Source: Thiohalomonas denitrificans
GTDB taxonomy: Bacteria; Pseudomonadota; Gammaproteobacteria; Thiohalomonadales; Thiohalomonadaceae
Direction of reading: 5' to 3'
Assembly (NCBI GenBank): GCA_020725115.1
Contig: DYFR01000014.1
Coordinates: forward strand, 23,466-87,465
Length of the DNA stretch: 64,000 nt
A model generated the notes under the pieces. The model searched no databases, had not been told where the DNA came from, and saw only the letters and a list, made by a program, of their open reading frames with translations. How positions within the stretch are numbered: the stretch's first letter is position 1; each line of letters opens with the position of its first letter. The translations under genes were made by a program, and so were the position numbers. This document shows positions 1 to 64,000 of the stretch, piece by piece.

Positions 1-1
1 C

Positions 2-1579
<1,578 letters not shown>

Positions 1580-1784
1580 GAACAGCAATTTTTCGCAATT
1601 TTTGACGGTACTTCGGCCGAAGTTGCCGCCGACTTGCTGTCAATGCCCGGTTCGGGTGTTCATCGGCCGCAAGTCCGGCCATCCCCCCTGTTCTGAGTGA
1701 TGTGCGTCCCTTTTGTTTGAGGCGGGGAGGGGCTATGCGTAGAATGAGGCCCGTTTTTGTCCGCTGATTTTCCTACTTGCAGAG

Positions 1785-3701
1785 ATGGCCATGGAACAGA
1801 TACTTGAGATTCGCGACGGTTGCAGTACCCCTGAGCAGTTGCTGAAGAGTCGCGCCTTCTCGCGCTATCTGAACATCTATAAAAAGGCCTTCGTCGATGA
1901 GCTGGGGGCGCGCGAGGGGCGGCAGCGTCCGGAGGCGCAGCATCGTGCGGCGATGTTCAAGGATCTGTCGGCGCGCGAGGTGCTGGCGATTCTGCAGGGG
2001 CCGATGCCGTCCACCGAAGAGGGTGTGGAACGGGCGCGGGCGGTGGTGCGTTTTCTCGATGGCGCCTTTCACCATTACCGCGCCAGCGGCTACAAGCGCC
2101 TGGTGCGGCTGCAAAATGATGTGGTTTCCACCGGCGAGGAGACACCGGATACGGTGAAGGACAAGGTGACGGCCAAGGCGCGCAGCCTGGCGGATCTGAT
2201 CCTGGAGACGCGCCGCGACCTGCTGGCCAGGGTGGATCTGGAACACGGCGTGCGTCGCACGCCCGGCCTAGACCCGTCGCCCAATGTGACCGCGGGCGAA
2301 ATCTCCGGTCACTACCTCAATCTGCCGGGCGACTATGTGGCGCTGTCTCATGTGCCGCTCACCATCGCCGCCGACATTCTCACGGGCGTCGATTATTCGA
2401 CCCCGTCCAACAAGCGCGCCAAGCCGTTTTACGAGCTCGACCACAACCCCTTCGACAGCGACAGGTTCGCGCCGGATGAGTGGGTGTCGGTGCCGTTACA
2501 GGTGGGCAGCTCGCTGATCGTTGCCTATCTGCACAAATCGCGCGGCAGTATCGAGATGGAGCCGGGCCTGCTCAATCTGTTTCCCTTTGCGCACATCGCC
2601 GACATCCAGGCGGGGCGGCGCCCGGACGGCATCTTCATCTTCTGCGACCCCAACGCCGACGCCGGCGATCTCGGTTACTGGTGGGATGCGGCCAATGAGG
2701 TGCTGGTGGGGATGGTGCCGAATCGTGACGAGCTGAAGTACTTCGGTTACTGCAAGAAACCGATTCTGACCCTGCACAACGTGCTCGCCATCCGCAAGGG
2801 CGAGATCCCGCTGCACTGCGGTTGCACGCGCTATCTGGTGCGCTTCGACAATAACGAGCCGTATATCACCGAGATGCGCGTGAAGGCCGATGACATGGGC
2901 CGCGTGGTGCTCACGCGCGGCGGCGATGGCCTGGTTCGGCCGATCTTCTTCGGCACCGAGACCGGCGCCTTTGCCTGCCTCGACGGTTTCAGCGAGCAGG
3001 CGAAGATCCAGATGCTCGGCCGTGAGGTGGGCTACAACAAGGACACCGGCTCCAATGCGCGGCAGATTGTGCCGGTCACCGACGATAGCGAGGTGTTCCG
3101 CGGCGACGTGCTCGACGTGTTGCTGTACATGAACAACTTCGATCTGATCCCGCAGGGCAGCAGCACCATCGACATCGACATGAGCGTGGAGCAGGCCATC
3201 GAGCATTTCCGTCTCGGCGAGCGCGTGGCGGCCGGTTCCACCTCCACCCATCGCGGTGCCAAGGAGTCGAGTTACTGGGCCAATCCCTTCCCGCTGCTCA
3301 AGGACAACGACGGCACCATCCTGCATCCCGATCTGCACGACAAGTTCTCCATCACCGAGGCGGGTTTCATCGGCGATCTGAAGGCGCTGATGGCACGCGG
3401 CGAGATCAAGGTGGGCGTTGCCCACAGTCAGTTGATGGCCGGCGTCTACAGCGGCAACAGCGATGACGATCTGGTGCGCTGTGGCTACGCCAATCGCCAT
3501 GAGGTGGAAATGAAGGCCCCCGAACGTCTGGGTGAGGATCTGATCGAGCTGATCAAGGCGCGTGCCCAGGCAAAGCGCGAACGCCTGGGCGGCAGTGTCG
3601 CCGAGGTGAGCATCACCGTGGCGCTGGTGGGCGACAGCCGCACCGGTAAATCTGAAACAGCGGAAAAGATGGAGGGGATCCTCTCTCTCTATCTGGTTTG
3701 A
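1785..3701 (+). CDS. uncharacterised 638-aa protein ending just after an HPr-kinase-like P-loop
   Basis: I do not recognise the family. The protein is soluble-looking, with no signal peptide or membrane segment. Its clearest motif is a Walker A, GDSRTGKSETAEKM, starting near residue 616. This matches the HPr kinase/phosphorylase and PEP-carboxykinase style GxSxxGKSETA. Only about nine residues follow it, so the rest of a nucleotide-binding domain is missing. Other dense segments are YFGYCKKPILTLHNVLAIRK, IPLHCGCTRYLVRF and EVFRGDVLDVLLYMNN. The stop at 3699-3701 comes right after a short CT repeat (3681-3690). One extra CT unit would move reading into a frame open for about 30 more residues. 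Start 1785 is ATG; ATG at 1791 is also possible. It may be a truncated kinase-like gene; function unknown. Confidence 0.75.
   Translation: MAMEQILEIRDGCSTPEQLLKSRAFSRYLNIYKKAFVDELGAREGRQRPEAQHRAAMFKDLSAREVLAILQGPMPSTEEGVERARAVVRFLDGAFHHYRASGYKRLVRLQNDVVSTGEETPDTVKDKVTAKARSLADLILETRRDLLARVDLEHGVRRTPGLDPSPNVTAGEISGHYLNLPGDYVALSHVPLTIAADILTGVDYSTPSNKRAKPFYELDHNPFDSDRFAPDEWVSVPLQVGSSLIVAYLHKSRGSIEMEPGLLNLFPFAHIADIQAGRRPDGIFIFCDPNADAGDLGYWWDAANEVLVGMVPNRDELKYFGYCKKPILTLHNVLAIRKGEIPLHCGCTRYLVRFDNNEPYITEMRVKADDMGRVVLTRGGDGLVRPIFFGTETGAFACLDGFSEQAKIQMLGREVGYNKDTGSNARQIVPVTDDSEVFRGDVLDVLLYMNNFDLIPQGSSTIDIDMSVEQAIEHFRLGERVAAGSTSTHRGAKESSYWANPFPLLKDNDGTILHPDLHDKFSITEAGFIGDLKALMARGEIKVGVAHSQLMAGVYSGNSDDDLVRCGYANRHEVEMKAPERLGEDLIELIKARAQAKRERLGGSVAEVSITVALVGDSRTGKSETAEKMEGILSLYLV
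3681..3690 (+). repeat. (CT)5 dinucleotide run at the 3' end of the P-loop gene
   Basis: Five CT units lie about ten bases before the stop codon of the 638-aa gene. Gain of one unit would shift translation into a frame that stays open to about 3793. Such runs can slip during replication, so this is either the scar of a frameshift or chance. Confidence 0.5.
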
Positions 3702-3831
3702 TGGTGACCGGTTCCCGCTGCAGGATGCCCTGCCCACACCACGCACGGTGGTGATGCTTGCCGTTGTTCTGCACGCCGGCGTGCTACGCTAACGGGCAGC
3801 CTTTTCGGATCACGCACTTCAGAGTCCAGCC

Positions 3832-4377
3832 ATGGCGCTTACCGCAACCATCTTCAAGACCGAGCTGCAGATCGCGGACATGGATCGCGGTTACTACGCC
3901 GACCACATCCTGACCCTGGCACGTCATCCGTCGGAAACCGACGAGCGCATGATGGTGCGCCTGCTGGCCTTCGCCCTCCATGCGGGCGAGGCCCTGCAAT
4001 TCACCAGAGGGGTGTGCGCCGACGACGAGCCGCAGTTGTGGGAACGCAGCCTGAGCGACGAAATCCTGCTGTGGATCGAGGTGGGCATGCCCGATGAGCG
4101 ACGCCTGCGCAAGGCCTGCAACCGCGCGCGCCAGGTGGTGTTGTATGCCTATGGTGGCCGCACCGCAGAACAGTGGTGGGAGCGCACCGCGCCGGAGTTG
4201 CGGCGCTTCGACAATCTGCAGGTGTTCAATCTGCCGCAGGAAGCGACGCGGGCGCTGGCCGGGCTGGTGAACCGCAGCATGCAGTTGCAGTGCACCGTGC
4301 AGGAGGGGCAGGTGTGGCTCGGCAATGCGGATGCGACGGTGTTGATTGAGCCGCAGCGCTGGCTGGGAGAGGCCTAG
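3832..4377 (+). CDS. yaeQ: YaeQ family protein
   Basis: This 181-residue protein has the family length and the typical start [20 protein letters not shown], followed by [20 protein letters not shown] and [11 protein letters not shown]. YaeQ proteins have a PD-(D/E)XK nuclease-like fold; their biochemical role is unresolved. The gene is followed two bases later by arfB, so the two are probably co-transcribed. There is no signal peptide. ATG at 3832 is the only sensible start. Confidence 0.93.
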
Positions 4378-4379
4378 GC

Positions 4380-4793
4380 GTGCTGTCGATCTCGCGCCAG
4401 GTGGAGATCCCGGACAATGAGATCGAGCTCAGTGCCATCCGCGCCCAGGGGGCAGGCGGGCAAAACGTCAACAAGGTGTCGAGTGCGGTGCATCTGCGCT
4501 TTGATATCCGCGCCTCGTCGTTGCCGGAGTTCTACAAGGAGCGCCTGCTGGCATTGAGCGATCAGCGCATCAGTGCCGACGGCGTGGTGGTGATCAAGTC
4601 GCAGGAGCACCGCAGTCTGGAAAAGAATCGCGAGGCGGCGCTGGCGCGGCTGCAGACGCTGATCCGTGAGGCCGGTGTGGTGCAGAAAAAACGCCGTCCC
4701 ACCAGGCCGACGCGCGGTTCGCAGCAGCGGCGCGTCGATGAAAAGAAACTGCGCGGGCGCGACAAGGCGTTGCGCCGGCCGGTGGTGGACTGA
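4380..4793 (+). CDS. arfB: alternative ribosome-rescue factor B (peptidyl-tRNA hydrolase)
   Basis: ArfB (YaeJ) enters ribosomes stalled on truncated mRNA and hydrolyses the peptidyl-tRNA. The protein has the catalytic GGQ at residues 26-28 within [20 protein letters not shown]. It also has a basic C-terminal tail ([20 protein letters not shown] region), which in the family occupies the empty mRNA channel. At 137 aa it has the expected length. The start is GTG at 4380, two bases after the yaeQ stop, with GGAGAGG in the end of yaeQ as ribosome binding site; translation is probably coupled. Confidence 0.95.
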
Positions 4794-4853
4794 ACGCGTG
4801 CCCGTCGGGTTACGCTGCGCCAATCCGATCTGCATGTGTTGCATGGAGGTGTC

Positions 4854-5357
4854 ATGAGCCGCTTCGCCGCCATCGACTTCGAGACCGCCAGCCACGGCAG
4901 GGACAGTGCCTGTGCGCTGGGTGTGGTGGTGGTTGAGGACGGTCGGATCGTGCAGGCGTTGTATGAGCTGATCCGCCCGCCGGCGCGGCAGTTTTCCTTT
5001 ACGCATATCCATGGCTTGACGTGGGCCGACGTGAAGGATGCGCCGTCCTTCGATGCGGTGTGGGCCGCCATGGCGCCCGTGCTGGCGGGGGTCGAGTTTC
5101 TGGCGGCGCACAACGCGCCGTTCGACAAGGGCGTACTTGGCGCCTGTTGCGCCACCTATGGGCTGACGGTTCCGGCGCAGCCCTTTGTCTGTACCGTGCG
5201 CCTGGCGCGGGCGCAGTGGGACATACACCCGACCCGGCTGCCCGATGTGTGCCGCCATCTTGGTATCGAGCTGCGCCACCATCAGGCGGATTCGGATGCA
5301 GAGGCCTGTGCGCGCATCGTCATCGCGGCGGAGCAGGCGGGTTGGCGCCACCGCTGA
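4854..5357 (+). CDS. DEDDh-type 3'-5' exonuclease (DnaQ/epsilon-like)
   Basis: A 167-residue stand-alone exonuclease domain. Exo I is AAIDFET (D8, E10), Exo II is in FLAAHNAPFDKGVL, and Exo III is HHQADSDAEA with the His-x4-Asp spacing of the DEDDh class. It resembles the proofreading subunit of DNA polymerase III but lacks the C-terminal alpha-binding part, so it is more likely a repair or nucleic-acid turnover nuclease. The start is ATG 4854 because GGAGGT lies just upstream; an in-frame ATG at 4836 has no such site. It follows arfB after 60 bases. Confidence 0.9.
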   Translation: MSRFAAIDFETASHGRDSACALGVVVVEDGRIVQALYELIRPPARQFSFTHIHGLTWADVKDAPSFDAVWAAMAPVLAGVEFLAAHNAPFDKGVLGACCATYGLTVPAQPFVCTVRLARAQWDIHPTRLPDVCRHLGIELRHHQADSDAEACARIVIAAEQAGWRHR

Positions 5358-5435
5358 ATCAAGTATTCCGCATGGACATCCGCCTCATGCCTGGCGAAAC
5401 ACTTCTTTGGCGCCGACGCGGACTCCTGCGGGTGT

Positions 5436-6650
5436 TCAGGCGCCGATGATGCGGTCGTAGATGAGGTAGCCGGCGACGTAGGTGCCAATGGAGGAGCCGA
5501 AACCGGCGAGGAAGAATACCAGCAGGGTGCGCGAGACGCGGTTCTTCCACCAGCCACGCCAGTGGGTGACGTCATGGCGCAGGTTGTTGAAGTCGGCCAC
5601 GCGCGGTTTTCTGAAATACAGCTCCACCGCGCCGGCCACCATGCTGGCACCGATCATCGGGTTGAGCGAGGTCCACGGTGCGGCGAGAAAGGCCGCCAGG
5701 ATAGTGGCCGGATGGCCGCCTGCAATGAGTGCGCCGAGCGCCGACAGCGTGCCGTTGATCAGGATCCAGTCCCATAGCATGGTCATGCCCAGCTCGGGGC
5801 TGCGGCTGAAGCCGATGACGAAGCCGAGCAGGATCACGGCAACGATCAGCCAGGGAATGAGTTTGGGCCAGCGTGCCGGCTGTGGGCGCGCCTCCAGCCG
5901 CTGCACCGCCGCTTGTGGCTGGGTGCAGGCAGTTTCGTTTTCCAGATGTGCGGCGATGCCCTTGAGATGGCCTGCGCCGATCACGACGAGGATATTCCGG
6001 TGGCCGCTGGCCTGAGCCTCCTCGCACAGCCGCGCCGCCATGTACTCGTCGCGTTCGGCGATGAGCGGTTCATACAGCACGGTGCTGCGGTCGGCGAACT
6101 CGGCAAAGGTGGTTTCGAGGAGGTCACCCTGCTTGAGATTCTCGATCTCCTGTTCGCTCACCTGCTCGCGTGACAGCACGCTGCCCAGCAGGCCGCCGAC
6201 GATGCCGAGGCGTTGCCACCACGGCACGTTGTGATAGACGCGGCGCAGGGTGATGCCGATGTCGCGGTCGATGAGCAGCACCGGCAGGCCGCGCGCCAGA
6301 GCGCCTTCCATGGCCGCTTGCATTTCCGCGCCGGGCCGGATGTCGAACTGCTCGGCGAGGCGCTGCTGGTAGGCGCCCAGGGCCAGGCTGGCCGCCATCA
6401 TGGTGGTGCGGCCCTGGCGGAACACCTGGTACAGATCGGTCTGGCCCCACACATCCGGATTGACCAGTGCCTGATGCCGTGCCGGACACAGCTCGATGGC
6501 CACCGCGTCGAAATGCGCGCCCTCCAGCAGCGTCAGCACATCTTCGGCGCTGGAGCGCGAAACATGGGCGGTGCCGAGCAGGGTGTAGGTGGTGTCGCCA
6601 CGGGTGATGCTGCGCAGGGGGCCGCTGGTGCGGATCGTTTCTTCGGACAT
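5436..6650 (-). CDS. TraB/PrgY-family membrane protein
   Basis: The N-terminal TraB domain carries the two family signatures, TLLGTAHVSRSSAEDVL near residue 25 and VVIGAGHLKGIAAHLE near residue 220, plus IELCPARHQAL and LIDRDIGITLRR. About five hydrophobic segments follow in the C-terminal half (LIPWLIVAVILLGFVIGF, TLSALGALIAGGHPATILAA, LLVFFLAGFGSSIGTYVAGY). Enterococcal PrgY/TraB dampens peptide pheromone signalling; proteobacterial homologues have no settled role, although the fold resembles Tiki/GumN-type metalloprotease-like proteins. It is transcribed divergently from the YugP-like gene across a repeat-containing gap. Confidence 0.9.
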   Translation of the reverse strand: MSEETIRTSGPLRSITRGDTTYTLLGTAHVSRSSAEDVLTLLEGAHFDAVAIELCPARHQALVNPDVWGQTDLYQVFRQGRTTMMAASLALGAYQQRLAEQFDIRPGAEMQAAMEGALARGLPVLLIDRDIGITLRRVYHNVPWWQRLGIVGGLLGSVLSREQVSEQEIENLKQGDLLETTFAEFADRSTVLYEPLIAERDEYMAARLCEEAQASGHRNILVVIGAGHLKGIAAHLENETACTQPQAAVQRLEARPQPARWPKLIPWLIVAVILLGFVIGFSRSPELGMTMLWDWILINGTLSALGALIAGGHPATILAAFLAAPWTSLNPMIGASMVAGAVELYFRKPRVADFNNLRHDVTHWRGWWKNRVSRTLLVFFLAGFGSSIGTYVAGYLIYDRIIGA

Positions 6651-6694
6651 GAATAGAGTTCGTTGGCGATGGAAGGGGGGATTATCCCCGCAAG

Positions 6695-6806
6695 GGAGGT
6701 AAATTCAAAATCCAGGATTCAAGATTGAAAACTCGCGTGGCCGCGTTCATGCTGTTTTTGAATTTTGAATTTTGAATTTTGAATTTTGAATTTTGAATTT
6801 TGAATT
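6695..6806. repeat. heptamer-arm inverted repeat, copy 1 (TTTTGAA type)
   Basis: The right arm is seven perfect tandem copies of TTTTGAA (6756-6804). The left arm (about 6697-6732) has degenerate inverted units such as GATTCAA and GATTGAA. Between them lies a core ending in TTCATGCTGTTTT, also seen at 13.2 and 49.4 kb. It lies between two divergent genes and reaches to within about 15 bases of the downstream start codon. Confidence 0.8.
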
Positions 6807-6818
6807 TGAGTGCAAGCC

Positions 6819-7499
6819 ATGCTCCTCGCCATCATCGGCCTCCTGATCCTCGCCCTGACCCTGCTGCCTGCGCTGTGGGCGAAGGCCGTGCTGCGCCGTT
6901 ACAGCGGTGTGCGCAGCGATTATCCCGGCAGCGGCGGCGAGCTGGCGCGCCATCTGCTCGATCGCCACGGCCTGCAACAGGTGGCGGTGGAAACCACGGA
7001 GCAGGGCGACCATTATGACCCGCTGGCCAAGGTGGTGCGGCTGGCGCCGGAGCATTACAACGGCCGTTCGCTTACCGCCGTGACGGTGGCGGCCCATGAA
7101 GTGGGTCATGCGCTGCAGGATCATGCCGGCTATGCGCCGCTGGCCTGGCGCACACGCCTGGTGCGCCTGGCCCAGGGGGCGGAGAAGGCCGGTGCGGTAC
7201 TGATGCTGGCGCTGCCGGTGCTCACCGTGCTGACGCGCGCACCGTCTGCCGGTCTGGTGGTGCTGCTGGCCGGTCTGGCCAGTTTCGGTACCGCCATCCT
7301 GGTGCACCTGGTCACCCTGCCGGTGGAACTGGACGCCAGTTACCGTCGCGCCCTGCCGCTGCTGGCCTCAGGCTATCTGCCGCGCAACGACCTGCGCCCG
7401 GCACGGCAGATCCTCACCGCCTGCGCCTTCACCTACGTCGCTGCCTCGCTGTTCAGCGTGCTCAACCTGTGGCGCTGGCTGGCAATCCTGCGGCGCTGA
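6819..7499 (+). CDS. YugP-like membrane zinc metallopeptidase
   Basis: A 226-residue neutral zinc metallopeptidase of the YugP type. It has an N-terminal membrane segment (MLLAIIGLLILALTLLPALW), the zinc-binding HEVGH motif at residues 93-97 in TVAAHEVGHALQDHAGY, and further hydrophobic stretches after residue 120. The segment DHYDPLAKVVRLAPEHYNGRS before the motif is typical of the family. The substrate is unknown; the active site is expected at the membrane. ATG 6819 is preferred over the in-frame GTG at 6810, which lies at the edge of the heptamer repeat. No strong ribosome binding site is visible because the repeat occupies the leader. Confidence 0.88.
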   Translation: MLLAIIGLLILALTLLPALWAKAVLRRYSGVRSDYPGSGGELARHLLDRHGLQQVAVETTEQGDHYDPLAKVVRLAPEHYNGRSLTAVTVAAHEVGHALQDHAGYAPLAWRTRLVRLAQGAEKAGAVLMLALPVLTVLTRAPSAGLVVLLAGLASFGTAILVHLVTLPVELDASYRRALPLLASGYLPRNDLRPARQILTACAFTYVAASLFSVLNLWRWLAILRR

Positions 7500-7514
7500 T
7501 CTCTCGATGGTTTT

Positions 7515-7587
7515 GCAGGAGCCCACTCCGTGGGCGAACACGGCGCATGGCCTGGGCGTCTGTTCGCCGAGGGGACCCGGCTCCTGC
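7515..7587. repeat. imperfect palindrome with GCAGGAGCC / GGCTCCTGC ends
   Basis: Outer arms GCAGGAGCC (7515-7523) and GGCTCCTGC (7579-7587) pair, and inner GGCGAACA (7533-7540) pairs with TGTTCGCC (7561-7568). It fills the gap between the convergent YugP-like and TPR genes. The shape is like REP elements of other gammaproteobacteria and may act as a bidirectional 3'-end hairpin. Confidence 0.6.
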
Positions 7588-7597
7588 GACGGAAGAA

Positions 7598-7915
7598 TTA
7601 CGCGCGGGGCGTTTGCAGTCGCTTGAGAAACACCCGCATCTCCTTCGCCGCCTGGATATCGCCCTTTTCCTGCGCAATGCGTATGCCTTCCTCGTAGGCG
7701 GCGACGGCCTCGTCGTTGCGGTCGGCCGCCGCCAGGGCCTTGCCGAGCAGCTTGTGGCTGGCGGAATGGGCTGGGTCGTGACGCAGGGCGGCGCGCAGAT
7801 GGTCGACGGCACGGTCGTAGTCATCCTGCTTGAGATACGCGCTGCCGAGGCCGAAGCGCAACATCAGGTTGTCCTGGCCGGCGGCGAGCAGTTTTTCCAG
7901 TACGGTGATGTCCAT
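7598..7915 (-). CDS. tetratricopeptide-repeat protein
   Basis: A 105-residue soluble protein with two to three TPR helix pairs (GLGSAYLKQDDYDRAVDHLR, GKALAAADRNDEAVAAYEEG, AQEKGDIQAAKEMRVFLKRL). It is probably a small protein-protein interaction module with unknown partner. The start is ATG 7915, giving MDITVLEKLL; an upstream extension to 8053 is open but low in coding character and overlaps a repeat. It is convergent with the YugP-like gene and lies downstream of the methyltransferase on the same strand, with a repeat between them. Confidence 0.8.
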   Translation of the reverse strand: MDITVLEKLLAAGQDNLMLRFGLGSAYLKQDDYDRAVDHLRAALRHDPAHSASHKLLGKALAAADRNDEAVAAYEEGIRIAQEKGDIQAAKEMRVFLKRLQTPRA

Positions 7916-7975
7916 GTGCAGGAGATGGGGCCTGTCGGTTGCCGCGGCAAGGTACGGCAAGACCCTATTGGCGCG

Positions 7976-8082
7976 GAGACGCAGAGTTGGCGGGGCGGGT
8001 GCATCATCGGCCCCCAACGATGCCGCCCAGCCGCACGCACCAGGTGTTCGCAAAAATAATCTCCGCGTCTCTGCGACAGAGG
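7976..8082. repeat. octamer-arm palindrome copy (GCAGAGACGCAGAG family)
   Basis: The left end GCGGAGACGCAGAG (about 7976-7989) is inverted relative to the right end CTCCGCGTCTCTGCG (about 8062-8076). The ends are separated by about 70 bp. The right end lies within ten bases of the methyltransferase stop codon. This is the most diverged of the five family members in the window. Confidence 0.65.
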
Positions 8083-8086
8083 ATTT

Positions 8087-8665
8087 TCAAACCACCGGCC
8101 GCTGCGCCACCAGATACGCCTCGTTGCGCAGGCCGCGCGCGGTGTCGCCCAGCGTGTCCTCCTCGCGGTAGGCGATGACGTCCAGTTCCGCGAACAGGTG
8201 CAGCAGTTCGTTGCACGCCAGACGGAAGGCGGGATTGCCGGGGCCGTGTTCGCTCACCTGGGCGCGGGTCCAGGTCTGGTAGTAGAGCAGGCCGCCGGGC
8301 TTGAGGGCGGCGGCGATGGCCGGGCACAGGCGGCGCTCCAGATAGCGGCCGACGACGATGACGTTGAAGTGATGTTCCGGCAGGCCGTGCAGCGTCAGGT
8401 CGCGCACCTCGGCGGCGAGCGGCAGGTCGTGGCCGCGGGCGTGGGCGTTGAGCTTGTCGATGGCAACGGGGGAGATATCCCAGGCCACGGTGTCGAGGCC
8501 GCGCGCGGCGAGCAGCAGGGCATTGGCGCCGAGGCCGCAGGCGAGGTCCAGTGCCGTGCCGTGGGACGGCAGCAGGTGGGCATAGTCGCTCAGTACCTGC
8601 ACGGGGCGGCCATCGCCCACCTGGGCGTCACGATAGCGGGTGTTCCACTTGTCGGCGTCGGACAC
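8087..8665 (-). CDS. class I SAM-dependent methyltransferase (TehB-like)
   Basis: A 192-residue Rossmann methyltransferase. Motif I is ALDLACGLGANALLLAARG, motif II is TVAWDISPVAIDKL, and FNVIVVGRYLERRL and LKPGGLLYYQTWTR are the motif IV/VI segments. The N-terminal DKWNTRYRDA is characteristic of small TehB/thiopurine-type enzymes. The substrate cannot be told from sequence. The start is taken as GTG 8665, directly at the edge of a GTTTCGA repeat; the longer ORF upstream merely translates the repeat. It lies downstream of trkH on the same strand. Confidence 0.87.
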   Translation of the reverse strand: MSDADKWNTRYRDAQVGDGRPVQVLSDYAHLLPSHGTALDLACGLGANALLLAARGLDTVAWDISPVAIDKLNAHARGHDLPLAAEVRDLTLHGLPEHHFNVIVVGRYLERRLCPAIAAALKPGGLLYYQTWTRAQVSEHGPGNPAFRLACNELLHLFAELDVIAYREEDTLGDTARGLRNEAYLVAQRPVV

Positions 8666-8671
8666 TTTTTT

Positions 8672-8743
8672 AGTTTCGAGTTTCGAGTTTCGAGTTTCGA
8701 GTTTCGAGTTGAGGTTATTCGAAACCCGCAACTCGAAACGGCC
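8672..8743. repeat. heptamer-arm inverted repeat, copy 2 (GTTTCGA type)
   Basis: Five tandem GTTTCGA-type units (8672-8710) are followed by an inverted arm with TCGAAAC units (8721-8740). The spacer is very short and the core seen in the other copies is missing. It fills the gap between the trkH stop and the methyltransferase start and so forms part of the methyltransferase leader. Confidence 0.8.
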
Positions 8744-8748
8744 GTTTT

Positions 8749-10203
8749 CTATTTGCGCCAGAACGTCGGTGTGAACAGCACCAGCAGGGTAAAGATTTCC
8801 AGACGGCCAAGCAGCATGGCGACCATCAGCACCCATTTGGCGGCCGCCGGGATATCGGCATAGTTGGCACCCACATCACCCAGGCCGGGGCCGAGATTGT
8901 TGAGGCAGGCGGCGACGGCGGAGAAGGCGGTGACCTGATCCAGGCCGAACATCATCAACAGCAACATCATGAGCGTGAACACACCGACGTAGGCGGCAAA
9001 GAAACCCCACACCGCATCGATGACCCTGTCGGGCAGACACTTGTTGCCCACCTTGATGGGAATGACCGCATTGGGATGAATCAGTCGGCCGATCTCGCGC
9101 AGGCCCTGCTTCACCAGCAGCACGAAACGGATCACCTTCATGCCGCCGGCAGTGGAGTTGGCACAGCCGCCGATGAAGCTGATGAACAGCAGCATTACCG
9201 GCAGAAAGCCGGGCCAGGCATGGTATTCGGTGGTGGTGAAGCCGGTGGTGGTACCGATGGATACCGCCTGGAACATGCCGTGCAGCAGGGCATCGGCAGG
9301 GTCGCGGTAGGTGCCGCTCACATACAGGTAGGCACTGGTGATCAGCGCGGCGGAGCCGAGGATGATGGCGTAGGTGCGCGATTCGGTGTCGCGCAGATAG
9401 GGCCGTGGGCTGCGGCCGCGCCAGGCGTAGAAGTGCAGGGTGAAATTGATGCCGGCGAGAAACATGAACACGATGGCGCTCAGTTCGATCAGCGCATTGC
9501 CGTGGTAATAGCCCATGCTGGCATCGTGGGTGGAGAAGCCGCCGATGGCCACGGTGGAGAAGCTGTGGCCGATGGCATCGAACGGGGTCATGCCGGCACT
9601 CCAGTAGGCCAGGGCGCAGGCGATGGTCAGGCTGAGGTAGATGTACCACAGCGTCTTGGCGGTTTCGGTGATGCGCGGCGTGAGTTTGCTGTCCTTCATC
9701 GGCCCCGGCATCTCGGCGCGATAGAGCTGCATGCCGCCGATGCCGAGCATGGGCAGGATCGCCACCGCCAGCACGATGATGCCCATGCCGCCCAGCCATT
9801 GCAGTTGCTGGCGGTAGTAGAGGATGGAGCGCGGCAGGGCGTCGAGGCCGGTGATTACCGTGGCGCCGGTGGTGGTGAGGCCGGACATGGATTCGAATAC
9901 GGCATCGGTTACAGATAGGCCGGGATGCTCCGACAGCGCCAGCGGCAGGGCGCCGAACACGCCCAGTACGGTCCAGAACAGCACCACCACCGCAAAGCCG
10001 TCGCGCAGGCGCAGTTCGCGGCGCAGCCTGCACACCGGCAGCCACAGCACGATGCCGGTGATCAGGGTGACGGCGAAGGCGAGCAGAAAGGTGTTGTGCG
10101 CGCCATCGCCGTAACCGAGAGAAACCAGCAGCGGCGGCAAGAGGGTGCTGCTGAAGATCATCAGCAGCAGGCCGACCACACGCTGGATAACGGTGAATTG
10201 CAT
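8749..10203 (-). CDS. trkH: Trk potassium uptake system membrane subunit
   Basis: TrkH is the K+-translocating pore of the Trk system and works with the cytoplasmic regulator TrkA encoded just upstream. The 484-residue protein is membrane-spanning throughout and shows the SKT pore-loop signatures: SMSGLTTTGATVITGLD, HSFSTVAIGGFSTHDAS, SIGTTTGFTTTEY and FIGGCANSTAGGMKVIRF. The last is the characteristic fourth P-loop. The start ATG 10203 is five bases after the trkA stop, so trkAH form one unit. Confidence 0.96.
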   Translation of the reverse strand: MQFTVIQRVVGLLLMIFSSTLLPPLLVSLGYGDGAHNTFLLAFAVTLITGIVLWLPVCRLRRELRLRDGFAVVVLFWTVLGVFGALPLALSEHPGLSVTDAVFESMSGLTTTGATVITGLDALPRSILYYRQQLQWLGGMGIIVLAVAILPMLGIGGMQLYRAEMPGPMKDSKLTPRITETAKTLWYIYLSLTIACALAYWSAGMTPFDAIGHSFSTVAIGGFSTHDASMGYYHGNALIELSAIVFMFLAGINFTLHFYAWRGRSPRPYLRDTESRTYAIILGSAALITSAYLYVSGTYRDPADALLHGMFQAVSIGTTTGFTTTEYHAWPGFLPVMLLFISFIGGCANSTAGGMKVIRFVLLVKQGLREIGRLIHPNAVIPIKVGNKCLPDRVIDAVWGFFAAYVGVFTLMMLLLMMFGLDQVTAFSAVAACLNNLGPGLGDVGANYADIPAAAKWVLMVAMLLGRLEIFTLLVLFTPTFWRK

Positions 10204-10208
10204 ACGGG

Positions 10209-11582
10209 TTACAGAAAGGTCACGCCGACCTGGAACAGGCGTTCCACTTCGGGAATGCGCTTCTTGTCCACCACGAACAGGATGACATGATCTTCGGCTT
10301 CGATGGTGGTGTTGTGATGGGCGATGAGTACTTCGCTGCCGCGCACGATGGCGCCGATGGTGGTGCCGTGGGGCAGCTTGATGTCCTCGATGGCGCGGCC
10401 GACGACCTTGGATGATTTTTTGTCGCCGTGGGCCACCGCCTCGATGGCCTCGGCGGCACCACGGCGCAGCGAGTGTACCGCCGCGACGTCGCCGCGGCGC
10501 ACATGGGTGAGCAACGAACCGATGGTGGCCTGCTGCGGTGAAATGGCCACGTCGATTTCGCCGCTCTCCACCAGGTCGACGTAGGCGGCACGGTTGATCA
10601 GCGTCATCACCTTGCGCGCACCCAGGCGCTTGGCCAGCATCGAGGACAGGATGTTCGCCTCGTCGTCGTTGGTCAGTGCGCAGAAGATATCGGTCTCCTC
10701 GATATTTTCCTCCAGCAGCAGATCGCCATCAGCGGCATCGCCCTGCAGCACGATGGTGCGCGTCAACTCTTCCGACAGCGCCTTGGTGCGTGCCGTGTTG
10801 TGATCGATGAGCTTGACCTGATAATCGTTTTCCAGCGCGGCGGCGAGGCGTTTGCCGATATTGCCGCCACCGGCGATGATCACGCGCCGCGCCGGCTTTT
10901 CCTGCCGGCGCAGTTCGCTCATCACCGCGCGGATGTCCTTCTTGGCGGCAATGAAGAACACCTCGTCGTCGGCCTCGATGACGGTGGTGCCTTCCGGAAT
11001 GATGGGCCGGTTGCGGCGGTAGATGGCGGCGACACGGGTGTCGACGCCGGGCATGTGCTGACGCAGTTTCTGCAGTTCCTGTCCTACCAGCGGGCCGCCA
11101 TAGTAGGCCTTGACCGCCACCAGCTGTACCTTGCCCTCGGCGAAATTGAGCACCTGCAAGGCGCCGGGGTATTCGATCAGGCGATGGATGTAGTCGGTGA
11201 CCAGCTGCTCGGGGCTGATCAGCACGTCGACCGGGATGGCATCGGGACCGAACAGCTGCGGATGCACCAGATATTCGAGGGCACGCACACGGGCGATCTT
11301 GGTGGGGGTGCGGAACAGGGAATAGGCCACCTGGCAGGCCACCATGTTGGTTTCGTCGGAGTTGGTGACGGCGATCAGCATGTCGGCGTCCTCGGCGCCG
11401 GCACGCAGCAGCACCTCCGGATGCGAGGCCTGCCCTACCACGGTGCGCAGGTCGAGTCGATCCTGCAGCGCCTGCAGCCGTTGCGGCTCGGTATCGACCA
11501 GGGTGATATCGTTGGCTTCGCTGGCGAGGTTGTTGGCGAGGGAGGAACCCACCTGGCCGGCGCCGAGGATGATGATCTTCAT
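10209..11582 (-). CDS. trkA: Trk system potassium uptake regulator
   Basis: TrkA is the peripheral NAD(H)/ATP-binding gating ring of the Trk channel. The 457-residue protein has two RCK modules. The first begins [20 protein letters not shown]; the second begins [20 protein letters not shown] near residue 230. Each Rossmann fold is followed by a TrkA-C domain ([40 protein letters not shown]). ATG 11582 is used because the first Rossmann motif starts there; upstream residues in the longer frame come from a repeat. It lies downstream of ntrX, separated by a heptamer-arm repeat. Confidence 0.97.
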
Positions 11583-11634
11583 GGCCGAGTATCCGCTGTG
11601 CGTTGGGCGCGCATTGTAGTTGAGGCTTAGAAGC

Positions 11635-11760
11635 AGATACAAGTTACAAGTGGCAAGATACAAGGGGAGGAGCGCGCTGTGCGCACGGCTATTTGGATTC
11701 AAAACAGCACGAGCGCAGCGAGTTCACTCCCTTGTATCTTTCCTCTTTGCTCTTGTATCT
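11635..11760. repeat. heptamer-arm inverted repeat, copy 3 (GATACAA type)
   Basis: The left arm has four heptamers of the GATACAA/GTTACAA type (11635-11665) and the right arm has four in inverse orientation (11731-11760). The core of about 60 bp between them, read on the minus strand, closely matches the core of copy 4 (AACTCGCTGCGCTC, then TGCTGTTTTGAAT). The copy is therefore inverted relative to copy 4. Its right end is 4 bases from the ntrX stop codon. Confidence 0.85.
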
Positions 11761-11763
11761 ACC

Positions 11764-13125
11764 CTAACCTCGGCTCTTGGCATCAATACCCAAGGATTTC
11801 AGTTTCCGGTACAGATGGGTGCGTTCGATGCCGGAATGCTGGGCTACCTGGTTGATGTTGCCGTCGAGGCGGGCCAGCAGTTCGATAAAGTAGTTGCGCT
11901 CGAACTTCTCCCGCGCCTCGCGTAGCGGCAGGTCGGCGTCCGTTGTCAGCGCGGCCGGCGTCATGCTGCGCGCGGCGCCCAGCGCCGCATCCACCTCGCC
12001 GGCATCGATTTCGCTGCTGCTGCCGACGATGAGCAGACGCTGCACCAGATTGCGCAGTTCACGCACATTGCCGGGCCAGGGATAGTTGCGCAGACGGTTT
12101 TGTGCCGCCACGGTGAAGGTGCGGTAGGGCAGTTTCTCCTGGCTGACGAAATGCTCGATGTAAAAGGTGATCAGGTCGGTGACATCCTCGCTGTGCTCAC
12201 GCAGTGGCGGCACGCCGAGCGGCACGACATTGAGATGGTAGTAGAGGTCGTTGCGGAAGCTGCCGTCGCGCACGCGCTGCGCCAGGTCGTGATGGGTGGC
12301 GGCGATGACGCGCACGTCCACCTTGACCGGCTCGGTGCCGCCGACGCGGTGATAGCTGCGCGTCTCCAGCGCACCCAGCAGGCGTGCCTGGGTGGCGCTG
12401 TCCATGTCGCCGATGTCGTCCAGGAACAGTGTGCCGCCGTTGGCCTGCTCCAGCAGACCATAGTGCACCTTGTCGTCTTCTTCGCTGCCGAACAGCTCCA
12501 CCATCGCATTGTCGCCCAGCAGCGAGGCGACGCCGACATCGACGAAGGGGCCGTCGCGGCGCGGGCTGCAGGCGTGCAGGTAGCGCGCCATCACGCCCTT
12601 GCCGCTGCCGGATTCGCCGCTGATCAGTACCGTGGTGTCGTGCTGGGCAACGCGCTTGATCTGTTCGCGCAGCTGCTGCATCACGCTGCTGCGGCCGATG
12701 GGTTCGCCGACGGGCTGCGCCAGCCGTTTCAGCCCCACCACTTCGCGATGCAGGTTGTAGGCCTCCAGCGCCCGTTTCACGGTGGTCAGCAACTTGGCCA
12801 GTGACAGCGGTTTCTCGATGAAGTCGTAGGCCCCGAGGCGGGTGGCCTCCACGGCGGTTTCCACCGTGCCGTGGCCCGACATCATGATCACGGGGGCGGT
12901 GAGCGGGCCCTCCTCGCTCCACTCCTTGAGCAGGGAGATGCCATCGGTATCCGGCATCCAGATGTCCAGCAAGACCAGATCGGGCCGGCGCGCCTTGCGC
13001 GCCTTGCGCGCGCTGGCGGCATTTTCCGCCATGTCCACCTCGTAGCCTTCGTCGCGCAGGATGTCCTGCAGCAACGAACGGATGTCCGGCTCGTCGTCCA
13101 CTACCAGGATGTAGCCGTGCGCCAT
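11764..13125 (-). CDS. ntrX: NtrX-type response regulator of the NtrC family, lacking GAFTGA
   Basis: A 453-residue response regulator paired with NtrY. The N-terminal receiver has ILVVDDEPDIRSLLQD, the phosphorylatable Asp in DLVLLDIWMPDTDG, and YDFIEKPLSL. The AAA+ domain has a Walker A GESGSGKG (usual Glu replaced by Gly), Walker B GGTLFLDDIGDMD and SFRNDLYYHLNVVPLGVPPL. The loop that normally carries GAFTGA, used to contact sigma-54, reads ELFGSEEDDKVHYGLLEQA and lacks the motif. The C-terminus has a Fis-type HTH (INQVAQHSGIERTHLYRKL). It probably acts as a sigma-54-independent regulator in redox, nitrogen or envelope control, as suggested for NtrX elsewhere. Confidence 0.92.
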   Translation of the reverse strand: MAHGYILVVDDEPDIRSLLQDILRDEGYEVDMAENAASARKARKARRPDLVLLDIWMPDTDGISLLKEWSEEGPLTAPVIMMSGHGTVETAVEATRLGAYDFIEKPLSLAKLLTTVKRALEAYNLHREVVGLKRLAQPVGEPIGRSSVMQQLREQIKRVAQHDTTVLISGESGSGKGVMARYLHACSPRRDGPFVDVGVASLLGDNAMVELFGSEEDDKVHYGLLEQANGGTLFLDDIGDMDSATQARLLGALETRSYHRVGGTEPVKVDVRVIAATHHDLAQRVRDGSFRNDLYYHLNVVPLGVPPLREHSEDVTDLITFYIEHFVSQEKLPYRTFTVAAQNRLRNYPWPGNVRELRNLVQRLLIVGSSSEIDAGEVDAALGAARSMTPAALTTDADLPLREAREKFERNYFIELLARLDGNINQVAQHSGIERTHLYRKLKSLGIDAKSRG

Positions 13126-13147
13126 GGTTTTGAATCCTCTGTGTGTA

Positions 13148-13316
13148 TCAGGGCCGGGGTCTAGAAATCAGATACAAGATACAAGTGACAAGATACAAGG
13201 GAATGAACTCGCTGCGCTCATGCTGTTTTGAATTCAAATGGCCGTGCGCGCCGCGCACACCTTCCCTTGTATCTTTCCTCTTCACTCTTGTATCTGATTT
13301 CTAGTTCCTGGCCCCT
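13148..13316. repeat. heptamer-arm inverted repeat, copy 4 (GATACAA type, longest)
   Basis: The outer arms CTAGAAATCAGATACAAG (13161-13178) and its inverse (13285-13302) extend through flanking GGGCC/GGCCC bases. Each arm carries four heptamers of the GATACAA type. The core (about 13199-13262) includes GAACTCGCTGCGCTCATG and TGCTGTTTTGAATTCAAA. The right arm runs into ntrY, whose last codons and TGA stop (13282-13284) are made of repeat sequence. Confidence 0.88.
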
Positions 13317-15489
13317 CATCCCGAGCCTTCACCGGCAAGCGAATGATAATGCACGCGCCCCCTTCGGGCAGGTTCTCCACCCAAATCATGCCGCCGTGCT
13401 CTTCCGTGATCTTCTTGACGATGGCCAGCCCCAGGCCGGTGCCCTTGGGTTTGCTGGTGACGTAGGGCTCGAACAGGTTGGTCAGCAGTTCTTCGGGGAT
13501 GCCGGGGCCATCATCGCATACGCCGAGTTCCACATAGCGGCAGCCCGTTTCCTCGGCGCAGCGGGTGGTGATGCGCAGGTGGGCGCCGTCATGACCGCAG
13601 GCCTCCAGCGCATTCTTGATCAGGTTGTGCAGAACCTGGCGCAGGCGGCCGGCATCGGCCTCGATGGCAGGGGTACGGGCATCCAGCTGCAGGTCGAAGC
13701 TGACCGGCCGGTGGTCGGTGCGATACAGATCGACCACCTCGCTGATGATGCGGTTCATGCCCACCATTTCCAGCCGCATCTGCGGCGGGCGGGCGTAGTC
13801 GGAGAAGGCCTTCACCATTTCCTTCAGGGCCTCCACCTGCTGCACGATGGTATGGGTGGAACGGTCCAGTACCTCGGCGTCCGCTGCCGGCATGGTGGTG
13901 AGGTACTTGTGACGCAGCCGTTCGGCGGAGAGCTGGATCGGGGTAAGCGGGTTCTTGATTTCGTGGGCCAGGCGCCGTGCCACCTCGCCCCAGGCGGCAT
14001 CGCGCTGGGCCTGGATCAGGGCGGTGATGTCGTCGAACACGATGACATGCCCGCCGCCGATCTGTTCGTTGCCCGGCAGCAGGGCGCCACGGCACATCAG
14101 CACCTGGCGACCCTTCGGGCCGAACAACACCAGTTCGGCGCGCCAGTCCGGCTCGGCCGGTGTCAGGTGCGGCAGCAGGGCCGCGACGAACTGATCCAGC
14201 ACCGGGTGGCGCCCCGGCAGTTCCTGCAGTGGCCGGCCTACCACATCGTCCAGTTCGGCACCGAGGATATGGCCGGCGGCGGCATTGACCGTGTGCAGCA
14301 CGCCGTCACCGTCCAGGGTGAGCACGCCGGAGGAAAGGCGGCCCAGCACCGCCTCCAGGTAGGTGCGCTGTTCCTCGGCCTGGCGCTGGCTGTGGCGTGC
14401 GGCCAGCTGGCTCTGGGCGATCTTGTAGGTCATTTCGTTGAAGGAGCGCACCAGAAAGCCCAGTTCGTCACGGCCGGGCAGGGGCAGACGCTTGTCATAA
14501 TCGCCCTCGGCTACCGCACGGGTGCCCTCGGCCAGGTCGCGGATCGGTGCCACCAGCCGCCGCGCCGAGAAAAAGGCGGCCCACACGGCGGTGAGCAGCG
14601 ACAGCAGCAGGATCAGCGACAGGGTGAGGGTGAAGCTGTATTTGAGCGGCTGGCGCAGGAAGGCCAGTTCCTTGTACTGGGAATAGGCCTCCTGCACGCT
14701 GTCGGCTAGCTGGCTGAGGCGTTCCGCCACCGGGAACAGGGCATGCAGCACGCGGGATTCGGCCCCCGGCTCCAGTGACGGCAGGGTGACGGCGACACGC
14801 ACGTGCATGCCGGCATCGCCCAGCGGTTCCAGGCGGGCGTAGTCCAGGCCCTGGCGCAGCTGCTGCAGCACCGCCTCGCTCGGCATGGCCGGGATGATGG
14901 CGCTGGGGTCCATGCTGGCACTGGCGATGGGGCGGCCGCGCAGGGTGAGCAGGGTCATCTCCGCCGCCTCGCTGTTCTGGCGCAGCTCATTCAGTTTCAG
15001 CGCCGCCGTGCCGTCCGGCACCGGCCCCAGTTCGCCGGCGGCCTGGCGCGTCTGGCGCAACAGTTCACGCAGGCGGCCGTCGAGGGAGGCGCGGCCCAGC
15101 TCCAGCGCATCTTCCAGTGACTTTTCCACCCGCAGGTCGAACCAGCTGTCGATGCCGCGGTGGAGGAACTGCAGCGAGAAGTAATACACCACCGACACCG
15201 GCGCCAGCGCCAGCAGCACGAACATCACGACCAGCCGCAGGGTCAGGCGCGAGCCCGGGGCATGTTCGCGGTACTGCTGCAGCAGGTGAACCAGGTTGCG
15301 CCCGATGAGGGCGAGCAGCAGCAGCAGGGCCAGGATGTTCACTGCCAGCAGCAAGGAATAGAGGCGGCCGAACAGGGCGGTGTTCTGGGTGGCGCCGCTC
15401 ATCAGGTAGAACGATGCCAGCAGCAGCACAAACAGCAGTGCCACCGGCCGCGGCCCGGAGGTGAGGCGCTTTAAGGCGTCAAGGAGCAT
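13282..15489 (-). CDS. ntrY: NtrY-type sensor histidine kinase
   Basis: A 735-residue membrane sensor kinase. The N-terminus has several membrane helices (PVALLFVLLLASFYL, SLLLAVNILALLLLLALIG, RLVVMFVLLALAPVSVVYYF), a periplasmic region with SLEDALELGRASLDGRL, another helix (FTLTLSLILLLSLLTAVWAA) and a HAMP segment. A PAS domain follows (LEAVLGRLSSGVLTLDGDGV). The kinase core has the H-box HEIKNPLTPIQLSAERL, and N/G boxes in LHNLIKNALEACG, CDDGPGIPEE and GTGLGLAIVKKI. ATG 15489 overlaps the end of the DUF4390 gene. The natural C-terminus is probably KARDEG; the last residues derive from the repeat. Confidence 0.95.
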   Translation of the reverse strand: MLLDALKRLTSGPRPVALLFVLLLASFYLMSGATQNTALFGRLYSLLLAVNILALLLLLALIGRNLVHLLQQYREHAPGSRLTLRLVVMFVLLALAPVSVVYYFSLQFLHRGIDSWFDLRVEKSLEDALELGRASLDGRLRELLRQTRQAAGELGPVPDGTAALKLNELRQNSEAAEMTLLTLRGRPIASASMDPSAIIPAMPSEAVLQQLRQGLDYARLEPLGDAGMHVRVAVTLPSLEPGAESRVLHALFPVAERLSQLADSVQEAYSQYKELAFLRQPLKYSFTLTLSLILLLSLLTAVWAAFFSARRLVAPIRDLAEGTRAVAEGDYDKRLPLPGRDELGFLVRSFNEMTYKIAQSQLAARHSQRQAEEQRTYLEAVLGRLSSGVLTLDGDGVLHTVNAAAGHILGAELDDVVGRPLQELPGRHPVLDQFVAALLPHLTPAEPDWRAELVLFGPKGRQVLMCRGALLPGNEQIGGGHVIVFDDITALIQAQRDAAWGEVARRLAHEIKNPLTPIQLSAERLRHKYLTTMPAADAEVLDRSTHTIVQQVEALKEMVKAFSDYARPPQMRLEMVGMNRIISEVVDLYRTDHRPVSFDLQLDARTPAIEADAGRLRQVLHNLIKNALEACGHDGAHLRITTRCAEETGCRYVELGVCDDGPGIPEELLTNLFEPYVTSKPKGTGLGLAIVKKITEEHGGMIWVENLPEGGACIIIRLPVKARDEGPGTRNQIQE

Positions 15490-16031
15490 GTGTACCACGC
15501 GCTCGACAGGCGCCAGGCGGGGGTGACATAGGCCACCGGCCGCAGCGGTGCCGGCAGCGCCTCGATATCCAGGGCGGTGCGGAGTTGCACCTGATACTCC
15601 TCGCCCGGCGCGATCAGGTCGGCCTCCAGCAGCGGGAAATCGTCCAGGGCGCCGAGGGCGGCCAGGGCCAGGTTGAGGGTGTGGTAGATGGTCAGTGTGC
15701 CGCTGTTCAGGTTGCGCAGCAGGTACTGATCGGAAAAGGCGTGATAGGTGAGCTGGTGGCGCTGTTCCAGCTTCTTCACCGTTTCGTTGGCCCACCAGCG
15801 CCGCAGGCGCTGCACCTCGATCTCCAGGCGCAGGGTGAGGGGAACGCCGCTGTTGAGGGCGTCGAGCATCTCGGTGCTGAGCTGATAGTCGATGCGGGCG
15901 GTGAGCTGGTAGGACTCATCCTGCAGCTTGGTGGCGGCAGCGCGCACCTCGAAACCGCTGGCGTGGCTGGCCGCAGCGCACAGCCCGAGGGCGAGCACGC
16001 ACAGCAACCGGCGCCAGCCGGCTGGCGCCAT
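15471..16031 (-). CDS. DUF4390 family exported protein
   Basis: A 186-residue protein with a signal peptide (LLCVLALGLCAAASHASG) and the DUF4390 pattern: FEVRAAATKLQDESYQLTAR, EMLDALNSGVPLTLRLEIEV, RWWANETVKKLEQRHQLTYH. Homologues usually lie just before ntrY and may be an accessory envelope partner of the NtrY sensor. Its function has not been worked out as far as I know. ATG 16031 is one base past the rsmB stop, and the 3' end overlaps ntrY by 19 bases, so rsmB, this gene and ntrY are probably translationally coupled. Confidence 0.88.
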   Translation of the reverse strand: MAPAGWRRLLCVLALGLCAAASHASGFEVRAAATKLQDESYQLTARIDYQLSTEMLDALNSGVPLTLRLEIEVQRLRRWWANETVKKLEQRHQLTYHAFSDQYLLRNLNSGTLTIYHTLNLALAALGALDDFPLLEADLIAPGEEYQVQLRTALDIEALPAPLRPVAYVTPAWRLSSAWYTCSLTP

Positions 16032-16032
16032 G

Positions 16033-17343
16033 TCATGCCTTGCCGAGAGCTGCGTAATAAAAACCATCCATTCCATTCTCGCCGGGCAGGATTTGCCGCC
16101 CCGCGGCCACGGCCTGTCCCCAGGCAGTGGCAAGGGGGAGTTCGCGCGCCTGCGCCTCATCATGCAGGAACGCCGTCACCTGTCCGGCGTTCTCCGCCGT
16201 GAGTATCGAGCAGGTGGCGTAGACAAGGATACCGCCCGGCGCCAGCAAGGGCCACAGCGCACGCAGCAGCCGCGCCTGCTGCGCCGCCAGTGTCGTGATG
16301 TCCTCGGGTCGGCGCAAGGCCTTGATGTCGGGGTGGCGGCGGATCACGCCGCTGCCGGAGCAGGGGGCGTCGAGCAGGATGCGATCGAAGGGGCGGCCGT
16401 CCCACCAGGTCGCCGGGTCGCCGGCATCGCCGGTGCACAGTTCCGCCGTGAGTCCCAGCCGCGTCAGGTTTTCCTCCACCCGTGTCAGCCGTTCCGCCTC
16501 GCTATCCAGCGCCAGCAGTGCAAGCTCGGGACAGGTTTCCAGGATGTGGCCGGTCTTGCCGCCGGGGGCGGCGCAGGCATCCAGCACGCGTTGCCCCGGT
16601 GCCAGTTGCAGCAGGCCGGCGGCGAGCTGCGCCGCAGTGTCCTGTACCGACACGTCGCCGTCGGCAAAGCCCGGCAATCGCTCCACCACCACGGGAGTCT
16701 CCAGGGTGATCGCATCCGTGGCATGGAGGGCGGGGCTGGCGGCGAGGCCGGCCTGCTGCAGTCGCTCCAGATACTGTTCGCGGCTGCCGCGCAGGCGGTT
16801 CACGCGCAGGGTCATGGGCGGGCGTTCGTTATTGGCTGCGGCGATGGCCTGCCAGTGATCGGGCCAGTCCTGCTGGAAGCGGGCCAGCAGCCAGGCGGGG
16901 TGGGCCAGGGCGGCGGCCTCGGCGGCATCCACCACGGCGAGCAGTTCTTCCTGTTCCCGCGTCAGCCGGCGCAGCACGCCGTTGAGCAGGCCGCGCGCCC
17001 ACTCCTTGTGCAGCCGCGCGGTGGCCTCCACGGTAAGCGATACCGCGGCATGGGGCGGCACATTGAGGTAGAGCAGCTGGTACAGGCCGGCCAGCAGCAG
17101 GGCATGCACATCGCCATCGCGTGCGCGCAGCGGCTTGTCCAGCAGCAGCCCGGCCAGGGCCTCCAGCCGCGGCGCCCAGCGCAGGGTGCCATAGCACAGT
17201 TCCTGGGCCAGGCCGCGCTCGGCAGGCGGCACGCCGGCCAGTGCCGGCGGCAGTACCGCGGCCAGCGAGCGCCCCTCGGCCAGCACCTGGTGGATTACTT
17301 TGGCCGCCGCACTGCGGGCGTCGTCATGTTTGACCTTAGCCAT
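16033..17343 (-). CDS. rsmB: 16S rRNA (cytosine-967-C5)-methyltransferase
   Basis: RsmB methylates C967 of 16S rRNA. The 436-residue protein has an N-terminal NusB-like RNA-binding domain ([35 protein letters not shown]) and a C-terminal Rossmann domain. That domain has SAM motif [35 protein letters not shown] with the first catalytic Cys, and [16 protein letters not shown] with the second. ATG 17343 overlaps the 3' end of fmt by eight bases; a longer open frame into fmt is only a shadow. Confidence 0.96.
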
Positions 17344-18286
17344 TGCCGAGGGTCGCTCCGTCAAGGGTGTGGGCGTTGAGGAAATCGGCGGCGGCCAGCG
17401 GTTTGCCGCCGGGCAGCTGCACGCGCAACAGGCGCAGCAGCCCGTTGCCGGTGGCGACGTCGATGCCGTCACGGCCGGCGCGCAGCACCTGGCCAGGGCT
17501 GGCGCTGTGGGCTTCGTCCAGCGCTTCGGCCTGCCAGATGCGCAGCACCTCGTCGCCGAGACGGGCCTGGGCCACCGGCCAGGGATTGAAGGCGCGCACC
17601 TGGCGCGACAGCTCGAGGGCACTGCGGCTCCAGTCGATGGCCGCCTCGGCCTTGTCCAGCTTTTTGGCGTAATTGGCCAAGGCGTCGTCCTGTGCCTCGC
17701 CGCGCAGGGTGCCGGCCTGGAGCTGATCCAGGGCGGTGAGTATGGCCGCGGCGCCCAGGGCGGCGAGGCGGTCATGCAGGCTGGCGGCGGTATCGTCGGC
17801 GCCGATGGGGGTGGCGACCCTGTGCAGCATGGCGCCGGTATCGAGTCCCACGTCCATCTGCATGATGGTGATGCCGGTCTCCGGATCGCCGGCCAGAATG
17901 GCGCGCTGGATCGGCGCCGCCCCGCGCCAGCGCGGCAAGAGCGAGGCATGGATGTTGAGGCAGCCGTAACGCGGCAACTCCAGCACGGCCCTGGGCAGCA
18001 GCAGGCCGTAGGCGGCGACAATCATCACGTCGGGCCGGAGGGTGGCCAGTTCCGCCTGCGCCGCCTCATCCTTCAGTGACAACGGCTGGTACACCGGCAC
18101 GCCGTGTTCCAGCGCCAGCGCCTTGACCGGGCTGGGGGTGAGCTTGCGGCCGCGCCCCGCCGGACGGTCGGGCTGGGTGTAGGCGGCAACGACGCGGTGG
18201 CGCGAGGCCAGCAGCGCCCGCAGGGCCACGGCGGCAAACTCCGGCGTGCCGGCAAAGATGATGTTCAGGGCAGGGAACGTGTTCAT
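17336..18286 (-). CDS. fmt: methionyl-tRNA formyltransferase
   Basis: Fmt formylates initiator Met-tRNA using 10-formyl-THF. The 316-residue protein has [20 protein letters not shown], the KLTPSPVK loop, and the catalytic triad region [20 protein letters not shown] with [21 protein letters not shown]-terminal OB-type tRNA-binding domain ([11 protein letters not shown]) follows. It lies downstream of def on the same strand, but a palindromic octamer element separates the two. It overlaps rsmB at its 3' end. Confidence 0.97.
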
Positions 18287-18303
18287 TCGGGTCTCAAAAT
18301 TGC

Positions 18304-18378
18304 CACCGCCGAGACGCAGAGGACGCAGAGAAAATCATTTGATCGGAAAATCTCTGCGTCCTCCGCGTCTCGGCGGTA
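18304..18378. repeat. octamer-arm palindrome copy between def and fmt
   Basis: 25-bp arms (18306-18330 and 18352-18376) pair with one mismatch around an A+T-rich loop of 21 bases. The arm reads CCGCCGAGACGCAGAGG and onward, built from units of about 8 bp like CGCAGAGA. It interrupts the def-fmt gene pair and could act as an intra-operon processing or termination hairpin. Confidence 0.85.
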
Positions 18379-18390
18379 GGAAGGGACTTT

Positions 18391-18894
18391 CTACAGCGTC
18401 TGACGGCGCAGTTTTTCCAGCTTCTTGCGGATGCGCTCGCGCTTGAGGCTGGAGAGGTAGTCCACGAACAGCTTGCCCTCCAGGTGATCCATTTCGTGCT
18501 GGATGCACACCGCCAGCAGTCCGTCGGTCTCCAGTTCGAAGGGCTGGCCGTCGCGATTGAGGGCGCGCACCTTCACCCTTTCCGCCCGCTCCACGGTTTC
18601 ATAGACACCGGGCACCGACAGGCAGCCCTCGTCCATCTGCTCCACGCCGTCGCGGCTGATGATTTCGGGATTGATGAATACCCGGGGCTCATTTTTCTCT
18701 TCCGACACGTCGATGACGATGACGCGCTGGTGCACATTCACCTGGGTGGCCGCCAGGCCGATGCCCGGTGCGTCGTACATGGTATCGAACATGTCATCCA
18801 CCAGGCGGCGGATGGTGTCGTCCACCTGCGTTACCGGCGCGGCGCGGGTGCGCAGGCGTGGATCGGGAAAATGGAGGATGTTGAGGAGGGCCAT
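18391..18894 (-). CDS. def: peptide deformylase
   Basis: Def removes the formyl group from nascent proteins. The 167-residue protein has all three metal/active-site motifs: GIGLAATQ (motif 1), EGCLSVPG (motif 2, metal Cys) and [17 protein letters not shown] (motif 3, HEMDH). ATG 18894 is chosen because [15 protein letters not shown] is the family N-terminus; the extra six upstream residues are unlikely. It is divergent from the LysM gene. Confidence 0.97.
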
Positions 18895-19074
18895 GGTGGT
18901 TTTCCGTGACAAACCTATAGTAATTGCGCAAGACTTGCTGCTAAAGTAATGATGATACTAGGTTCTGACTCTCAGGACGACCCGCCAATCTGATTCTGCG
19001 GGTAGGGGTCAGTACGGGGAAACCGTTCCACCGGGACGGCCTCTGAATTCGACACAAACATCTACGGGACGCCC

Positions 19075-20205
19075 ATGGAAAAGAATCCGCTCCGTATCCC
19101 CCGGCTGCTCACCGCCCTGGCGGCGGCAGCCATTGTCGTCGGTTGTGCCGGCACGCCGCAACAGCCGCCCGCCCCTGAGGCGCAACCTGAGCCGGTGGCC
19201 GCCCCTGTCCCCGCGCCGCTGGTGGTGAAGCCCGAGGCCCCGCAACGCTATGTGGTGGTGAAGGGCGATACCCTGTGGGATATCTCCTCCCGCTTCCTGA
19301 CAGACCCGTGGCGCTGGCCGGAGTTGTGGGACAGCAATCCGCAGATCGCCAACCCGCACCTGATCTATCCCGGTGATGTCCTGATCCTGGCGTACAGGGA
19401 TGGACGTCCAATCATCCAGATTCACCGTGGCGGCGTCATCAGTACCACCGCCCCCGGCATTCCCGAGCAACGGCTGTCGCCGAAGGTGCGGGTGGAAGGG
19501 CTGGATCGCGCCATTCCCACCATCCCCATCGACGCCATCCGCCCGTTCCTGAGCCGCCCGCGCGTGGTGACCGAGAAGGAGCTGGAGGCCGCACCCTACA
19601 TCATCTCCACGGCCGACAAGCATCTCATCGCCGGCCCTGGCCATCGCGTCTATGTGCGCGGCCTGGCCGATGCCGACATGACCGAATACGTGGTGGTGCG
19701 CCCCGGCGATATTTACCGCAATCCGGACAATCCGCGGGAGATCATCGGCTACGAGGCGATTCATCTGGGTGATGTGCAGCTGAAGGAGTTCAGCGGCGTG
19801 TCCACCCTGCAGATCACCTCGTCCACACGCGAGATATTGAACGGTGACCGCCTGTTGCCGGCCAATGACAGCCTGCCTGACACCAGCTTCATGCCGCGTG
19901 CACCGAAGGACAAGGTGATGGGGAAGATCATCGCCGTCCCCGGCGGTGTCTCCCTCATCGGCCAGTACCAGGTGGTCGCCATCAGCCTCGGCCAGCGCGA
20001 GGGGATGGAGCCGGGTCATGTACTGGCCATCTACCAGTCCGGCGAGATGGTGCGTGATCGCCTGCGCGACAATGAGCTGGTCAAGATGCCTGATGAGCAT
20101 GCCGGTACGCTGATGATATTCCGCACCTTCGAGCGTGTCAGTTACGGGCTGGTGATGAAGGCAACCCGCACCATGCACGTGATGGACATGGTCACCAACC
20201 CGTAA
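19075..20205 (+). CDS. LysM-domain lipoprotein
   Basis: A 376-residue lipoprotein with a hydrophobic leader and lipobox VVGC (ALAAAAIVVGCAG), followed by a Pro/Ala-rich linker. One LysM domain comes next (YVVVKGDTLWDISSRFL, WPELWDSNPQIANPHLIYPG), which binds peptidoglycan. The rest (about residues 120-376) is a conserved extension of unknown role. Homologues stand upstream of dprA in pseudomonads as well, so the arrangement is an old one. Divergent from def across a 180-bp gap that must hold both promoters. Confidence 0.92.
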   Translation: MEKNPLRIPRLLTALAAAAIVVGCAGTPQQPPAPEAQPEPVAAPVPAPLVVKPEAPQRYVVVKGDTLWDISSRFLTDPWRWPELWDSNPQIANPHLIYPGDVLILAYRDGRPIIQIHRGGVISTTAPGIPEQRLSPKVRVEGLDRAIPTIPIDAIRPFLSRPRVVTEKELEAAPYIISTADKHLIAGPGHRVYVRGLADADMTEYVVVRPGDIYRNPDNPREIIGYEAIHLGDVQLKEFSGVSTLQITSSTREILNGDRLLPANDSLPDTSFMPRAPKDKVMGKIIAVPGGVSLIGQYQVVAISLGQREGMEPGHVLAIYQSGEMVRDRLRDNELVKMPDEHAGTLMIFRTFERVSYGLVMKATRTMHVMDMVTNP

Positions 20206-20230
20206 GCGGCAAAGTCCGCTTCACCCTGCA

Positions 20231-20257
20231 ACGGCGCCCACGGGCGCCGTTTGCATT
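20231..20257 (+). terminator. hairpin after LysM gene
   Basis: ACGGCGCCC and GGGCGCCGT pair perfectly around a two-base centre (20231-20250), followed by a short T-rich tail TTGCATT. It is likely a rho-independent or RNA-stabilising hairpin between the LysM gene and dprA; the tail is weak. Confidence 0.55.
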
Positions 20258-20326
20258 GGGGGTTCATCATTTTCCGGTCGATGCCGTTATACTGCGCACT
20301 GGCTATAGGGACATGGCTGACCGACG

Positions 20327-21430
20327 ATGACCTCACACGACGAACTCCATTACTGGCTGGCCCTGTTGCATCTGCCCGGTGTCGGGCCGGTGCGGGTGCG
20401 CGAATTGCTGACGCATTACGGTACGCCACGCCAGCTGTTCGAGCTGGGCGCACGCGATGCGACGCTGGAATCCGAATTGCGCGCTGCGCTGCGCGTACCG
20501 GCCTGGGATGCGGTGGAGCACGATCTGGCCTGGGCCGGCAACGGACGCCGCATCCTGCGGCTGGATGACCCGCACTATCCTCCGCTGCTGGCACAGATCA
20601 GCGATGCCCCCCCGCTGCTGTTCGTGCACGGCAATGTAGAGGCGCTGTCGCAGCCGCAGCTGGCGGTGGTGGGCAGCCGCAATCCAACCCCGCTGGGCGA
20701 GGAGACGGCGCAGCAGTTTGCCCGCACACTGGCCGGTGCCGGTCTCATAATCACCAGTGGCCTCGCCCTCGGTATCGATGCCGCCGCCCATCGTGGTGCG
20801 CTGGCCGGCAAGGGGCAGACCCTCGCCGTGTTCGGCACCGGCCCGGATCGCATCTACCCGGCGCGCCACCGTGATCTGGCCCATGCCATCATCGATGGCG
20901 GCGGCACGCTGGTGAGTGAATATGCGCCGGGTACGCCGCCCTTGCCGGGCCATTTCCCGCGTCGCAACCGCATCATCAGCGGCCTCGCCCTCGGCACGCT
21001 GGTGGTGGAGGCGGCACTGCGCAGCGGCTCGCTGCTCACGGCCAGGAGCGCGGTGGAACAGGGGCGCGAGGTATTTGCCATCCCCGGCTCGATCCACAAT
21101 CCGCTGGCCCGCGGCTGCCATCGCCTGATCCGCGATGGGGCCAAGCTGGTGGAGACGGCACAGGATATTCTGGAGGAGCTGGCGCCGCAGTTGCGCGCGG
21201 TGCTGGCAGAGGAGTCCATGTCAGCGGGCGGTGAATTCATCCTTGATGCGGATTACCGGCGTCTGCTCGATTGCATCGACTTCGCGCCCACTGCCGTGGA
21301 CATCCTGGTGGAGCGCAGCGGATTGACGGCTGATGCCGTTTCCTCCATGCTGTTATTGATGGAACTGGAGGGTTATGTGGCCTCCGCGGCGGGCGGAGGT
21401 TACGCCCGAACCAGCAAAGAGAGCCTCTGA
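20327..21430 (+). CDS. dprA: DNA-processing protein DprA
   Basis: DprA binds incoming single-stranded DNA and loads RecA during natural transformation. The 367-residue protein has an N-terminal HhH/SAM-like region (LALLHLPGVGPVRVRELLTH) and a Rossmann domain with VVGSRNPTPLGEETAQQFAR, SGLALGIDAAAHRGAL and FPRRNRIISGLALGTLVVEA. A C-terminal winged-helix tail follows. It is directly followed by smg with no gap. Presence of dprA alone does not prove competence. Confidence 0.96.
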   Translation: MTSHDELHYWLALLHLPGVGPVRVRELLTHYGTPRQLFELGARDATLESELRAALRVPAWDAVEHDLAWAGNGRRILRLDDPHYPPLLAQISDAPPLLFVHGNVEALSQPQLAVVGSRNPTPLGEETAQQFARTLAGAGLIITSGLALGIDAAAHRGALAGKGQTLAVFGTGPDRIYPARHRDLAHAIIDGGGTLVSEYAPGTPPLPGHFPRRNRIISGLALGTLVVEAALRSGSLLTARSAVEQGREVFAIPGSIHNPLARGCHRLIRDGAKLVETAQDILEELAPQLRAVLAEESMSAGGEFILDADYRRLLDCIDFAPTAVDILVERSGLTADAVSSMLLLMELEGYVASAAGGGYARTSKESL

Positions 21431-21904
21431 ATGAAGCAAAATGTGTTTGATGTCCTGATGTACCTGTTCGAGAACTACATGGATGATGACACCGAATTCG
21501 ACGAGGATCAGGACGCGCTAAAAGAGGTTTTGCTGGAAGCGGGTTTCAGGCAAAACGAGATCCGCAAGGCCTTCGACTGGCTGGAAGGCCTGGCCGAGCT
21601 GCAGGATGATGCACCGCCGGCAGTGCCGTCCGCGTCCCTCCGTCTTTACTCGGAGCCGGAGCTGGAGAAGATCAACACCGAATGCCGAGGTTTCATCCTG
21701 TTCATGGAACAAATGGGCGTGCTCGACGCTGCCACGCGCGAGATGGTGATCGATCGGGTGATGGCGCTGGAAGAGGACGAGGTGGATCTGGAACAGCTCA
21801 AATGGGTGATCCTGATGGTTCTGTTCAACCAGCCCGGCCGCGAGGCCGCGTTCGCGTGGATGGAAGATCTGGTTCTGGACGAGACGGCGGGCGTGCTGCA
21901 CTGA
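21431..21904 (+). CDS. smg: Smg family protein (DUF494)
   Basis: A 157-residue acidic protein with the family N-terminus MKQNVFDVLMYLFENYMDDD and C-terminal VILMVLFNQPGREAAFAWME. Smg homologues are regularly found after dprA and before topA; their function is not established. ATG follows the dprA stop directly, so translation is probably coupled. A terminator stands 40 bases after the stop. Confidence 0.93.
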   Translation: MKQNVFDVLMYLFENYMDDDTEFDEDQDALKEVLLEAGFRQNEIRKAFDWLEGLAELQDDAPPAVPSASLRLYSEPELEKINTECRGFILFMEQMGVLDAATREMVIDRVMALEEDEVDLEQLKWVILMVLFNQPGREAAFAWMEDLVLDETAGVLH

Positions 21905-21943
21905 ACAGTGCAGTCAGGCGCGTCACCCAGTTCAATATAAGGT

Positions 21944-21973
21944 ATGCCCGCATTACGCGGGCATTTGTTTTTT
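21944..21973 (+). terminator. rho-independent terminator between smg and topA
   Basis: ATGCCCGC and GCGGGCAT (8 bp, perfect) flank the loop ATTAC and are followed by TTGTTTTTT. The T-run ends 11 bases before the topA start codon and abuts its ribosome binding site AAGGAAG. A TATAAG -10-like element at 21936-21941 lies just before the stem. Confidence 0.88.
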
Positions 21974-21984
21974 AAGGAAGCGGC

Positions 21985-24300
21985 ATGAGCAAGTACCTCG
22001 TCATCGTTGAATCGCCGGCCAAGGCCAAGACCATCAAGAAATACCTGGGCAAGGATTTCGAGGTGCTGGCCTCCTATGGTCATGTGCGTGACCTGCTACC
22101 CAAGGAAGGGGCTGTCGACCCCGGCCACCGTTTCGCCATGAAGTATCAGCTCATCGACAAGAACGAAAAGCATGTCGATGCCATTGCCAAGGCGCTGAAA
22201 AAAGCCGACAGCCTTTATCTGGCCACTGACCCGGATCGCGAGGGTGAGGCCATTTCCTGGCATCTGCTGGAAATACTGAAGGAACGCGGCCTGCTCAAGG
22301 AAAAGCAGGTGGCCCGCGTGGTGTTCCACGAAATCACCAAGAAGGCGATCCAGGAGGCCACCGAGCACCCGCGCGAACTGGCCATGGATCTGGTCAATGC
22401 ACAGCAGGCGCGCCGCGCCCTGGACTATCTGGTCGGCTTCAATCTGTCGCCGCTGCTGTGGAAGAAGATCCGCCGCGGTCTTTCCGCCGGCCGCGTGCAG
22501 AGTCCGGCGTTGCGCCTGATTGTCGAGCGTGAGCTGGAGATCGAGGCATTCACGACGCGCGAATACTGGAGCATCGAGGCCGATGCCCTGGCGGCCAGGC
22601 AGGGTTTCAGTGCCAAGCTGACCCAGCTCGATGGCGAGAAGCTGACCCAGTTTTCCATTACCGACAGCAAGCAGGCCAAGGCAGCGGAGAAGATGCTGAC
22701 CAAGGCCGCCGGCGGCAAGCTGGTGGTGAGCAAGGTGGAGAAGAAGCAGCGCAAGCGCAATCCGGCCGCACCTTTTACCACCTCCACCCTGCAGCAGGAG
22801 GCCTCGCGCAAGCTGGGCTTCACCGCGCAGCGCACCATGCGTACCGCGCAACAGCTGTACGAAGGTATCGATATCGGTGGCGAGACCGTTGGTCTCATCA
22901 GTTACATGCGAACCGACTCGGTCAATCTGGCGCAGGAGGCACTGGACGAGATCCGCGGTTATATCGCCGAGCGCTTCGGCCAGGACAATGTGCCGAAAGA
23001 GCCGCGCACCTACAAGACCAAATCGAAAAATGCCCAGGAGGCGCATGAAGCGGTACGCCCCACCTCCGTGTTGCGTGAACCGGATGCACTCAAGGATCAC
23101 CTGGGCAAGGAGCAGTACCGGCTGTATGAACTGATCTGGAAGCGCACCATCGCCTGCCAGATGGTACATGCCACCATCGATACCGTGGCAGTGGATATGT
23201 CGGCCGGCGAGGGCCATATCTTCCGCGCCAACGGCTCCACCGTGGTCAATCCCGGTTTCATGGCGGTATACGAGGAAAGCGTGGATGATGCCAAGGACAA
23301 GGAAGGTGATGACAATCGTCTACTGCCGCCGCTGAAGGAAGGCGAGAGCGTCGAGCTCAAGGCGATCCGCACCGAACAGCATTTCACCGAGCCGCCGCCG
23401 CGCTATTCGGAAGCCTCACTGGTCAAGGCGCTGGAAGAATATGGCATCGGCCGGCCGTCCACCTATGCCAGCATCATCTCTACCCTGCAGCAGCGGGAGT
23501 ATGTGGAGATGGACAAGAAGCGTTTCATCCCCACCGACGTCGGTCGCGTCGTCAACAAGTTCCTTACCGAGCACTTCACCAAGTACGTCGATTACGACTT
23601 CACCGCCCGTCTCGAAGACGAGCTGGATGAAGTCTCCCGCGGTGAGAAGGACTGGGTGCCGGTAATGGAGCAGTTCTGGGGGCCGTTCAAGGATCTGGTG
23701 GATACCAAGGAAAAAGACGTCAGCCGCAAGGATGTCACCCAGGAGGCAATGGACGAGGCCTGCCCCAAATGCGGCAAGCCGCTGTCCATCCGTCTGGGCC
23801 GGCGCGGCCGCTTCATCGGCTGCAGCGGCTACCCCGAGTGCGACTACACGCGCAACCTGAACGAAACCGCCGAGCAGAAGGAAGAGGCGCCGCCGGAAGT
23901 GGTGGAGGGCCGCACCTGCCCGAAATGCGACTCGCCGCTGATCATCCGTCAGGGCCGCTACGGCAAGTTCATCGGCTGCTCGGCCTATCCCAAGTGCAAG
24001 TTCATCGAGCCGCTGGAAAAGCCGGCGGACACCGGCGTTGTCTGCCCGGAGTGCAAGAAGGGCACCCTGGTGCAGCGCAAATCACGCTACGGCAAACTGT
24101 TCTACTCCTGCAACACCTATCCGGACTGCAAGTACGCCGTGTGGAATCCACCGGTCAATGAGCCCTGCCCGCAGTGCGGCTGGCCGATCCTCACGCTCAA
24201 GACCACCAAGCGCCGCGGCACCGAAAAGGTCTGCCCGCAGAAGGAATGCGGCTACGCGGAGCAGGTGGCGCCGCCGGGCGGTGGTGGTGATGAAGAGTGA
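21985..24300 (+). CDS. topA: DNA topoisomerase I (type IA)
   Basis: TopA relaxes negative supercoils. The 771-residue protein has the Toprim domain (YLVIVESPAKAKTIKKYLG, ATDPDREGEAISWHL), the catalytic Tyr in GLISYMRTDSV near residue 310, and PTSVLREPDAL. The C-terminal half has three tetracysteine zinc domains (CPKCGKPLSIRLGRRGRFIG, CPKCDSPLIIRQGRYGKFIG, CPECKKGTLVQRKSRYGKLF) and a fourth partial CPQCG domain. It is shorter than the 865-residue E. coli enzyme because of a reduced C-terminus. The leader holds a terminator close to the start codon. Confidence 0.97.
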   Translation: MSKYLVIVESPAKAKTIKKYLGKDFEVLASYGHVRDLLPKEGAVDPGHRFAMKYQLIDKNEKHVDAIAKALKKADSLYLATDPDREGEAISWHLLEILKERGLLKEKQVARVVFHEITKKAIQEATEHPRELAMDLVNAQQARRALDYLVGFNLSPLLWKKIRRGLSAGRVQSPALRLIVERELEIEAFTTREYWSIEADALAARQGFSAKLTQLDGEKLTQFSITDSKQAKAAEKMLTKAAGGKLVVSKVEKKQRKRNPAAPFTTSTLQQEASRKLGFTAQRTMRTAQQLYEGIDIGGETVGLISYMRTDSVNLAQEALDEIRGYIAERFGQDNVPKEPRTYKTKSKNAQEAHEAVRPTSVLREPDALKDHLGKEQYRLYELIWKRTIACQMVHATIDTVAVDMSAGEGHIFRANGSTVVNPGFMAVYEESVDDAKDKEGDDNRLLPPLKEGESVELKAIRTEQHFTEPPPRYSEASLVKALEEYGIGRPSTYASIISTLQQREYVEMDKKRFIPTDVGRVVNKFLTEHFTKYVDYDFTARLEDELDEVSRGEKDWVPVMEQFWGPFKDLVDTKEKDVSRKDVTQEAMDEACPKCGKPLSIRLGRRGRFIGCSGYPECDYTRNLNETAEQKEEAPPEVVEGRTCPKCDSPLIIRQGRYGKFIGCSAYPKCKFIEPLEKPADTGVVCPECKKGTLVQRKSRYGKLFYSCNTYPDCKYAVWNPPVNEPCPQCGWPILTLKTTKRRGTEKVCPQKECGYAEQVAPPGGGGDEE

Positions 24301-24337
24301 GCGCAGCTGACATCCTGCCCTGACGCGGAAGGTTCCG

Positions 24338-24898
24338 ATGAGTAGTCAATGGCAGGTGCGTGAGGCCGCGCGGGCGTTGCATGCCGGCGGGGTGATCGCC
24401 TATCCCACCGAGGCGGTGTACGGACTGGGCTGTGACCCGCTGGATGCGGATGCCGTGCTGCGCCTGTTGGCGCTGAAACAGCGGCCGGTCGAAAAGGGCG
24501 TGATTCTCATTGCCGCCGACCTCACCCAGCTCGAACCCTATGTCGGCCCACTGCCCGATCCGCTGCGACGCAAGGTGCTGGCAACCTGGCCCGGCCCGGT
24601 AACGTGGCTGCTGCCGGTGTCGGACACCGTGCCGGTATGGCTGCGTGGCCGGCATGATTCCCTTGCCGTGCGTGTCACGGCGCATCCCCTGGCCGCTGCC
24701 CTGTGTCAGCGGTTTGGCGGTGCCATCGTCTCCACCAGCGCCAACATCAGCAGCCGTCCCCCGGCACGTAATCCACTCACCGTGCAGCGGGTATTCGGCG
24801 GCCGCCTCGATTTCATCCTGCACGGCCCGCTGGGCGGCCTGGACAGGCCGACCGAAATCCGCGACGGCCGCAGCGATCGTGTGGTGCGCTCCGGTTAA
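24338..24898 (+). CDS. tsaC: threonylcarbamoyl-AMP synthase
   Basis: TsaC makes threonylcarbamoyl-AMP from threonine, bicarbonate and ATP for the t6A37 modification of tRNAs. The 186-residue protein has the YrdC/Sua5 features: GGVIAYPTEAVYGLGCDPLD, LKQRPVEKGVILIAADLTQL, ATWPGPVTWLLP, DSLAVRVTAHPLAAAL and VSTSANISSRPPA. It is the short type without a Sua5 domain. It follows topA after 37 bases and is convergent with purK. Confidence 0.95.
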   Translation: MSSQWQVREAARALHAGGVIAYPTEAVYGLGCDPLDADAVLRLLALKQRPVEKGVILIAADLTQLEPYVGPLPDPLRRKVLATWPGPVTWLLPVSDTVPVWLRGRHDSLAVRVTAHPLAAALCQRFGGAIVSTSANISSRPPARNPLTVQRVFGGRLDFILHGPLGGLDRPTEIRDGRSDRVVRSG

Positions 24899-24913
24899 GG
24901 CTGGTGTCCGCGG

Positions 24914-25999
24914 CTAGCGCAGCCCGGTAACGTCGAGCAGGCGTTGCAGCCGTGTCTCCAGCGCATCGGCAGCGGTGGCGCGCACCGTGGCATGGCCCAC
25001 CTTGCGACCGGGTCGCTCTTCCTTGTCGTAGTAGTGCAGATGCACGTCATCCATGGCCAGGACGGCCTCGCGCGGCGGCAGGGTGCCGATGAAGTTGAGC
25101 ATGGCGGCATGGCCGAGCGCGGCCGTGCTGCCCAGCGGCAGGCCGCACACGGCGCGCAGGTGGTTCTCGAACTGACTGGTTTCCGCGCCTTCGATGGTCC
25201 AGTGCCCGGAGTTGTGCACCCGTGGCGCGATCTCGTTGGCGATGAGGCGCGCGCCATCCTGGAACAGCTCCAGCGCCAGAACACCGACGTAGTCCAGCTG
25301 CTCCAACAGCAGTTTGATGTAACTCTCGGCCTGCTCCTGCATGGAGTCGCCGACACAACTGCGTGAGAGATGGAGAATGCCGTTGCGATGGATGTTCTCC
25401 GCCAGCGGATAGCAGCGTATCTCGCCGTCGCGGCCGCGTACCGCGATTATCGAAACCTCGCGCTGGAAGGCGACGAAGCCTTCCAGAATGAGCGGCACGC
25501 CGCCGATACGGTGCCACGCGGCGTCGATGTCCTCGGGCTGGCGCAGCACGGCCTGACCCTTGCCGTCGTAACCGAGGCGACGCGTCTTGAGCACGGCGGG
25601 CAGGCCGATGCCGGCCACCGCCTGCTTCAGTTCTTCCAGGCTGTTCACCGCCTGGAACGGCGGTGTGGCGATACCCAGCTCGCGGAACAGGGTCTTCTCA
25701 TGCAGCCGGTCCTGCGCCGTGTGCAGGGCCCCGGCCGGGGGCCAGACCGGCCGCCGGCGCGCGAGATATTCCACGCACGCCACCGGCACGTTCTCGAACT
25801 CATAGGTCACCACATCCACCGCCGCGGCGAAGCGATCGAGCAGCGCGGTGTCGCCGTAATCGCCGCAATAATGCTCACCCAGGGCGGCGGCACAACTCTC
25901 CGACGCCGGATCAAGGAACGCGAAGCGCATTCCCAGGGGATGACCGGCCAGGGCCAGCATGCGCGCCAGTTGTCCGGCGCCGAGGACACCTACCCTCAT
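24914..25999 (-). CDS. purK: 5-(carboxyamino)imidazole ribonucleotide synthase
   Basis: PurK carboxylates AIR to N5-CAIR with ATP and bicarbonate in purine synthesis. The 361-residue ATP-grasp protein starts [20 protein letters not shown] and has [17 protein letters not shown] (ATP-grasp B loop), [17 protein letters not shown] and the metal-binding [20 protein letters not shown]. The start codon overlaps the purE stop (25996-25999). The two enzymes act in sequence, so purE-purK is an operon. Confidence 0.96.
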
Positions 26000-26490
26000 G
26001 CATCCCCCCGCGGGTCGGGGTTGGCCAGCACGGTCTCGGTCTGTTCGCGGCGGAACCGTTCCAGCGCCTGCCGGAACTGGGGATGCTTGGCACCGAGGAT
26101 GGCCGCGGCGAGCAGGCCGGCGTTGGCGGCGCCGGCGTTGCCGATGGCCAGGGTGGCGACCGGAATGCCGGCAGGCATCTGTACGATGGACAACAGTGAG
26201 TCCAGGCCGTTGAGGGCCTTGGACTGCACCGGGACACCAAGCACCGGCAGCACGGTCTTGGCCGCCACCATGCCCGGCAGGTGGGCGGCGCCACCGGCGC
26301 CGGCGATGATCACCTCCAGCCCGCGCCCGGCGGCGCCGGCGGCGTAGTCGAACAGCAGATCCGGTGTGCGGTGGGCCGAGACCACGCGGGTTTCATAGGG
26401 CACGCCCATCTTGTCGAGCATGCCTGCAGCATGGCTCATGGTGTCCCAGTCCGATTTCGAGCCCATGATGAGGCCGACCAACGGCTGCAT
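25996..26490 (-). CDS. purE: N5-carboxyaminoimidazole ribonucleotide mutase
   Basis: PurE converts N5-CAIR to CAIR. The 164-residue protein has the class I signatures [48 protein letters not shown] and [23 protein letters not shown] 26490 begins [15 protein letters not shown]; the longer open frame upstream has no coding character. It is transcribed divergently from hemF. Confidence 0.96.
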
Positions 26491-26636
26491 GTGTACTCTC
26501 CTTGGCTTGCGGCCCGTGGGCCGGAAAGGCGCGATTTTACACCGCTTTTGACCGCACCGCTGCGCCGGTTGCGTTTTGTCGGCTGCCTGGCCGGCCCGGG
26601 CTGCTAGAATCGGCGCTTCCCGTTCCCGGTCCGTGA

Positions 26637-27557
<921 letters not shown>

Positions 27558-27582
27558 AGTTTTTCACTGCGCGATGAACACC

Positions 27583-27666
27583 AAAACCCGCCGCAGAGAC
27601 GCGGAGGCGCAGAGGACCAGCAATCTTGTTCTCTGCGCCTCCGCGTCTCTGCGACATTCGGGTTTT
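27583..27666. repeat. octamer-arm palindrome copy after hemF
   Basis: The 23-bp arms at 27592-27614 and 27631-27653 are perfectly complementary around a 16-base loop. They begin with CGCAGAGACGCGGAGG, three units of about 8 bp. Outer AAAACCCG (27583-27590) and CGGGTTTT (27659-27666) extend the symmetry. It lies between hemF and the opposite-strand globin remnant. Confidence 0.88.
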
Positions 27667-27710
27667 CAAGGCGCTCCTGGACGCCTATCGGTGGACAAGT
27701 TCTTTTGTCT

Positions 27711-27851
27711 TCACGTCCGGTTGAGCATGAAGTCGGCGACCTTGCGGAAGGCAGCCTCCAGCTCGTCGCGCAGGGCGGCGTCGGCGACCGTATCCTCCAG
27801 GGCGCGGACTGCTGCATCACCACCCATGCGTTGATAATGGGAATCTTCCAT
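27711..27851 (-). pseudogene. remnant of a group II truncated haemoglobin with internal deletion
   Basis: A 46-codon open frame joins the usual truncated-globin start (HYQRMGGDAAVRAL) directly to the usual group II end (DAALRDELEAAFRKVADFML, then NRT). The roughly 80 residues in between, which carry the distal tyrosine, proximal histidine and haem pocket, are missing. ATG 27851 and TGA 27711-27713 define a clean frame, so the deletion kept phase. It cannot bind haem as a globin and may be a recent in-frame deletion. It sits between the hemF-linked palindrome and the chemoreceptor gene. Confidence 0.72.
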
Positions 27852-28154
27852 GGTTATAGTTGCCGGCGTGTGCAAGGGCTTGCTTGATGTGGCGCAAATA
27901 CCTGTTGTAATGAGATGCCAACTCTGTTCCCCAGGAAGTGATTCGGGGGTGGCCTGACCATGCAGGGAAAAATCCCTGGCCGTGGCCGGATGGGCAGGCT
28001 GTACTGCACCAGAATAGCACCTGTCGGTTTGGCCGGCGCACCATGAATGCGCATGTCCTGATCGCCACAGAGGTTAAAGCGGCGATAGCAGGGTGTGCAT
28101 GAAAATTGCTTCACAACAACAACAAAGCCAGCCCACGCTGGAAAGGGAGTTTCG
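27852..28154. other. 303-bp non-coding region before the chemoreceptor gene
   Basis: No convincing gene is seen. It must hold the promoters of the minus-strand globin remnant and of the chemoreceptor. AAAATTGCTTCACAACAACAACA lies about 50 bases before the chemoreceptor start, and the ribosome binding site is GGAAAGGGAG. Flagellar sigma-28 elements were looked for but are not convincing. Confidence 0.5.
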
Positions 28155-30017
28155 ATGACCATCAAGAACCGTCTTGTCCTTCTAACCTTCATGGTTACCT
28201 TTGGCCTGGCCAGTGAAGTCGCCCTGGTCCAATACAGCGCGACCACACTGGTCGAGCTGGGGGAGAATCGCATCCTGGCCGAGCAATTGCGCAGTGACAT
28301 GCTTTTGCTGCGTCGGCATGAGAAAGATTTTCTCGCCCGCCTGGATCTCAAATACACGGAACATTTTGCTGCCAGCTACCAGGCGCTGGCCGATCGTGCC
28401 GGGCAGTTGACCACATTCATGCATGAGGCCGGTCTCAATACGGCACCCCTGCAGCAGTTCATGACCGTGTCGGCGGAATACCGCAAATCGTTCGAACAGC
28501 TGATTGAGGTGCAGCAACGAATCGGGCTGCACCCCAAGGACGGCCTGTATGGCGGCTTGCGCAAGACCGTGCATGAAGTGGAAGAGTTGCTCAAGCAATA
28601 CAATGACGACCGGTTGATGTGGCAGATGTTGATGCTGCGGCGCAACGAGAAGGATTTCATGTTGCGTCTGGATGCCAGTTATGTGGCAACCTTCGACAAG
28701 AATCTGGCTCGCATGCAGGAGTCAATTGCCTCCGCTAACTACAATACCGAGGTCAAAAATGCCTTGCAGTCACGCCTGGTCGATTACCGGCGTGATTTCC
28801 ATGCCCTGGTGGCGGCCGAGCGGGAAAAGGGCCTGACCAGCAGCGAAGGCGTAATGGGGCGGATGCGGGAGACGGTACATAAAACCGAAACCGCCCTGGA
28901 TGCGCTGGCGACGGGCCTGAAGACGGAAGTCGATGCCGTAGAGCGACAGACCCAGTGGATGGTGGCCGTGGTTTCGCTGGCCATCCTCGGCGTGGTCATC
29001 GGTGTCATGATTCTTCTGGCCCGGGCGATACTGCTGCCGATCAATCAGCTGCGTGCCGTCATGGATCAGGTGCGCACCAAGGAAGACCTGACGCTGCGCG
29101 CCCAGATCAGCGGTCGTGATGAGGTGTCGGCCATGGCCGACAACTTCAATCGTCTGCTGGAGGATTTCCAGGGCATCATCCGGGAGGTGCTCGGTTCTAC
29201 CGATCGCCTGAGCACGGCGTCGGAGGAGTTGTCCTCCATTACGGATCAAACCAGTGCGGCCATGCGTGAACAGCTGCAGGAAACCGATCAGGTCGCTACC
29301 GCGGTAGAGGAGATGAGCGCCACCGTGCAGGAGGTGGCCAGCAATACCACCCGCACGGCGCGCGCCACCGAAGAGGCAGAGCAGAGTGCCGCCCGTGGCA
29401 AACATGTGGTGGACGAGACGACCCGCGGTATCGCCGGATTGGCCGACGAGGTGAAGCGCGCCTCCGGTGTAGTCGAGCAGTTGGCACAGGAGAGTGCCGG
29501 AATCGGCAAGGTACTGGATGTGATTAACGGCATCGCCGAGCAGACGAACCTGCTGGCGCTCAATGCCGCCATCGAGGCGGCGCGTGCCGGTGAGCAGGGC
29601 CGTGGTTTCGCGGTGGTGGCCGATGAGGTGCGCACCCTGGCCAAGCGTACGCAGGATGCTACCGGCGAGATCGAGGGGATGATCGGTCGCCTGCAGGGTG
29701 GTGCCCGCGAGGCGGTGACCGTGATGGAGGCCGGTCGCAAACGGGCGGATCAGACGGTCGCCAGTGCCGAGGCGGCCGACAGCGCCCTGGATACCATCAA
29801 TGCCACCGTGTCTACCATCCACCAGATGAGCCAGCAGATCGCGGCGGCGGCAGAGGAGCAGGGGGCCGTCGCCTCCGAAGTGGCACGCAACGTCGGTGTC
29901 ATCAAGGCAAATGCCGACAGTACCGGCGAGAGCGTGCACCATATTGCTGCCGCCTCCGAAGAGTTGAGCCAACTGGCCCATCACCTGCACAAGCATGTAA
30001 TGCGCTTTACGGTCTGA
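28155..30017 (+). CDS. methyl-accepting chemotaxis protein with HBM-type sensor domain
   Basis: A 620-residue transmembrane chemoreceptor. TM1 is near the N-terminus ([20 protein letters not shown]), a periplasmic helical domain spans about 40-280, TM2 is [20 protein letters not shown], then HAMP. The signalling hairpin is [19 protein letters not shown] followed by [20 protein letters not shown]. The sensor has two related stretches, [15 protein letters not shown] and [15 protein letters not shown], the mark of the helical bimodular (HBM) domain known from McpS, which binds organic acids. There is no C-terminal NWETF pentapeptide. ATG 28155 has GGAAAGGGAG upstream; no che genes are nearby. 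Confidence 0.93.
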
Positions 30018-30083
30018 CGCTGATCTCGTCCCCTGCGGTGCCTTCTGGCGCCGTGGGGGAGGGCCATCTGTTAGAATGGCCGG

Positions 30084-32249
30084 ATGTCAGATGATGTCTC
30101 CGACCTGCTGAACGACCTCAATCCCGCACAACGGGAAGCCGTGTGCGCAGCTCCCGGCAATCTGCTGATCCTGGCCGGCGCCGGCTGCGGCAAGACCCGC
30201 GTCCTGACCCACCGCATCGCCTGGCTGATCCGCGCCGAGAATGCCTCGCCGTGGTCGATCCTGGCGGTGACCTTCACCAACAAGGCGGCGCATGAAATGC
30301 GCGGCCGCATCGAACATCTGTTGCAGGCACCCATCGGTGGCATGTGGGTGGGCACCTTCCACGGTCTGGCCCATCGTCTGCTGCGCGCCCACTGGCAGGA
30401 GGCCGGCCTGCCGCAATCGTTCCAGATCATGGACAGTGAGGATCAGCAGCGCCTGGTGAAGCGCCTGATGCGCGAGGCCAATGTGGACGACGCGCGCTGG
30501 CCGCCGCGCCAGGTGGTGGGCTTCATCAACGCGCGCAAGGACGAGGGTGTGCGGCCGGCGGCGGTGGAACATTACGGCGATCCCTACCTGAAGATGATGG
30601 TGCAGCTCTACCAGAGCTATGAGGACGCCTGCCGGCGCAGCGGCCAGGTGGACTTCGCCGAGCTGCTGCTGCGCGCCCACGAGCTGTTCCTCAAGCGCCC
30701 CGACGTGCTACAGCATTACCAACAGCGTTTCCGCCATATCCTGGTGGATGAGTTCCAGGACACCAACGCCATTCAGTACGCCTGGTTGCGCCTGCTGGCG
30801 GGTGAGTCCGGCATGGTGTTCGCCGTGGGCGATGATGACCAGTCCATCTACGGCTGGCGCGGTGCCAAGGTGGAAAACCTCCATCAGTTCCGCAAGGATC
30901 TGCGCGATGTGCACCTGATCCGGCTGGAGCAGAATTACCGTTCTACTGCCACCATACTCAACGCGGCCAATGCCTTGATCGATCACAATGAGGATCGTCT
31001 GGGCAAGGAGCTGTGGACCGAGGGTGAGCAGGGCGAACCGATCCGGCTCTATGGCGCCTTCAATGAACTGGAAGAGGCGCGCTACGTGGTCGACCAGATC
31101 AGGCAGTGGGTCAGCGAGGGCAACCGGCGCGACGAAGCGGCATTGCTGTACCGCTCCAACGCCCAGTCGCGCGTGCTGGAAGAGGCACTGATCAAGGCGC
31201 AAATGCCTTACCGCATCTACGGCGGCCTGCGCTTCTTCGAGCGGCAGGAGATCAAGGACGCCCTGGCCTATCTGCGCCTGGTGGCCAATCGCCATGATGA
31301 TGCTTCCTTCGAGCGTGCCGTGAACACGCCGACGCGCGGCATCGGCGATCGCACCGTGCAGGTGGTGCGCGAACATGCCCGCGCCTTCGGCCTGTCGCTG
31401 TGGCGTGCGGCCCAGGAGATCATCGAACGCAACATGCTGGCGGCGCGCGCGGCCAATGCGCTCAAGGCCTTTCTCGATCTGATTGATGCCCTGTCCGCCG
31501 ACACCGCGGCGCTGGAGCTGCACGAGCAGACGCAGCACGTGGTGCAGCTCAGCGGACTCATCGAACATTACCGCAAGGAAAAAGGTGAAAAGGGCCAGGC
31601 ACGCATCGAGAACCTGGAAGAACTGGTCAACGCGGCACGCGAATTCGAGTTCGACGAAGAGACCCACGGCGCAATGCTGCCGCTGGATGCCTTTCTGGCC
31701 CACGCGGCGCTGGAGTCGGGCGAAGGCCAGGCCGACGAGTGGGAGGATGCCGTGCAGCTGATGACGCTGCACTCGGCCAAGGGCCTGGAGTTTCCCCTGG
31801 TGTTTCTCTGCGGCATGGAAGAAGGCCTGTTTCCGCACCAGCGTTCCATGGACGAACCGGGACGGCTGGAAGAGGAGCGGCGCCTGGCCTACGTGGGCAT
31901 GACCCGCGCCATGCGGCGGCTGTTTCTCACCTACGCCGAAGTGCGCCGTCTTTATGGTGAGGAACACTACACGCGGCCCTCGCGCTTCATCCGCGAGGTG
32001 CCGGCGGAATTCATCGAGGAAGTGCGTCTGCGCGGCAGCGTCACCCAGCCGGCCTTTCACGGCACCGGTGCCGCCGGCGCGGCACCCGACGGCCTGCGCC
32101 TCGGCCAGCGGGTAATGCACCCCAAGTTCGGCGAAGGCGTGCTGCTGGCCTACGAAGGTCAGGGTGCGCAGGCGCGGGTGCAGGTAAACTTCAATCACGT
32201 GGGCAGCAAGTGGCTGGTGCTGGCCTATGCCAATCTGGCAACGGTATGA
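30084..32249 (+). CDS. uvrD: DNA helicase II
   Basis: UvrD unwinds DNA in mismatch and excision repair. The 721-residue SF1 helicase has motif I LILAGAGCGKTRVLTHRIAW (Cys where Ser is usual), Ia FTNKAAHEMRGRI, II ILVDEFQDTNAIQY, III VGDDDQSIYGWRGAKVEN, IV RLEQNYRSTATILNAAN, V MTLHSAKGLEFPLVFLCGME and VI RLAYVGMTRAMRRLFLTYA. The C-terminal Tudor-like RNAP/MutL binding region (GQRVMHPKFGEGVLLAYEGQ) is present. It is probably monocistronic or leads into the TRAP binding-protein gene 27 bases later. Confidence 0.97.
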   Translation: MSDDVSDLLNDLNPAQREAVCAAPGNLLILAGAGCGKTRVLTHRIAWLIRAENASPWSILAVTFTNKAAHEMRGRIEHLLQAPIGGMWVGTFHGLAHRLLRAHWQEAGLPQSFQIMDSEDQQRLVKRLMREANVDDARWPPRQVVGFINARKDEGVRPAAVEHYGDPYLKMMVQLYQSYEDACRRSGQVDFAELLLRAHELFLKRPDVLQHYQQRFRHILVDEFQDTNAIQYAWLRLLAGESGMVFAVGDDDQSIYGWRGAKVENLHQFRKDLRDVHLIRLEQNYRSTATILNAANALIDHNEDRLGKELWTEGEQGEPIRLYGAFNELEEARYVVDQIRQWVSEGNRRDEAALLYRSNAQSRVLEEALIKAQMPYRIYGGLRFFERQEIKDALAYLRLVANRHDDASFERAVNTPTRGIGDRTVQVVREHARAFGLSLWRAAQEIIERNMLAARAANALKAFLDLIDALSADTAALELHEQTQHVVQLSGLIEHYRKEKGEKGQARIENLEELVNAAREFEFDEETHGAMLPLDAFLAHAALESGEGQADEWEDAVQLMTLHSAKGLEFPLVFLCGMEEGLFPHQRSMDEPGRLEEERRLAYVGMTRAMRRLFLTYAEVRRLYGEEHYTRPSRFIREVPAEFIEEVRLRGSVTQPAFHGTGAAGAAPDGLRLGQRVMHPKFGEGVLLAYEGQGAQARVQVNFNHVGSKWLVLAYANLATV

Positions 32250-32276
32250 GAACGCAATAGCGCGAGGGAACATGCA

Positions 32277-33356
32277 ATGAAACGTCGTGATTTCATCAAG
32301 GGTGCAGGGGCCGGTGCGGTACTGGCGGGCGCGGCAGCCACGCCATTGGTCCAGGCAGCGCCCCAGTTCAAATGGAAAATGGTCACTACCTGGCCGAAGA
32401 ATTTTCCCGGCATGGGCACCGGCGCGAACCATCTGGCCAAGCTCATCGAGGAGATGAGCGGCGGGCGCATCGAGGTGAAGGTGTATGGCGCGGGCGAGTT
32501 GGTGCCGGCCTTCGAAATCTTCGATGCGGTGTCGCGCGGCACGGCGGAGATGGGCCACGGCGCATCGTATTACTGGAAGGGCAAGAGCGAGGCGGCGCAG
32601 TTCTTCGCGGCGGTGCCCTTCGGCATGACGGCGCAGGAGATGAATGCCTGGCTGTATCACGGCGGCGGCATGGCGCTGTGGGAAGAGGTATACAAACCCT
32701 TTGGCCTGATCCCGACGGCGGCGATCAACACCGGGGTGCAGATGGGCGGCTGGTTCAACAAGGAGATCAACAGCGTCGCCGATCTCAAGGGGTTGAAGAT
32801 GCGCATCCCGGGTCTCGGCGGCGAAGTGCTGCAGCGCCTGGGTGGTACGCCGGTGAATCTGCCCGGCGGTGAAATCTACCAGGCCCTGCAATCGGGCAAC
32901 ATCGATGCAGTGGAGTGGGTCGGCCCGTACAACGATCTCGCCTTCGGTCTGCACAAGGCGGCCAAGTTCTATTACTACCCGGGCTGGCATGAGCCGGGCA
33001 CGGTGCTGGAGTGCTTCATCAACGAAAAGGCCTTCAAGGCGCTGCCCAAGGACTTGCAGACCATCGTGCTCACGGCCTGCAAGGCGGCCAACATGGATGG
33101 TTTGTCCGAGTTCACCGCGCGCAATAACGAAGCACTGCATACCCTGGTGACCCGGCACAAGGTGCAGCTGAAGAAGTTCCCCGACGATGTGCTGCGTCAG
33201 CTGAAGGTGACCTCGGATGTGGTGGTGGCGGAGATCGCTGCCAAGGATCCGGTGTCGAAGAAGGTATACGAATCGTTCGTCAAATTCCGCGATCAGGTGG
33301 TGGCCTGGCATGACGTATCGGAGCGCGCCTTCCTCAACGCGCGTGCGGGCGGGTAA
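32277..33356 (+). CDS. TRAP transporter substrate-binding protein (DctP family, Tat-exported)
   Basis: The N-terminus MKRRDFIKGAGAGAVLAGAA is a twin-arginine signal, so the protein is folded before export to the periplasm. The mature part is a DctP/TakP-like binding protein: KWKMVTTWPKNFPGMGTGAN, GELVPAFEIFDAVSRGTAEM, LKGLKMRIPGLGGEVLQRLG and IDAVEWVGPYNDLAFGLHKA. The TakP branch binds 2-oxo acids or their calcium salts, but the substrate here is not provable. The membrane subunits (dctQM) are 4-5 kb away on the other strand, so they are probably one system under separate promoters. Confidence 0.93.
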   Translation: MKRRDFIKGAGAGAVLAGAAATPLVQAAPQFKWKMVTTWPKNFPGMGTGANHLAKLIEEMSGGRIEVKVYGAGELVPAFEIFDAVSRGTAEMGHGASYYWKGKSEAAQFFAAVPFGMTAQEMNAWLYHGGGMALWEEVYKPFGLIPTAAINTGVQMGGWFNKEINSVADLKGLKMRIPGLGGEVLQRLGGTPVNLPGGEIYQALQSGNIDAVEWVGPYNDLAFGLHKAAKFYYYPGWHEPGTVLECFINEKAFKALPKDLQTIVLTACKAANMDGLSEFTARNNEALHTLVTRHKVQLKKFPDDVLRQLKVTSDVVVAEIAAKDPVSKKVYESFVKFRDQVVAWHDVSERAFLNARAGG

Positions 33357-33678
33357 TAGAGCACGAGGTAGGGGGATCGTGAGTGTGCAGGGTGGATATG
33401 GCTAACGGCATTCTGCCTTCCGCCAAATACCGTCCATCCATGGACATAAGTACAGCGCATCCACCGTGCCGCGAATTGGTGGATGCGCTGCACTTATCCA
33501 CCCTACGAGCGGCGCGTGAAGTGCTGTAGGGTGCGCACCGTGCACCATTTTGCGGTTGCTTGATGGGTTTCGCTTCGCTCTACTCATCCTACGGTCAGCG
33601 TGCGGGTCGGGCTGAAGCCCGCTCCCTAATTTGTTCGACTATAGTTGCAGTACTAGGCCCGCCTCACAGGAGGCCATC
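33357..33678. other. 322-bp gap between the TRAP binding protein and the DsrE-like gene, rich in inverted repeats
   Basis: No gene is seen. It holds a 57-bp inverted repeat (listed separately), a nearby GTAGGGTGCGCACC unit and, toward the end, GGGCTGAAGCCC, a short perfect palindrome. Such TAGGGTGGATAAG-type sequences recur between genes in many gammaproteobacteria. The ribosome binding site of the next gene is CAGGAGG. Confidence 0.6.
33443..33499. repeat. inverted repeat GCGCATCCACC / GGTGGATGCGC
   Basis: The arms GACATAAGTACAGCGCATCC-type (33443-33465) and its inverse (33478-33499) pair over about 20 bp with two mismatches around a 12-base loop. The unit ending TTATCCACCCTAC resembles dispersed intergenic repeats of other proteobacteria. 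Confidence 0.7.
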
Positions 33679-34182
33679 ATGCGTACTGCACTCATTCCCT
33701 TGCTGTTGTTGTTGTCATCATCCGCGGCCATTGCCGAGGCACGCATCACCACGCCGCCCTACGAGCCGCCGCGGGTGGTGTACGACTTTTATCTCGACCA
33801 TCCGGCCAAGATGGGCGCGGCGCTGTACTGGATCCGGGCCTTGATCAATCCGCTATCAGAGGAACCTTACGGTTTTGCGCCGGAGATGATGTCGATCAAG
33901 GTGGTGCTGCATGGCACCGAACTGGTCACCGTGGCGCGCAAGAACTACGACGAGTATCGTGATGAGGTGGAGCGCATGCGCTATTACGCCAGCCTGGGTG
34001 TGGAGTTCAAGGTATGTGCCCTGGCGGCGGAGGATTACCACTACACTGCAGCCGATTTATACGATTTTGTCGATTTGGTGCCCTTGGCGTTTACCGAGCT
34101 GGTGCACTGGCAGATGCAGGGTCATGCGCTGATTGCGCCGCAGGTGCCGGAACGGCATCACACGATCGAATCCATCCGCTGA
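33679..34182 (+). CDS. exported DsrE/DsrF-like family protein
   Basis: A 167-residue protein with a clear signal peptide (ALIPLLLLLSSSAAIAEA). The mature part is DsrE-like: VVYDFYLDHPAKMGAALYWI, MMSIKVVLHGTELVTVARKN, VERMRYYASLGVEFKVCALA. One conserved-position Cys is present (FKVCALA). Cytoplasmic DsrE proteins handle sulfur atoms; exported relatives are of unknown role. ATG 33679 is preferred over 33631 because CAGGAGG lies just upstream and the signal peptide starts there. It stands alone between repeats. Confidence 0.87.
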   Translation: MRTALIPLLLLLSSSAAIAEARITTPPYEPPRVVYDFYLDHPAKMGAALYWIRALINPLSEEPYGFAPEMMSIKVVLHGTELVTVARKNYDEYRDEVERMRYYASLGVEFKVCALAAEDYHYTAADLYDFVDLVPLAFTELVHWQMQGHALIAPQVPERHHTIESIR

Positions 34183-34359
34183 ACAGGGGTTGCCGACCAT
34201 GCGGCAGATGGCCGGACTCCACCAGGCCGGTGTTTGCCTCCTTGTTGCGTTAGTGTGTACGGGGCGCTAGTATCCTTTCGCGATCCATGGTTAATTCTGG
34301 CGTGAAAAATTGCATATTTTTGCGAAATAAAATAATTCGAGCCAGCAGGGGATGCCGGC

Positions 34360-36717
34360 ATGGTCGGTAGTGCAAGTATGGCGGCATTCAAACTCAAAGC
34401 CCGTATCCTGCCATCCTTTGTGGCAGCCAGCCTGCTGTTGTTTGCATTATTGCTGGTGGTGATCTATCTGGAGGAAAGCAGCCATATCACAGAGGAGTTC
34501 CAGCGTAGCGGGAACTCCATCCAGTCAGTGTATGCGACCCAACTGCGCAGTCATGCCGAGAAGATGCAGGCAGCGCTCGGTTTTCTGGAACAGGATGCCG
34601 GATTGCGCCGTGCCTTTGCGGCGCGGGATCGGGAGCTGCTGCTGAGGCAGGCCCAGCCGGTTTTCGAGCGTTTGCGCAACCAGCTCAACATAACCCACTT
34701 CTATTTTCTCGACCCGCAAAGGGTATGTTTCCTGCGGGTTCATCACCCGCAGCGGCATGGCGATGTGATCAACCGGCATACCGCACTGGAAGCAGAGCGG
34801 AGCGGGAAACTTTCCTATGGCGCAGAACTCGGCCCCCTGGGCACCTTCACGTTGCGCGTGGTGATTCCATGGCATGTGGATGGTCGCCTGCTTGGTTATC
34901 TGGAGCTGGGCGAGGAGGTGGAATCATTGTTCGCCGAGATGGCGACGGCATTCGACATCGATCTGTTGCTGCTGATCGACAAGCAGCATGTCGAACGTGC
35001 CGACTGGGAAGCGGGTATGCGCATGCTCGGACGCGAGGCGGAATGGGGGCGGCTGAGCGATGCGGTGATTCCATTTCATACGTTGGCCCGTCTTCCGGAG
35101 CAGGCCTTTGGTGTTGAGCAGGAACTGATGTTGCCGCTGTTTGCCGCGGATGCGCGTCGGTTATGGAGTCTGTCCCTGCCGGTGCAGGATATCGATTTAC
35201 GCGAGGTCGGGCGGTTGCTGCTGTTGCGTGATGTGTCACAGCGCTTCGGCCAGTTATTCGATACCACCACGCTGATCGCTACGATAGCGGTGGTGGTCGG
35301 CATGGTGCTGTTTACGTTTTACTACGTGGTGCTTGGCCGGGCCGAGTGGCAGATGGCGTCCTGGGAGAGTCGCTTGCGGCAGGAGTCACGGGATCGGGAG
35401 ACATTGCGGGAAGAGCACATCCGTGAGTTGGAGCATGCAGCCCGGTATGACGCGTTGACCGGCCTGCCGAATCGAAAACTGTTGCATGATCGCATTACCC
35501 AGGCGGTCGAACTGGCAGGGCAGGGACAGGATACCTTCGCGCTGGTCTCGCTGGAGCTGCATCGCTTGCGTGAGATCAACGACACGCTGGGGCATGAAAC
35601 CGGTGATTTGCTGTTGCAGCAGCTTGCAGAGCGGATGCGCCATGAATTGCGTGAGTCCGATGTATTGGCCCGTCCTGGTGGCGGGGAGTTCATGCTGCTG
35701 TTGCCCTCGGTCGACAGGGCCATGGCATTGAGCATCGCAGAAAGTTTGCATGCCCTGCTCAGCGAGCCATTCGACGTCCAGGGGTCAAGCCTGGATATCG
35801 GCGCGACCATTGGTATTGCCCTGTATCCGGAGCATGGTGCAGATGCCAGCACGTTGTTGCGACGGGTGGATGTGGCGCTGCGCTATGCCAAGCGTGTGCG
35901 TGAGGGGTATGCGGTATATGAAAGCGAGCGTGATCCGCATAGCCTGCGCCGCCTCAATCTGTTTGGGGAGTTGCGCAAGGCCATCCAGAATGGTGGTTTG
36001 CAGCTGCACTACCAACCGCAATTGATGCTGGCCAGTGGCCGCGTGGAACGGGTAGAGGCGTTGGCACGTTGGCAACATCCGCAGTTCGGTCCCATCACGC
36101 CGGATGAATTCATATCGTTGGCAGAGGATACAGGACTGATTCGGCCACTTACCACCTGGGTACTGAACGAGGCACTGCGCCAGTGCAGCGAGTGGAATCG
36201 GCTCGGCGTGCAGTTGCAGGTGGCCGTCAATCTGTCGCCGCACAATCTGCTGGATGGCGCGCTGCCCGGTTTGCTGGCCGGGTTGCTGGAGCATTGGCAG
36301 ATCGATAGCCGTCAACTTTCGCTGGAGATTACCGAGAGTGCCTTCATGCATGAGCCGGCGCGGGCTCTGGAGGTGGTGCGGCGGTTGCACGAGATGGGTC
36401 TGGCATTGTCCATTGATGATTTTGGAACCGGCTACTCCTCCCTGGCCTATCTGAAACGCTTGCCCCTCAGTGAGCTGAAGATCGATCGCAGTTTCGTCGC
36501 TGACATGCTTGAGGATGACAGTGATGCGATGATTGTTGCCTCCACCATTGATCTGGCACATGACCTGGGACTTGCCGTGGTGGCAGAGGGGGTGGAGACG
36601 GCGGAAACCCAGCAGGCCCTGGCCATGCGTGGTTGCGATGTGATACAGGGCTACCATCTGAGCAAGCCGTTACCGCCGCAGATGCTGGAGGCGTGGTTGC
36701 GGACTAGGATGTGCTGA
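34360..36717 (+). CDS. membrane c-di-GMP phosphodiesterase with degenerate GGDEF and EAL domains
   Basis: A 785-residue protein. TM1 is at residues 15-38 (ILPSFVAASLLLFALLLVVI), a periplasmic Cache-like sensor follows (THFYFLDPQRVCFLRVHHPQ), TM2 is IATIAVVVGMVLFTFYYVV, then a GGDEF domain and an EAL domain. The GGDEF signature reads RPGGGEF, with the metal-binding Asp replaced by Gly, so cyclase activity is doubtful. The EAL domain keeps RVEALARW, NLSPHNLL, LEITESAF, SIDDFGTGYSSLAYLKRLPL and VVAEGVET, so it should be an active phosphodiesterase. The 3' end overlaps the opposite-strand yqcC by 14 bases. Confidence 0.94.
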   Translation: MVGSASMAAFKLKARILPSFVAASLLLFALLLVVIYLEESSHITEEFQRSGNSIQSVYATQLRSHAEKMQAALGFLEQDAGLRRAFAARDRELLLRQAQPVFERLRNQLNITHFYFLDPQRVCFLRVHHPQRHGDVINRHTALEAERSGKLSYGAELGPLGTFTLRVVIPWHVDGRLLGYLELGEEVESLFAEMATAFDIDLLLLIDKQHVERADWEAGMRMLGREAEWGRLSDAVIPFHTLARLPEQAFGVEQELMLPLFAADARRLWSLSLPVQDIDLREVGRLLLLRDVSQRFGQLFDTTTLIATIAVVVGMVLFTFYYVVLGRAEWQMASWESRLRQESRDRETLREEHIRELEHAARYDALTGLPNRKLLHDRITQAVELAGQGQDTFALVSLELHRLREINDTLGHETGDLLLQQLAERMRHELRESDVLARPGGGEFMLLLPSVDRAMALSIAESLHALLSEPFDVQGSSLDIGATIGIALYPEHGADASTLLRRVDVALRYAKRVREGYAVYESERDPHSLRRLNLFGELRKAIQNGGLQLHYQPQLMLASGRVERVEALARWQHPQFGPITPDEFISLAEDTGLIRPLTTWVLNEALRQCSEWNRLGVQLQVAVNLSPHNLLDGALPGLLAGLLEHWQIDSRQLSLEITESAFMHEPARALEVVRRLHEMGLALSIDDFGTGYSSLAYLKRLPLSELKIDRSFVADMLEDDSDAMIVASTIDLAHDLGLAVVAEGVETAETQQALAMRGCDVIQGYHLSKPLPPQMLEAWLRTRMC

Positions 36718-37036
36718 TGCTGCGATCAATTTCTCCGATGAGTTTCAGCAAGTGCGACGTGTCCTGCGGCAGCTCGGCAAAGCTGTGTTCGGCCAGGGGC
36801 TGAATGTCGCAGGCGCCGGGCAGGGGGGCGCCCGCATCGATCAGGGCGCGCATGCGTGCCAGAAATATCCATTGCAGCCACTGCTGGAACTGCAGGGTGT
36901 CGTAGCAGAAGGGCGCGCTGCTGGCGAGGGCCTGCGGGTCGGGTGCGATCTCTTCCCACAGGTCGATACGGCGCATTTCCGCCTCGATGGCGAGCAGCAG
37001 GTCGGCGATGGAATGGTGTCGGTCGTTGCGGGTCAT
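36704..37036 (-). CDS. yqcC: YqcC family protein (DUF446)
   Basis: A 110-residue protein with the DUF446 pattern: [55 protein letters not shown]. YqcC is small, soluble and of unclear function, usually found near truC or DNA-binding genes. The start overlaps the greB stop by an ATGA (37033-37036), so translation is coupled to greB. The 3' end overlaps the convergent GGDEF-EAL gene. Confidence 0.9.
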
Positions 37037-37530
37037 GGTGTATAGCGTATGGCAATAATCCAGTAGCGTGCCCTGCCCCTGGGCAGTTCGAGTTCCACTT
37101 CGTCGTCTACCTGCTTCTTCATCAGCGCGCGCGCCAGCGGCGCGTCCATGCTGATCCAGCCCTGCTCTGCATCAAACTCGTCCGGTCCGACGATGCGCCA
37201 GGTATGTTCGGCGCCATCCTCATCCTCCACGCTCACCCAGGCGCCGAAATATACCCGCGACGGATCGCTGGGCGCTGCGCTTACCACGCTCAGTTCGGGC
37301 AGACGTTTCTGCAGATAGCGGATACGGCGATCGATTTCACGCAGTTCCTTCTTGCGGTAGATGTATTCGGCGTTCTCCGAGCGATCGCCCTCGGCGGCGG
37401 CCGCGGACAGCGCCTTGACCACATCGGCGCGACGTCGCCACAGGCCCTGCAATTCCTCCTGCAGACGCTGGTAGCCGGCAGCGGTGATATACAGCGAGCT
37501 GCGCGGTTGCGGCGGACGGTAACGCGACAT
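37033..37530 (-). CDS. greB: transcription elongation factor GreB
   Basis: GreB rescues backtracked RNA polymerase by stimulating cleavage of the transcript 3' end. The 165-residue protein has an N-terminal coiled coil ([40 protein letters not shown]) with the acidic tip, then an FKBP-like C-terminal domain ([26 protein letters not shown]-like [10 protein letters not shown]). [10 protein letters not shown] and [13 protein letters not shown] favour GreB over GreA. It starts two bases after the dctM stop, which ties it to the TRAP permease operon. Confidence 0.95.
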
Positions 37531-37531
37531 G

Positions 37532-38917
37532 TCAGCGGCCGTACAGCACGCCGGGTAGCCAGGTGGCCAGTGCCTGCCACCATGCCAGCAGCCCGAGCAT
37601 CAGCAGCTGGATGGCGATGAAGGGGATCACGCCGCGGTAGATCTGTGCGGTGGTGAGCTCGGGTGGCGCCACGCCGCGCAGGTAGAACAGGGCGAAGCCG
37701 AAGGGCGGGGTGAGGAAGGAGGTTTGCAGGTTGATGGCGATCATCACGCCCAGCCAGACCGGATCGAGGCCCATGGCGAGCAGGATCGGCGCCACGATGG
37801 GTACCACCACGAAGGTGATCTCGATGAAGTCAAGGATGAAACCGAGCAGGAACATCACCAGCATCACCACCAGCATGGCGCCGACGACGCCACCCGGCAG
37901 ATCGGAGAGTAACTCCTCGATCAGTTCATCGCCGCCGTAGCCGCGGAACACCAGGGAGAACAGCGAGGCGCCGATGAAGATCAGGAACACCATGGCGGTA
38001 ATTTGGGTGGTGCTGCGCATCACCTCATTCAACATCGGCAGGGCGAGCTGGCGCTGGCTGGTGGCCAGCAGCACGGCACCGATGGCGCCCACCGCGGCGG
38101 CCTCGGTGGGCGTGGCGATGCCGGCCAGGATGGAGCCAAGCACCGCGAGGATCAGAAGCAGCGGCGGCAGCAGCACGGTGAACAGGCGCTTGAGCAGCGC
38201 AGTGCCGCGCAGGGCGCGATCCTCGGGCGGCAAGGCAGGCATTGCCGCCGGTTTCAGCACGGCAACACCCAGCAGATAAACGGCGTAGAGCAGCACCAGC
38301 ACCAGGCCCGGGATCAGCGCGCCGGCAAACAGGTCGCCCACCGAGATGGTTTCCGGCGAGAAGATGCCCATGTCGAGCTGCGCCTGCTGGTAGGCCGACG
38401 ACAGCACGTCACCGAGCAGGATCAGGATGATGGAGGGCGGGATGATCTGGCCCAGGGTGCCGGAGGCGCAAATGGTGCCGGCGGCCAGTTGCGGGCTGTA
38501 GCCGCGCTTCAGCATGGTAGGCAGGGAGAGCAGGCCCATGGTCACCACGGTGGCGCCGACGATGCCGGTGCTGGCGGCGAGCAGCATGCCTACCACGACC
38601 ACCGAGATGCCCAGACCGCCGCGCAGCGGGCCGAACAGCGCAGCCATGGTGTCGAGCAGGTTTTCCGCCACCTTCGAGCGCTCCAGCATCACCCCCATGA
38701 ACACGAACAGCGGCACCGCGATCAGCGTCTCGTTGGTCATGATGCCGAACAGGCGGTTGGGCAGGGCCTGCAACAGGCTGGCATCGAATGTTCCCATGGC
38801 TGCGCCGCCCAGGGCGAAGATCAGCGCGGTACCTGCCAGGCTGAGGGCTACCGGATAGCCCGCCAGCAGTACCAGGCAGACGGTGAAGAACAGCAGCAGC
38901 GGCAGCCACTCCGTCAT
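37532..38917 (-). CDS. dctM: TRAP transporter large permease (DctM family)
   Basis: A 461-residue membrane protein with the DctM signatures: [77 protein letters not shown] and [20 protein letters not shown]. It carries sodium-coupled substrate transport with the DctQ subunit encoded just upstream. The start overlaps the dctQ stop by ATGA. It probably uses the Tat-exported binding protein at 32277. Confidence 0.95.
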
Positions 38918-39465
38918 CAGAGCTCCACCCTGGCGTCATGGGCCGGGGCGTCCTCGGGATGGCCCAGCAGCACCAGCAGGCTGCGCAGCATCTGGCTGAT
39001 GCCCTGCAGCAGCAGCAGCAGGGCCATGAGCGGAATGACGCTCTTGAGCAGGTAGACCAGGGGCAGGCCGCCGGCATCGCGCGAGCCCTCGTACAGTGCC
39101 CAGGAGGCAGCCACATATTCCCAGCTGATCCACAGGATGAAGATACATACCGGCAGCAGCAGCAGCAGGGCGCCGAACAGATCCACCCAGGCCTGGCCGC
39201 GCGGCGAAAAGCGGCGGTAGAAGATATCGACACGTACATGGCCGTCGTGGCGCAGGGTGTAGGCCGCGCCGAGCATGAATACCACCGCATGCAGATAGGT
39301 GATGGATTCCTGCACGGCGATCCAGCCCAGGTCGAAGGCATAGCGCAGCAGCACCACGGCGCAGGTTACCAGCACCATGGCCAGCGTCAGCCAGGCAACC
39401 AGTCTTCCGGTCCATTCGTTCAGGCCGTCGATGACGGCGGCAATCTGTTCCAGCCGTTGCTGCAT
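38917..39465 (-). CDS. dctQ: TRAP transporter small permease (DctQ family)
   Basis: A 182-residue protein with four membrane helices (LVAWLTLAMVLVTCAVVLLR, AVQESITYLHAVVFMLGAAY, LFGALLLLLPVCIFILWISW, SVIPLMALLLLLQGISQMLR). The DctQ motif AAYTLRHDGHVRVDIFYRRF is clear. ATG 39465 (MQQRLEQIAAVID) is chosen; the longer frame upstream crosses non-coding sequence. It is first in a unit with dctM, greB and yqcC. Its promoter should lie in the A+T-rich gap upstream. Confidence 0.92.
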   Translation of the reverse strand: MQQRLEQIAAVIDGLNEWTGRLVAWLTLAMVLVTCAVVLLRYAFDLGWIAVQESITYLHAVVFMLGAAYTLRHDGHVRVDIFYRRFSPRGQAWVDLFGALLLLLPVCIFILWISWEYVAASWALYEGSRDAGGLPLVYLLKSVIPLMALLLLLQGISQMLRSLLVLLGHPEDAPAHDARVEL

Positions 39466-39825
39466 GGGGTCATCAATGGGGTGGGGAAAACAGCGGCACA
39501 TTGTACGGAAGGGCTTGCCGCAGCGCCAACGGGGACCGATTTGTAGGAATTTTCCTATACGGCAGGGCGCGTTTATGCACAGTAAGTCAAAACGCCGCGG
39601 CGGGTGGCGAAAGTGAGTGTCCGCTTGCGCCGCAGGGCGCATTTATTTTTATAACATGTTGAAAATAAACATATATTATGCGGTGGTTAAAGTGTGACCG
39701 ATTTAAGAACGGGCCAGCGGTGGCGCCCTCCGGAGTGGTATGTCACCACTTCATCCACAGACTTATCCACAGATTTTGTGGATAAGCGTTGCACCCGAAC
39801 AGTGCACTCACGGCGAATCAGGGAC
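39466..39825. other. 360-bp intergenic region with A+T-rich stretch and DnaA-box cluster
   Basis: It lies between the starts of dctQ and the end of the DUF2782 gene. It contains an A+T-rich stretch (39650-39690), the likely dctQ promoter region, and the DnaA-box cluster listed separately. No convincing gene is present; small open frames here read through the DnaA boxes and have no family match that I know. Confidence 0.7.
39751..39786. promoter_or_regulatory. cluster of three DnaA-box sequences
   Basis: TCATCCACA (39751-39759, one mismatch), TTATCCACA (39763-39771, consensus) and TGTGGATAA (39777-39785, consensus on the other strand) occur within 35 bp. The last two form a perfect 10-bp inverted repeat. 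An A+T-rich stretch lies about 70 bp to the left. The cluster could be part of a replication origin, a DnaA titration site or a DnaA-controlled promoter. Confidence 0.65.
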
Positions 39826-40155
39826 TTACCAGCGGAACAGGATCCAGCGGTTGATGTTGGGTGGGTCCAGCTCGTTGCGGCGGGTGTCGAGATTGCCGTC
39901 ACCGTCGCTGTCGATGAGGTAATAGGGATAGCCCTTGGCCGGGGTGATCTTGACCATGTAGAGGCGACCGTTGTGGCGGTATTCCTCGACGGTGGCGTCG
40001 CCACGGGTACGGATGGTCACCTCCGGCTGCAGCTGCTCGGCCTCTTCAATGGCGGCCTCTTCGGACAGGGGGGGCGGGGGCAGGGGTTCAGGCTGCTCCG
40101 CGGCATGGATGGAGCAGGAAAGCAGCAGGGCGGCAGGGAGCAGGATTGGGCGCAT
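39826..40155 (-). CDS. DUF2782 family exported protein
   Basis: A 109-residue protein with a signal peptide (MRPILLPAALLLSCSIHAAE) and a Pro-rich linker. The DUF2782 domain is VTIRTRGDATVEEYRHNGRL and YMVKITPAKGYPYYLIDSDG, then NRWILFRW. The family is common next to polA in gammaproteobacteria, with no known activity. ATG 40155 gives the cleanest signal peptide; GTG 40170 overlaps the previous stop (GTGA) and would add five residues. It follows the LOG gene and may share its transcript. Confidence 0.88.
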   Translation of the reverse strand: MRPILLPAALLLSCSIHAAEQPEPLPPPPLSEEAAIEEAEQLQPEVTIRTRGDATVEEYRHNGRLYMVKITPAKGYPYYLIDSDGDGNLDTRRNELDPPNINRWILFRW

Positions 40156-40166
40156 GGTGGGTCGGG

Positions 40167-40892
40167 TCACAGGTCGAGGAGGATTTCCCGCTCTTCGGCG
40201 GAAGGTTCGAAGCCGCGGTGTTCATAATGGTTGAAGATAGCATTGACCACGTCCTGCGGCTCATCCAGTACCTGGAACAGATCCAGGTCTTCCGGGCTGA
40301 TGGTCTTCTCCGCCACCAGGGTGGCGCGGAACCAGTCGATGAGTCCGTTCCAGAACGGGCTGTGCACCAGGATGATGGGGATGCGGCGGGTCTTGCCGGT
40401 CTGTACCAGGGTGAGGATCTCGGCCAGTTCGTCCAGGGTGCCGAAGCCGCCGGGCATCACCACATAGGCGGCGGCATACTTCACGAACATCACCTTGCGC
40501 GAGAAGAAGTGGCGGAAGGTGAGGCGGATGTCCTGGTAGGCGTTGCCGGCCTGCTCGTGGGGCAGCTGGATGTTGAGGCCGACCGAGGGTGACTTGCCGG
40601 CAAAGGCCCCCTTGTTGGCGGCCTCCATGATGCCGGGGCCGCCGCCGCTCACCACCGAGAAGCCGGCGTCGGACAGGGCGCGGGCGATGTCCTCGGTAAG
40701 CTTGTAATAGGGGTGATCGGGCGCAAAGCGTGCGGAGCCGAAGATGGACACCGACGGGCTGATGCGCGCCAGGCGCTCGAAGCCTTCGACGAACTCGGCC
40801 ATGATCTGGAAGATCTTCCACGACTCGCGGCTGAGGGCGGAATCGTCGATGGGCGCCATGCCCGGATGGTGGGATTTGTGATCGTCGCTCAT
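40167..40892 (-). CDS. LOG-family (TIGR00730) nucleotide-monophosphate nucleosidase-like protein
   Basis: A 241-residue Rossmann protein with SVSIFGSARFAPDHPYYKLT, FSVVSGGGPGIMEAANKGAF and the key MPGGFGTLDELAEILTLVQT motif, PGGxGTxxE. Relatives (LOG, PpnN) split nucleotide monophosphates or activate cytokinins. The 241-residue length is larger than the 190-residue core because of an N-terminal extension. It lies immediately upstream of the DUF2782 gene and is divergent from polA. Confidence 0.92.
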   Translation of the reverse strand: MSDDHKSHHPGMAPIDDSALSRESWKIFQIMAEFVEGFERLARISPSVSIFGSARFAPDHPYYKLTEDIARALSDAGFSVVSGGGPGIMEAANKGAFAGKSPSVGLNIQLPHEQAGNAYQDIRLTFRHFFSRKVMFVKYAAAYVVMPGGFGTLDELAEILTLVQTGKTRRIPIILVHSPFWNGLIDWFRATLVAEKTISPEDLDLFQVLDEPQDVVNAIFNHYEHRGFEPSAEEREILLDL

Positions 40893-40967
40893 GGAGGTAT
40901 CGCGCAGCCAACGGCAAAGCGGCTATTGTAGTCGTAATTCCCGTTAGCCAGACAACAAATCACACCC

Positions 40968-43685
40968 ATGTCCGATCCGAACGACAAACCGCTGGTCCTG
41001 GTGGACGGCTCCTCCTATCTCTACCGCGCCTTTCACGCCCTGCCGGCCCTGACCAATTCCCGCGGCGAGCCCACCGGGGCGGTCTACGGCGTGGTCAACA
41101 TGCTGCGCCGCCTGCTCAACGATTACGATCCGGAGCATGTGGCGGTGGTGTTCGACGCCAAGGGCAAGACCTTTCGTGATGATCTCTATGCCGAATACAA
41201 GGCCCACCGCCCGCCCATGCCCGGTGAACTGGCCAGCCAGATCGCGCCGCTGCATGCCATTGTCTGCGCCATGGGCCTGCCGCTGCTGATGGTGGAAGGT
41301 GTGGAGGCGGATGATGTCATCGGTACCCTGGCGCGGCAGGCGGCCGCCGCCGGGATGCCGGTGCTGATCTCCACCGGCGACAAGGACATGGCCCAACTGG
41401 TGGATGGCCACGTCACCCTGGTCAATACCATGACCGACACCGTGATGGACCCGGCCGGGGTGGTGGAAAAGTTCGGTGTGCCGCCGGAGCGCATTGTCGA
41501 CTATCTCGCCCTCATCGGCGACACCAGCGACAACGTCCCCGGCGTGCCCAAGGTGGGGCCGAAGACGGCGGTCAAGTGGCTGCAGGAATACGGTTCCCTC
41601 GACGCGATCATCGCCCATGCCGAGACCATCAAGGGCAAGATTGGCGACAACCTGCGCGAAAGCCTGGGCTTCCTGCCATTGTCGCGCCGGCTGGTGACCA
41701 TCAAGTGCGATGTGCCGCTGGAGCAGGGTCCGCGGGACTTGCGGCGCAGCACGCCCGACACCGCCGCCCTGCGCGAGTGGTACGGCCGCATGGAGTTCAA
41801 GACCTGGCTGGGCGACCTGCTGGAGGGAAAGGAGGCAGCGGAGTCGCCGCAGACATCGGAGGCCCCGGCTGCGGAGCGGCAGTACGACACCGTGCTCACC
41901 GCGGCGCAGCTGGATGCCTGGCTGGAACGCCTCGCCGCCGCCGACCTGTTTGCCTTCGATACGGAAACCACCAGCCTGGATTACATGGAGGCGGAGATCG
42001 TCGGCGTGTCTTTCGCGGTGGAGCCGGAGCGGGCGGCCTATGTGCCCCTGGCGCACGACTACCCCGGCGCCCCCGACCAGCTCGATCGCAGCGTGGTGCT
42101 GGAACGGTTGCGGCCGTTGCTGGAAGACCCGGCCCGGCCCAAGCTGGGGCAGAACCTCAAGTACGACATGAGCGTGCTGGCCAACCATGGCATCACCCTG
42201 CGCGGCATCGTCCACGACACCATGTTGCAGTCCTATGTGCTGGACTCCACGGCCACCCGCCACGACATGGATTCCCTGGCTCTCAAATACCTGGGCCGCA
42301 AGACCATCAGCTTCGAGGAAGTGGCGGGCAAGGGCGCCAAACAGCTCAGCTTCAACCAGGTGCCCCTGGAACAGGCGGCGGAATATGCTGCCGAAGACGC
42401 CGACATCACCCTGCAACTGCACCGTGCCCTGTGGCCGCGGGTTGCTGCCGAGGTGGCGTTGAAGGGGATATATGAGGCGATCGAGCTGCCATTGGTGCCG
42501 ATCCTGTCGCGCCTGGAGCGGACCGGGGTACTGGTGGACGTGGCCATGCTCAAGCGGCAGAGCAGCGAACTGGCGGCGCGCATGCACGACATCGAGCGCG
42601 AGGCCTACAGCGCCGCCGGTGGGCCGTTCAACCTGGGCTCGCCCAAGCAGATCCAGGAGATCCTGTTCGAGCGCCTGCAGTTGCCGGTGCTGAAGAAGAC
42701 CCCCACCGGCCAGCCGTCCACCGCCGAGGAGGTGCTGCAGGAACTGGCCCTGGACGGCTACGACCTGCCGCGCCTGATCCTGGAGCACCGCGGCATGGCC
42801 AAGCTCAAGTCCACCTACACCGATCGCCTGCCCGAGCAGGTGAGCCGCAGGAGCGGACGGGTGCACACCTCCTATCATCAGGCGGTGGCCGCGACCGGCC
42901 GGCTGTCATCCTCCGATCCCAACCTGCAGAACATCCCGGTGCGTACGGTGGAAGGGCGGCGCATCCGTCAGGCCTTCATCGCCCCCCCGGGCTGCAAGCT
43001 GCTGGCGGCCGACTACTCGCAGATCGAGCTGCGCATCATGGCCCACCTGTCCGGTGACGAAGGTCTGCTCACGGCCTTTGCCGCCGGTGAGGACATCCAC
43101 CGCGCCACCGCCGCCGAGGTGTTCGGCGTGGCCCCGGGCGAGGTGAGCGCCGACATGCGCCGCAGCGCCAAGGCCATCAACTTCGGCCTCATCTACGGCA
43201 TGTCCGCCTTCGGCCTGGCGCGCCAGCTCGGCATCGATCGTGCTGCCGCCCAGACCTATGTCGAGCGCTACTTCGAGCGCTACCCCGGCGTACGCCGCTA
43301 CATGGACGAAACCCGCGAGCGGGCGCGGGAGCAGGGCTACGTGGAAACCGTGTTCGGCCGTCGCCTCTACGTGCCGGACATCAAGGCCAGCAACGCCCAG
43401 CGCCGCCAGTACGCCGAACGCACCGCCATCAACGCCCCCATGCAGGGTACCGCCGCCGACATCATCAAGCGCGCCATGATCGCCGTGGATCCCTGGCAGC
43501 AGGGCACCGCAGGCAAGGTACGCATGATCATGCAGGTGCACGACGAACTGGTGTTCGAGGTGGCGGAGGACTACGTGGACACGGCAAAAGCAGAAATTCC
43601 CCGCCTGATGGCCGGTGCCGCCGACCTCAAGGTGCCGCTGCTGGTGGAGGTGGGTGTCGGCTGCAACTGGGATGAGGCGCATTGA
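40968..43685 (+). CDS. polA: DNA polymerase I
   Basis: PolA removes RNA primers and fills gaps. The 905-residue protein has all three domains. The 5'-3' exonuclease (about 1-290) has [20 protein letters not shown] and [20 protein letters not shown]. The proofreading exonuclease (about 300-490) has [20 protein letters not shown] and [13 protein letters not shown]. The polymerase has motif [21 protein letters not shown], motif [20 protein letters not shown] and motif [18 protein letters not shown]. All catalytic acids are in place. It is divergent from the LOG gene across a 75-bp gap. Confidence 0.98.
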
Positions 43686-44024
43686 GAGGTGGCGGAAGAG
43701 TCTCGGCAGATGCTTGCAGGGAAAGGTGGCGAAGATGACATCGATTCCACCCGGTGGGCGGCGGGAGTGCGGTATCCGGTTATCTATTGGCTGGATTAAT
43801 TGATGCCATTGAAATATTTAATGATGCAATTGGCGAATTGCAGAACTTTTCCCGAACCCCTCAGTCTCATTTGGTAAGCGCACTGCGCTTTCCCACTTTC
43901 TCTCTCCCTGGTGGGAACAACAGCCTGACTCCCTCCCCCTGAGTCAGGCGACTTGATCAGCCCCGGCCGCCTTCCCCCCTTCGGCGCCGGGGTTTTTTTT
44001 TGCCCGGTCATTTTGCAGGGCGCT
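43686..44024. other. 339-bp gap between polA and engB with two hairpins
   Basis: No convincing gene is present. Around 43780-43850 the sequence is A+T-rich and unlike its surroundings; a 62-codon open frame at 43754 is judged chance. CCTGACTC and GAGTCAGG (43924-43948) make a hairpin without a T-run. The terminator at 43961-44001 follows and could serve both convergent genes. Confidence 0.6.
43961..44001 (+). terminator. rho-independent terminator of polA
   Basis: CCCCGGCCGCC (43961-43971) pairs with GGCGCCGGGG (43983-43992) with one bulged base, followed by nine T. It is well placed to end polA transcription 275 bases after the stop codon, and faces engB coming from the other side. Confidence 0.85.
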
Positions 44025-44651
44025 TCAGGCGGGGTTGCAGGCCTCTTCCACGGCATAGCCGAACCACTGATCCAGCAGTGCCCGCGCCTCATCCACGCCC
44101 TGGCCGTCGTGGGATGAAAACAGTTGCACCGAGGCCTCCGGATAGTCAGCGAGAAAGCGTCTCACCTGCTGCAGGGCGGCAGAGGCCGGGCCACGCTTGA
44201 GCTTGTCCGCCTTGGTCAGCAACACGTGCACGGCCATGTTTTTATGGCGGCACCACTCCAGCATGATGCGATCAAACTCGGTGAGAGGGTGGCGCACGTC
44301 CATCAGCAGGATCAGGCCGCGCAGGCAGCTGCGGGTGTTGAAATACTGTTCCAGATTCTTGCGCCAGTGATCCCGCATCGCCGGCGGCACCTTGGCATAG
44401 CCATAGCCGGGCAGGTCGGCGAGGCGGCGCCCCTCGTCCAGTCCGAACAGATTGATCTGCTGGGTGCGCCCCGGTGTCTTGCTGGTGCGCGCCAGTCCCT
44501 TGATGGCGGTGATAATGTTCAGCGCGCTGGACTTGCCCGCATTGGAACGGCCCGCGAAGGCCACCTCGATGCCGCTGTCGCTGGGTAGCTGGCGCAGATG
44601 CTGAGCGCCGAGCAGGAACACGGCCTGACGATAATGATTGACGGGATTCAT
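44025..44651 (-). CDS. engB: ribosome biogenesis GTP-binding protein EngB/YsxC
   Basis: A 208-residue GTPase needed for 50S subunit assembly. G1 is [21 protein letters not shown]2 region [21 protein letters not shown]3 [11 protein letters not shown] and G4 [16 protein letters not shown] 44651 ([16 protein letters not shown]) is the family start; the longer frame upstream has no support. It is convergent with polA and divergent from the cytochrome genes. The polA-engB-cytochrome arrangement is also found, from memory, in Pseudomonas. Confidence 0.96.
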
Positions 44652-44846
44652 CAGTAAATGGCGTTGTTTTGTGGCATTTCGGGGGGTGGGGGCCGGTTTC
44701 CCGGCCGTTGCTGTTGACCGGCGATTCCCAATATTGGTATATAGCCCTGTCTTTCCGGATGGGTCGCGGAATATTGGCATTATTGTACGCCGACCCGCAT
44801 AATTAAACGCTTTCTTGATTGGAATTTAAGAGTAGGAGCCCGCTAA

Positions 44847-45155
44847 ATGAACAAGTTTCTGGTTGCATGCGCTGCCGGCGCAATGATGATCTCTGCTTCT
44901 GCCATGGCCGCCGACGGCAAGGCCATTTACGACAAGAGCTGCGTGGCCTGCCATGCTTCCGGCGCTGCCAATGCCCCCCGCCAGGGTGACAAGGCGGCAT
45001 GGGCTCCGCGCATCGCCAAGGGTATGGACGCGCTGTACAAGAGTGCCATGAACGGCGTTCCCGGTACCGCCATGCTGCCGAAGGGCACCTGTGCCGCCTG
45101 TACCGAGGCTGACCTGAAGGCCGCCACGGACTACATGGTTTCCCAAAGCAAGTAA
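44847..45155 (+). CDS. periplasmic monohaem cytochrome c5-like protein
   Basis: A 102-residue protein with a signal peptide (FLVACAAGAMMISASAMAAD) and a single haem-binding CVACH site in DKSCVACHASGAANAPRQGD. An additional CAAC pair (KGTCAACTEADLKAATDYM) is typical of cytochrome c5, where two Cys form a disulfide. The axial Met is probably in GTAMLP. It is an electron shuttle to terminal oxidases or reductases. It is followed after 21 bases by cytochrome c4. Confidence 0.94.
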   Translation: MNKFLVACAAGAMMISASAMAADGKAIYDKSCVACHASGAANAPRQGDKAAWAPRIAKGMDALYKSAMNGVPGTAMLPKGTCAACTEADLKAATDYMVSQSK

Positions 45156-45176
45156 CCATACAAATCGGGTAATTTA

Positions 45177-45776
45177 ATGAACAGACTAGTGATTGCAGTC
45201 CTGCTGCTGGGCACCCTCGGGTCGGCCCATGCGGTTGGCAGCGCCAGCGCGGGCCAGGGCAAGGCCGCGGTGTGCTCCGCCTGTCACGGTATGGACGGTA
45301 ACAGCGTCATGCCCCTTTGGCCGAGCCTGGCTGGTCAGCACGAACAGTTCATCAGCAAGCAGCTGATGGACTTCAAGTCCGGTGCGCGCAAGGACGACAC
45401 CATGACCGCCATGGCCGCGCCCCTGAGCGATCAGGATGTGGCCGACCTGGCCGCCTGGTATGCCAGCCAGAAGGCTACCATTGGTTCCGCCAATGCGGAG
45501 AAGGCGGCCCCGGGTGAGCAGCTGTATCGTGCCGGTGATGCCGGCAAGGGTCTGGCTGCCTGCATGGCGTGCCATGGCCCCAATGGTGCCGGCAACCCGG
45601 CGGCGAAGTTCCCCGCCCTGGGTGGCCAGCATGCGGCCTACACCGCGAAGACGCTGAAGGATTTTCGCGACGGCAAGCGCAGCAACGATCCGGCCAACAT
45701 GATGCGTGATGTGGCGGCCAAGATGAGCGATGCCCAGATCGAGGCAGTCGCCGAGTACATCGCCGGCCTGCACTAA
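45177..45776 (+). CDS. cc4: dihaem cytochrome c4
   Basis: A 199-residue protein with a signal peptide (VIAVLLLGTLGSAHAVG) and two homologous haem domains: CSACHGMDGNSVMPLWPSLA with Met ligand region MTAMAAPLSDQDVADLAAWY, and CMACHGPNGAGNPAAKFPAL with MMRDVAAKMSDAQIEAVAEY. Cytochrome c4 passes electrons from the bc1 complex or other donors to cbb3-type oxidases. A terminator follows, so c5-c4 make a two-gene unit. Confidence 0.96.
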   Translation: MNRLVIAVLLLGTLGSAHAVGSASAGQGKAAVCSACHGMDGNSVMPLWPSLAGQHEQFISKQLMDFKSGARKDDTMTAMAAPLSDQDVADLAAWYASQKATIGSANAEKAAPGEQLYRAGDAGKGLAACMACHGPNGAGNPAAKFPALGGQHAAYTAKTLKDFRDGKRSNDPANMMRDVAAKMSDAQIEAVAEYIAGLH

Positions 45777-45805
45777 ACCCGCAGCAGCAGCAGGGTGTAA
45801 ACAAG

Positions 45806-45841
45806 GAAGGGCGGCCCGATGGGCCGCCCTTCTTCATTTTT
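45806..45841 (+). terminator. rho-independent terminator after cytochrome c4
   Basis: The 12-bp perfect stem GAAGGGCGGCCC / GGGCCGCCCTTC closes a GAT loop and is followed by TTCATTTTT. It ends the c5-c4 transcript 30 bases after the stop codon, isolating it from resB. Confidence 0.9.
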
Positions 45842-45981
45842 GTCCAGGGATGGACGTATGCCGCGGGGGCCATGGATGGCCGGGAGCGGCGCTCAGCGTG
45901 ATATTATCGGCACCCTCGCTGCAACTTATGTCTTTTGTGCGGCTCAAACATCTCAACATAATCAATAGGGGCAGGGCTGAG

Positions 45982-48000
45982 TTGAACGACAAGACACTCC
46001 CCGTGCGAACACGGCGCGGTACTGGCGCCATTGCGCTCGAATTCCTCGGCTCGATGAATCTGGCCATTACCCTGCTGGTGGTGATTGCCATTGCTTCGGT
46101 CATTGGCACGGTGCTGCAGCAGAATGAGCCGTACACCAATTACGTGATGAAGTTCGGGCCGTTCTGGTTCGAGGTGTTCAAGGCGCTGGGGCTGTTCGAC
46201 ATCTACGGCGCCCCCTGGTTTCTGCTGCTGCTCGGTTTCCTGCTGATCTCCACCTCCATCTGTGTCTGGCGCAACACCCCGCACATCCTGCACGACATGC
46301 GTCAGTTCCGTCTGGATGTACAGGATAAGTCGCTGCAAAGTTTCCACCTCAAGTCGGAGTGGCATACGGCTTACGGTACCGGGGATGCGGCCATGCGTGC
46401 CGAGGCCTTGCTCGGTGCGCGCGGCTACCGCCTGCGCAAGCGCGAGCAGGAGGGTCATGTCACCGTGGCAGCGATGAGGGGCAGCGCCGGCCGTCTGGGT
46501 TACATCCTGTCCCACCTGTCGATTGTGGTGATCTGCCTGGGTGGCCTCATCGACGGCAATCTGCCGCTCAAGCTGCAGGAGCTGCGCGGCGAACTGCGCG
46601 CCGAGACACGCGACATTCCCGTCAGCGAGGTGCCGGCCGAGAGCATCCTGGGTACGGACAATCATTCATTCCGCGGCAGTATCAGCATTCCCGAGGGCGC
46701 CAGTGTCAACGTGGTCTATCTCCAGTTGCGTGACGGCTATCTGGTGCAACAGTTACCCTTTGCCATCGAGCTGGAACAATTCCGTGTCGAGCATTACCCC
46801 ACCGGTATGCCCAAATCGTTCGAGAGTGATCTGGTGATCCATGACGATGACCTGGAGCAGCCGTTGCGTCAGACCATCAAGGTCAATCATCCCCTGATCT
46901 ACAAGGGTTATGCCATCTATCAATCCAGTTTCGGTGATGGTGGTTCGGGGCTGAAGATGCGCGCGTGGTCGCTGGATCTGCCGCACCAGGAGCCGCTGGA
47001 GCTGGCCAGCAACGTCAACCGTTTCCTGCGCCTTAACACCACGCGTGGCGAGCGCACGCTGGAATTCACCGACTTCAAACTCTACAACATTTTCCCGGCG
47101 GACGAGGGCGACACCAGCGGCAAGAAGTTTCACAACTATGGTCCGAGCATGGTTTTCAAATTGCGCAATCCGGCCGGTGAGGCGCTGGAATATATCAACT
47201 ACATGTTGCCGGTGGAGTTGCAGGGGCGGCGCTTTTTCATGAGTGGCCTGCGCAGCACGCCGAGCGAGGAATATCGCTATCTGTATATCCCGTCCGATGA
47301 TGCCGGCACGCCGCAGCGTTTCATGCGGGTGCTGGCCGCGGCCCATGACGCGGCCCATGTGCGCCGTATCGTCGAGATGCAGATCGGCGATACATTGGGC
47401 GCCGATGCCGCCAGCCGGGATGTGCGCAACACGATGATCGATTCCATCAGCCGCCTGGTGGCACTGTTTGTGGAGCAGGGCATCGACGGGGTGGTCAAGC
47501 ATGCGGAAGCAAGTATTGCCGCTGAACAGCGACAGGATGCCATCAATTCTTATGTAAACGTGTTGCAGGGTGTACTGGGCGCCTTGTACATCGATGTACT
47601 GCGCGACGAAGGCGTCAATCTGGAGCAAGGCGTACGCGAGGAAGACAGCCTGTTCTTCGATGACACCTTGAATACCCTGTCGATGCTGGGGGCGTATGGT
47701 TCGCCGTTTTACCTGCAGTTGAGCGAGTTCGAGCATATCGAGGCCAGTGGTCTGCAAATTGCCCGCTCACCGGGCAAGGATATTGTTTATCTCGGATGCG
47801 CTATGCTGATGGTCGGCATATTCATGATGTTCTACATGCACCAGCGCCGTGTATGGGTGCGGCTGACGCAGTGTGACGGCGGGGCCAGATTGCTGCTCGC
47901 CGGCAGCGGTCATCGCAACCGTATGGAGTTCGAGCATGAATTCCACGCCTTGCAGGTGGAGCTGGAACAGGCGGTGCCGCGCAGCACCGATGTGACGTAA
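45982..48000 (+). CDS. resB: System II cytochrome c biogenesis protein ResB (CcsB)
   Basis: ResB works with CcsA to deliver and attach haem to apocytochromes c. The protein (about 672 aa) has paired N-terminal helices with NLAITLLVVIAIASVIGTVL, VFKALGLFDIYGAPWFLLLL and RNTPHILHDMRQ. A large periplasmic domain comes next (TIKVNHPLIYKGYAIYQSSF), then a C-terminal helix (DIVYLGCAMLMVGIFMMFYM). The start is taken as TTG 45982 because AGGGGCAGGG lies upstream and the family N-terminus is short before RRGTGAIALEFLGSMN; ATG 45928 is an alternative. It leads directly into ccsA. Confidence 0.9.
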   Translation: MNDKTLPVRTRRGTGAIALEFLGSMNLAITLLVVIAIASVIGTVLQQNEPYTNYVMKFGPFWFEVFKALGLFDIYGAPWFLLLLGFLLISTSICVWRNTPHILHDMRQFRLDVQDKSLQSFHLKSEWHTAYGTGDAAMRAEALLGARGYRLRKREQEGHVTVAAMRGSAGRLGYILSHLSIVVICLGGLIDGNLPLKLQELRGELRAETRDIPVSEVPAESILGTDNHSFRGSISIPEGASVNVVYLQLRDGYLVQQLPFAIELEQFRVEHYPTGMPKSFESDLVIHDDDLEQPLRQTIKVNHPLIYKGYAIYQSSFGDGGSGLKMRAWSLDLPHQEPLELASNVNRFLRLNTTRGERTLEFTDFKLYNIFPADEGDTSGKKFHNYGPSMVFKLRNPAGEALEYINYMLPVELQGRRFFMSGLRSTPSEEYRYLYIPSDDAGTPQRFMRVLAAAHDAAHVRRIVEMQIGDTLGADAASRDVRNTMIDSISRLVALFVEQGIDGVVKHAEASIAAEQRQDAINSYVNVLQGVLGALYIDVLRDEGVNLEQGVREEDSLFFDDTLNTLSMLGAYGSPFYLQLSEFEHIEASGLQIARSPGKDIVYLGCAMLMVGIFMMFYMHQRRVWVRLTQCDGGARLLLAGSGHRNRMEFEHEFHALQVELEQAVPRSTDVT

Positions 48001-48017
48001 TCAATGAGGTGGCAGTG

Positions 48018-49364
48018 ATGTCCGTATCAAGCGATACCCTGGAACAGATGTTCAAGCAGCCGTCGCTGCTCAAGCGACTTGGCTGGTTCGACTGGCTGTG
48101 GGCAGCATTGACGGCGGTCGGCACTATCTACGCCCACACCTATTACGTTGATCTGATGGATGCCTATGAAGTAGGCATTCTCTACGGTACGGCCATCAGT
48201 CTGATCTGGCTGGGCTGGGCATGGAAACCGACGCGGCAGTTGAGCCTGGTCATCGCCATGCTCAGCCTGTTTGCCATCGGGCTGTACGGCGATGATTTGG
48301 CGCGTGGTGAAACCGGTTTCTTCCTCAAGTTCCTGCTGAGCAGCCAGTCGGCGATCATGTGGATGAGCGCCCTCTATGTGATGGCCACCTTTGCCTATTT
48401 CTTCGGCATGTTCGCCCGCTCCGATTTCTCCAACCGCGTCGGCAGCGCGCTGACCTGGAGCGCCACCGCCATGGGCTTCACCGGCCTGATGGTGCGCTGG
48501 CGCGAGTCCTACCTGATCAGCCACGACGTGGGTCACATCCCGGTGAGCAACCTGTACGAGGTGTTCATCCTGTTTGCGGTGATCACCGCGCTGATGTACC
48601 TGTTCTACGAAGGGCGTTACAAGAATCGCCAGCTGGGCGGTTTCGTGCTCACCGTGATCTCCGCCGCGGTGGCCTTCCTGCTGTGGTATGCCTTTGCCCG
48701 TGGCGCTCATGAGATCCAGCCGCTGGTACCGGCACTGCAAAGCTACTGGATGAAGATTCATGTGCCGGCCAATTTCGTCGGTTACGGCGGCTTTGCCCTG
48801 GCGGCGATGGTGGCAATCCCCATGTTGGTGCGGATATATGCGGGTAGTCAGAATGCCAGGACGGTTTTTTGGGCGTCTTCGGGAGTAATGGGTGTAGTGG
48901 TTTTCGGTTATCAGCTCTTGAAAGCTGGAACAGCCACAGGCATTGATGTGTCTGTAGCGCTTAATGCCGTCCTGTCAGGCCTGATTGCTTTTGTTCTTGT
49001 TGCAGTAGCTCTGTGGGCACTATCACGCGAGCGGGTCCTAACAACATTGCCGCCCAATGAGTTAATTGAAGACGTGATGTACAAGGCCATCGCCCTGGGA
49101 TTCGCCTTCTTCACCGTGGCCACCGTGCTCGGTGCCATGTGGGCGGCGGAGGCCTGGGGTGGTTACTGGTCGTGGGATCCCAAGGAGACCTGGGCGCTGA
49201 TCGTCTGGCTGAACTATGCCGCCTGGCTGCATCTGCGCCTCGCCAAGGGCTGGCGCGGCCGCCCGCTGGCATGGTGGTCCATCGTCGGTCTGTTCATCAC
49301 CCTGTTCGCCTTCATCGGGGTGAACATGTTCCTGTCCGGGCTGCACTCCTACGGCTCGCTGTAA
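48018..49364 (+). CDS. ccsA: System II cytochrome c biogenesis protein CcsA
   Basis: CcsA is the haem-handling synthetase subunit. The 448-residue membrane protein carries the haem-binding tryptophan-rich motif EAWGGYWSWDPKETWALIVW and the expected His residues (SHDVGHIPVSNLYEV, KIHVPANFVGYGG, AAWLHLRLAKG). Residues about 277-352 contain two extra hydrophobic stretches and are coded in lower G+C DNA than the rest. ATG 48018 has GAGGTGG upstream, overlapping the end of resB region; the GTG at 48009 is less likely. It forms an operon with resB. Confidence 0.95.
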   Translation: MSVSSDTLEQMFKQPSLLKRLGWFDWLWAALTAVGTIYAHTYYVDLMDAYEVGILYGTAISLIWLGWAWKPTRQLSLVIAMLSLFAIGLYGDDLARGETGFFLKFLLSSQSAIMWMSALYVMATFAYFFGMFARSDFSNRVGSALTWSATAMGFTGLMVRWRESYLISHDVGHIPVSNLYEVFILFAVITALMYLFYEGRYKNRQLGGFVLTVISAAVAFLLWYAFARGAHEIQPLVPALQSYWMKIHVPANFVGYGGFALAAMVAIPMLVRIYAGSQNARTVFWASSGVMGVVVFGYQLLKAGTATGIDVSVALNAVLSGLIAFVLVAVALWALSRERVLTTLPPNELIEDVMYKAIALGFAFFTVATVLGAMWAAEAWGGYWSWDPKETWALIVWLNYAAWLHLRLAKGWRGRPLAWWSIVGLFITLFAFIGVNMFLSGLHSYGSL

Positions 49365-49369
49365 CGGCA

Positions 49370-49461
49370 GAGACAAGAGGAAAGAGCAAAGATACAAGGG
49401 AATGAGTGCGCTGTGCGCATGCTGTTTTCAACTTGTATCTTGTAACTTTTCTCTTGTATCT
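49370..49461. repeat. heptamer-arm inverted repeat, copy 5 (GATACAA type)
   Basis: The left arm has GAGACAA, GAGGAAA, GAGCAAA, GATACAA (about 49369-49396) and the right arm has four inverted units (49432-49461). The core has GGGAATGAGTGCGCTG and CATGCTGTTTT, shorter than in copies 3 and 4. It fills the gap between convergent ccsA and the cNMP gene; the TAG of the latter abuts the right arm. Confidence 0.85.
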
Positions 49462-49951
49462 ATTTCTTGCCGCCGCCGTAGATGTAGCGGGAGAAGGTGG
49501 CCATGTCCTGGCTGACGCGGCGGAACAGGTGATCCAGGTTGATGATGGCGTGTTCCAGCAGGTTGACCGCGATGAAGGGATGCTCGACGCGCAGCCGCTG
49601 GTACCTGGTACGGGACAGGCGCAGCAGCCGGGTATCGGTGGACTTGGCCAACAGGCGCACCGAGCGCGGCTCGCGGTCGAAGAAGGACATCTCCCCTACC
49701 AGTTCCCCTTCCTTGATGCCGCCGATCTCCACCGATTGGCCATCGGTCTCGTAGATCAGCGCCACCTCACCCTTGAGCATGAAGTACAGCGCCTCACCTA
49801 CCTCGCCGATGTCGGCGATGATGGCATTTTTCCTGAAGATGACCAGTTCGGTGAACTCCAGCAGGAGCTGTATCTCGCGCAGGGTGAGCGACTCGCACAG
49901 ATACTGTTGGCTCAGGAATTCGGTAAGGTTTATGGTATTGTCGCTGGACAT
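49460..49951 (-). CDS. cyclic nucleotide-binding domain protein
   Basis: A 163-residue protein that consists of a single cNMP/CRP-type beta-barrel: IFRKNAIIADIGEVGEALYF, MLKGEVALIYETDGQ, IKEGELVGEMSFFDREPRSV and RLLAKSTDTRLLRLSR. It has no DNA-binding HTH, so it is not a CRP-type regulator. It may bind c-di-GMP or cAMP and act on a partner. ATG 49951 is preferred because GGGAG lies seven bases upstream. It is convergent with ccsA across a heptamer repeat. Confidence 0.9.
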   Translation of the reverse strand: MSSDNTINLTEFLSQQYLCESLTLREIQLLLEFTELVIFRKNAIIADIGEVGEALYFMLKGEVALIYETDGQSVEIGGIKEGELVGEMSFFDREPRSVRLLAKSTDTRLLRLSRTRYQRLRVEHPFIAVNLLEHAIINLDHLFRRVSQDMATFSRYIYGGGKK

Positions 49952-50106
49952 GGCAACTCCCGGGGTCAACCCGTGTCATGGCAGGGAACGCCGCATCGGC
50001 GGCAGGTAAGGATGCTGCCTGCCGCGTCCTGTAGCCGGTCGTGAACCTGGAGTATAGTTACACCATTATCAGGCAGTTTGTCAGTTATCCCGAATCAGGA
50101 GCCAGA

Positions 50107-50772
50107 ATGATGAGAAAGTATGTCGCCCGGGCCCTCCTGGCGCTGTTGTTGCCGCTGGCAGCATTGTCCGCTCATGCCGCGGAGGAAATTTACGAAGGCT
50201 TTCAGTATGCGCGCCTTGAGACACCGGTTGAGCCGGCCGCCAGCGCCGCCGGCAAGGTCGAGGTAGTGGAGCTGTTCTGGTATGGCTGCGGCCATTGCAA
50301 CAGCTTCGAGCCGTTCCTGCACGAGTGGCTGCAGCGCAAGCCGCAGCACGTGGAGTTCATTCGCATCCCGGCCATCTTCAACAGCAATCAGTGGCGTCTG
50401 CATGCCCGTGCCTATTACACCGCCGAGGTGCTGGGCATCGTCGACAAGATACACACCCCCATGTTCAACGCCCTGCACCAGCAGAAACGCCTGCTCAATA
50501 CCGAGCAGCAGCTGGCGGCCTTTTTCGCCGAGTTCGGTATCGAGCAGAAGAAATTTCTCGATACCTTCAAGTCCTTCGCGGTGGATGTGAAGGTGAACCG
50601 CGCCGAGCGTCTGACCCAGCGGTATGGTATCAGCGGAGTGCCCGCCATGGTGGTGGCCGGCAAGTACCGAACCGATGGCCCGATGGCGCAGAGCTATCAG
50701 GGCATGCTGAATGTGGTGGATCATCTGGTGGCCCGCGAGCTCAAGACGATCGGCACCGTCAGCAGCAAGTAA
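50107..50772 (+). CDS. dsbA: periplasmic thiol:disulfide oxidoreductase DsbA-like
   Basis: DsbA introduces disulfides into exported proteins. The 221-residue protein has a signal peptide (ARALLALLLPLAALSAHA), the active site in ELFWYGCGHCNSFEPFLHEW (CGHC, where E. coli DsbA has CPHC) and the cis-Pro loop in GISGVPAMVVAGKYRT. CGHC is common in pseudomonad DsbA as well. ATG 50107 has CAGGAG upstream. It lies just before the acetolactate synthase-like gene. Confidence 0.93.
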   Translation: MMRKYVARALLALLLPLAALSAHAAEEIYEGFQYARLETPVEPAASAAGKVEVVELFWYGCGHCNSFEPFLHEWLQRKPQHVEFIRIPAIFNSNQWRLHARAYYTAEVLGIVDKIHTPMFNALHQQKRLLNTEQQLAAFFAEFGIEQKKFLDTFKSFAVDVKVNRAERLTQRYGISGVPAMVVAGKYRTDGPMAQSYQGMLNVVDHLVARELKTIGTVSSK

Positions 50773-50777
50773 GCAGC

Positions 50778-52412
50778 ATGAAGGCGGCGCAACTGTTTGT
50801 CCGGTGCCTGGAGAACGAAGGCATCGAGTACATATTCGGCATCCCGGGCGAGGAGAACCTTGACCTGATGGATGCCTTGCAGGACTCGCCCATCAAGTTC
50901 ATCACCACGCGGCACGAGCAGGGTGCCGCCTTCATGGCCGATGTCTATGGCAGGCTCACCGGCCGTGCCGGTGTGTGTCTGGCCACCCTTGGCCCCGGTG
51001 CCACCAACCTGATCACCGGTGTTGCCGACGCCAATATGGATCATGCCCCGCTGGTGGCCATTGCCGGGCAGGCCGCGACGACACGTCTGCACAAGGAATC
51101 GCATCAGGTGCTCGATCTGGAACTGATGTTCCACCCGATCACCAAATACTCCTCGCGCCTGCTCACCCCCAATGTGATCCCCGAGGTGGTGCGCAAGGCA
51201 TTCAAGCTGGCGCAGACCGAAAAAACCGGGGCCGCCTTCATCGAGTTTCCGGAGAACATCGCCAAGTATGAGGTGGATGAACTGCCGTTGCCGGTCAAGA
51301 ATCCCTCCATGCCGGAGCCGTCGGGTGAACGGGTCGATTACGCCGCGGAGTTGATTTCCAATGCCCGTGCGCCGCTGATCCTGGCGGGCAACGGCGTGAT
51401 CCGGGCCAAGGCCTGGCAGCAGCTGGCAGACTTTGCCGAGCGACTCAACATCCCGGTGGCCAACACCTTCATGGCCAAGGGTGTGGTGCCGTTCAGCAAG
51501 AATCTGCTGGCGCTGGGCAGCGTCGGTCTGCAGGCGCGCGATCACGTCAACTGCGGTTTCGATACCGCCGATGTGATCATCTGTGTCGGTTACGACCTGG
51601 TGGAGTATCACCCCTATCTGTGGCATCCGACGCGTGACCGCATCATCGTGCATCTGGACAGCACGCCGGCCGAGGTGGACGCCTATTACCCGGTAGCAGT
51701 GGGCGTGGTGGGAGATATCAAGCACTCGCTGGTGCGTATCGGTGAACTGGCCACGCCGCACCAGGGCCATTGCATGCGCCCGCTGCGCGATGCGCTGGTG
51801 GAGGAAATGGCGGGTTGCCGCAATGACGACAGCTTTCCGGTCAAGCCGCAGAAGATCATCTGGGATCTGCGTACCGCACTGGACATGGAAGACACGGTGA
51901 TCTGCGATGTGGGCGCACACAAAATGTGGATGGCACGCATGTTCCGCTGTGAATACCCCAATACCTGCATCATCTCCAACGGTTTTGCCAGCATGGGTAT
52001 CGCCGTGCCCGGCGCCATTGCCGCCAAGCTGGCCTTTCCCGAGCGCAAGGTGGTGGCGGTGACCGGTGATGCCGGTTTCCTGATGAACAGCCAGGAGATC
52101 GAAACGGCGATGCGTCTCAATCTGGCGCTGGTGATCCTGATCTGGAACGACAACGGTTACGGCCTGATCAAATGGAAACAGCTCAACCAGTTCGGCCGCG
52201 CCTCCAACGTAGATTTCACCAACCCCGACTTCATCAAGTACGCCGAATCTTTCGGTGCCAGGGGCTATCGCATCGAACGTGTTGCCGATCTGCTGCCGAC
52301 CTTGCAGAAGGCACTGGCGGATAATACCGTGAGCATTATCGACTGCCCGGTGGATTATGCTGAAAACCTCAAGCTTACCGCCAAGCTCGGCGAAATGGTT
52401 TGCCCCATCTGA
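50778..52412 (+). CDS. alsS: acetolactate synthase large subunit-like TPP enzyme
   Basis: A 544-residue thiamine diphosphate enzyme. The N-terminal PYR domain has YIFGIPGEENLDLMDALQDS, RHEQGAAFMADVYGRLTGRA (catalytic Glu) and LATLGPGATNLITGVADANM; the central domain has PLILAGNGVIRAKAW; the C-terminal PP domain has VVAVTGDAGFLMNSQEIETA, where GDG is replaced by GDA, and NDNGYGLIKWKQ. The sequence is most like catabolic (AlsS/BudB-type) acetolactate synthases; no small regulatory subunit is next to it. It starts five bases after dsbA. Substrate specificity cannot be proved here. Confidence 0.85.
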   Translation: MKAAQLFVRCLENEGIEYIFGIPGEENLDLMDALQDSPIKFITTRHEQGAAFMADVYGRLTGRAGVCLATLGPGATNLITGVADANMDHAPLVAIAGQAATTRLHKESHQVLDLELMFHPITKYSSRLLTPNVIPEVVRKAFKLAQTEKTGAAFIEFPENIAKYEVDELPLPVKNPSMPEPSGERVDYAAELISNARAPLILAGNGVIRAKAWQQLADFAERLNIPVANTFMAKGVVPFSKNLLALGSVGLQARDHVNCGFDTADVIICVGYDLVEYHPYLWHPTRDRIIVHLDSTPAEVDAYYPVAVGVVGDIKHSLVRIGELATPHQGHCMRPLRDALVEEMAGCRNDDSFPVKPQKIIWDLRTALDMEDTVICDVGAHKMWMARMFRCEYPNTCIISNGFASMGIAVPGAIAAKLAFPERKVVAVTGDAGFLMNSQEIETAMRLNLALVILIWNDNGYGLIKWKQLNQFGRASNVDFTNPDFIKYAESFGARGYRIERVADLLPTLQKALADNTVSIIDCPVDYAENLKLTAKLGEMVCPI

Positions 52413-52419
52413 GGCAGCA

Positions 52420-53217
52420 ATGACCGACTCTGCTCCCCATATCGAAACGCAGGCAGCAGGTCGCCGCCTGCGCCTGCTCAGCTACAACGTGCAGATGGGT
52501 ATCAGCAGTTCACGTCCGCATCACTACGTCACCAATATCTGGAAGCATGTGTTACCGGCAAGCTGCCGCTTCCGCAATCTGGATCGTGTGGCCCAGCTGG
52601 CCGCCGATTTTGACGTGGTGGCGTTGCAGGAACTGGATGCCGGCTCCCATCGCACCGGCTATGTGCACATGACCGAGTATCTGGCGCAAAAGGCCGGCTT
52701 TCCCTTCTGGCATCACCAGCTCAACCGCAATCTCGGCCATCTCGCCCAGCATGGCAATGGTCTGCTTTCGCGCACCCTGCCGACGGAAGTGAGTGAGCAC
52801 CGTCTGCCCGGAATGATGCCGGGGCGTGGTGCCCTGATGGTACGTTATGGGCATGGCGACAATGCCCTGGTGGTGATGCTGATCCATCTGGCGCTGGGAC
52901 AACGCACGCGCCTGCTGCAGCTCGATTACATCAGCGAGCTGTTGAGTGGATACCATCATGCGGTACTGATGGGGGACATGAATTGCGTACCGGGCAGCCT
53001 GGAGATGAAGCGACTGTTCCAGCGCACACGTCTGTGTGAGCCGACCGAGGAGCGGCACACCTTTCCCAGCTGGCGCCCGAACCGCAGCATTGATCACATC
53101 CTGGTGACGCCGGAGCTTTCGGTGGCGAGCTGCCATGTGGTGAACCATGCCTGTTCTGATCACCTGCCGGTGGCGATGGAGCTGATATTGCCCGATGATA
53201 TTCATCTGCCGGCATAG
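52420..53217 (+). CDS. endonuclease/exonuclease/phosphatase family protein
   Basis: A 265-residue EEP-fold protein with the metal and catalytic sites LSYNVQMGI, VVALQELDAG, LLIHLALGQRTRLLQL-type segment (VVMLIHLALGQRTRLLQLDY), AVLMGDMNCVPGSLEMKRLF and the C-terminal SIDHILVTPELS and SDHLPVAMEL. The family contains nucleases and phosphatases; the substrate is unknown. ATG 52420 is eight bases past the previous stop (GAGGCAGCA upstream). In Pseudomonas the same family member stands between dsbA and a GGDEF gene, as here. Confidence 0.9.
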   Translation: MTDSAPHIETQAAGRRLRLLSYNVQMGISSSRPHHYVTNIWKHVLPASCRFRNLDRVAQLAADFDVVALQELDAGSHRTGYVHMTEYLAQKAGFPFWHHQLNRNLGHLAQHGNGLLSRTLPTEVSEHRLPGMMPGRGALMVRYGHGDNALVVMLIHLALGQRTRLLQLDYISELLSGYHHAVLMGDMNCVPGSLEMKRLFQRTRLCEPTEERHTFPSWRPNRSIDHILVTPELSVASCHVVNHACSDHLPVAMELILPDDIHLPA

Positions 53218-53302
53218 GGTTGGATGCCTCCATGCGGGGAGCATGGCGTTGCAGCGCGTGAGAGTGCCGGACAGATAAAGGCAGTAAATCAGGGAGAACA
53301 GC

Positions 53303-55171
53303 ATGACGCAGGACGAAAACAGCTCGCGCGAGCTGGAGCAGTGGCGCAGCAAGTATTATGACGGACTGGCGCAGCTTGATCGCAAGGAGAAGGACTGGCG
53401 GCAGACGGAAAACGTGCTGCGCCAGTGTATTTCACGGCTGACCCTGGCGGCCGACGACAGCGACAAGGAGCTCAACGCGCAGCTGGATCGGCTGCGCAAT
53501 GCGATCCGCAAAAACAGCAGCAGCACGGAACTGGAGGCGCTGATCCAGTCACTGTCGGAAAGTCTGGTGCGTCTGGATCAGCAGCGCCGCAGCCGCAGCA
53601 AGGTGCCGACACCGCTGGATGTGTTGCGCAGCCTGACGGAGGGGATCTCATTTCCGCGCGGCCTTGGTCACAAGGCCAAGGCCTACAACAAGACGCTCAA
53701 TGCCGCCACCACAGACAGCGATTACCAGCCGCACCTGCAGGGATTGATCGTGCTCATCAGCGAGGCCTTCGACTGGCTGGCCGAACAGCATGCCGAGGAA
53801 GAGCCGACGGCCGCCAGGGGACTGCTCGGGCGCCTGTTTCGGCGTGACGAGGCATCCCCACCTGATACCGGGGTCAGTACCCCTCCGCCTGCCTCTGCGC
53901 CGGCATCCGCGCCGGTAACCGAGGGCGGTGAGGAACTGGCGTTGGCAAAAGGCCTGCTGGCGCAACTGGTGGCCGCGGTGGTGGTGCCGTCCGGGGTAAA
54001 TCTGGGCACGGTCAGCAGCGGACTCCGCGTCGCACGTCGGGCCGAGGAGTTGCAGCGCCTGACGCTGGAACTGGCGGCGCTGCTGTCACAGCAGAAACCC
54101 TCCACTGCAGCCTTGTCCACCGCCGTGTCGCCACAGGAGGTGTTACTGCAGCTGCTGGAGCGCTTTGGCGTGCCGACCGAACTGCACGAACAGGCGGAGG
54201 CCATCAAGAATACACTGGCCGTGCCGCTGGATGATGCCGATCTGGAACAGGTGCTGGGGCGCATCGCCGATCTGGTCACCGCCATGCGTACGCGGGTGCA
54301 AAGCGAAAAGGCGGAGATAGAATCCTTTCTCAAGCAGCTCACCGAGAATCTGCGCGAGCTGGACAACAGTCTGCAAAATGCCGTCGCCGCGCACCGCGAA
54401 ACCGTGCAGGACGGACGGGTACTCGATGCCGAGGTGCAGGTACAGGTCAAGGGGATCGAGGACTCGGTGCAGCGGGCGCAGCATCTGGAGCAGCTGAAGC
54501 AGGTAGTACAGGAACGCGTTGACACCATCCGTCGTCACATGGATGTATTCCGCCGCACCGAAGATGAGCGCATCGAACGCGCCGAGCAGGAGGTAGTGAA
54601 TCTGAAGGGTCGGTTGCGCGTGCTGGAGGCCGAATCCGAGTCATTGCGCGACCGCATTCAGCAGGAGCGTAATCAGGCATTGATCGACCCGCTCACCGAG
54701 ATCCACAACCGCCTTGCCTACAACGAACGCATTACCCAGGAGTATGCGCGCTGGAAGCGTTACCAGTCGCCGCTGGTGTTCACCGTGTGGGATGTGGACA
54801 ACTTCAAGCGCATCAACGACACCTACGGCCATCAGGCCGGCGACAAGGTGCTCAAGGTGGTGGCGAAGATCCTTGCCGGCCAGATCCGGGAAACCGATTT
54901 CCTGGCCCGTTACGGCGGCGAGGAATTCGTCATCCTGTTGCCGGAAACCGATCTGACGCATGCCCGCGCGGTAACGGAAAAGATCCGCGCCGCGGTGGAA
55001 AGCTGCGAGTTCCACTATCGTGGCGAGCGCGTACTGATCACCATCTCCTGTGGCCTGGCGGTATTCAAGACGGATGACGAGCCGGACAACGTCTTTGCCC
55101 GCGCCGATGCCGCCATGTATCGCGCCAAGGCCGCCGGCCGCAACTGCTGCCGTGCCGATGGCGACGCCTGA
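53303..55171 (+). CDS. diguanylate cyclase with coiled-coil N-terminus
   Basis: A 622-residue soluble protein. Residues 1-460 are largely helical with coiled-coil-like stretches (QRAQHLEQLKQVVQERVDTI, LRVLEAESESLRDRIQQERN) and no membrane helix. The C-terminal GGDEF domain is intact: DPLTEIHNRLAYNERI, VFTVWDVDNFKRINDTYGHQ, ARYGGEEFVILLPETDL. The product-inhibition I-site RETD stands five residues before GGEEF. It should synthesise c-di-GMP with feedback inhibition. It is the active counterpart of the EAL protein at 34360. Confidence 0.93.
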   Translation: MTQDENSSRELEQWRSKYYDGLAQLDRKEKDWRQTENVLRQCISRLTLAADDSDKELNAQLDRLRNAIRKNSSSTELEALIQSLSESLVRLDQQRRSRSKVPTPLDVLRSLTEGISFPRGLGHKAKAYNKTLNAATTDSDYQPHLQGLIVLISEAFDWLAEQHAEEEPTAARGLLGRLFRRDEASPPDTGVSTPPPASAPASAPVTEGGEELALAKGLLAQLVAAVVVPSGVNLGTVSSGLRVARRAEELQRLTLELAALLSQQKPSTAALSTAVSPQEVLLQLLERFGVPTELHEQAEAIKNTLAVPLDDADLEQVLGRIADLVTAMRTRVQSEKAEIESFLKQLTENLRELDNSLQNAVAAHRETVQDGRVLDAEVQVQVKGIEDSVQRAQHLEQLKQVVQERVDTIRRHMDVFRRTEDERIERAEQEVVNLKGRLRVLEAESESLRDRIQQERNQALIDPLTEIHNRLAYNERITQEYARWKRYQSPLVFTVWDVDNFKRINDTYGHQAGDKVLKVVAKILAGQIRETDFLARYGGEEFVILLPETDLTHARAVTEKIRAAVESCEFHYRGERVLITISCGLAVFKTDDEPDNVFARADAAMYRAKAAGRNCCRADGDA

Positions 55172-55202
55172 GTCCCGGTCGGCGCCTTACGAAAACCAGA
55201 AT

Positions 55203-55247
55203 CCAACGCAGAGACGCAGAGGCGTCTCTGCGTTGGGTGTTTTGTTT
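55203..55247. repeat. octamer-arm palindrome copy after the diguanylate cyclase
   Basis: 15-bp perfect arms (55203-55217 and 55222-55236, CCAACGCAGAGACGC and its inverse) around an AGAG loop, followed by TGTTTTGTTTT. This makes a terminator-like hairpin 30 bases after the cyclase stop codon. Confidence 0.82.
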
Positions 55248-55325
55248 TAGTCCTTCGTACCTTTCGCCGTGGAGCCGCGCCGCCTATTCTTGTGCCATAC
55301 CAATAATCCCCCGGAGGAAAACCAC

Positions 55326-56114
55326 ATGAAACGTATGCTCGGCTTCCTGCTGTTGGCGCTGTTCGGTGTTCAGGCCCATGCCGCCGTGGTCGGCGAGGAG
55401 GTGAGCTATCACGCCGGCGACACGGTGATGAAGGGCTACCTGGCCTACGACGACGCGGTGCAGGGCAAGCGCCCCGGTGTGCTGGTGGTACACGAGTGGT
55501 GGGGTCACAACGACTATGCGCGCATGCGTGCACGCATGCTGGCACGGCTGGGTTATACCGCGCTGGCGGTGGACATGTACGGCGACGGCAAGACCGCCGA
55601 TCATCCGCAGGACGCCGGCAAGTTCGCCACAGCGGTGAACAGCGACATGGATCAGCGCCGTGCACGGTTTCTCGCGGCCAAGGCGCTGCTGGAGCGGCAC
55701 CCTACCGTGGCCGCCGATGCCACCGCCGCCATCGGTTACTGCTTCGGCGGTGGTGTGGTGCTGGCCATGGCGCGGGATGGCGTGGATCTGAAGGGCGTGG
55801 CCAGCTTTCACGGCGCCATCGCCAGCAAGAAGCTGGCCGAGCCGGGCAAGGTGCGGACCCGGGTACTGGTACTGAACGGTGCCGATGACCCGATGGTGAC
55901 CGAGGTACAGATCGAGGTGTTCCACCAGGAGATGTCCGCCGCCGGCGTCGACTACCGCTTCGTCAGCTATCCGGGGGCGAAGCACGCCTTCACCAATCCC
56001 GATGCCGACGCCTACGGCCAGCGCTTCGGTATGCCGCTGGCCTATCACGCCGAGGCGGACGCCAAGTCGTGGGCCGAGCTGGAGGGCTTTCTGCGCAGCA
56101 TCTTCGGCCGCTGA
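55326..56114 (+). CDS. dienelactone hydrolase family protein, exported
   Basis: A 262-residue alpha/beta hydrolase with a signal peptide (MLGFLLLALFGVQAHA). The catalytic Cys is in AIGYCFGGGVVLAMARDG, the Asp in LNGADDPMVTEVQ, and the His in SYPGAKHAFTNPDADAYGQR; PGVLVVHEWWGHNDYARMRA is the family oxyanion region. Exported versions are common and their substrates are unknown. ATG 55326 has GGAGGAAAA upstream. An octamer repeat region follows the stop within a few bases. Confidence 0.93.
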   Translation: MKRMLGFLLLALFGVQAHAAVVGEEVSYHAGDTVMKGYLAYDDAVQGKRPGVLVVHEWWGHNDYARMRARMLARLGYTALAVDMYGDGKTADHPQDAGKFATAVNSDMDQRRARFLAAKALLERHPTVAADATAAIGYCFGGGVVLAMARDGVDLKGVASFHGAIASKKLAEPGKVRTRVLVLNGADDPMVTEVQIEVFHQEMSAAGVDYRFVSYPGAKHAFTNPDADAYGQRFGMPLAYHAEADAKSWAELEGFLRSIFGR

Positions 56115-56117
56115 CGG

Positions 56118-56257
56118 CCGGTTCACCGCAAAGGACGCCAAGAACTGCAAACCCTCAACGCAGAGACGCAGAGAACACAGAGACAATGAGCGCGTACCCT
56201 CTGCGACCTCGGCGCCTCTGCGGTAAATTTTTGCTTTTGCCTTCTTTGCGGTGCAAA
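56118..56257. repeat. octamer-arm repeat region between hydrolase and aldo/keto reductase genes
   Basis: AACGCAGAGACGCAGAG (56157-56173) and CTCTGCGACC / GCCTCTGCGG (56200-56223) are loose inverted partners; outer CACCGCAAAGG (56124-56134) pairs with CTTTGCGGTG (56243-56252). The arms are more broken than in other copies, so it looks like a composite or decayed element. Confidence 0.65.
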
Positions 56258-56276
56258 TGTTTTCACGAGGTGGCTG

Positions 56277-57185
56277 ATGTCGGTTTCGCGTCGGGGATTC
56301 CTGCGCCTGGGCGGCGGCCTGGCCGCTCAGGCGTTGCTGCGGCCGGCGTGGGCGACGGCGATGGTGGAGAAGCCCATCCCGTCATCCGGCGAGACGCTGC
56401 CGGTGATCGGCATGGGCAGCTGGATTACGTTCGATGTGGGTAATCTGCCCGGTGAACGGGCGCAGCGGCTGCGCGTTCTGGAGGCTTTTTTTGCCGCAGG
56501 GGGCCGCCTGATCGATTCTTCACCCATGTACGGCCGGGCCGAGGAAGTGCTGGGCGAAGGCCTGGCGCGGCTGGGCCGGCCAGAACAGCTGTTCGCCGCC
56601 ACCAAGGTGTGGACGCCCGGCCGCTGGCTGGGGGTGCAGCAGATGGAGGCCTCACAGCGGTTGTGGGGGGTGACGCGTTTCGACCTGATGCAGGTGCACA
56701 ACCTGCTGGACTGGGAGAGCCACCTGGAGACTCTGCAGGAATGGAAGGCGACAGGGCGCATCCGCTATCTGGGTGTCACCACCTCGCATGGCCGGCGTCA
56801 TGCCGAGCTGGAGCAGATCATGCGGATCCGGCCGCTGGATTTCGTGCAGCTGACCTATAACCTGCATGACCGCGAGGCGGAACGGCGCCTGTTGCCGCTG
56901 GCGCAGGAGCGCGGCATCGCCGTCATAGCCAACCGACCGTTTCGCGGCGGCGAACTGTTCGGTACGGTGCGCGGCAGGGCGCTGCCGCCCTCGGCCGCCG
57001 AGGCCGGCTGCACCAGCTGGGCGCAGTTCTTCCTGCGCTACGTGGTATCCCATCCCGCCATCACCTGCGCCATCCCGGCCACCTCCCAGGTGGGGCATAT
57101 GGAGGTAAACATGGGTGCCGCCCTTGCCCCGTTGCCTGGGCCGGCATTGCGGGAGCGGATGCTGCAGGAGTTTCTGGTGGTATGA
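56277..57185 (+). CDS. aldo/keto reductase with Tat signal
   Basis: A 302-residue protein. The N-terminus SRRGFLRLGGGLAAQALLRP has the twin-arginine pattern, so the enzyme is probably exported folded with its cofactor. The reductase domain has VLEAFFAAGGRLIDSSPMYG (catalytic Asp/Tyr), EEVLGEGLARLGRPEQLFAA, TKVWTPGRW (Lys) and FDLMQVHNLLDWESHLETLQ (His), and a later VIANRPFRGG. Its substrate is unknown. ATG 56277 follows ACGAGGTGGCTG. Confidence 0.9.
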   Translation: MSVSRRGFLRLGGGLAAQALLRPAWATAMVEKPIPSSGETLPVIGMGSWITFDVGNLPGERAQRLRVLEAFFAAGGRLIDSSPMYGRAEEVLGEGLARLGRPEQLFAATKVWTPGRWLGVQQMEASQRLWGVTRFDLMQVHNLLDWESHLETLQEWKATGRIRYLGVTTSHGRRHAELEQIMRIRPLDFVQLTYNLHDREAERRLLPLAQERGIAVIANRPFRGGELFGTVRGRALPPSAAEAGCTSWAQFFLRYVVSHPAITCAIPATSQVGHMEVNMGAALAPLPGPALRERMLQEFLVV

Positions 57186-57201
57186 TTTGTCAAAATAATA
57201 C

Positions 57202-57231
57202 TTGACCCACCAGCAAGGTATTTGCTTTAAT
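57202..57231 (+). promoter_or_regulatory. probable sigma-70 promoter of the DsrC-like gene
   Basis: TTGACC (57202-57207) and TTTAAT (57226-57231) are separated by 18 bp in an A+T-rich stretch, about 85 bases before the start codon. With the terminator downstream this suggests a single-gene transcript. Confidence 0.6.
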
Positions 57232-57315
57232 AGCCGACAAGATTAATCAGGTACTGGGGTGCAGGGCACCTGCCCGCGCCTCGCAGGTTCAACCAAAACT
57301 TTGAGGATGAATACT

Positions 57316-57609
57316 ATGCAACTGCCAGATCGCGACGGTGATGGTTACCTCACGAACATGAACATCTGGACCCCGGAGATCGGCCGTGCCATGGCTGAGG
57401 CCGATGGCATCGAGCTCGACGACGCGAAGTGGGAACAGATCATGAAGGCGCGGGAATACTACGAGGAGTTCGGCTCGGTACCGCCGATCCGCAAGTTCTC
57501 CAAGTACCTGGAGGCGGATCAGAAGGAGATGTTCAAGCTGTGGCTGACCGGCCCGATGAAGCCGATCACCAAGTACGGCGGCCTGCCCAAGCCCACCGGC
57601 TGCGTATAA
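57316..57609 (+). CDS. DsrC/TusE-family sulfur carrier protein, single C-terminal cysteine
   Basis: A 97-residue protein with the DsrC/TusE core: MNIWTPEIGRAMAEADGIEL, WEQIMKAREYYEEFGSVPPI and RKFSKYLEADQKEMFKLWLT. The C-terminal arm ends GLPKPTGCV with the penultimate Cys A. The second cysteine of dissimilatory DsrC, 10-11 residues earlier, is replaced by Thr (ITKYGGLPK), so it resembles TusE or a regulatory DsrC paralogue more than the dissimilatory form. ATG 57316 fits the GAGG spacing better than 57307. It has its own promoter and terminator. Confidence 0.9.
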   Translation: MQLPDRDGDGYLTNMNIWTPEIGRAMAEADGIELDDAKWEQIMKAREYYEEFGSVPPIRKFSKYLEADQKEMFKLWLTGPMKPITKYGGLPKPTGCV

Positions 57610-57624
57610 GCCGGTACGGGCAAG

Positions 57625-57670
57625 ACGGGGCGGGGTGCGGACGCAGGTCCGGCCCCGCCCCGTTTTTTTT
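57625..57670. terminator. bidirectional terminator between the DsrC-like gene and the next gene
   Basis: ACGGGGCGGGG and CCCCGCCCCGT (11 bp perfect) are followed by a T run (57664-57670). The minus strand has a weaker T-rich side, so it mainly serves the DsrC-like gene. It lies 16 bases after that stop. Confidence 0.85.
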
Positions 57671-57684
57671 GCCCCATCCCCCAA

Positions 57685-58077
57685 TCAGACCGGCTGCTGG
57701 TCGATGTGCAGCAGCCAGCCGCGCCAGGGCGAATCCTCCGCCGCCAGCTGCGAACGCACCGCCACCTCGTCGAAGCGGCCGTAGGCGGTGGAACGGTCCC
57801 ACAGGCTGAGGCTCTGCGCCGCCGGGTCGAGGCGGAAGCGGCCGCCGCCGTGTACCTGCAGCGTGGCATCGTCCCATTCCATGCGGTCGCCGCCGATCCA
57901 GCGGTGGCGGATGCCGTGGCGGCCGAGGAACTGCGCCACCATCTGGTTGTGATACTTGTGCTGGCTGGCGGCGGCAAACAGCAGGTAGTTGTTGCCGCGC
58001 CAGGCCAGCTGGACGAACTTGCCCTCGACCGGCCGGGTGGCGGCGCGAAAATCGGGGAGGGTGATGACGGTTGCCAT
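57685..58077 (-). CDS. hypothetical protein, 130 aa
   Basis: I do not recognise the family. It has no signal peptide or membrane helix. Visible segments are KFVQLAWRGNNYLLFAAASQ, YHNQMVAQFLGRHGIRHRWI and LDPAAQSLSLWDRSTAYGRF, suggesting a small alpha/beta fold. ATG 58077 (MATVITLPDF) is chosen; a longer frame to 58557 overlaps the opposite gene and is rejected. It is convergent with the DsrC-like gene and divergent from the DUF6524-like gene. Confidence 0.7.
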   Translation of the reverse strand: MATVITLPDFRAATRPVEGKFVQLAWRGNNYLLFAAASQHKYHNQMVAQFLGRHGIRHRWIGGDRMEWDDATLQVHGGGRFRLDPAAQSLSLWDRSTAYGRFDEVAVRSQLAAEDSPWRGWLLHIDQQPV

Positions 58078-58185
58078 GCCGTCCATCATAGCGTGCCCCG
58101 GAGCGGCCCGCCGCAGGCGGCATCTGCTAACATCGCGATGTCCGCCGCCCGCGGCGGTACGGTTCCCTTCTGCCGAGGAGTGTCC

Positions 58186-58602
58186 ATGACGAAGTCCATC
58201 GATATCGGCTGGCGCGGTTTCCTGCTGCGTTTCGCCGCCGGCCTGGTGCTGGTGTTTGCCACCTACAACCCGGAAGGCTATTCCTACTTCCACTGGGTCA
58301 AGCACAACTTCCCCTCGGTCACCGCCTTCGAGGCCTTTGTCGGCGTTGCCCTCATCGTCGGCTGGGCCATCTACATCCGCGCCGCCCTGCGTTCCCTCGG
58401 TGCCGTTGGCCTGGTGCTGGCGACTCTGTTCTTCGGCACACTGCTGTGGCTGGTGGTGGACATGGGCCTCATCGCCGCCGACAACATCCGCGTCATCACC
58501 TACCTGATCCTGACCCTGCTCGCCCTGGTGATCAGCACCGGCCTGTCCTGGTCCCATGTGCGCCGCCGCCTCAGCGGCCAGATGGATACCGACGACGTGT
58601 AG
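58186..58602 (+). CDS. DUF6524-like membrane protein
   Basis: A 138-residue protein with four membrane helices (FLLRFAAGLVLVFATYNPEG, AFEAFVGVALIVGWAIYIRA, SLGAVGLVLATLFFGTLLWL, VITYLILTLLALVISTGLSW). The YNPEGYSYFHWV motif resembles small inner-membrane proteins annotated as DUF6524; the assignment is from memory. The stop TAG abuts the stop of the convergent radical SAM gene with no gap between them. Confidence 0.78.
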   Translation: MTKSIDIGWRGFLLRFAAGLVLVFATYNPEGYSYFHWVKHNFPSVTAFEAFVGVALIVGWAIYIRAALRSLGAVGLVLATLFFGTLLWLVVDMGLIAADNIRVITYLILTLLALVISTGLSWSHVRRRLSGQMDTDDV

Positions 58603-60129
58603 CTAGTCCCCGCCGCCGAGGTGGCGTGCCTGCCGCGCCGGCGCCGTGCCGGTCTCGCGCCGCGCCGCCTGCTGCACCTGTTGCAGGTGGGCATGCAGAA
58701 AGTCAGGACAGCCCTTGGCACCGAAGACGGCGCAGTCCCGCGCCAGCGCGATCATGACCGTTTCCTCCGCCACACCGAACACCTCGCCCAGCGCCTGATG
58801 CAGCAGCGCAAACAGCCGCGGCAGGGCGATGCGGTGCGTCTGCCCGGTGGTGGCGAACAGCCAGTCGGCAAGGCGCAGGAAGCGGCCGAAGGCATCGCCC
58901 TCCAGCAGCAGCGGCAACGCATGGGCAAAGCGCCCCGAGTTGGCGATCATGTCCCAGTAGCGGGCGAAGCGGGTGAGCCGCTGCATGGTGGCGAAGTCGA
59001 GGTGGCGGTTGGCCAGCAGGGTGTAGGGCGGCTGCGGGTCGAAGCGCAGGGCAAAGGCTTCGGTATGCCGCGCAATGGGCGCGCCGCGCAGCCGCTTCAG
59101 CAGGCCCACCTGGATCTCGTGCGGCCGCAGTGCCCACAGCCGGTTGAACCCTGCCGCGAAACTGTCCAGCGTCTCGCCCGGCAGGCCGATGATCAGGTCG
59201 GCGTGCAGGTGGGCGTGGCTCGCCTCGCGCAGCCAGCGCAGGTTCTCCTCCGTGGCCGCATTGTCCTGCCTGCGGCTGATCAGCTGCTGCACCTGCGGAT
59301 TGAAGCTCTGGATGCCCACCTCCAGCTGCAGCGTGCCCGGCGGAAACTGCGCCAGCAGTTCCTTCAGCCCGTCCGGCAGGTGATCGGGGATCACCTCGAA
59401 GTGCAGGAACAGATCGTCGCTCAGGCGGTCGAGGAAGAACTGCAGGATGCGCCGGCTGGCCTTCACATTGAGATTGAAGGTGCGGTCGACGAACTTGAAA
59501 TGGCGCACGCCGCGCGCATGCAGCCGCGCCATCGCCGCGAGAAACTGGTCCAGGTCGAAGGGCCAGGCGGTCTTGTCCAGCGCGGAGAGGCAGAACTCGC
59601 ACTTGAACGGGCAGCCGCGCGAGGCCTCCACATAGATCAGGCGCCGGGCGATGTCCTCGTCGGTGTATTCATCGTAGGGCAGGGCAATCTGATCGAGCGG
59701 CGGCGGCTCCGGCGTGATCACTTTCTCCGCCGGCCGCTCCCCGGCCAGCAGCGAGCGGCACAGCGCGGCAAAGGCCAGGTCACCCTGGCCGGCGATGACA
59801 TGATCGGCCAGGGCCACGAGCGGCTGCGCCGCCTGCTCGTGGCTCACCTCCGGCCCGCCCAGCACCACCACCACCTCCGGCGCCACCGTCTTCAGCACCT
59901 GCACCAGCGCCAGCGTCTCGCCCGCATTCCAGATGTAGACCCCCAGGCCGATGATGCGCGGCTCCAGTGCCAGCAGCCGCTCCGCCACCTCCGTCGGGCG
60001 CTGATCCCAGATGAACTCCAGCAGCTGCGTGCGCGGGCGCAGCTCAGCCATGTTGGCGAGCAGATAGCGCAGCCCCAGCGAGGCATGCTGGTACCTGGCG
60101 TTGAGCGTGGCGAGAACGATGTCGGTCAT
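58603..60129 (-). CDS. B12-binding domain radical SAM protein
   Basis: A 508-residue protein. The N-terminal cobalamin-binding-type domain has TDIVLATLNARYQHASLGLR and EVVVVLGGPEVSHEQAAQPL; the radical SAM domain has the iron-sulfur cluster site SRGCPFKCEFCLSALDKT (CxxxCxxC), LQLEVGIQSFNPQVQQLISR and ADLIIGLPGETLDSFAAGFN. The C-terminal region (RFDPQPPYTLLANRHLD) is of the DUF4080 type. Relatives methylate or rearrange unactivated substrates, but the substrate is unknown. ATG 60129 is used; the longer frame to 60156 adds little. Confidence 0.92.
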   Translation of the reverse strand: MTDIVLATLNARYQHASLGLRYLLANMAELRPRTQLLEFIWDQRPTEVAERLLALEPRIIGLGVYIWNAGETLALVQVLKTVAPEVVVVLGGPEVSHEQAAQPLVALADHVIAGQGDLAFAALCRSLLAGERPAEKVITPEPPPLDQIALPYDEYTDEDIARRLIYVEASRGCPFKCEFCLSALDKTAWPFDLDQFLAAMARLHARGVRHFKFVDRTFNLNVKASRRILQFFLDRLSDDLFLHFEVIPDHLPDGLKELLAQFPPGTLQLEVGIQSFNPQVQQLISRRQDNAATEENLRWLREASHAHLHADLIIGLPGETLDSFAAGFNRLWALRPHEIQVGLLKRLRGAPIARHTEAFALRFDPQPPYTLLANRHLDFATMQRLTRFARYWDMIANSGRFAHALPLLLEGDAFGRFLRLADWLFATTGQTHRIALPRLFALLHQALGEVFGVAEETVMIALARDCAVFGAKGCPDFLHAHLQQVQQAARRETGTAPARQARHLGGGD

Positions 60130-60350
60130 GATCGGAGTCAAGGTTGGGCCGGCCATTCTACGTTAAGGTCCGCCCGTGTGCCCCTTTGGCGCCCGGTCGT
60201 GCTACATTCCAGTCCTCCGGCGCCGGGTGAAAACCCATAACATTCATCCACCTATGCCCGCTTCCCGCGGGGCGCGCGTGCACAGGGCGAGATAAAACAA
60301 GGCTGCCGGGAACCAAAGGAAAACCGAGTCACCACACCAGGAGGAGTTTC

Positions 60351-60764
60351 ATGGAGTTTTTTGCCTCAGCCCCGGTGCGCCTGCGCGCCGAAGACCTGCA
60401 GCGCCACCTGCGCATCGACAACCTGCCGCAATGGTGCGCCTCCATCGACAAGGTACTGTCCCACGAGGGCGATCGCGGCGACATCTACTGCGTCTGGGGC
60501 GAGATGCGTGTGCGCCGCGACGTCATCCGCGACGGCGTCCGCTTCACCCTGCCCGCCTGCCTCAACGCCGTGCAATGGACCATCACCGCCGACAACGGCG
60601 TCACCGTCCACTGCACCAGCAACCGCCCCAGCCACGACCCCGACTTCGTCGAATCCCTCGAACAGTTCGTCGCCGACTGGAAAAGCGGCCTCGAAACCGG
60701 CCTCCAGCGCACCTTCCCCGACGCCCCCAAGGCCGACTGCGACTGCGGCATGTGGATGGCCTGA
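60351..60764 (+). CDS. hypothetical protein with C-terminal CDCGMWMA
   Basis: A 137-residue protein I do not recognise. It has no signal peptide. A conserved-looking cysteine pair ends the protein (ADCDCGMWMA), and others are at QWCASIDKVL, DIYCVWGEM, LPACLNAVQW and VHCTSNRP. It could bind a metal or sulfur group. CAGGAGGAG lies just before ATG 60351, a strong ribosome binding site. Nearly every third codon position is G or C, so other frames are also open. It precedes the accessory block at 61 kb. Confidence 0.72.
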   Translation: MEFFASAPVRLRAEDLQRHLRIDNLPQWCASIDKVLSHEGDRGDIYCVWGEMRVRRDVIRDGVRFTLPACLNAVQWTITADNGVTVHCTSNRPSHDPDFVESLEQFVADWKSGLETGLQRTFPDAPKADCDCGMWMA

Positions 60765-61003
60765 GGGGACCCGCAGGACAGGTAAAACCCAGCGTTTCCA
60801 TCACGCCCACCACCTACCCTGCAGTCATGGCGCCACCGGGTCCGGTCAGCGGATGGCCGGCAGGGTGGAATTTGGTACGATTCGCCGGCTGCTGAGTTAT
60901 CCGCAACAACGAGAATAAACGACTCAGGGCCGATGAAGAGAACAAGGATGCCGACATTGCCCATGGATTACGCCCTGACGACCAAGCAGGACTGAGCCAG
61001 CGA

Positions 61004-61237
61004 GTGAGCGAGCTGATCCTCTACCGTACCGACGACGGCCACGCCGAGGGCGGCAGCGTCTGGCTGAACCAGGGAGAGATTGCCGCGCTGCTCGCCACTA
61101 CCAAGCAGAATATCCGTCTTCACGTCCGTAACGTATTGGAAGAAAAGACGTTGTCTGAGACTTCAGTAGTCAAGGATTCCTTGACTACTGCCGCCGATGG
61201 CAAGCGAAACAGCACAAGGAGAGGCCAGCATGGATAA
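61004..61237 (+). pseudogene. N-terminal fragment of a RhuM-family protein
   Basis: The frame reads SELILYRTDDGHAEGGSVWL, then NQGEIAALLATTKQNIRLHV and VKDSLTTAADGK, the standard start of RhuM-type proteins. It then breaks off into KRNSTRRGQHG and stop. The remaining two thirds of the family are missing. It starts with GTG 61004; the frame is open further upstream without a better start. RhuM genes are often inside type I restriction loci, as suggested here by hsdM downstream. Confidence 0.75.
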
Positions 61238-61522
61238 GCAAGCCCTACAGCAGTTGCAACAGCGCCTGGATGCCGCGGTACAGTCCGTGCCGGACGGAAA
61301 TATCGAGTTCTGGTTCGCCCGCGACCTGCAAGAGCCCCTGGGCTATGCCCGTTGGGAGAACTTCCTGACCACCATTCAGCGCGCCATTGTTTCTTGCGAA
61401 ACAACGGGTTGCGATCCGGCCGATCATTTTCGTGGCGTCACGAAAATGATCGATATTGCAAGGAGGGCAGGCGACCGGTAGATGACTTTATGCTCACGCG
61501 CTACGCCTGCTACCTGATTTGA
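61230..61522 (+). pseudogene. frameshifted N-terminal fragment of a DinD-family protein
   Basis: The frame has NIEFWFARDLQEPLGYARWE, FLTTIQRAIVSCETTGCDPA and DHFRGVTKMIDI, typical of DNA-damage-inducible protein D, and stops at 61479-61481 (RAGDR). In the next frame VDDFMLTRYACYLI continues the family from 61478 to TGA 61520-61522. So it has a frameshift plus a 3' truncation. ATG 61230 follows AAGGAGAGG. The last stop overlaps the -35 box of the hipBA promoter. Confidence 0.75.
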
Positions 61523-61548
61523 CTTATTCCCGCTCGGGAAAATATTGC
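61519..61548 (+). promoter_or_regulatory. probable hipBA promoter with operator in its spacer
   Basis: TTGACT (61519-61524) is a good -35; TATTGC (61543-61548) with 18-bp spacing, or AATATT with 16, would be the -10. Operator 1 (61527-61540) lies entirely between the two boxes, so a bound HipB would block RNA polymerase. Confidence 0.6.
61527..61540. promoter_or_regulatory. hipBA operator-like palindrome 1
   Basis: TTCCCGCTCGGGAA, with 6-bp arms around CT. Its centre is 50 bp before that of palindrome 2. It lies in the promoter spacer. Confidence 0.75.
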
Positions 61549-61575
61549 TTGTGTGTAGCAGACGCATGCGCTAGT

Positions 61576-61591
61576 GTTCCCGAACGGGAAC
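61576..61591. promoter_or_regulatory. hipBA operator-like palindrome 2
   Basis: GTTCCCGAACGGGAAC, 7-bp perfect arms around AA, the best match of the three. It lies between the promoter and the hipB start (61609). Its centre is 50 bp from each of the other two. Confidence 0.78.
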
Positions 61592-61608
61592 AAATACAGG
61601 GCGGCGCC

Positions 61609-61902
61609 ATGGGGCAGGACAATAATTTACCGTACGGGAAAATTTCGTCCGCCGAGGAGATCGGTCGGTTGGTGCGTGCCCATCGCAAAGCCCAGGCTGC
61701 CACCCAAGGCGAATTCGCCTCGCTTTGCGGCGTGGGGACCCGGTTCATTTCCGACCTGGAGAACGGCAAGCCCACCATGGAATTGGCGAAGGTGCTGCAG
61801 GTGCTTCAATGCCTTGGGCTGGAGGTTGCCATTCAACCCCGCGGCTGGCGGCGTAGTGAGCCGGGAACCATGCCCATTCCGCCCAAGGCAGCCGGTCAAT
61901 GA
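61609..61902 (+). CDS. hipB: HipB-type antitoxin, XRE-family regulator
   Basis: A 97-residue protein with an XRE helix-turn-helix (IGRLVRAHRKAQAATQGEFA, SLCGVGTRFISDLENGKPTM). It should neutralise HipA and repress the operon. Three palindromes with exact 50-bp spacing lie at the promoter, in the leader and in its own coding start. ATG 61609 (MGQDNNLPYGKI) is chosen; the longer frame from 61519 overlaps the promoter. The stop overlaps the hipA start as ATGA, so toxin translation is coupled. Confidence 0.92.
   Translation: MGQDNNLPYGKISSAEEIGRLVRAHRKAQAATQGEFASLCGVGTRFISDLENGKPTMELAKVLQVLQCLGLEVAIQPRGWRRSEPGTMPIPPKAAGQ
61627..61640. promoter_or_regulatory. hipBA operator-like palindrome 3 inside hipB
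   Basis: TTACCGTACGGGAA, one mismatch from the other two, within codons 7-11 of hipB (coding NLPYGK). A rare TTA codon sits in it. The centre lies 50 bp after that of palindrome 2. Confidence 0.7.
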
Positions 61903-63167
61903 GCGACACGCTCACCGTCTACCTGCGCAATGAACGGGTCGGCCGGCTGTGGCTGGGGGAGAAGCGCCGCTTTGCCTTCCAGTACGATGCGGCCTGGCTG
62001 GCCAGCGGCCATGCAGTGCCGCTCTCCCTTGCCCTGCCTCTCCAGCCGGAAATCTACGCCGACGACAGCGCGCGTCCCTTCTTTGCCAATCTCCTGCCCG
62101 AGTCCGAATTGCGCGAGGTCATTGCCCGCCGGCTGGGACTCTCCGAGGGCAATGACTTTGCGTTGCTGGAGGCCATCGGCGGCGAGTGCGCCGGCGCGGT
62201 AAGTCTCCTGCCCGACGGCGCGAAGTTGAGCGACGAAGGTGAATACCGCCCCTTAAGTGACGACGAACTCAACGCCCTGATCCGGGACCTGCCCAAACGC
62301 CCCATGCTCGCCGGCGAAGCCGGCTTCCGCCTCTCCCTGGCCGGGGCGCAGAACAAACTGCCGGTCTACTACGACGAGGCCGCCGGCCAGGTTTGCCTGC
62401 CGATGGGCAATCTGCCCAGCCGGCACATTCTCAAGCCGCCCATAACCCGCTTTGCCGATACGGTGCAAAACGAGCTGTTCTGCATGCAGCTTGCCGGCCG
62501 TATGGGCTTGCCGGTGCCGGAAGCCACCCTGCTGCACCAAGAGGTTCCCCTCTATCTGGTGACGCGCTATGACCGCGAGCGGGGTCCGGACGGCAAGATT
62601 CACCGTCTCCATCAGGAAGACTTCTGCCAGGCCCTCGGCATCGAGCCGGATCAGAAATACGAGAAAGAGGGCGGCCCGTCGCTGCAAGCCTGCTTCAAGC
62701 TGCTGCGCGAAAACAGCATCCGGCCGGTGGCCGATATCAAGGCCCTGGTGCAATGGGTCATCTTCAACACCCTGATCGGCAACGCCGACGCCCACGGCAA
62801 GAACATCGCCCTGCTGCTCGACGGCCAGGGTCCCTACCTCGCGCCGTTCTACGACCTGATGTGTACCGCCGTTTACCCGGAACTGAACAACCGCATGGCG
62901 ATGAAGATCGGCGGCGAGGACCGGCCCGACTGGATCATTGCACGGCGCTGGGAACAGTTCGCCAAGGACATCGGCGTCGGTTACAAAATGGTCAGGCAGA
63001 TGCTGGTCGAAATGGCGACCGACATCGTGCCGGCCGCCCAGGCATTGCAGGCGGCGTTTACGGCACAACACGGCGAATGCGACACCCTTCGCCGGATTAT
63101 CGCCCTTATCGAACAACGGGCGCGCAAGGTACATACCAGCCTTGCCGCCGCACAGCAAACCGATTGA
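61899..63167 (+). CDS. hipA: HipA-type serine/threonine kinase toxin
   Basis: A 422-residue kinase-fold toxin. The N-terminal couple domain has [20 protein letters not shown] and [20 protein letters not shown]. The P-loop with the Ser that is autophosphorylated in E. coli HipA is [15 protein letters not shown]. The catalytic loop is [19 protein letters not shown] and the metal site is [10 protein letters not shown]. All key residues are kept, so it should be active. In E. coli HipA phosphorylates glutamyl-tRNA synthetase and induces dormancy. It is co-transcribed with hipB. Confidence 0.94.
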
Positions 63168-63433
63168 GTCCAGGAGTACGGAAGACCATCATGCTGGGGC
63201 AGGATGCCGCCGGTATCGCCGGGGAGCGCAGCCCCGAGCAAATGTCGGGTAGCAGGGTGCTGCCCGCTACGAGAAAAACGAACGTCTGTTGGCGGCCTTT
63301 TGGGCTGACCCCGGAATCATGGCAACGGAACCGCAGTAGGGTTGGAGCAGCACAATTAAGAAATCGGGGTACGTCCTCGGTTTTCGCGTGTTCTAATAGC
63401 AAGCTAGAAAGTACTTCAATCAGGAATTTAACA
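63168..63433. other. 266-bp gap between hipA and hsdM
   Basis: No gene was seen. The second half (63340-63433) is A+T-richer and should hold the hsdM promoter. GTAGC (63249 area) and GCTAC form a short hairpin 80-100 bases after hipA that could act as a terminator, but no T run follows it. Confidence 0.45.
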
Positions 63434-64000
63434 ATGACAAGCATCCAACAACGCGCCGCCCTGCAACGCCAAATCTGGGCCATTGCCAACGATGTGCGCG
63501 GCGCCGTCGATGGCTGGGATTTCAAGCAATACGTGCTCGGCACCCTGTTCTACCGCTTCATCAGCGAGAACTTTGCCAGCTACATCGAGGCCGATGACGA
63601 CAGCATCAACTATGCCGAGCTGCCCGACAGCGTCATTACCCCGGAAATCAAAGACGACGCCATCAAAACCAAGGGCTATTTCATCTATCCCCGCCAGCTT
63701 TTTGCCAAGGTCGCTGCCAGCGCCAACACCAACGAAAGCCTGAATACAGATTTGGCCGCCATCTTTGCCGCCATTGAAGCTTCCGCCAACGGCTACCCCT
63801 CGGAGCAGGACATCAAAGGGCTGTTTGCCGACTTCGACACCACCAGTAACCGCCTTGGCAACACGGTCAAGGATAAGAACGACCGTCTGGCCAAGGTTCT
63901 CAAACGCGTGGCCGAGCTGGATTTCGGCCATTTTGACGCCAGCCACATCGACCTGTTTGGCGATGCTTACGAATTCCTCATCTCCAACTACGCCGCAAAT
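63434..64000 (+). CDS. hsdM: type I restriction-modification methylase subunit HsdM, 3' end outside window
   Basis: 189 codons are visible, open to the edge of the window. They form the HsdM N-terminal domain: [60 protein letters not shown] and [20 protein letters not shown]. The SAM motif and NPPF/NPPY catalytic motif lie beyond the window. ATG 63434 is chosen; TAACA precedes it, without a strong ribosome binding site. The 266-bp gap before it shows no gene. Confidence 0.92.

Follow-up and report, generated by a model that had tools for sequence, protein, structure and literature searches.

The window, i.e. the whole 64,000-nucleotide stretch of Thiohalomonas denitrificans DNA analysed here, contains members of a family of dispersed intergenic palindromes of ~126 bp, in which a core of ~68 bp is flanked by two arms that face each other, with four 7-bp units per arm, and both arms carry AAG once per seven bases. 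The AAG letters at 7-bp spacing are nearly fixed across species, and the intervening bases change much faster. Tentatively, we take the palindromes to be non-autonomous, REP-like elements that may operate at the level of DNA and whose arms a putative DNA-binding protein would read in steps of 7 bp.

The facing-arm repeats and their family

Five facing repeats with arms of 4 to 7 tandem heptamers had been predicted in the window, and all of them are present and detected by a covariance model (R1) derived from 15 copies, W3 and W4 included (Table 1). W3 and W4 represent the complete form and W5 a shortened one, and W1 and W2 are core-poor cousins. The facing layout holds throughout; perfect arrays are restricted to W1 (7.4 copies) and W2 (5.6 copies), and in W3, W4 and W5 each arm comprises four imperfect heptads. 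The motif CATGCTGTTTT, expected in four of the copies, occurs exactly in three (W1, W4 and W5) and with one mismatch in W3 (CGTGCTGTTTT), W2 being without a core; with at most one mismatch it is found at seven places in the window, against a mean of 0.84 and a maximum of 5 in shuffles. As predicted, the core common to W3 and W4 runs in opposite directions in the two copies. Location at gene ends, claimed for all copies, does not apply to W1, which lies between divergent gene starts (6650 on the minus strand, 6810 or 6819 on the plus strand); W2, W3 and W4 occupy gaps between co-oriented genes and W5 a gap between convergent genes.

Table 1. Repeats with facing tandem arms in the window (position 1 is its first letter)
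Feature	Position	Strand	R1 score (bits)	Description
W1	6694..6812	+	26.2	Degenerate member; facing-arm scan; left arm of imperfect heptads (~6702-6729), short core including CATGCTGTTTT, seven perfect TTTTGAA units forming the right arm (~6757-6806)
W2	8671..8745	.	23.4	Five GTTTCGA units (8672-8710) against a short inverse arm; without core
W3	11635..11760	-	137.0	Full member with four heptads in each arm (11636-11663 and 11732-11759) around the core (11664-11731); fold z -8.3
W4	13162..13302	+	135.7 (13170-13295)	Full member; arms 13171-13198 and 13267-13294; core 13199-13266; flanks prolong the palindrome (CTAGAAATC/GATTTCTAG); fold z -10.7
W5	49369..49461	+	55.2	Shortened core (~49398-49432); four heptads per arm
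8-bp-unit repeat (GCAGAGACGCGGAGGCGCAGAG)	27593..27652	.		Same design, other unit length; facing-arm scan
143-bp stretch	7954..8096	.		Facing GGAGACGCAGAG / CTCCGCGTCTCTGCG arms (8-bp type)

A scan for facing arms with a period of 7 recovered W1, W3 and W5, with W2 and W4 falling below its thresholds and nothing found in Markov shuffles. The gap of the 143-bp stretch measures 6 bp in the related genome G001, and 28 bp vs 164 bp in the comparison with G002.

In 269 kb of this genome (G000), sampled mostly from regions chosen for holding copies, R1 scored 55 bits or more at 34 distinct places and reached E<=0.001 at 41. Each of the five genus genomes gave matches when 150 of its candidates were scored, hits on both strands being included in the count. 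The elements mostly end in AGATACAAG...CTTGTATCT, ~126 bp overall, and a similar core recurs at many places. Their arms face each other as terminal inverted repeats, as in MITEs; the 7-bp units run head-to-tail, as in heptameric SSR or STRR, with perfect arrays, within the window, confined to W1 and W2; and the copies are paired tandem arrays on opposite strands, multicopy and intergenic, as in facing tandem-armed sites. Of 106 distinct scored copies, 103 have one motif type in both arms (CAAG/AAAG in 88, CGAG in 13 and CTAG in 2), after four of 111 rows with too few typed motifs and one duplicate place in G001 were removed. A search of genome contigs with the core gave 31 stretches, of which two genus MAGs contain 21; R1 returned no match on the five scored (L199, L201, L211, L222 and L223) of the ten stretches outside these MAGs, and the ten are taken as chance occurrences. 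A separate GTAG-headed palindrome adjoins several copies.

Conservation of the phased AAG letters

In 18 orthologous comparisons, chosen after exclusion of eight comparisons with <60% identity and of sites with a gap >260 bp, the A-A-G letters (heptad positions 1, 6 and 7) changed in 15 of 413 cells, as against 82 of 548 at positions 2-5 (p 2e-9); the core changed at 145 of 1153 and the flanks at 205 of 1371. A strict set of 11 comparisons with at least 85% identity and gap-free arm alignment gave 4/228 for AAG vs 26/304 for the other heptad letters (p 0.0005), with 59/738 for the core and 113/820 for the flanks; within this set, the difference in G002 alone (2/84 vs 7/112) is not significant (p 0.30). 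The register filter requires three of the four units to begin with G and end with A, and the 99% figures at both positions lean on this filter. The slow change of AAG could result partly from conversion among units already sharing it.

Likeness of neighbouring units was examined over all core-bearing copies, CTAG-type arms being excluded; 17 of the 88 copies, without a clean register, were left out of this test as well as of the arm-matching and G-U/A-C tests. Neighbours are the same unit at 0.157 vs 0.145 in shuffles for the left arm and 0.082 vs 0.075 for the right, and one of six genome-by-arm sets exceeds column shuffles. Since AAG is nearly fixed and the units are not homogenised overall, recognition rather than slippage is indicated. 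The two arms of a copy match slightly more than in shuffles (reached by 91, 359 and 11 of 5000 for G000, G004 and G002, respectively), and the middle heptads are unpaired, with the same NNN in 10-11% vs 45-58% in the outer and inner heptads. Strict copying of one arm from the other by template-switch correction was rejected for core-bearing copies, as matching barely exceeds shuffles and the middle heptads are unmatched.

Turnover, gene context and competing explanations

Orthologous sites vary between species: the element may be absent, carry another unit type in both arms, have its core flipped (two cases) or be replaced by another hairpin. At the W2 site it is absent in G001 and has 4 units in G002, 5 in G000 and 11 in G004, and at the W1 site seven units in G000 correspond to 14 of another unit in G004. 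The copy at L129:15108, which was not detected at the corresponding site of G001, G002 or G004, belongs to a variant group of three (with L130 and L124:15780) of 91-94% identity. Of the mobility originally suggested, dispersal is supported by this group, by the many further core-bearing copies found in the genome and the genus, and by their species-specific occupancy. The original idea would have fallen had no additional core-bearing copies turned up, which is not the outcome. A classical MITE, also suggested originally, is unsupported: in 88 copies the longest direct word shared by the flanks is 4.45 vs 4.49 in shuffled pairings, and, among the compared sites, no core-bearing copy offered a clean contrast of empty and occupied site with a duplication. 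Two non-heptad inserts with border repeats were observed, of 11 bp at L129:11741 and of ~16 bp at L124:6854.

Under the tentative reading of DNA-level, REP-like elements, a putative protein would read the phased AAG/CTT of the arms in 7-bp steps, some enzyme may copy or move the element while it is single-stranded or cruciform, and the palindrome would probably spread as a small passenger. No transposase or binding protein was found, the transposase search covering PF01797. The avoidance of divergent gaps might then reflect selection against landing in promoters. Among 68 placeable copies, 20 lie in convergent, 44 in tandem and 4 in divergent gaps, compared with 41, 156 and 45 other gaps, an enrichment of convergent over divergent gaps (p 0.002) that is based on simple script gene calls, with 20 of the 88 copies unplaceable and orthologous copies of three genomes counted separately.

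The same distribution bears on a somewhat unlikely alternative, in which the element is a hairpin transcribed at gene 3' ends that stops or protects transcripts in both directions, so that unrelated hairpins can replace it. Apart from the bias towards convergent gaps, this is favoured by very stable folds, by proximity to stop codons (median distance 3 bp in convergent gaps; in tandem gaps, 7.5 bp from the upstream stop) and by the site L129:2218, where G000 and G004 carry the element and G001 and G002 a terminator-like hairpin, both hairpins being flagged by a terminator pattern scan that found nothing in G000. The replacement in two relatives fits a transcript-end role and counts against the DNA-level reading. 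However, sense-strand G-U pairs show no excess over A-C (28 vs 37, p 0.32), the core has no orientation preference (14 sense, 19 antisense), the middle heptads are unpaired and W1 lies between divergent starts. An intrinsic terminator (G+C-rich hairpin followed by a T-run) was found at no full-stem end in 6000-14000, a region including W1-W4, where the scan gave six terminators vs 4.9 expected from shuffles, with small stems inside W1 and inside W3; no T-run was seen behind the full stems of W1-W5 (W5 judged by eye), and Rfam gave no match in the window at gathering score. RNA pairing as a conserved feature was rejected on the negative G-U/A-C test. The transcribed 3'-end structure offered by the original prediction thus lacks support as a conserved property and is kept alive by the stop-codon distances and the one replaced site.

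An unlikely explanation is that the repeats are mutational by-products without function or mobility, slippage having produced heptamer arrays and strand switching at palindromes the facing arm. The varying unit numbers at the W1 and W2 sites and the agreement of arm types within copies are in its favour, as is the reported excess of heptamers in bacterial genomes, for which polymerase slippage is one proposed cause (PMC4692102). Against it stand the similar core at many places, AAG positions conserved beyond the flanks, and neighbouring units that are not homogenised overall in core-bearing copies. The heptamer slippage proposed earlier is visible at the W1 and W2 sites and in one core-less ortholog, and not in the core-bearing copies as a whole, in which neighbouring units resemble column shuffles.

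Movement by a RAYT-type Y1 transposase, as in a genuine REP/BIME system, is highly improbable: Y1_Tnp genes occur in all five genus genomes (five in G000) and the elements are palindromic, intergenic, present in dozens of copies, without target duplication and in several cases beside the GTAG-headed palindrome, but they have no GTAG/GTGG head, are 126 bp long instead of 20-40 bp, and heptad arrays occur at none of eight Y1 loci examined (of 19 Y1 matches, PF01797), one weak R1 match of 29 bits being obtained, so that the RAYT link was rejected.

Comparison with other tandem and palindromic repeats

A sequence-agnostic facing-arm scan of 832 kb found arms with 7-, 8-, 9- and 10-bp units and none with 4-6 or 11-13 bp units; an earlier scan with looser thresholds had listed GC-rich coding stretches (periods 6, 9 and 12), which the stricter threshold removed. 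It is distinctly doubtful, although conceivable, that facing palindromes with 7-10-bp units (CAAG-NNN, GACGCAGA, GACGCAAAG and CACGGAAANA) constitute one unrecognised class of bacterial elements, interchangeable gap-filling arrays at gene ends that would move between gaps, swap the unit type of both arms at once and be read by common machinery in 7-10-bp steps. One design across these unit lengths could connect what has been reported piecemeal from Xanthomonas and Geobacter with intergenic repeats that are unannotated in other lineages. A literature search with the unit sequences as words yielded nothing relevant.

Cyanobacterial STRR and the TAACTGA repeats of Beggiatoaceae share intergenic heptamers with the present family and differ from it as direct repeats. 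For the latter, one inverted case in 170 sets is reported (PMC4679880). REP/BIME with RAYT are 20-40 bp long with a GTAG/GTGG head, their copies flank their transposase gene in inverted orientation, and the IS200/IS605 family is described as making no larger target duplications (Nunvar et al. 2010, PMC2817692; Di Nocera et al. 2013, PMC3733652). The present elements are likewise dispersed intergenic palindromes, but differ in size, head and transposase-flanking features where these were tested.

Closer parallels are the GGGAATC repeats of Xanthomonas, which are intergenic heptads, most often of four units (Rehm et al. 2015, PMC4692102). As here, two arrays may face each other: Xcc, with 186 arrays, has 70 such cases and Xac, with 183, has 75. 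They are reported mostly at the same genes in both species, with large variation in length and sequence, and rarely in divergent gaps (PMC4692102). They are G-rich and form G-quadruplexes, whereas the CAAG units are not G-rich; the text compared describes no shared core and deals with G4 repeats rather than with a single facing-arm element. In Geobacter metallireducens, classes 1-3 are multicopy, consist of 7-, 8- or 8/9-bp units repeated three to five times in tandem and depicted as opposite-strand pairs, and are proposed as IHF/HU sites; 49 GGGACCG elements with four tandem units are not said, in the text compared, to face each other (Aklujkar et al. 2009, PMC2700814). Classes 1-3 resemble the present family in having tandem units paired on opposite strands in many copies; their units are unrelated in sequence and reported as unique to that genome, and their legends give a variable spacer length and name no core (PMC2700814). 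Facing tandem arms are thus partly known from Xanthomonas and G. metallireducens, and the present family is a new variant of a kind that has no name.

Composition and copy number of the repeat family

A search for the exact 11-mer CATGCTGTTTT in the 2.9-Mb source genome (G000; 40 contigs) identified three places, all in the window, while a one-mismatch search complemented by inspection yielded more copies in G000 and its relatives. A covariance model (R1), built from an alignment of 15 copies including W3 and W4, matched all five window repeats (W1-W5). R1 matches at E≤1 numbered at least 126, 132, 139, 75 and 133 in G000 and the congeneric genomes G001, G002, G003 and G004, respectively; these values are not copy numbers, since a palindrome is counted once for each strand and scoring covered 150 candidates per genome, out of about 1100-2200. 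The R1 E-values are rough, and several of the genomes are drafts. Within 269 kb of G000 sequence, most of it chosen for holding copies, 41 distinct places were detected at E≤0.001, 34 of them at 55 bits or more. The genome-wide profile search called for in the original prediction thus recovered further core-bearing copies in G000 and in the genus.

The typical form of the element is A(GATACAA)(GATACAA)(GTGACAA)(GATACAA)GGGAATGAACTCGCTGCGCTCRTGYTGTTTTGAATTCAAACnnCCGTGCGCGCAGCGCACTCMTCC(TTGTATC-type units x4)T, frequently with GC outside both ends. The arm vocabulary is small, GATACAA representing 269 of the 704 units, followed by GTTACAA, GTGACAA, GAGGAAA, GATGCAA, GTTGCAA, GAGCAAA, GTGGCAA, GAGAAAA and GAGTAAA. 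Variant copies on stretches L130, L129 (position 15108) and L124 (15780) show 91-94% identity; the L124 copy is common to G001, G002 and G004, and the L129 copy was not found in those three. In L044, L122, L125, L137 and L169, copies are directly preceded by a palindrome with a GTAG head, resembling known REPs (GTAGGGTGGATAAGCGCAGCGCATCCACC), or by the end of such a palindrome.

Positions of the window repeats and associated features
Feature	Position	Neighbouring genes (Pfam)
W1	window 6694-6812	TraB/PrgY-like; zinc peptidase
W2	window 8671-8745	methyltransferase; trkH
W3	window 11635-11760	trkA; sigma-54 response regulator
W4	window 13162-13302	sigma-54 response regulator of W3; kinase with NtrY domain
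W5	window 49369-49461	cytochrome c assembly; cNMP-binding protein
End of ntrY-like frame	window 13282-13300	
Stretch with GGQ-motif open frame	window 4368-4846	
8-bp-unit facing repeat	window 27593-27652	
Stretch with 8-bp-type facing arms	window 7954-8096	
10-bp-unit insert	L129:11741-11984	
8-bp-type insert with GTAG-headed palindrome	L124:6854-7099	

Re-inspection of the sequence upheld the predicted positions of the five repeats and amended their description. Tandem-heptamer arms are perfect arrays in W1 and W2 only (7.4 copies of TTTTGAA and 5.6 of AGTTTCG, respectively, by Tandem Repeats Finder), those of W3-W5 being four imperfect heptads; the core 11-mer, attributed to four copies, is exact in W1, W4 and W5 and carries one mismatch in W3, W2 being without the core; and the placement of all copies at gene ends holds for W2-W4, between co-oriented genes, and W5, between convergent genes, W1 lying between divergent gene starts. 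The response regulator between W3 and W4 is one we take to be ntrX-like. The ntrY-like reading frame terminates inside the right arm of W4, so that the element seems to supply its stop codon.

Among 68 placed copies, 20 occupy convergent, 44 co-oriented and 4 divergent gaps, against 41, 156 and 45 of the other gaps of at least 30 bp in the same stretches (convergent versus divergent, p 0.0022); placement derives from a simple gene caller, 20 further copies had none, and orthologous copies were counted once per genome, so the counts are not fully independent. Stop codons are near, the median distance being 3 bp for copies with convergent neighbours.

Conservation and occupancy across species

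In 71 clean-register copies (568 units), heptad positions 1, 6 and 7 are fixed at 99, 94 and 99%, and positions 2-5 vary; positions 1 and 7 benefit from the register filter, and the between-species test is therefore what counts. In orthologous copies, changes affected 15 of 413 cells at positions 1, 6 and 7 versus 82 of 548 at positions 2-5 (Fisher p 2e-9), with 145/1153 in the core and 205/1371 in the 40-bp flanks; these 18 comparisons set 12 G000 copies against G001, G002 and G004, eight more of <60% identity being left out, and the test relies on 12 sites and short-repeat alignments in which arms may be displaced by one or more entire units. A strict set of 11 comparisons (≥85% identity, ungapped arm alignment), in which such shifts are limited, though still possible, gave 4/228 versus 26/304 (p 0.0005), core 59/738 and flanks 113/820; the values were 2/144 versus 19/192 (p 0.001) for G004 alone and 2/84 versus 7/112 (p 0.30) for G002 alone. 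Since the AAG positions change less between species than positions 2-5, the 7-bp-phased AAG is, as judged from these alignments, the slowly changing part of the element; conversion among AAG-sharing units could have lowered its apparent rate.

Occupied and empty sites, which the original prediction proposed to compare, differ by species. The W3 site holds an element in G000, G001 (core flipped), G002 and G004 and none in G003; the W4 site has a CAAG-type element in G000, G002 and G004, a CGAG-type one with part of the core in G001, and no element in G003; and the W2 site has five units in G000, four in G002, eleven in G004 and no element in G001. At W1, seven TTTTGAA in G000 correspond to fourteen TTGAACC, with matching left arm, in G004. 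The G004 ortholog of L039:2924 has lost the core, seven GTGACAA facing six TTGCAAC-like units. L129:2218 carries the element in G000 and G004 and a terminator-like hairpin instead in G001 and G002; L124:2702 carries a CAAG copy in G000, a CGAG copy with flipped core in G001 and a 9-bp-unit repeat in G004; the L129:15108 gap holds four different sequences in four comparable genomes. Elsewhere in the window, a stretch of ~480 bp whose open frame contains a GGQ motif, presumably release-factor-like, is present in G000 and missing there in G001 and G002.

Arm agreement, pairing and slippage

Of the 106 distinct copies scored, 103 have one motif type in both arms (88 CAAG/AAAG, 13 CGAG, 2 CTAG; one place entered twice was removed), and in G001 five CAAG and five CGAG copies coexist, their arms agreeing in type within copies. 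For a transcribed structure, as originally suggested, the RNA folds of W4 (-65.9 kcal/mol, z -10.7) and W3 (-65.8 kcal/mol, z -8.3) may be considered; opposite-strand folds are similar. Pairing as the conserved property is contradicted by the NNN common to both arms in 10-11% of copies at units 2 and 3 versus 45-58% at units 1 and 4, by the absence of a G-U excess over A-C among sense-strand mismatches (28 versus 37, p 0.32) and by the lack of core orientation bias in tandem copies (14 sense, 19 antisense). Regarding maintenance by heptamer slippage, adjacent-unit likeness was close to that of column shuffles (left arm 0.157 versus 0.145, right 0.082 versus 0.075), exceeding shuffles in one of six genome-by-arm sets (G002 left, 9 of 2000) and being borderline in the G004 right arm (96 of 2000). 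The suggested MITE-like nature is not supported in the classical sense, the definition of which includes a target duplication: the flanks of 88 copies reveal no direct repeats exceeding shuffles (longest direct repeat 4.45 versus 4.49 shuffled).

Related facing arrays and known systems

A sequence-agnostic scan for facing arms of tandem period 4-14 was applied to the window, to 400 kb of G001, to pieces of six other genomes (five picked because of an R1 match) and to 50 kb of E. coli, 832 kb in all. Matches were obtained at periods 7 (12), 8 (3), 9 (3), 10 (8) and 14 (1, a doubled 7); periods 4-6 and 11-13 gave no match. Controls gave 0 (Markov shuffles), 3 (mirror) and 20 (parallel-arm, six at period 7). 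The period-7 matches comprise three window copies, L305, already an R1 match, and eight found blind. Genome G351 alone yields seven period-10 and two period-8 cases, and the scanned pieces of E. coli, G202, G366, G103 and G012 zero. In G351 (L301, L303, L304), seven 10-bp-unit facing repeats (CACGGAAANA) occur within 90 kb, beside 7-, 8- and 9-bp types.

When five G000 stretches were compared with four relatives, 40 clean gaps were listed; these include several G000 inserts of 8-, 9- and 10-bp type that one to three relatives lack. The 8-bp-unit window repeat (GCAGAGACGCGGAGGCGCAGAG / CTCTGCGCCTCCGCGTCTCTGC), between co-oriented genes, has the design of the heptad copies. The window stretch with 8-bp-type facing arms spans 143 bp where G001 has 6 bp (G002, 28 bp versus 164 bp). 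The 242-bp G000 insert in L129, whose arms have 10-bp units (CCGCGAATGAACGCAAATACACGCGAATG), has the 11-bp sequence TTCATTCCTTG as a direct repeat on its two sides, single in G001; the far border of the L124 insert carries a duplicate of ~16 bp from the end of the upstream gene.

Outside the genus, R1 matched at E≤1e-6 in 4 of 15 genomes of the same taxonomic family; at E≤1e-8 it matched at least 15 of 369 class genomes, two from the genus, with the best nine candidates per genome scored. In most of the 22 loci listed from the class-wide search, arms of AGATACAAG type enclose loops unrelated to the core, and in one, L183 (G366, another family), a core closely resembling that of the repeat family lies between GAGTTTT-type arms, which argues that arms and core are separable modules; L183 suggests modular exchange between them.

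The simplest account of the phased constraint, of the lack of RNA- or slippage-type signatures, of occupancy that differs by species and of one core being spread over many places is a DNA-level repeat, REP-like in habit, whose arms would be recognised in 7-bp register and whose dispersal would be aided by an enzyme encoded elsewhere. The family falls outside REP/RAYT systems as defined, having no GTAG head, and none of eight examined loci of their Y1 transposase family (of 19 matches) carries heptad arrays. It fits the loose description of facing arrays in Xanthomonas and Geobacter metallireducens; the facing-array design would thus be already known from these, and the heptad family may be counted as a variant of that kind.
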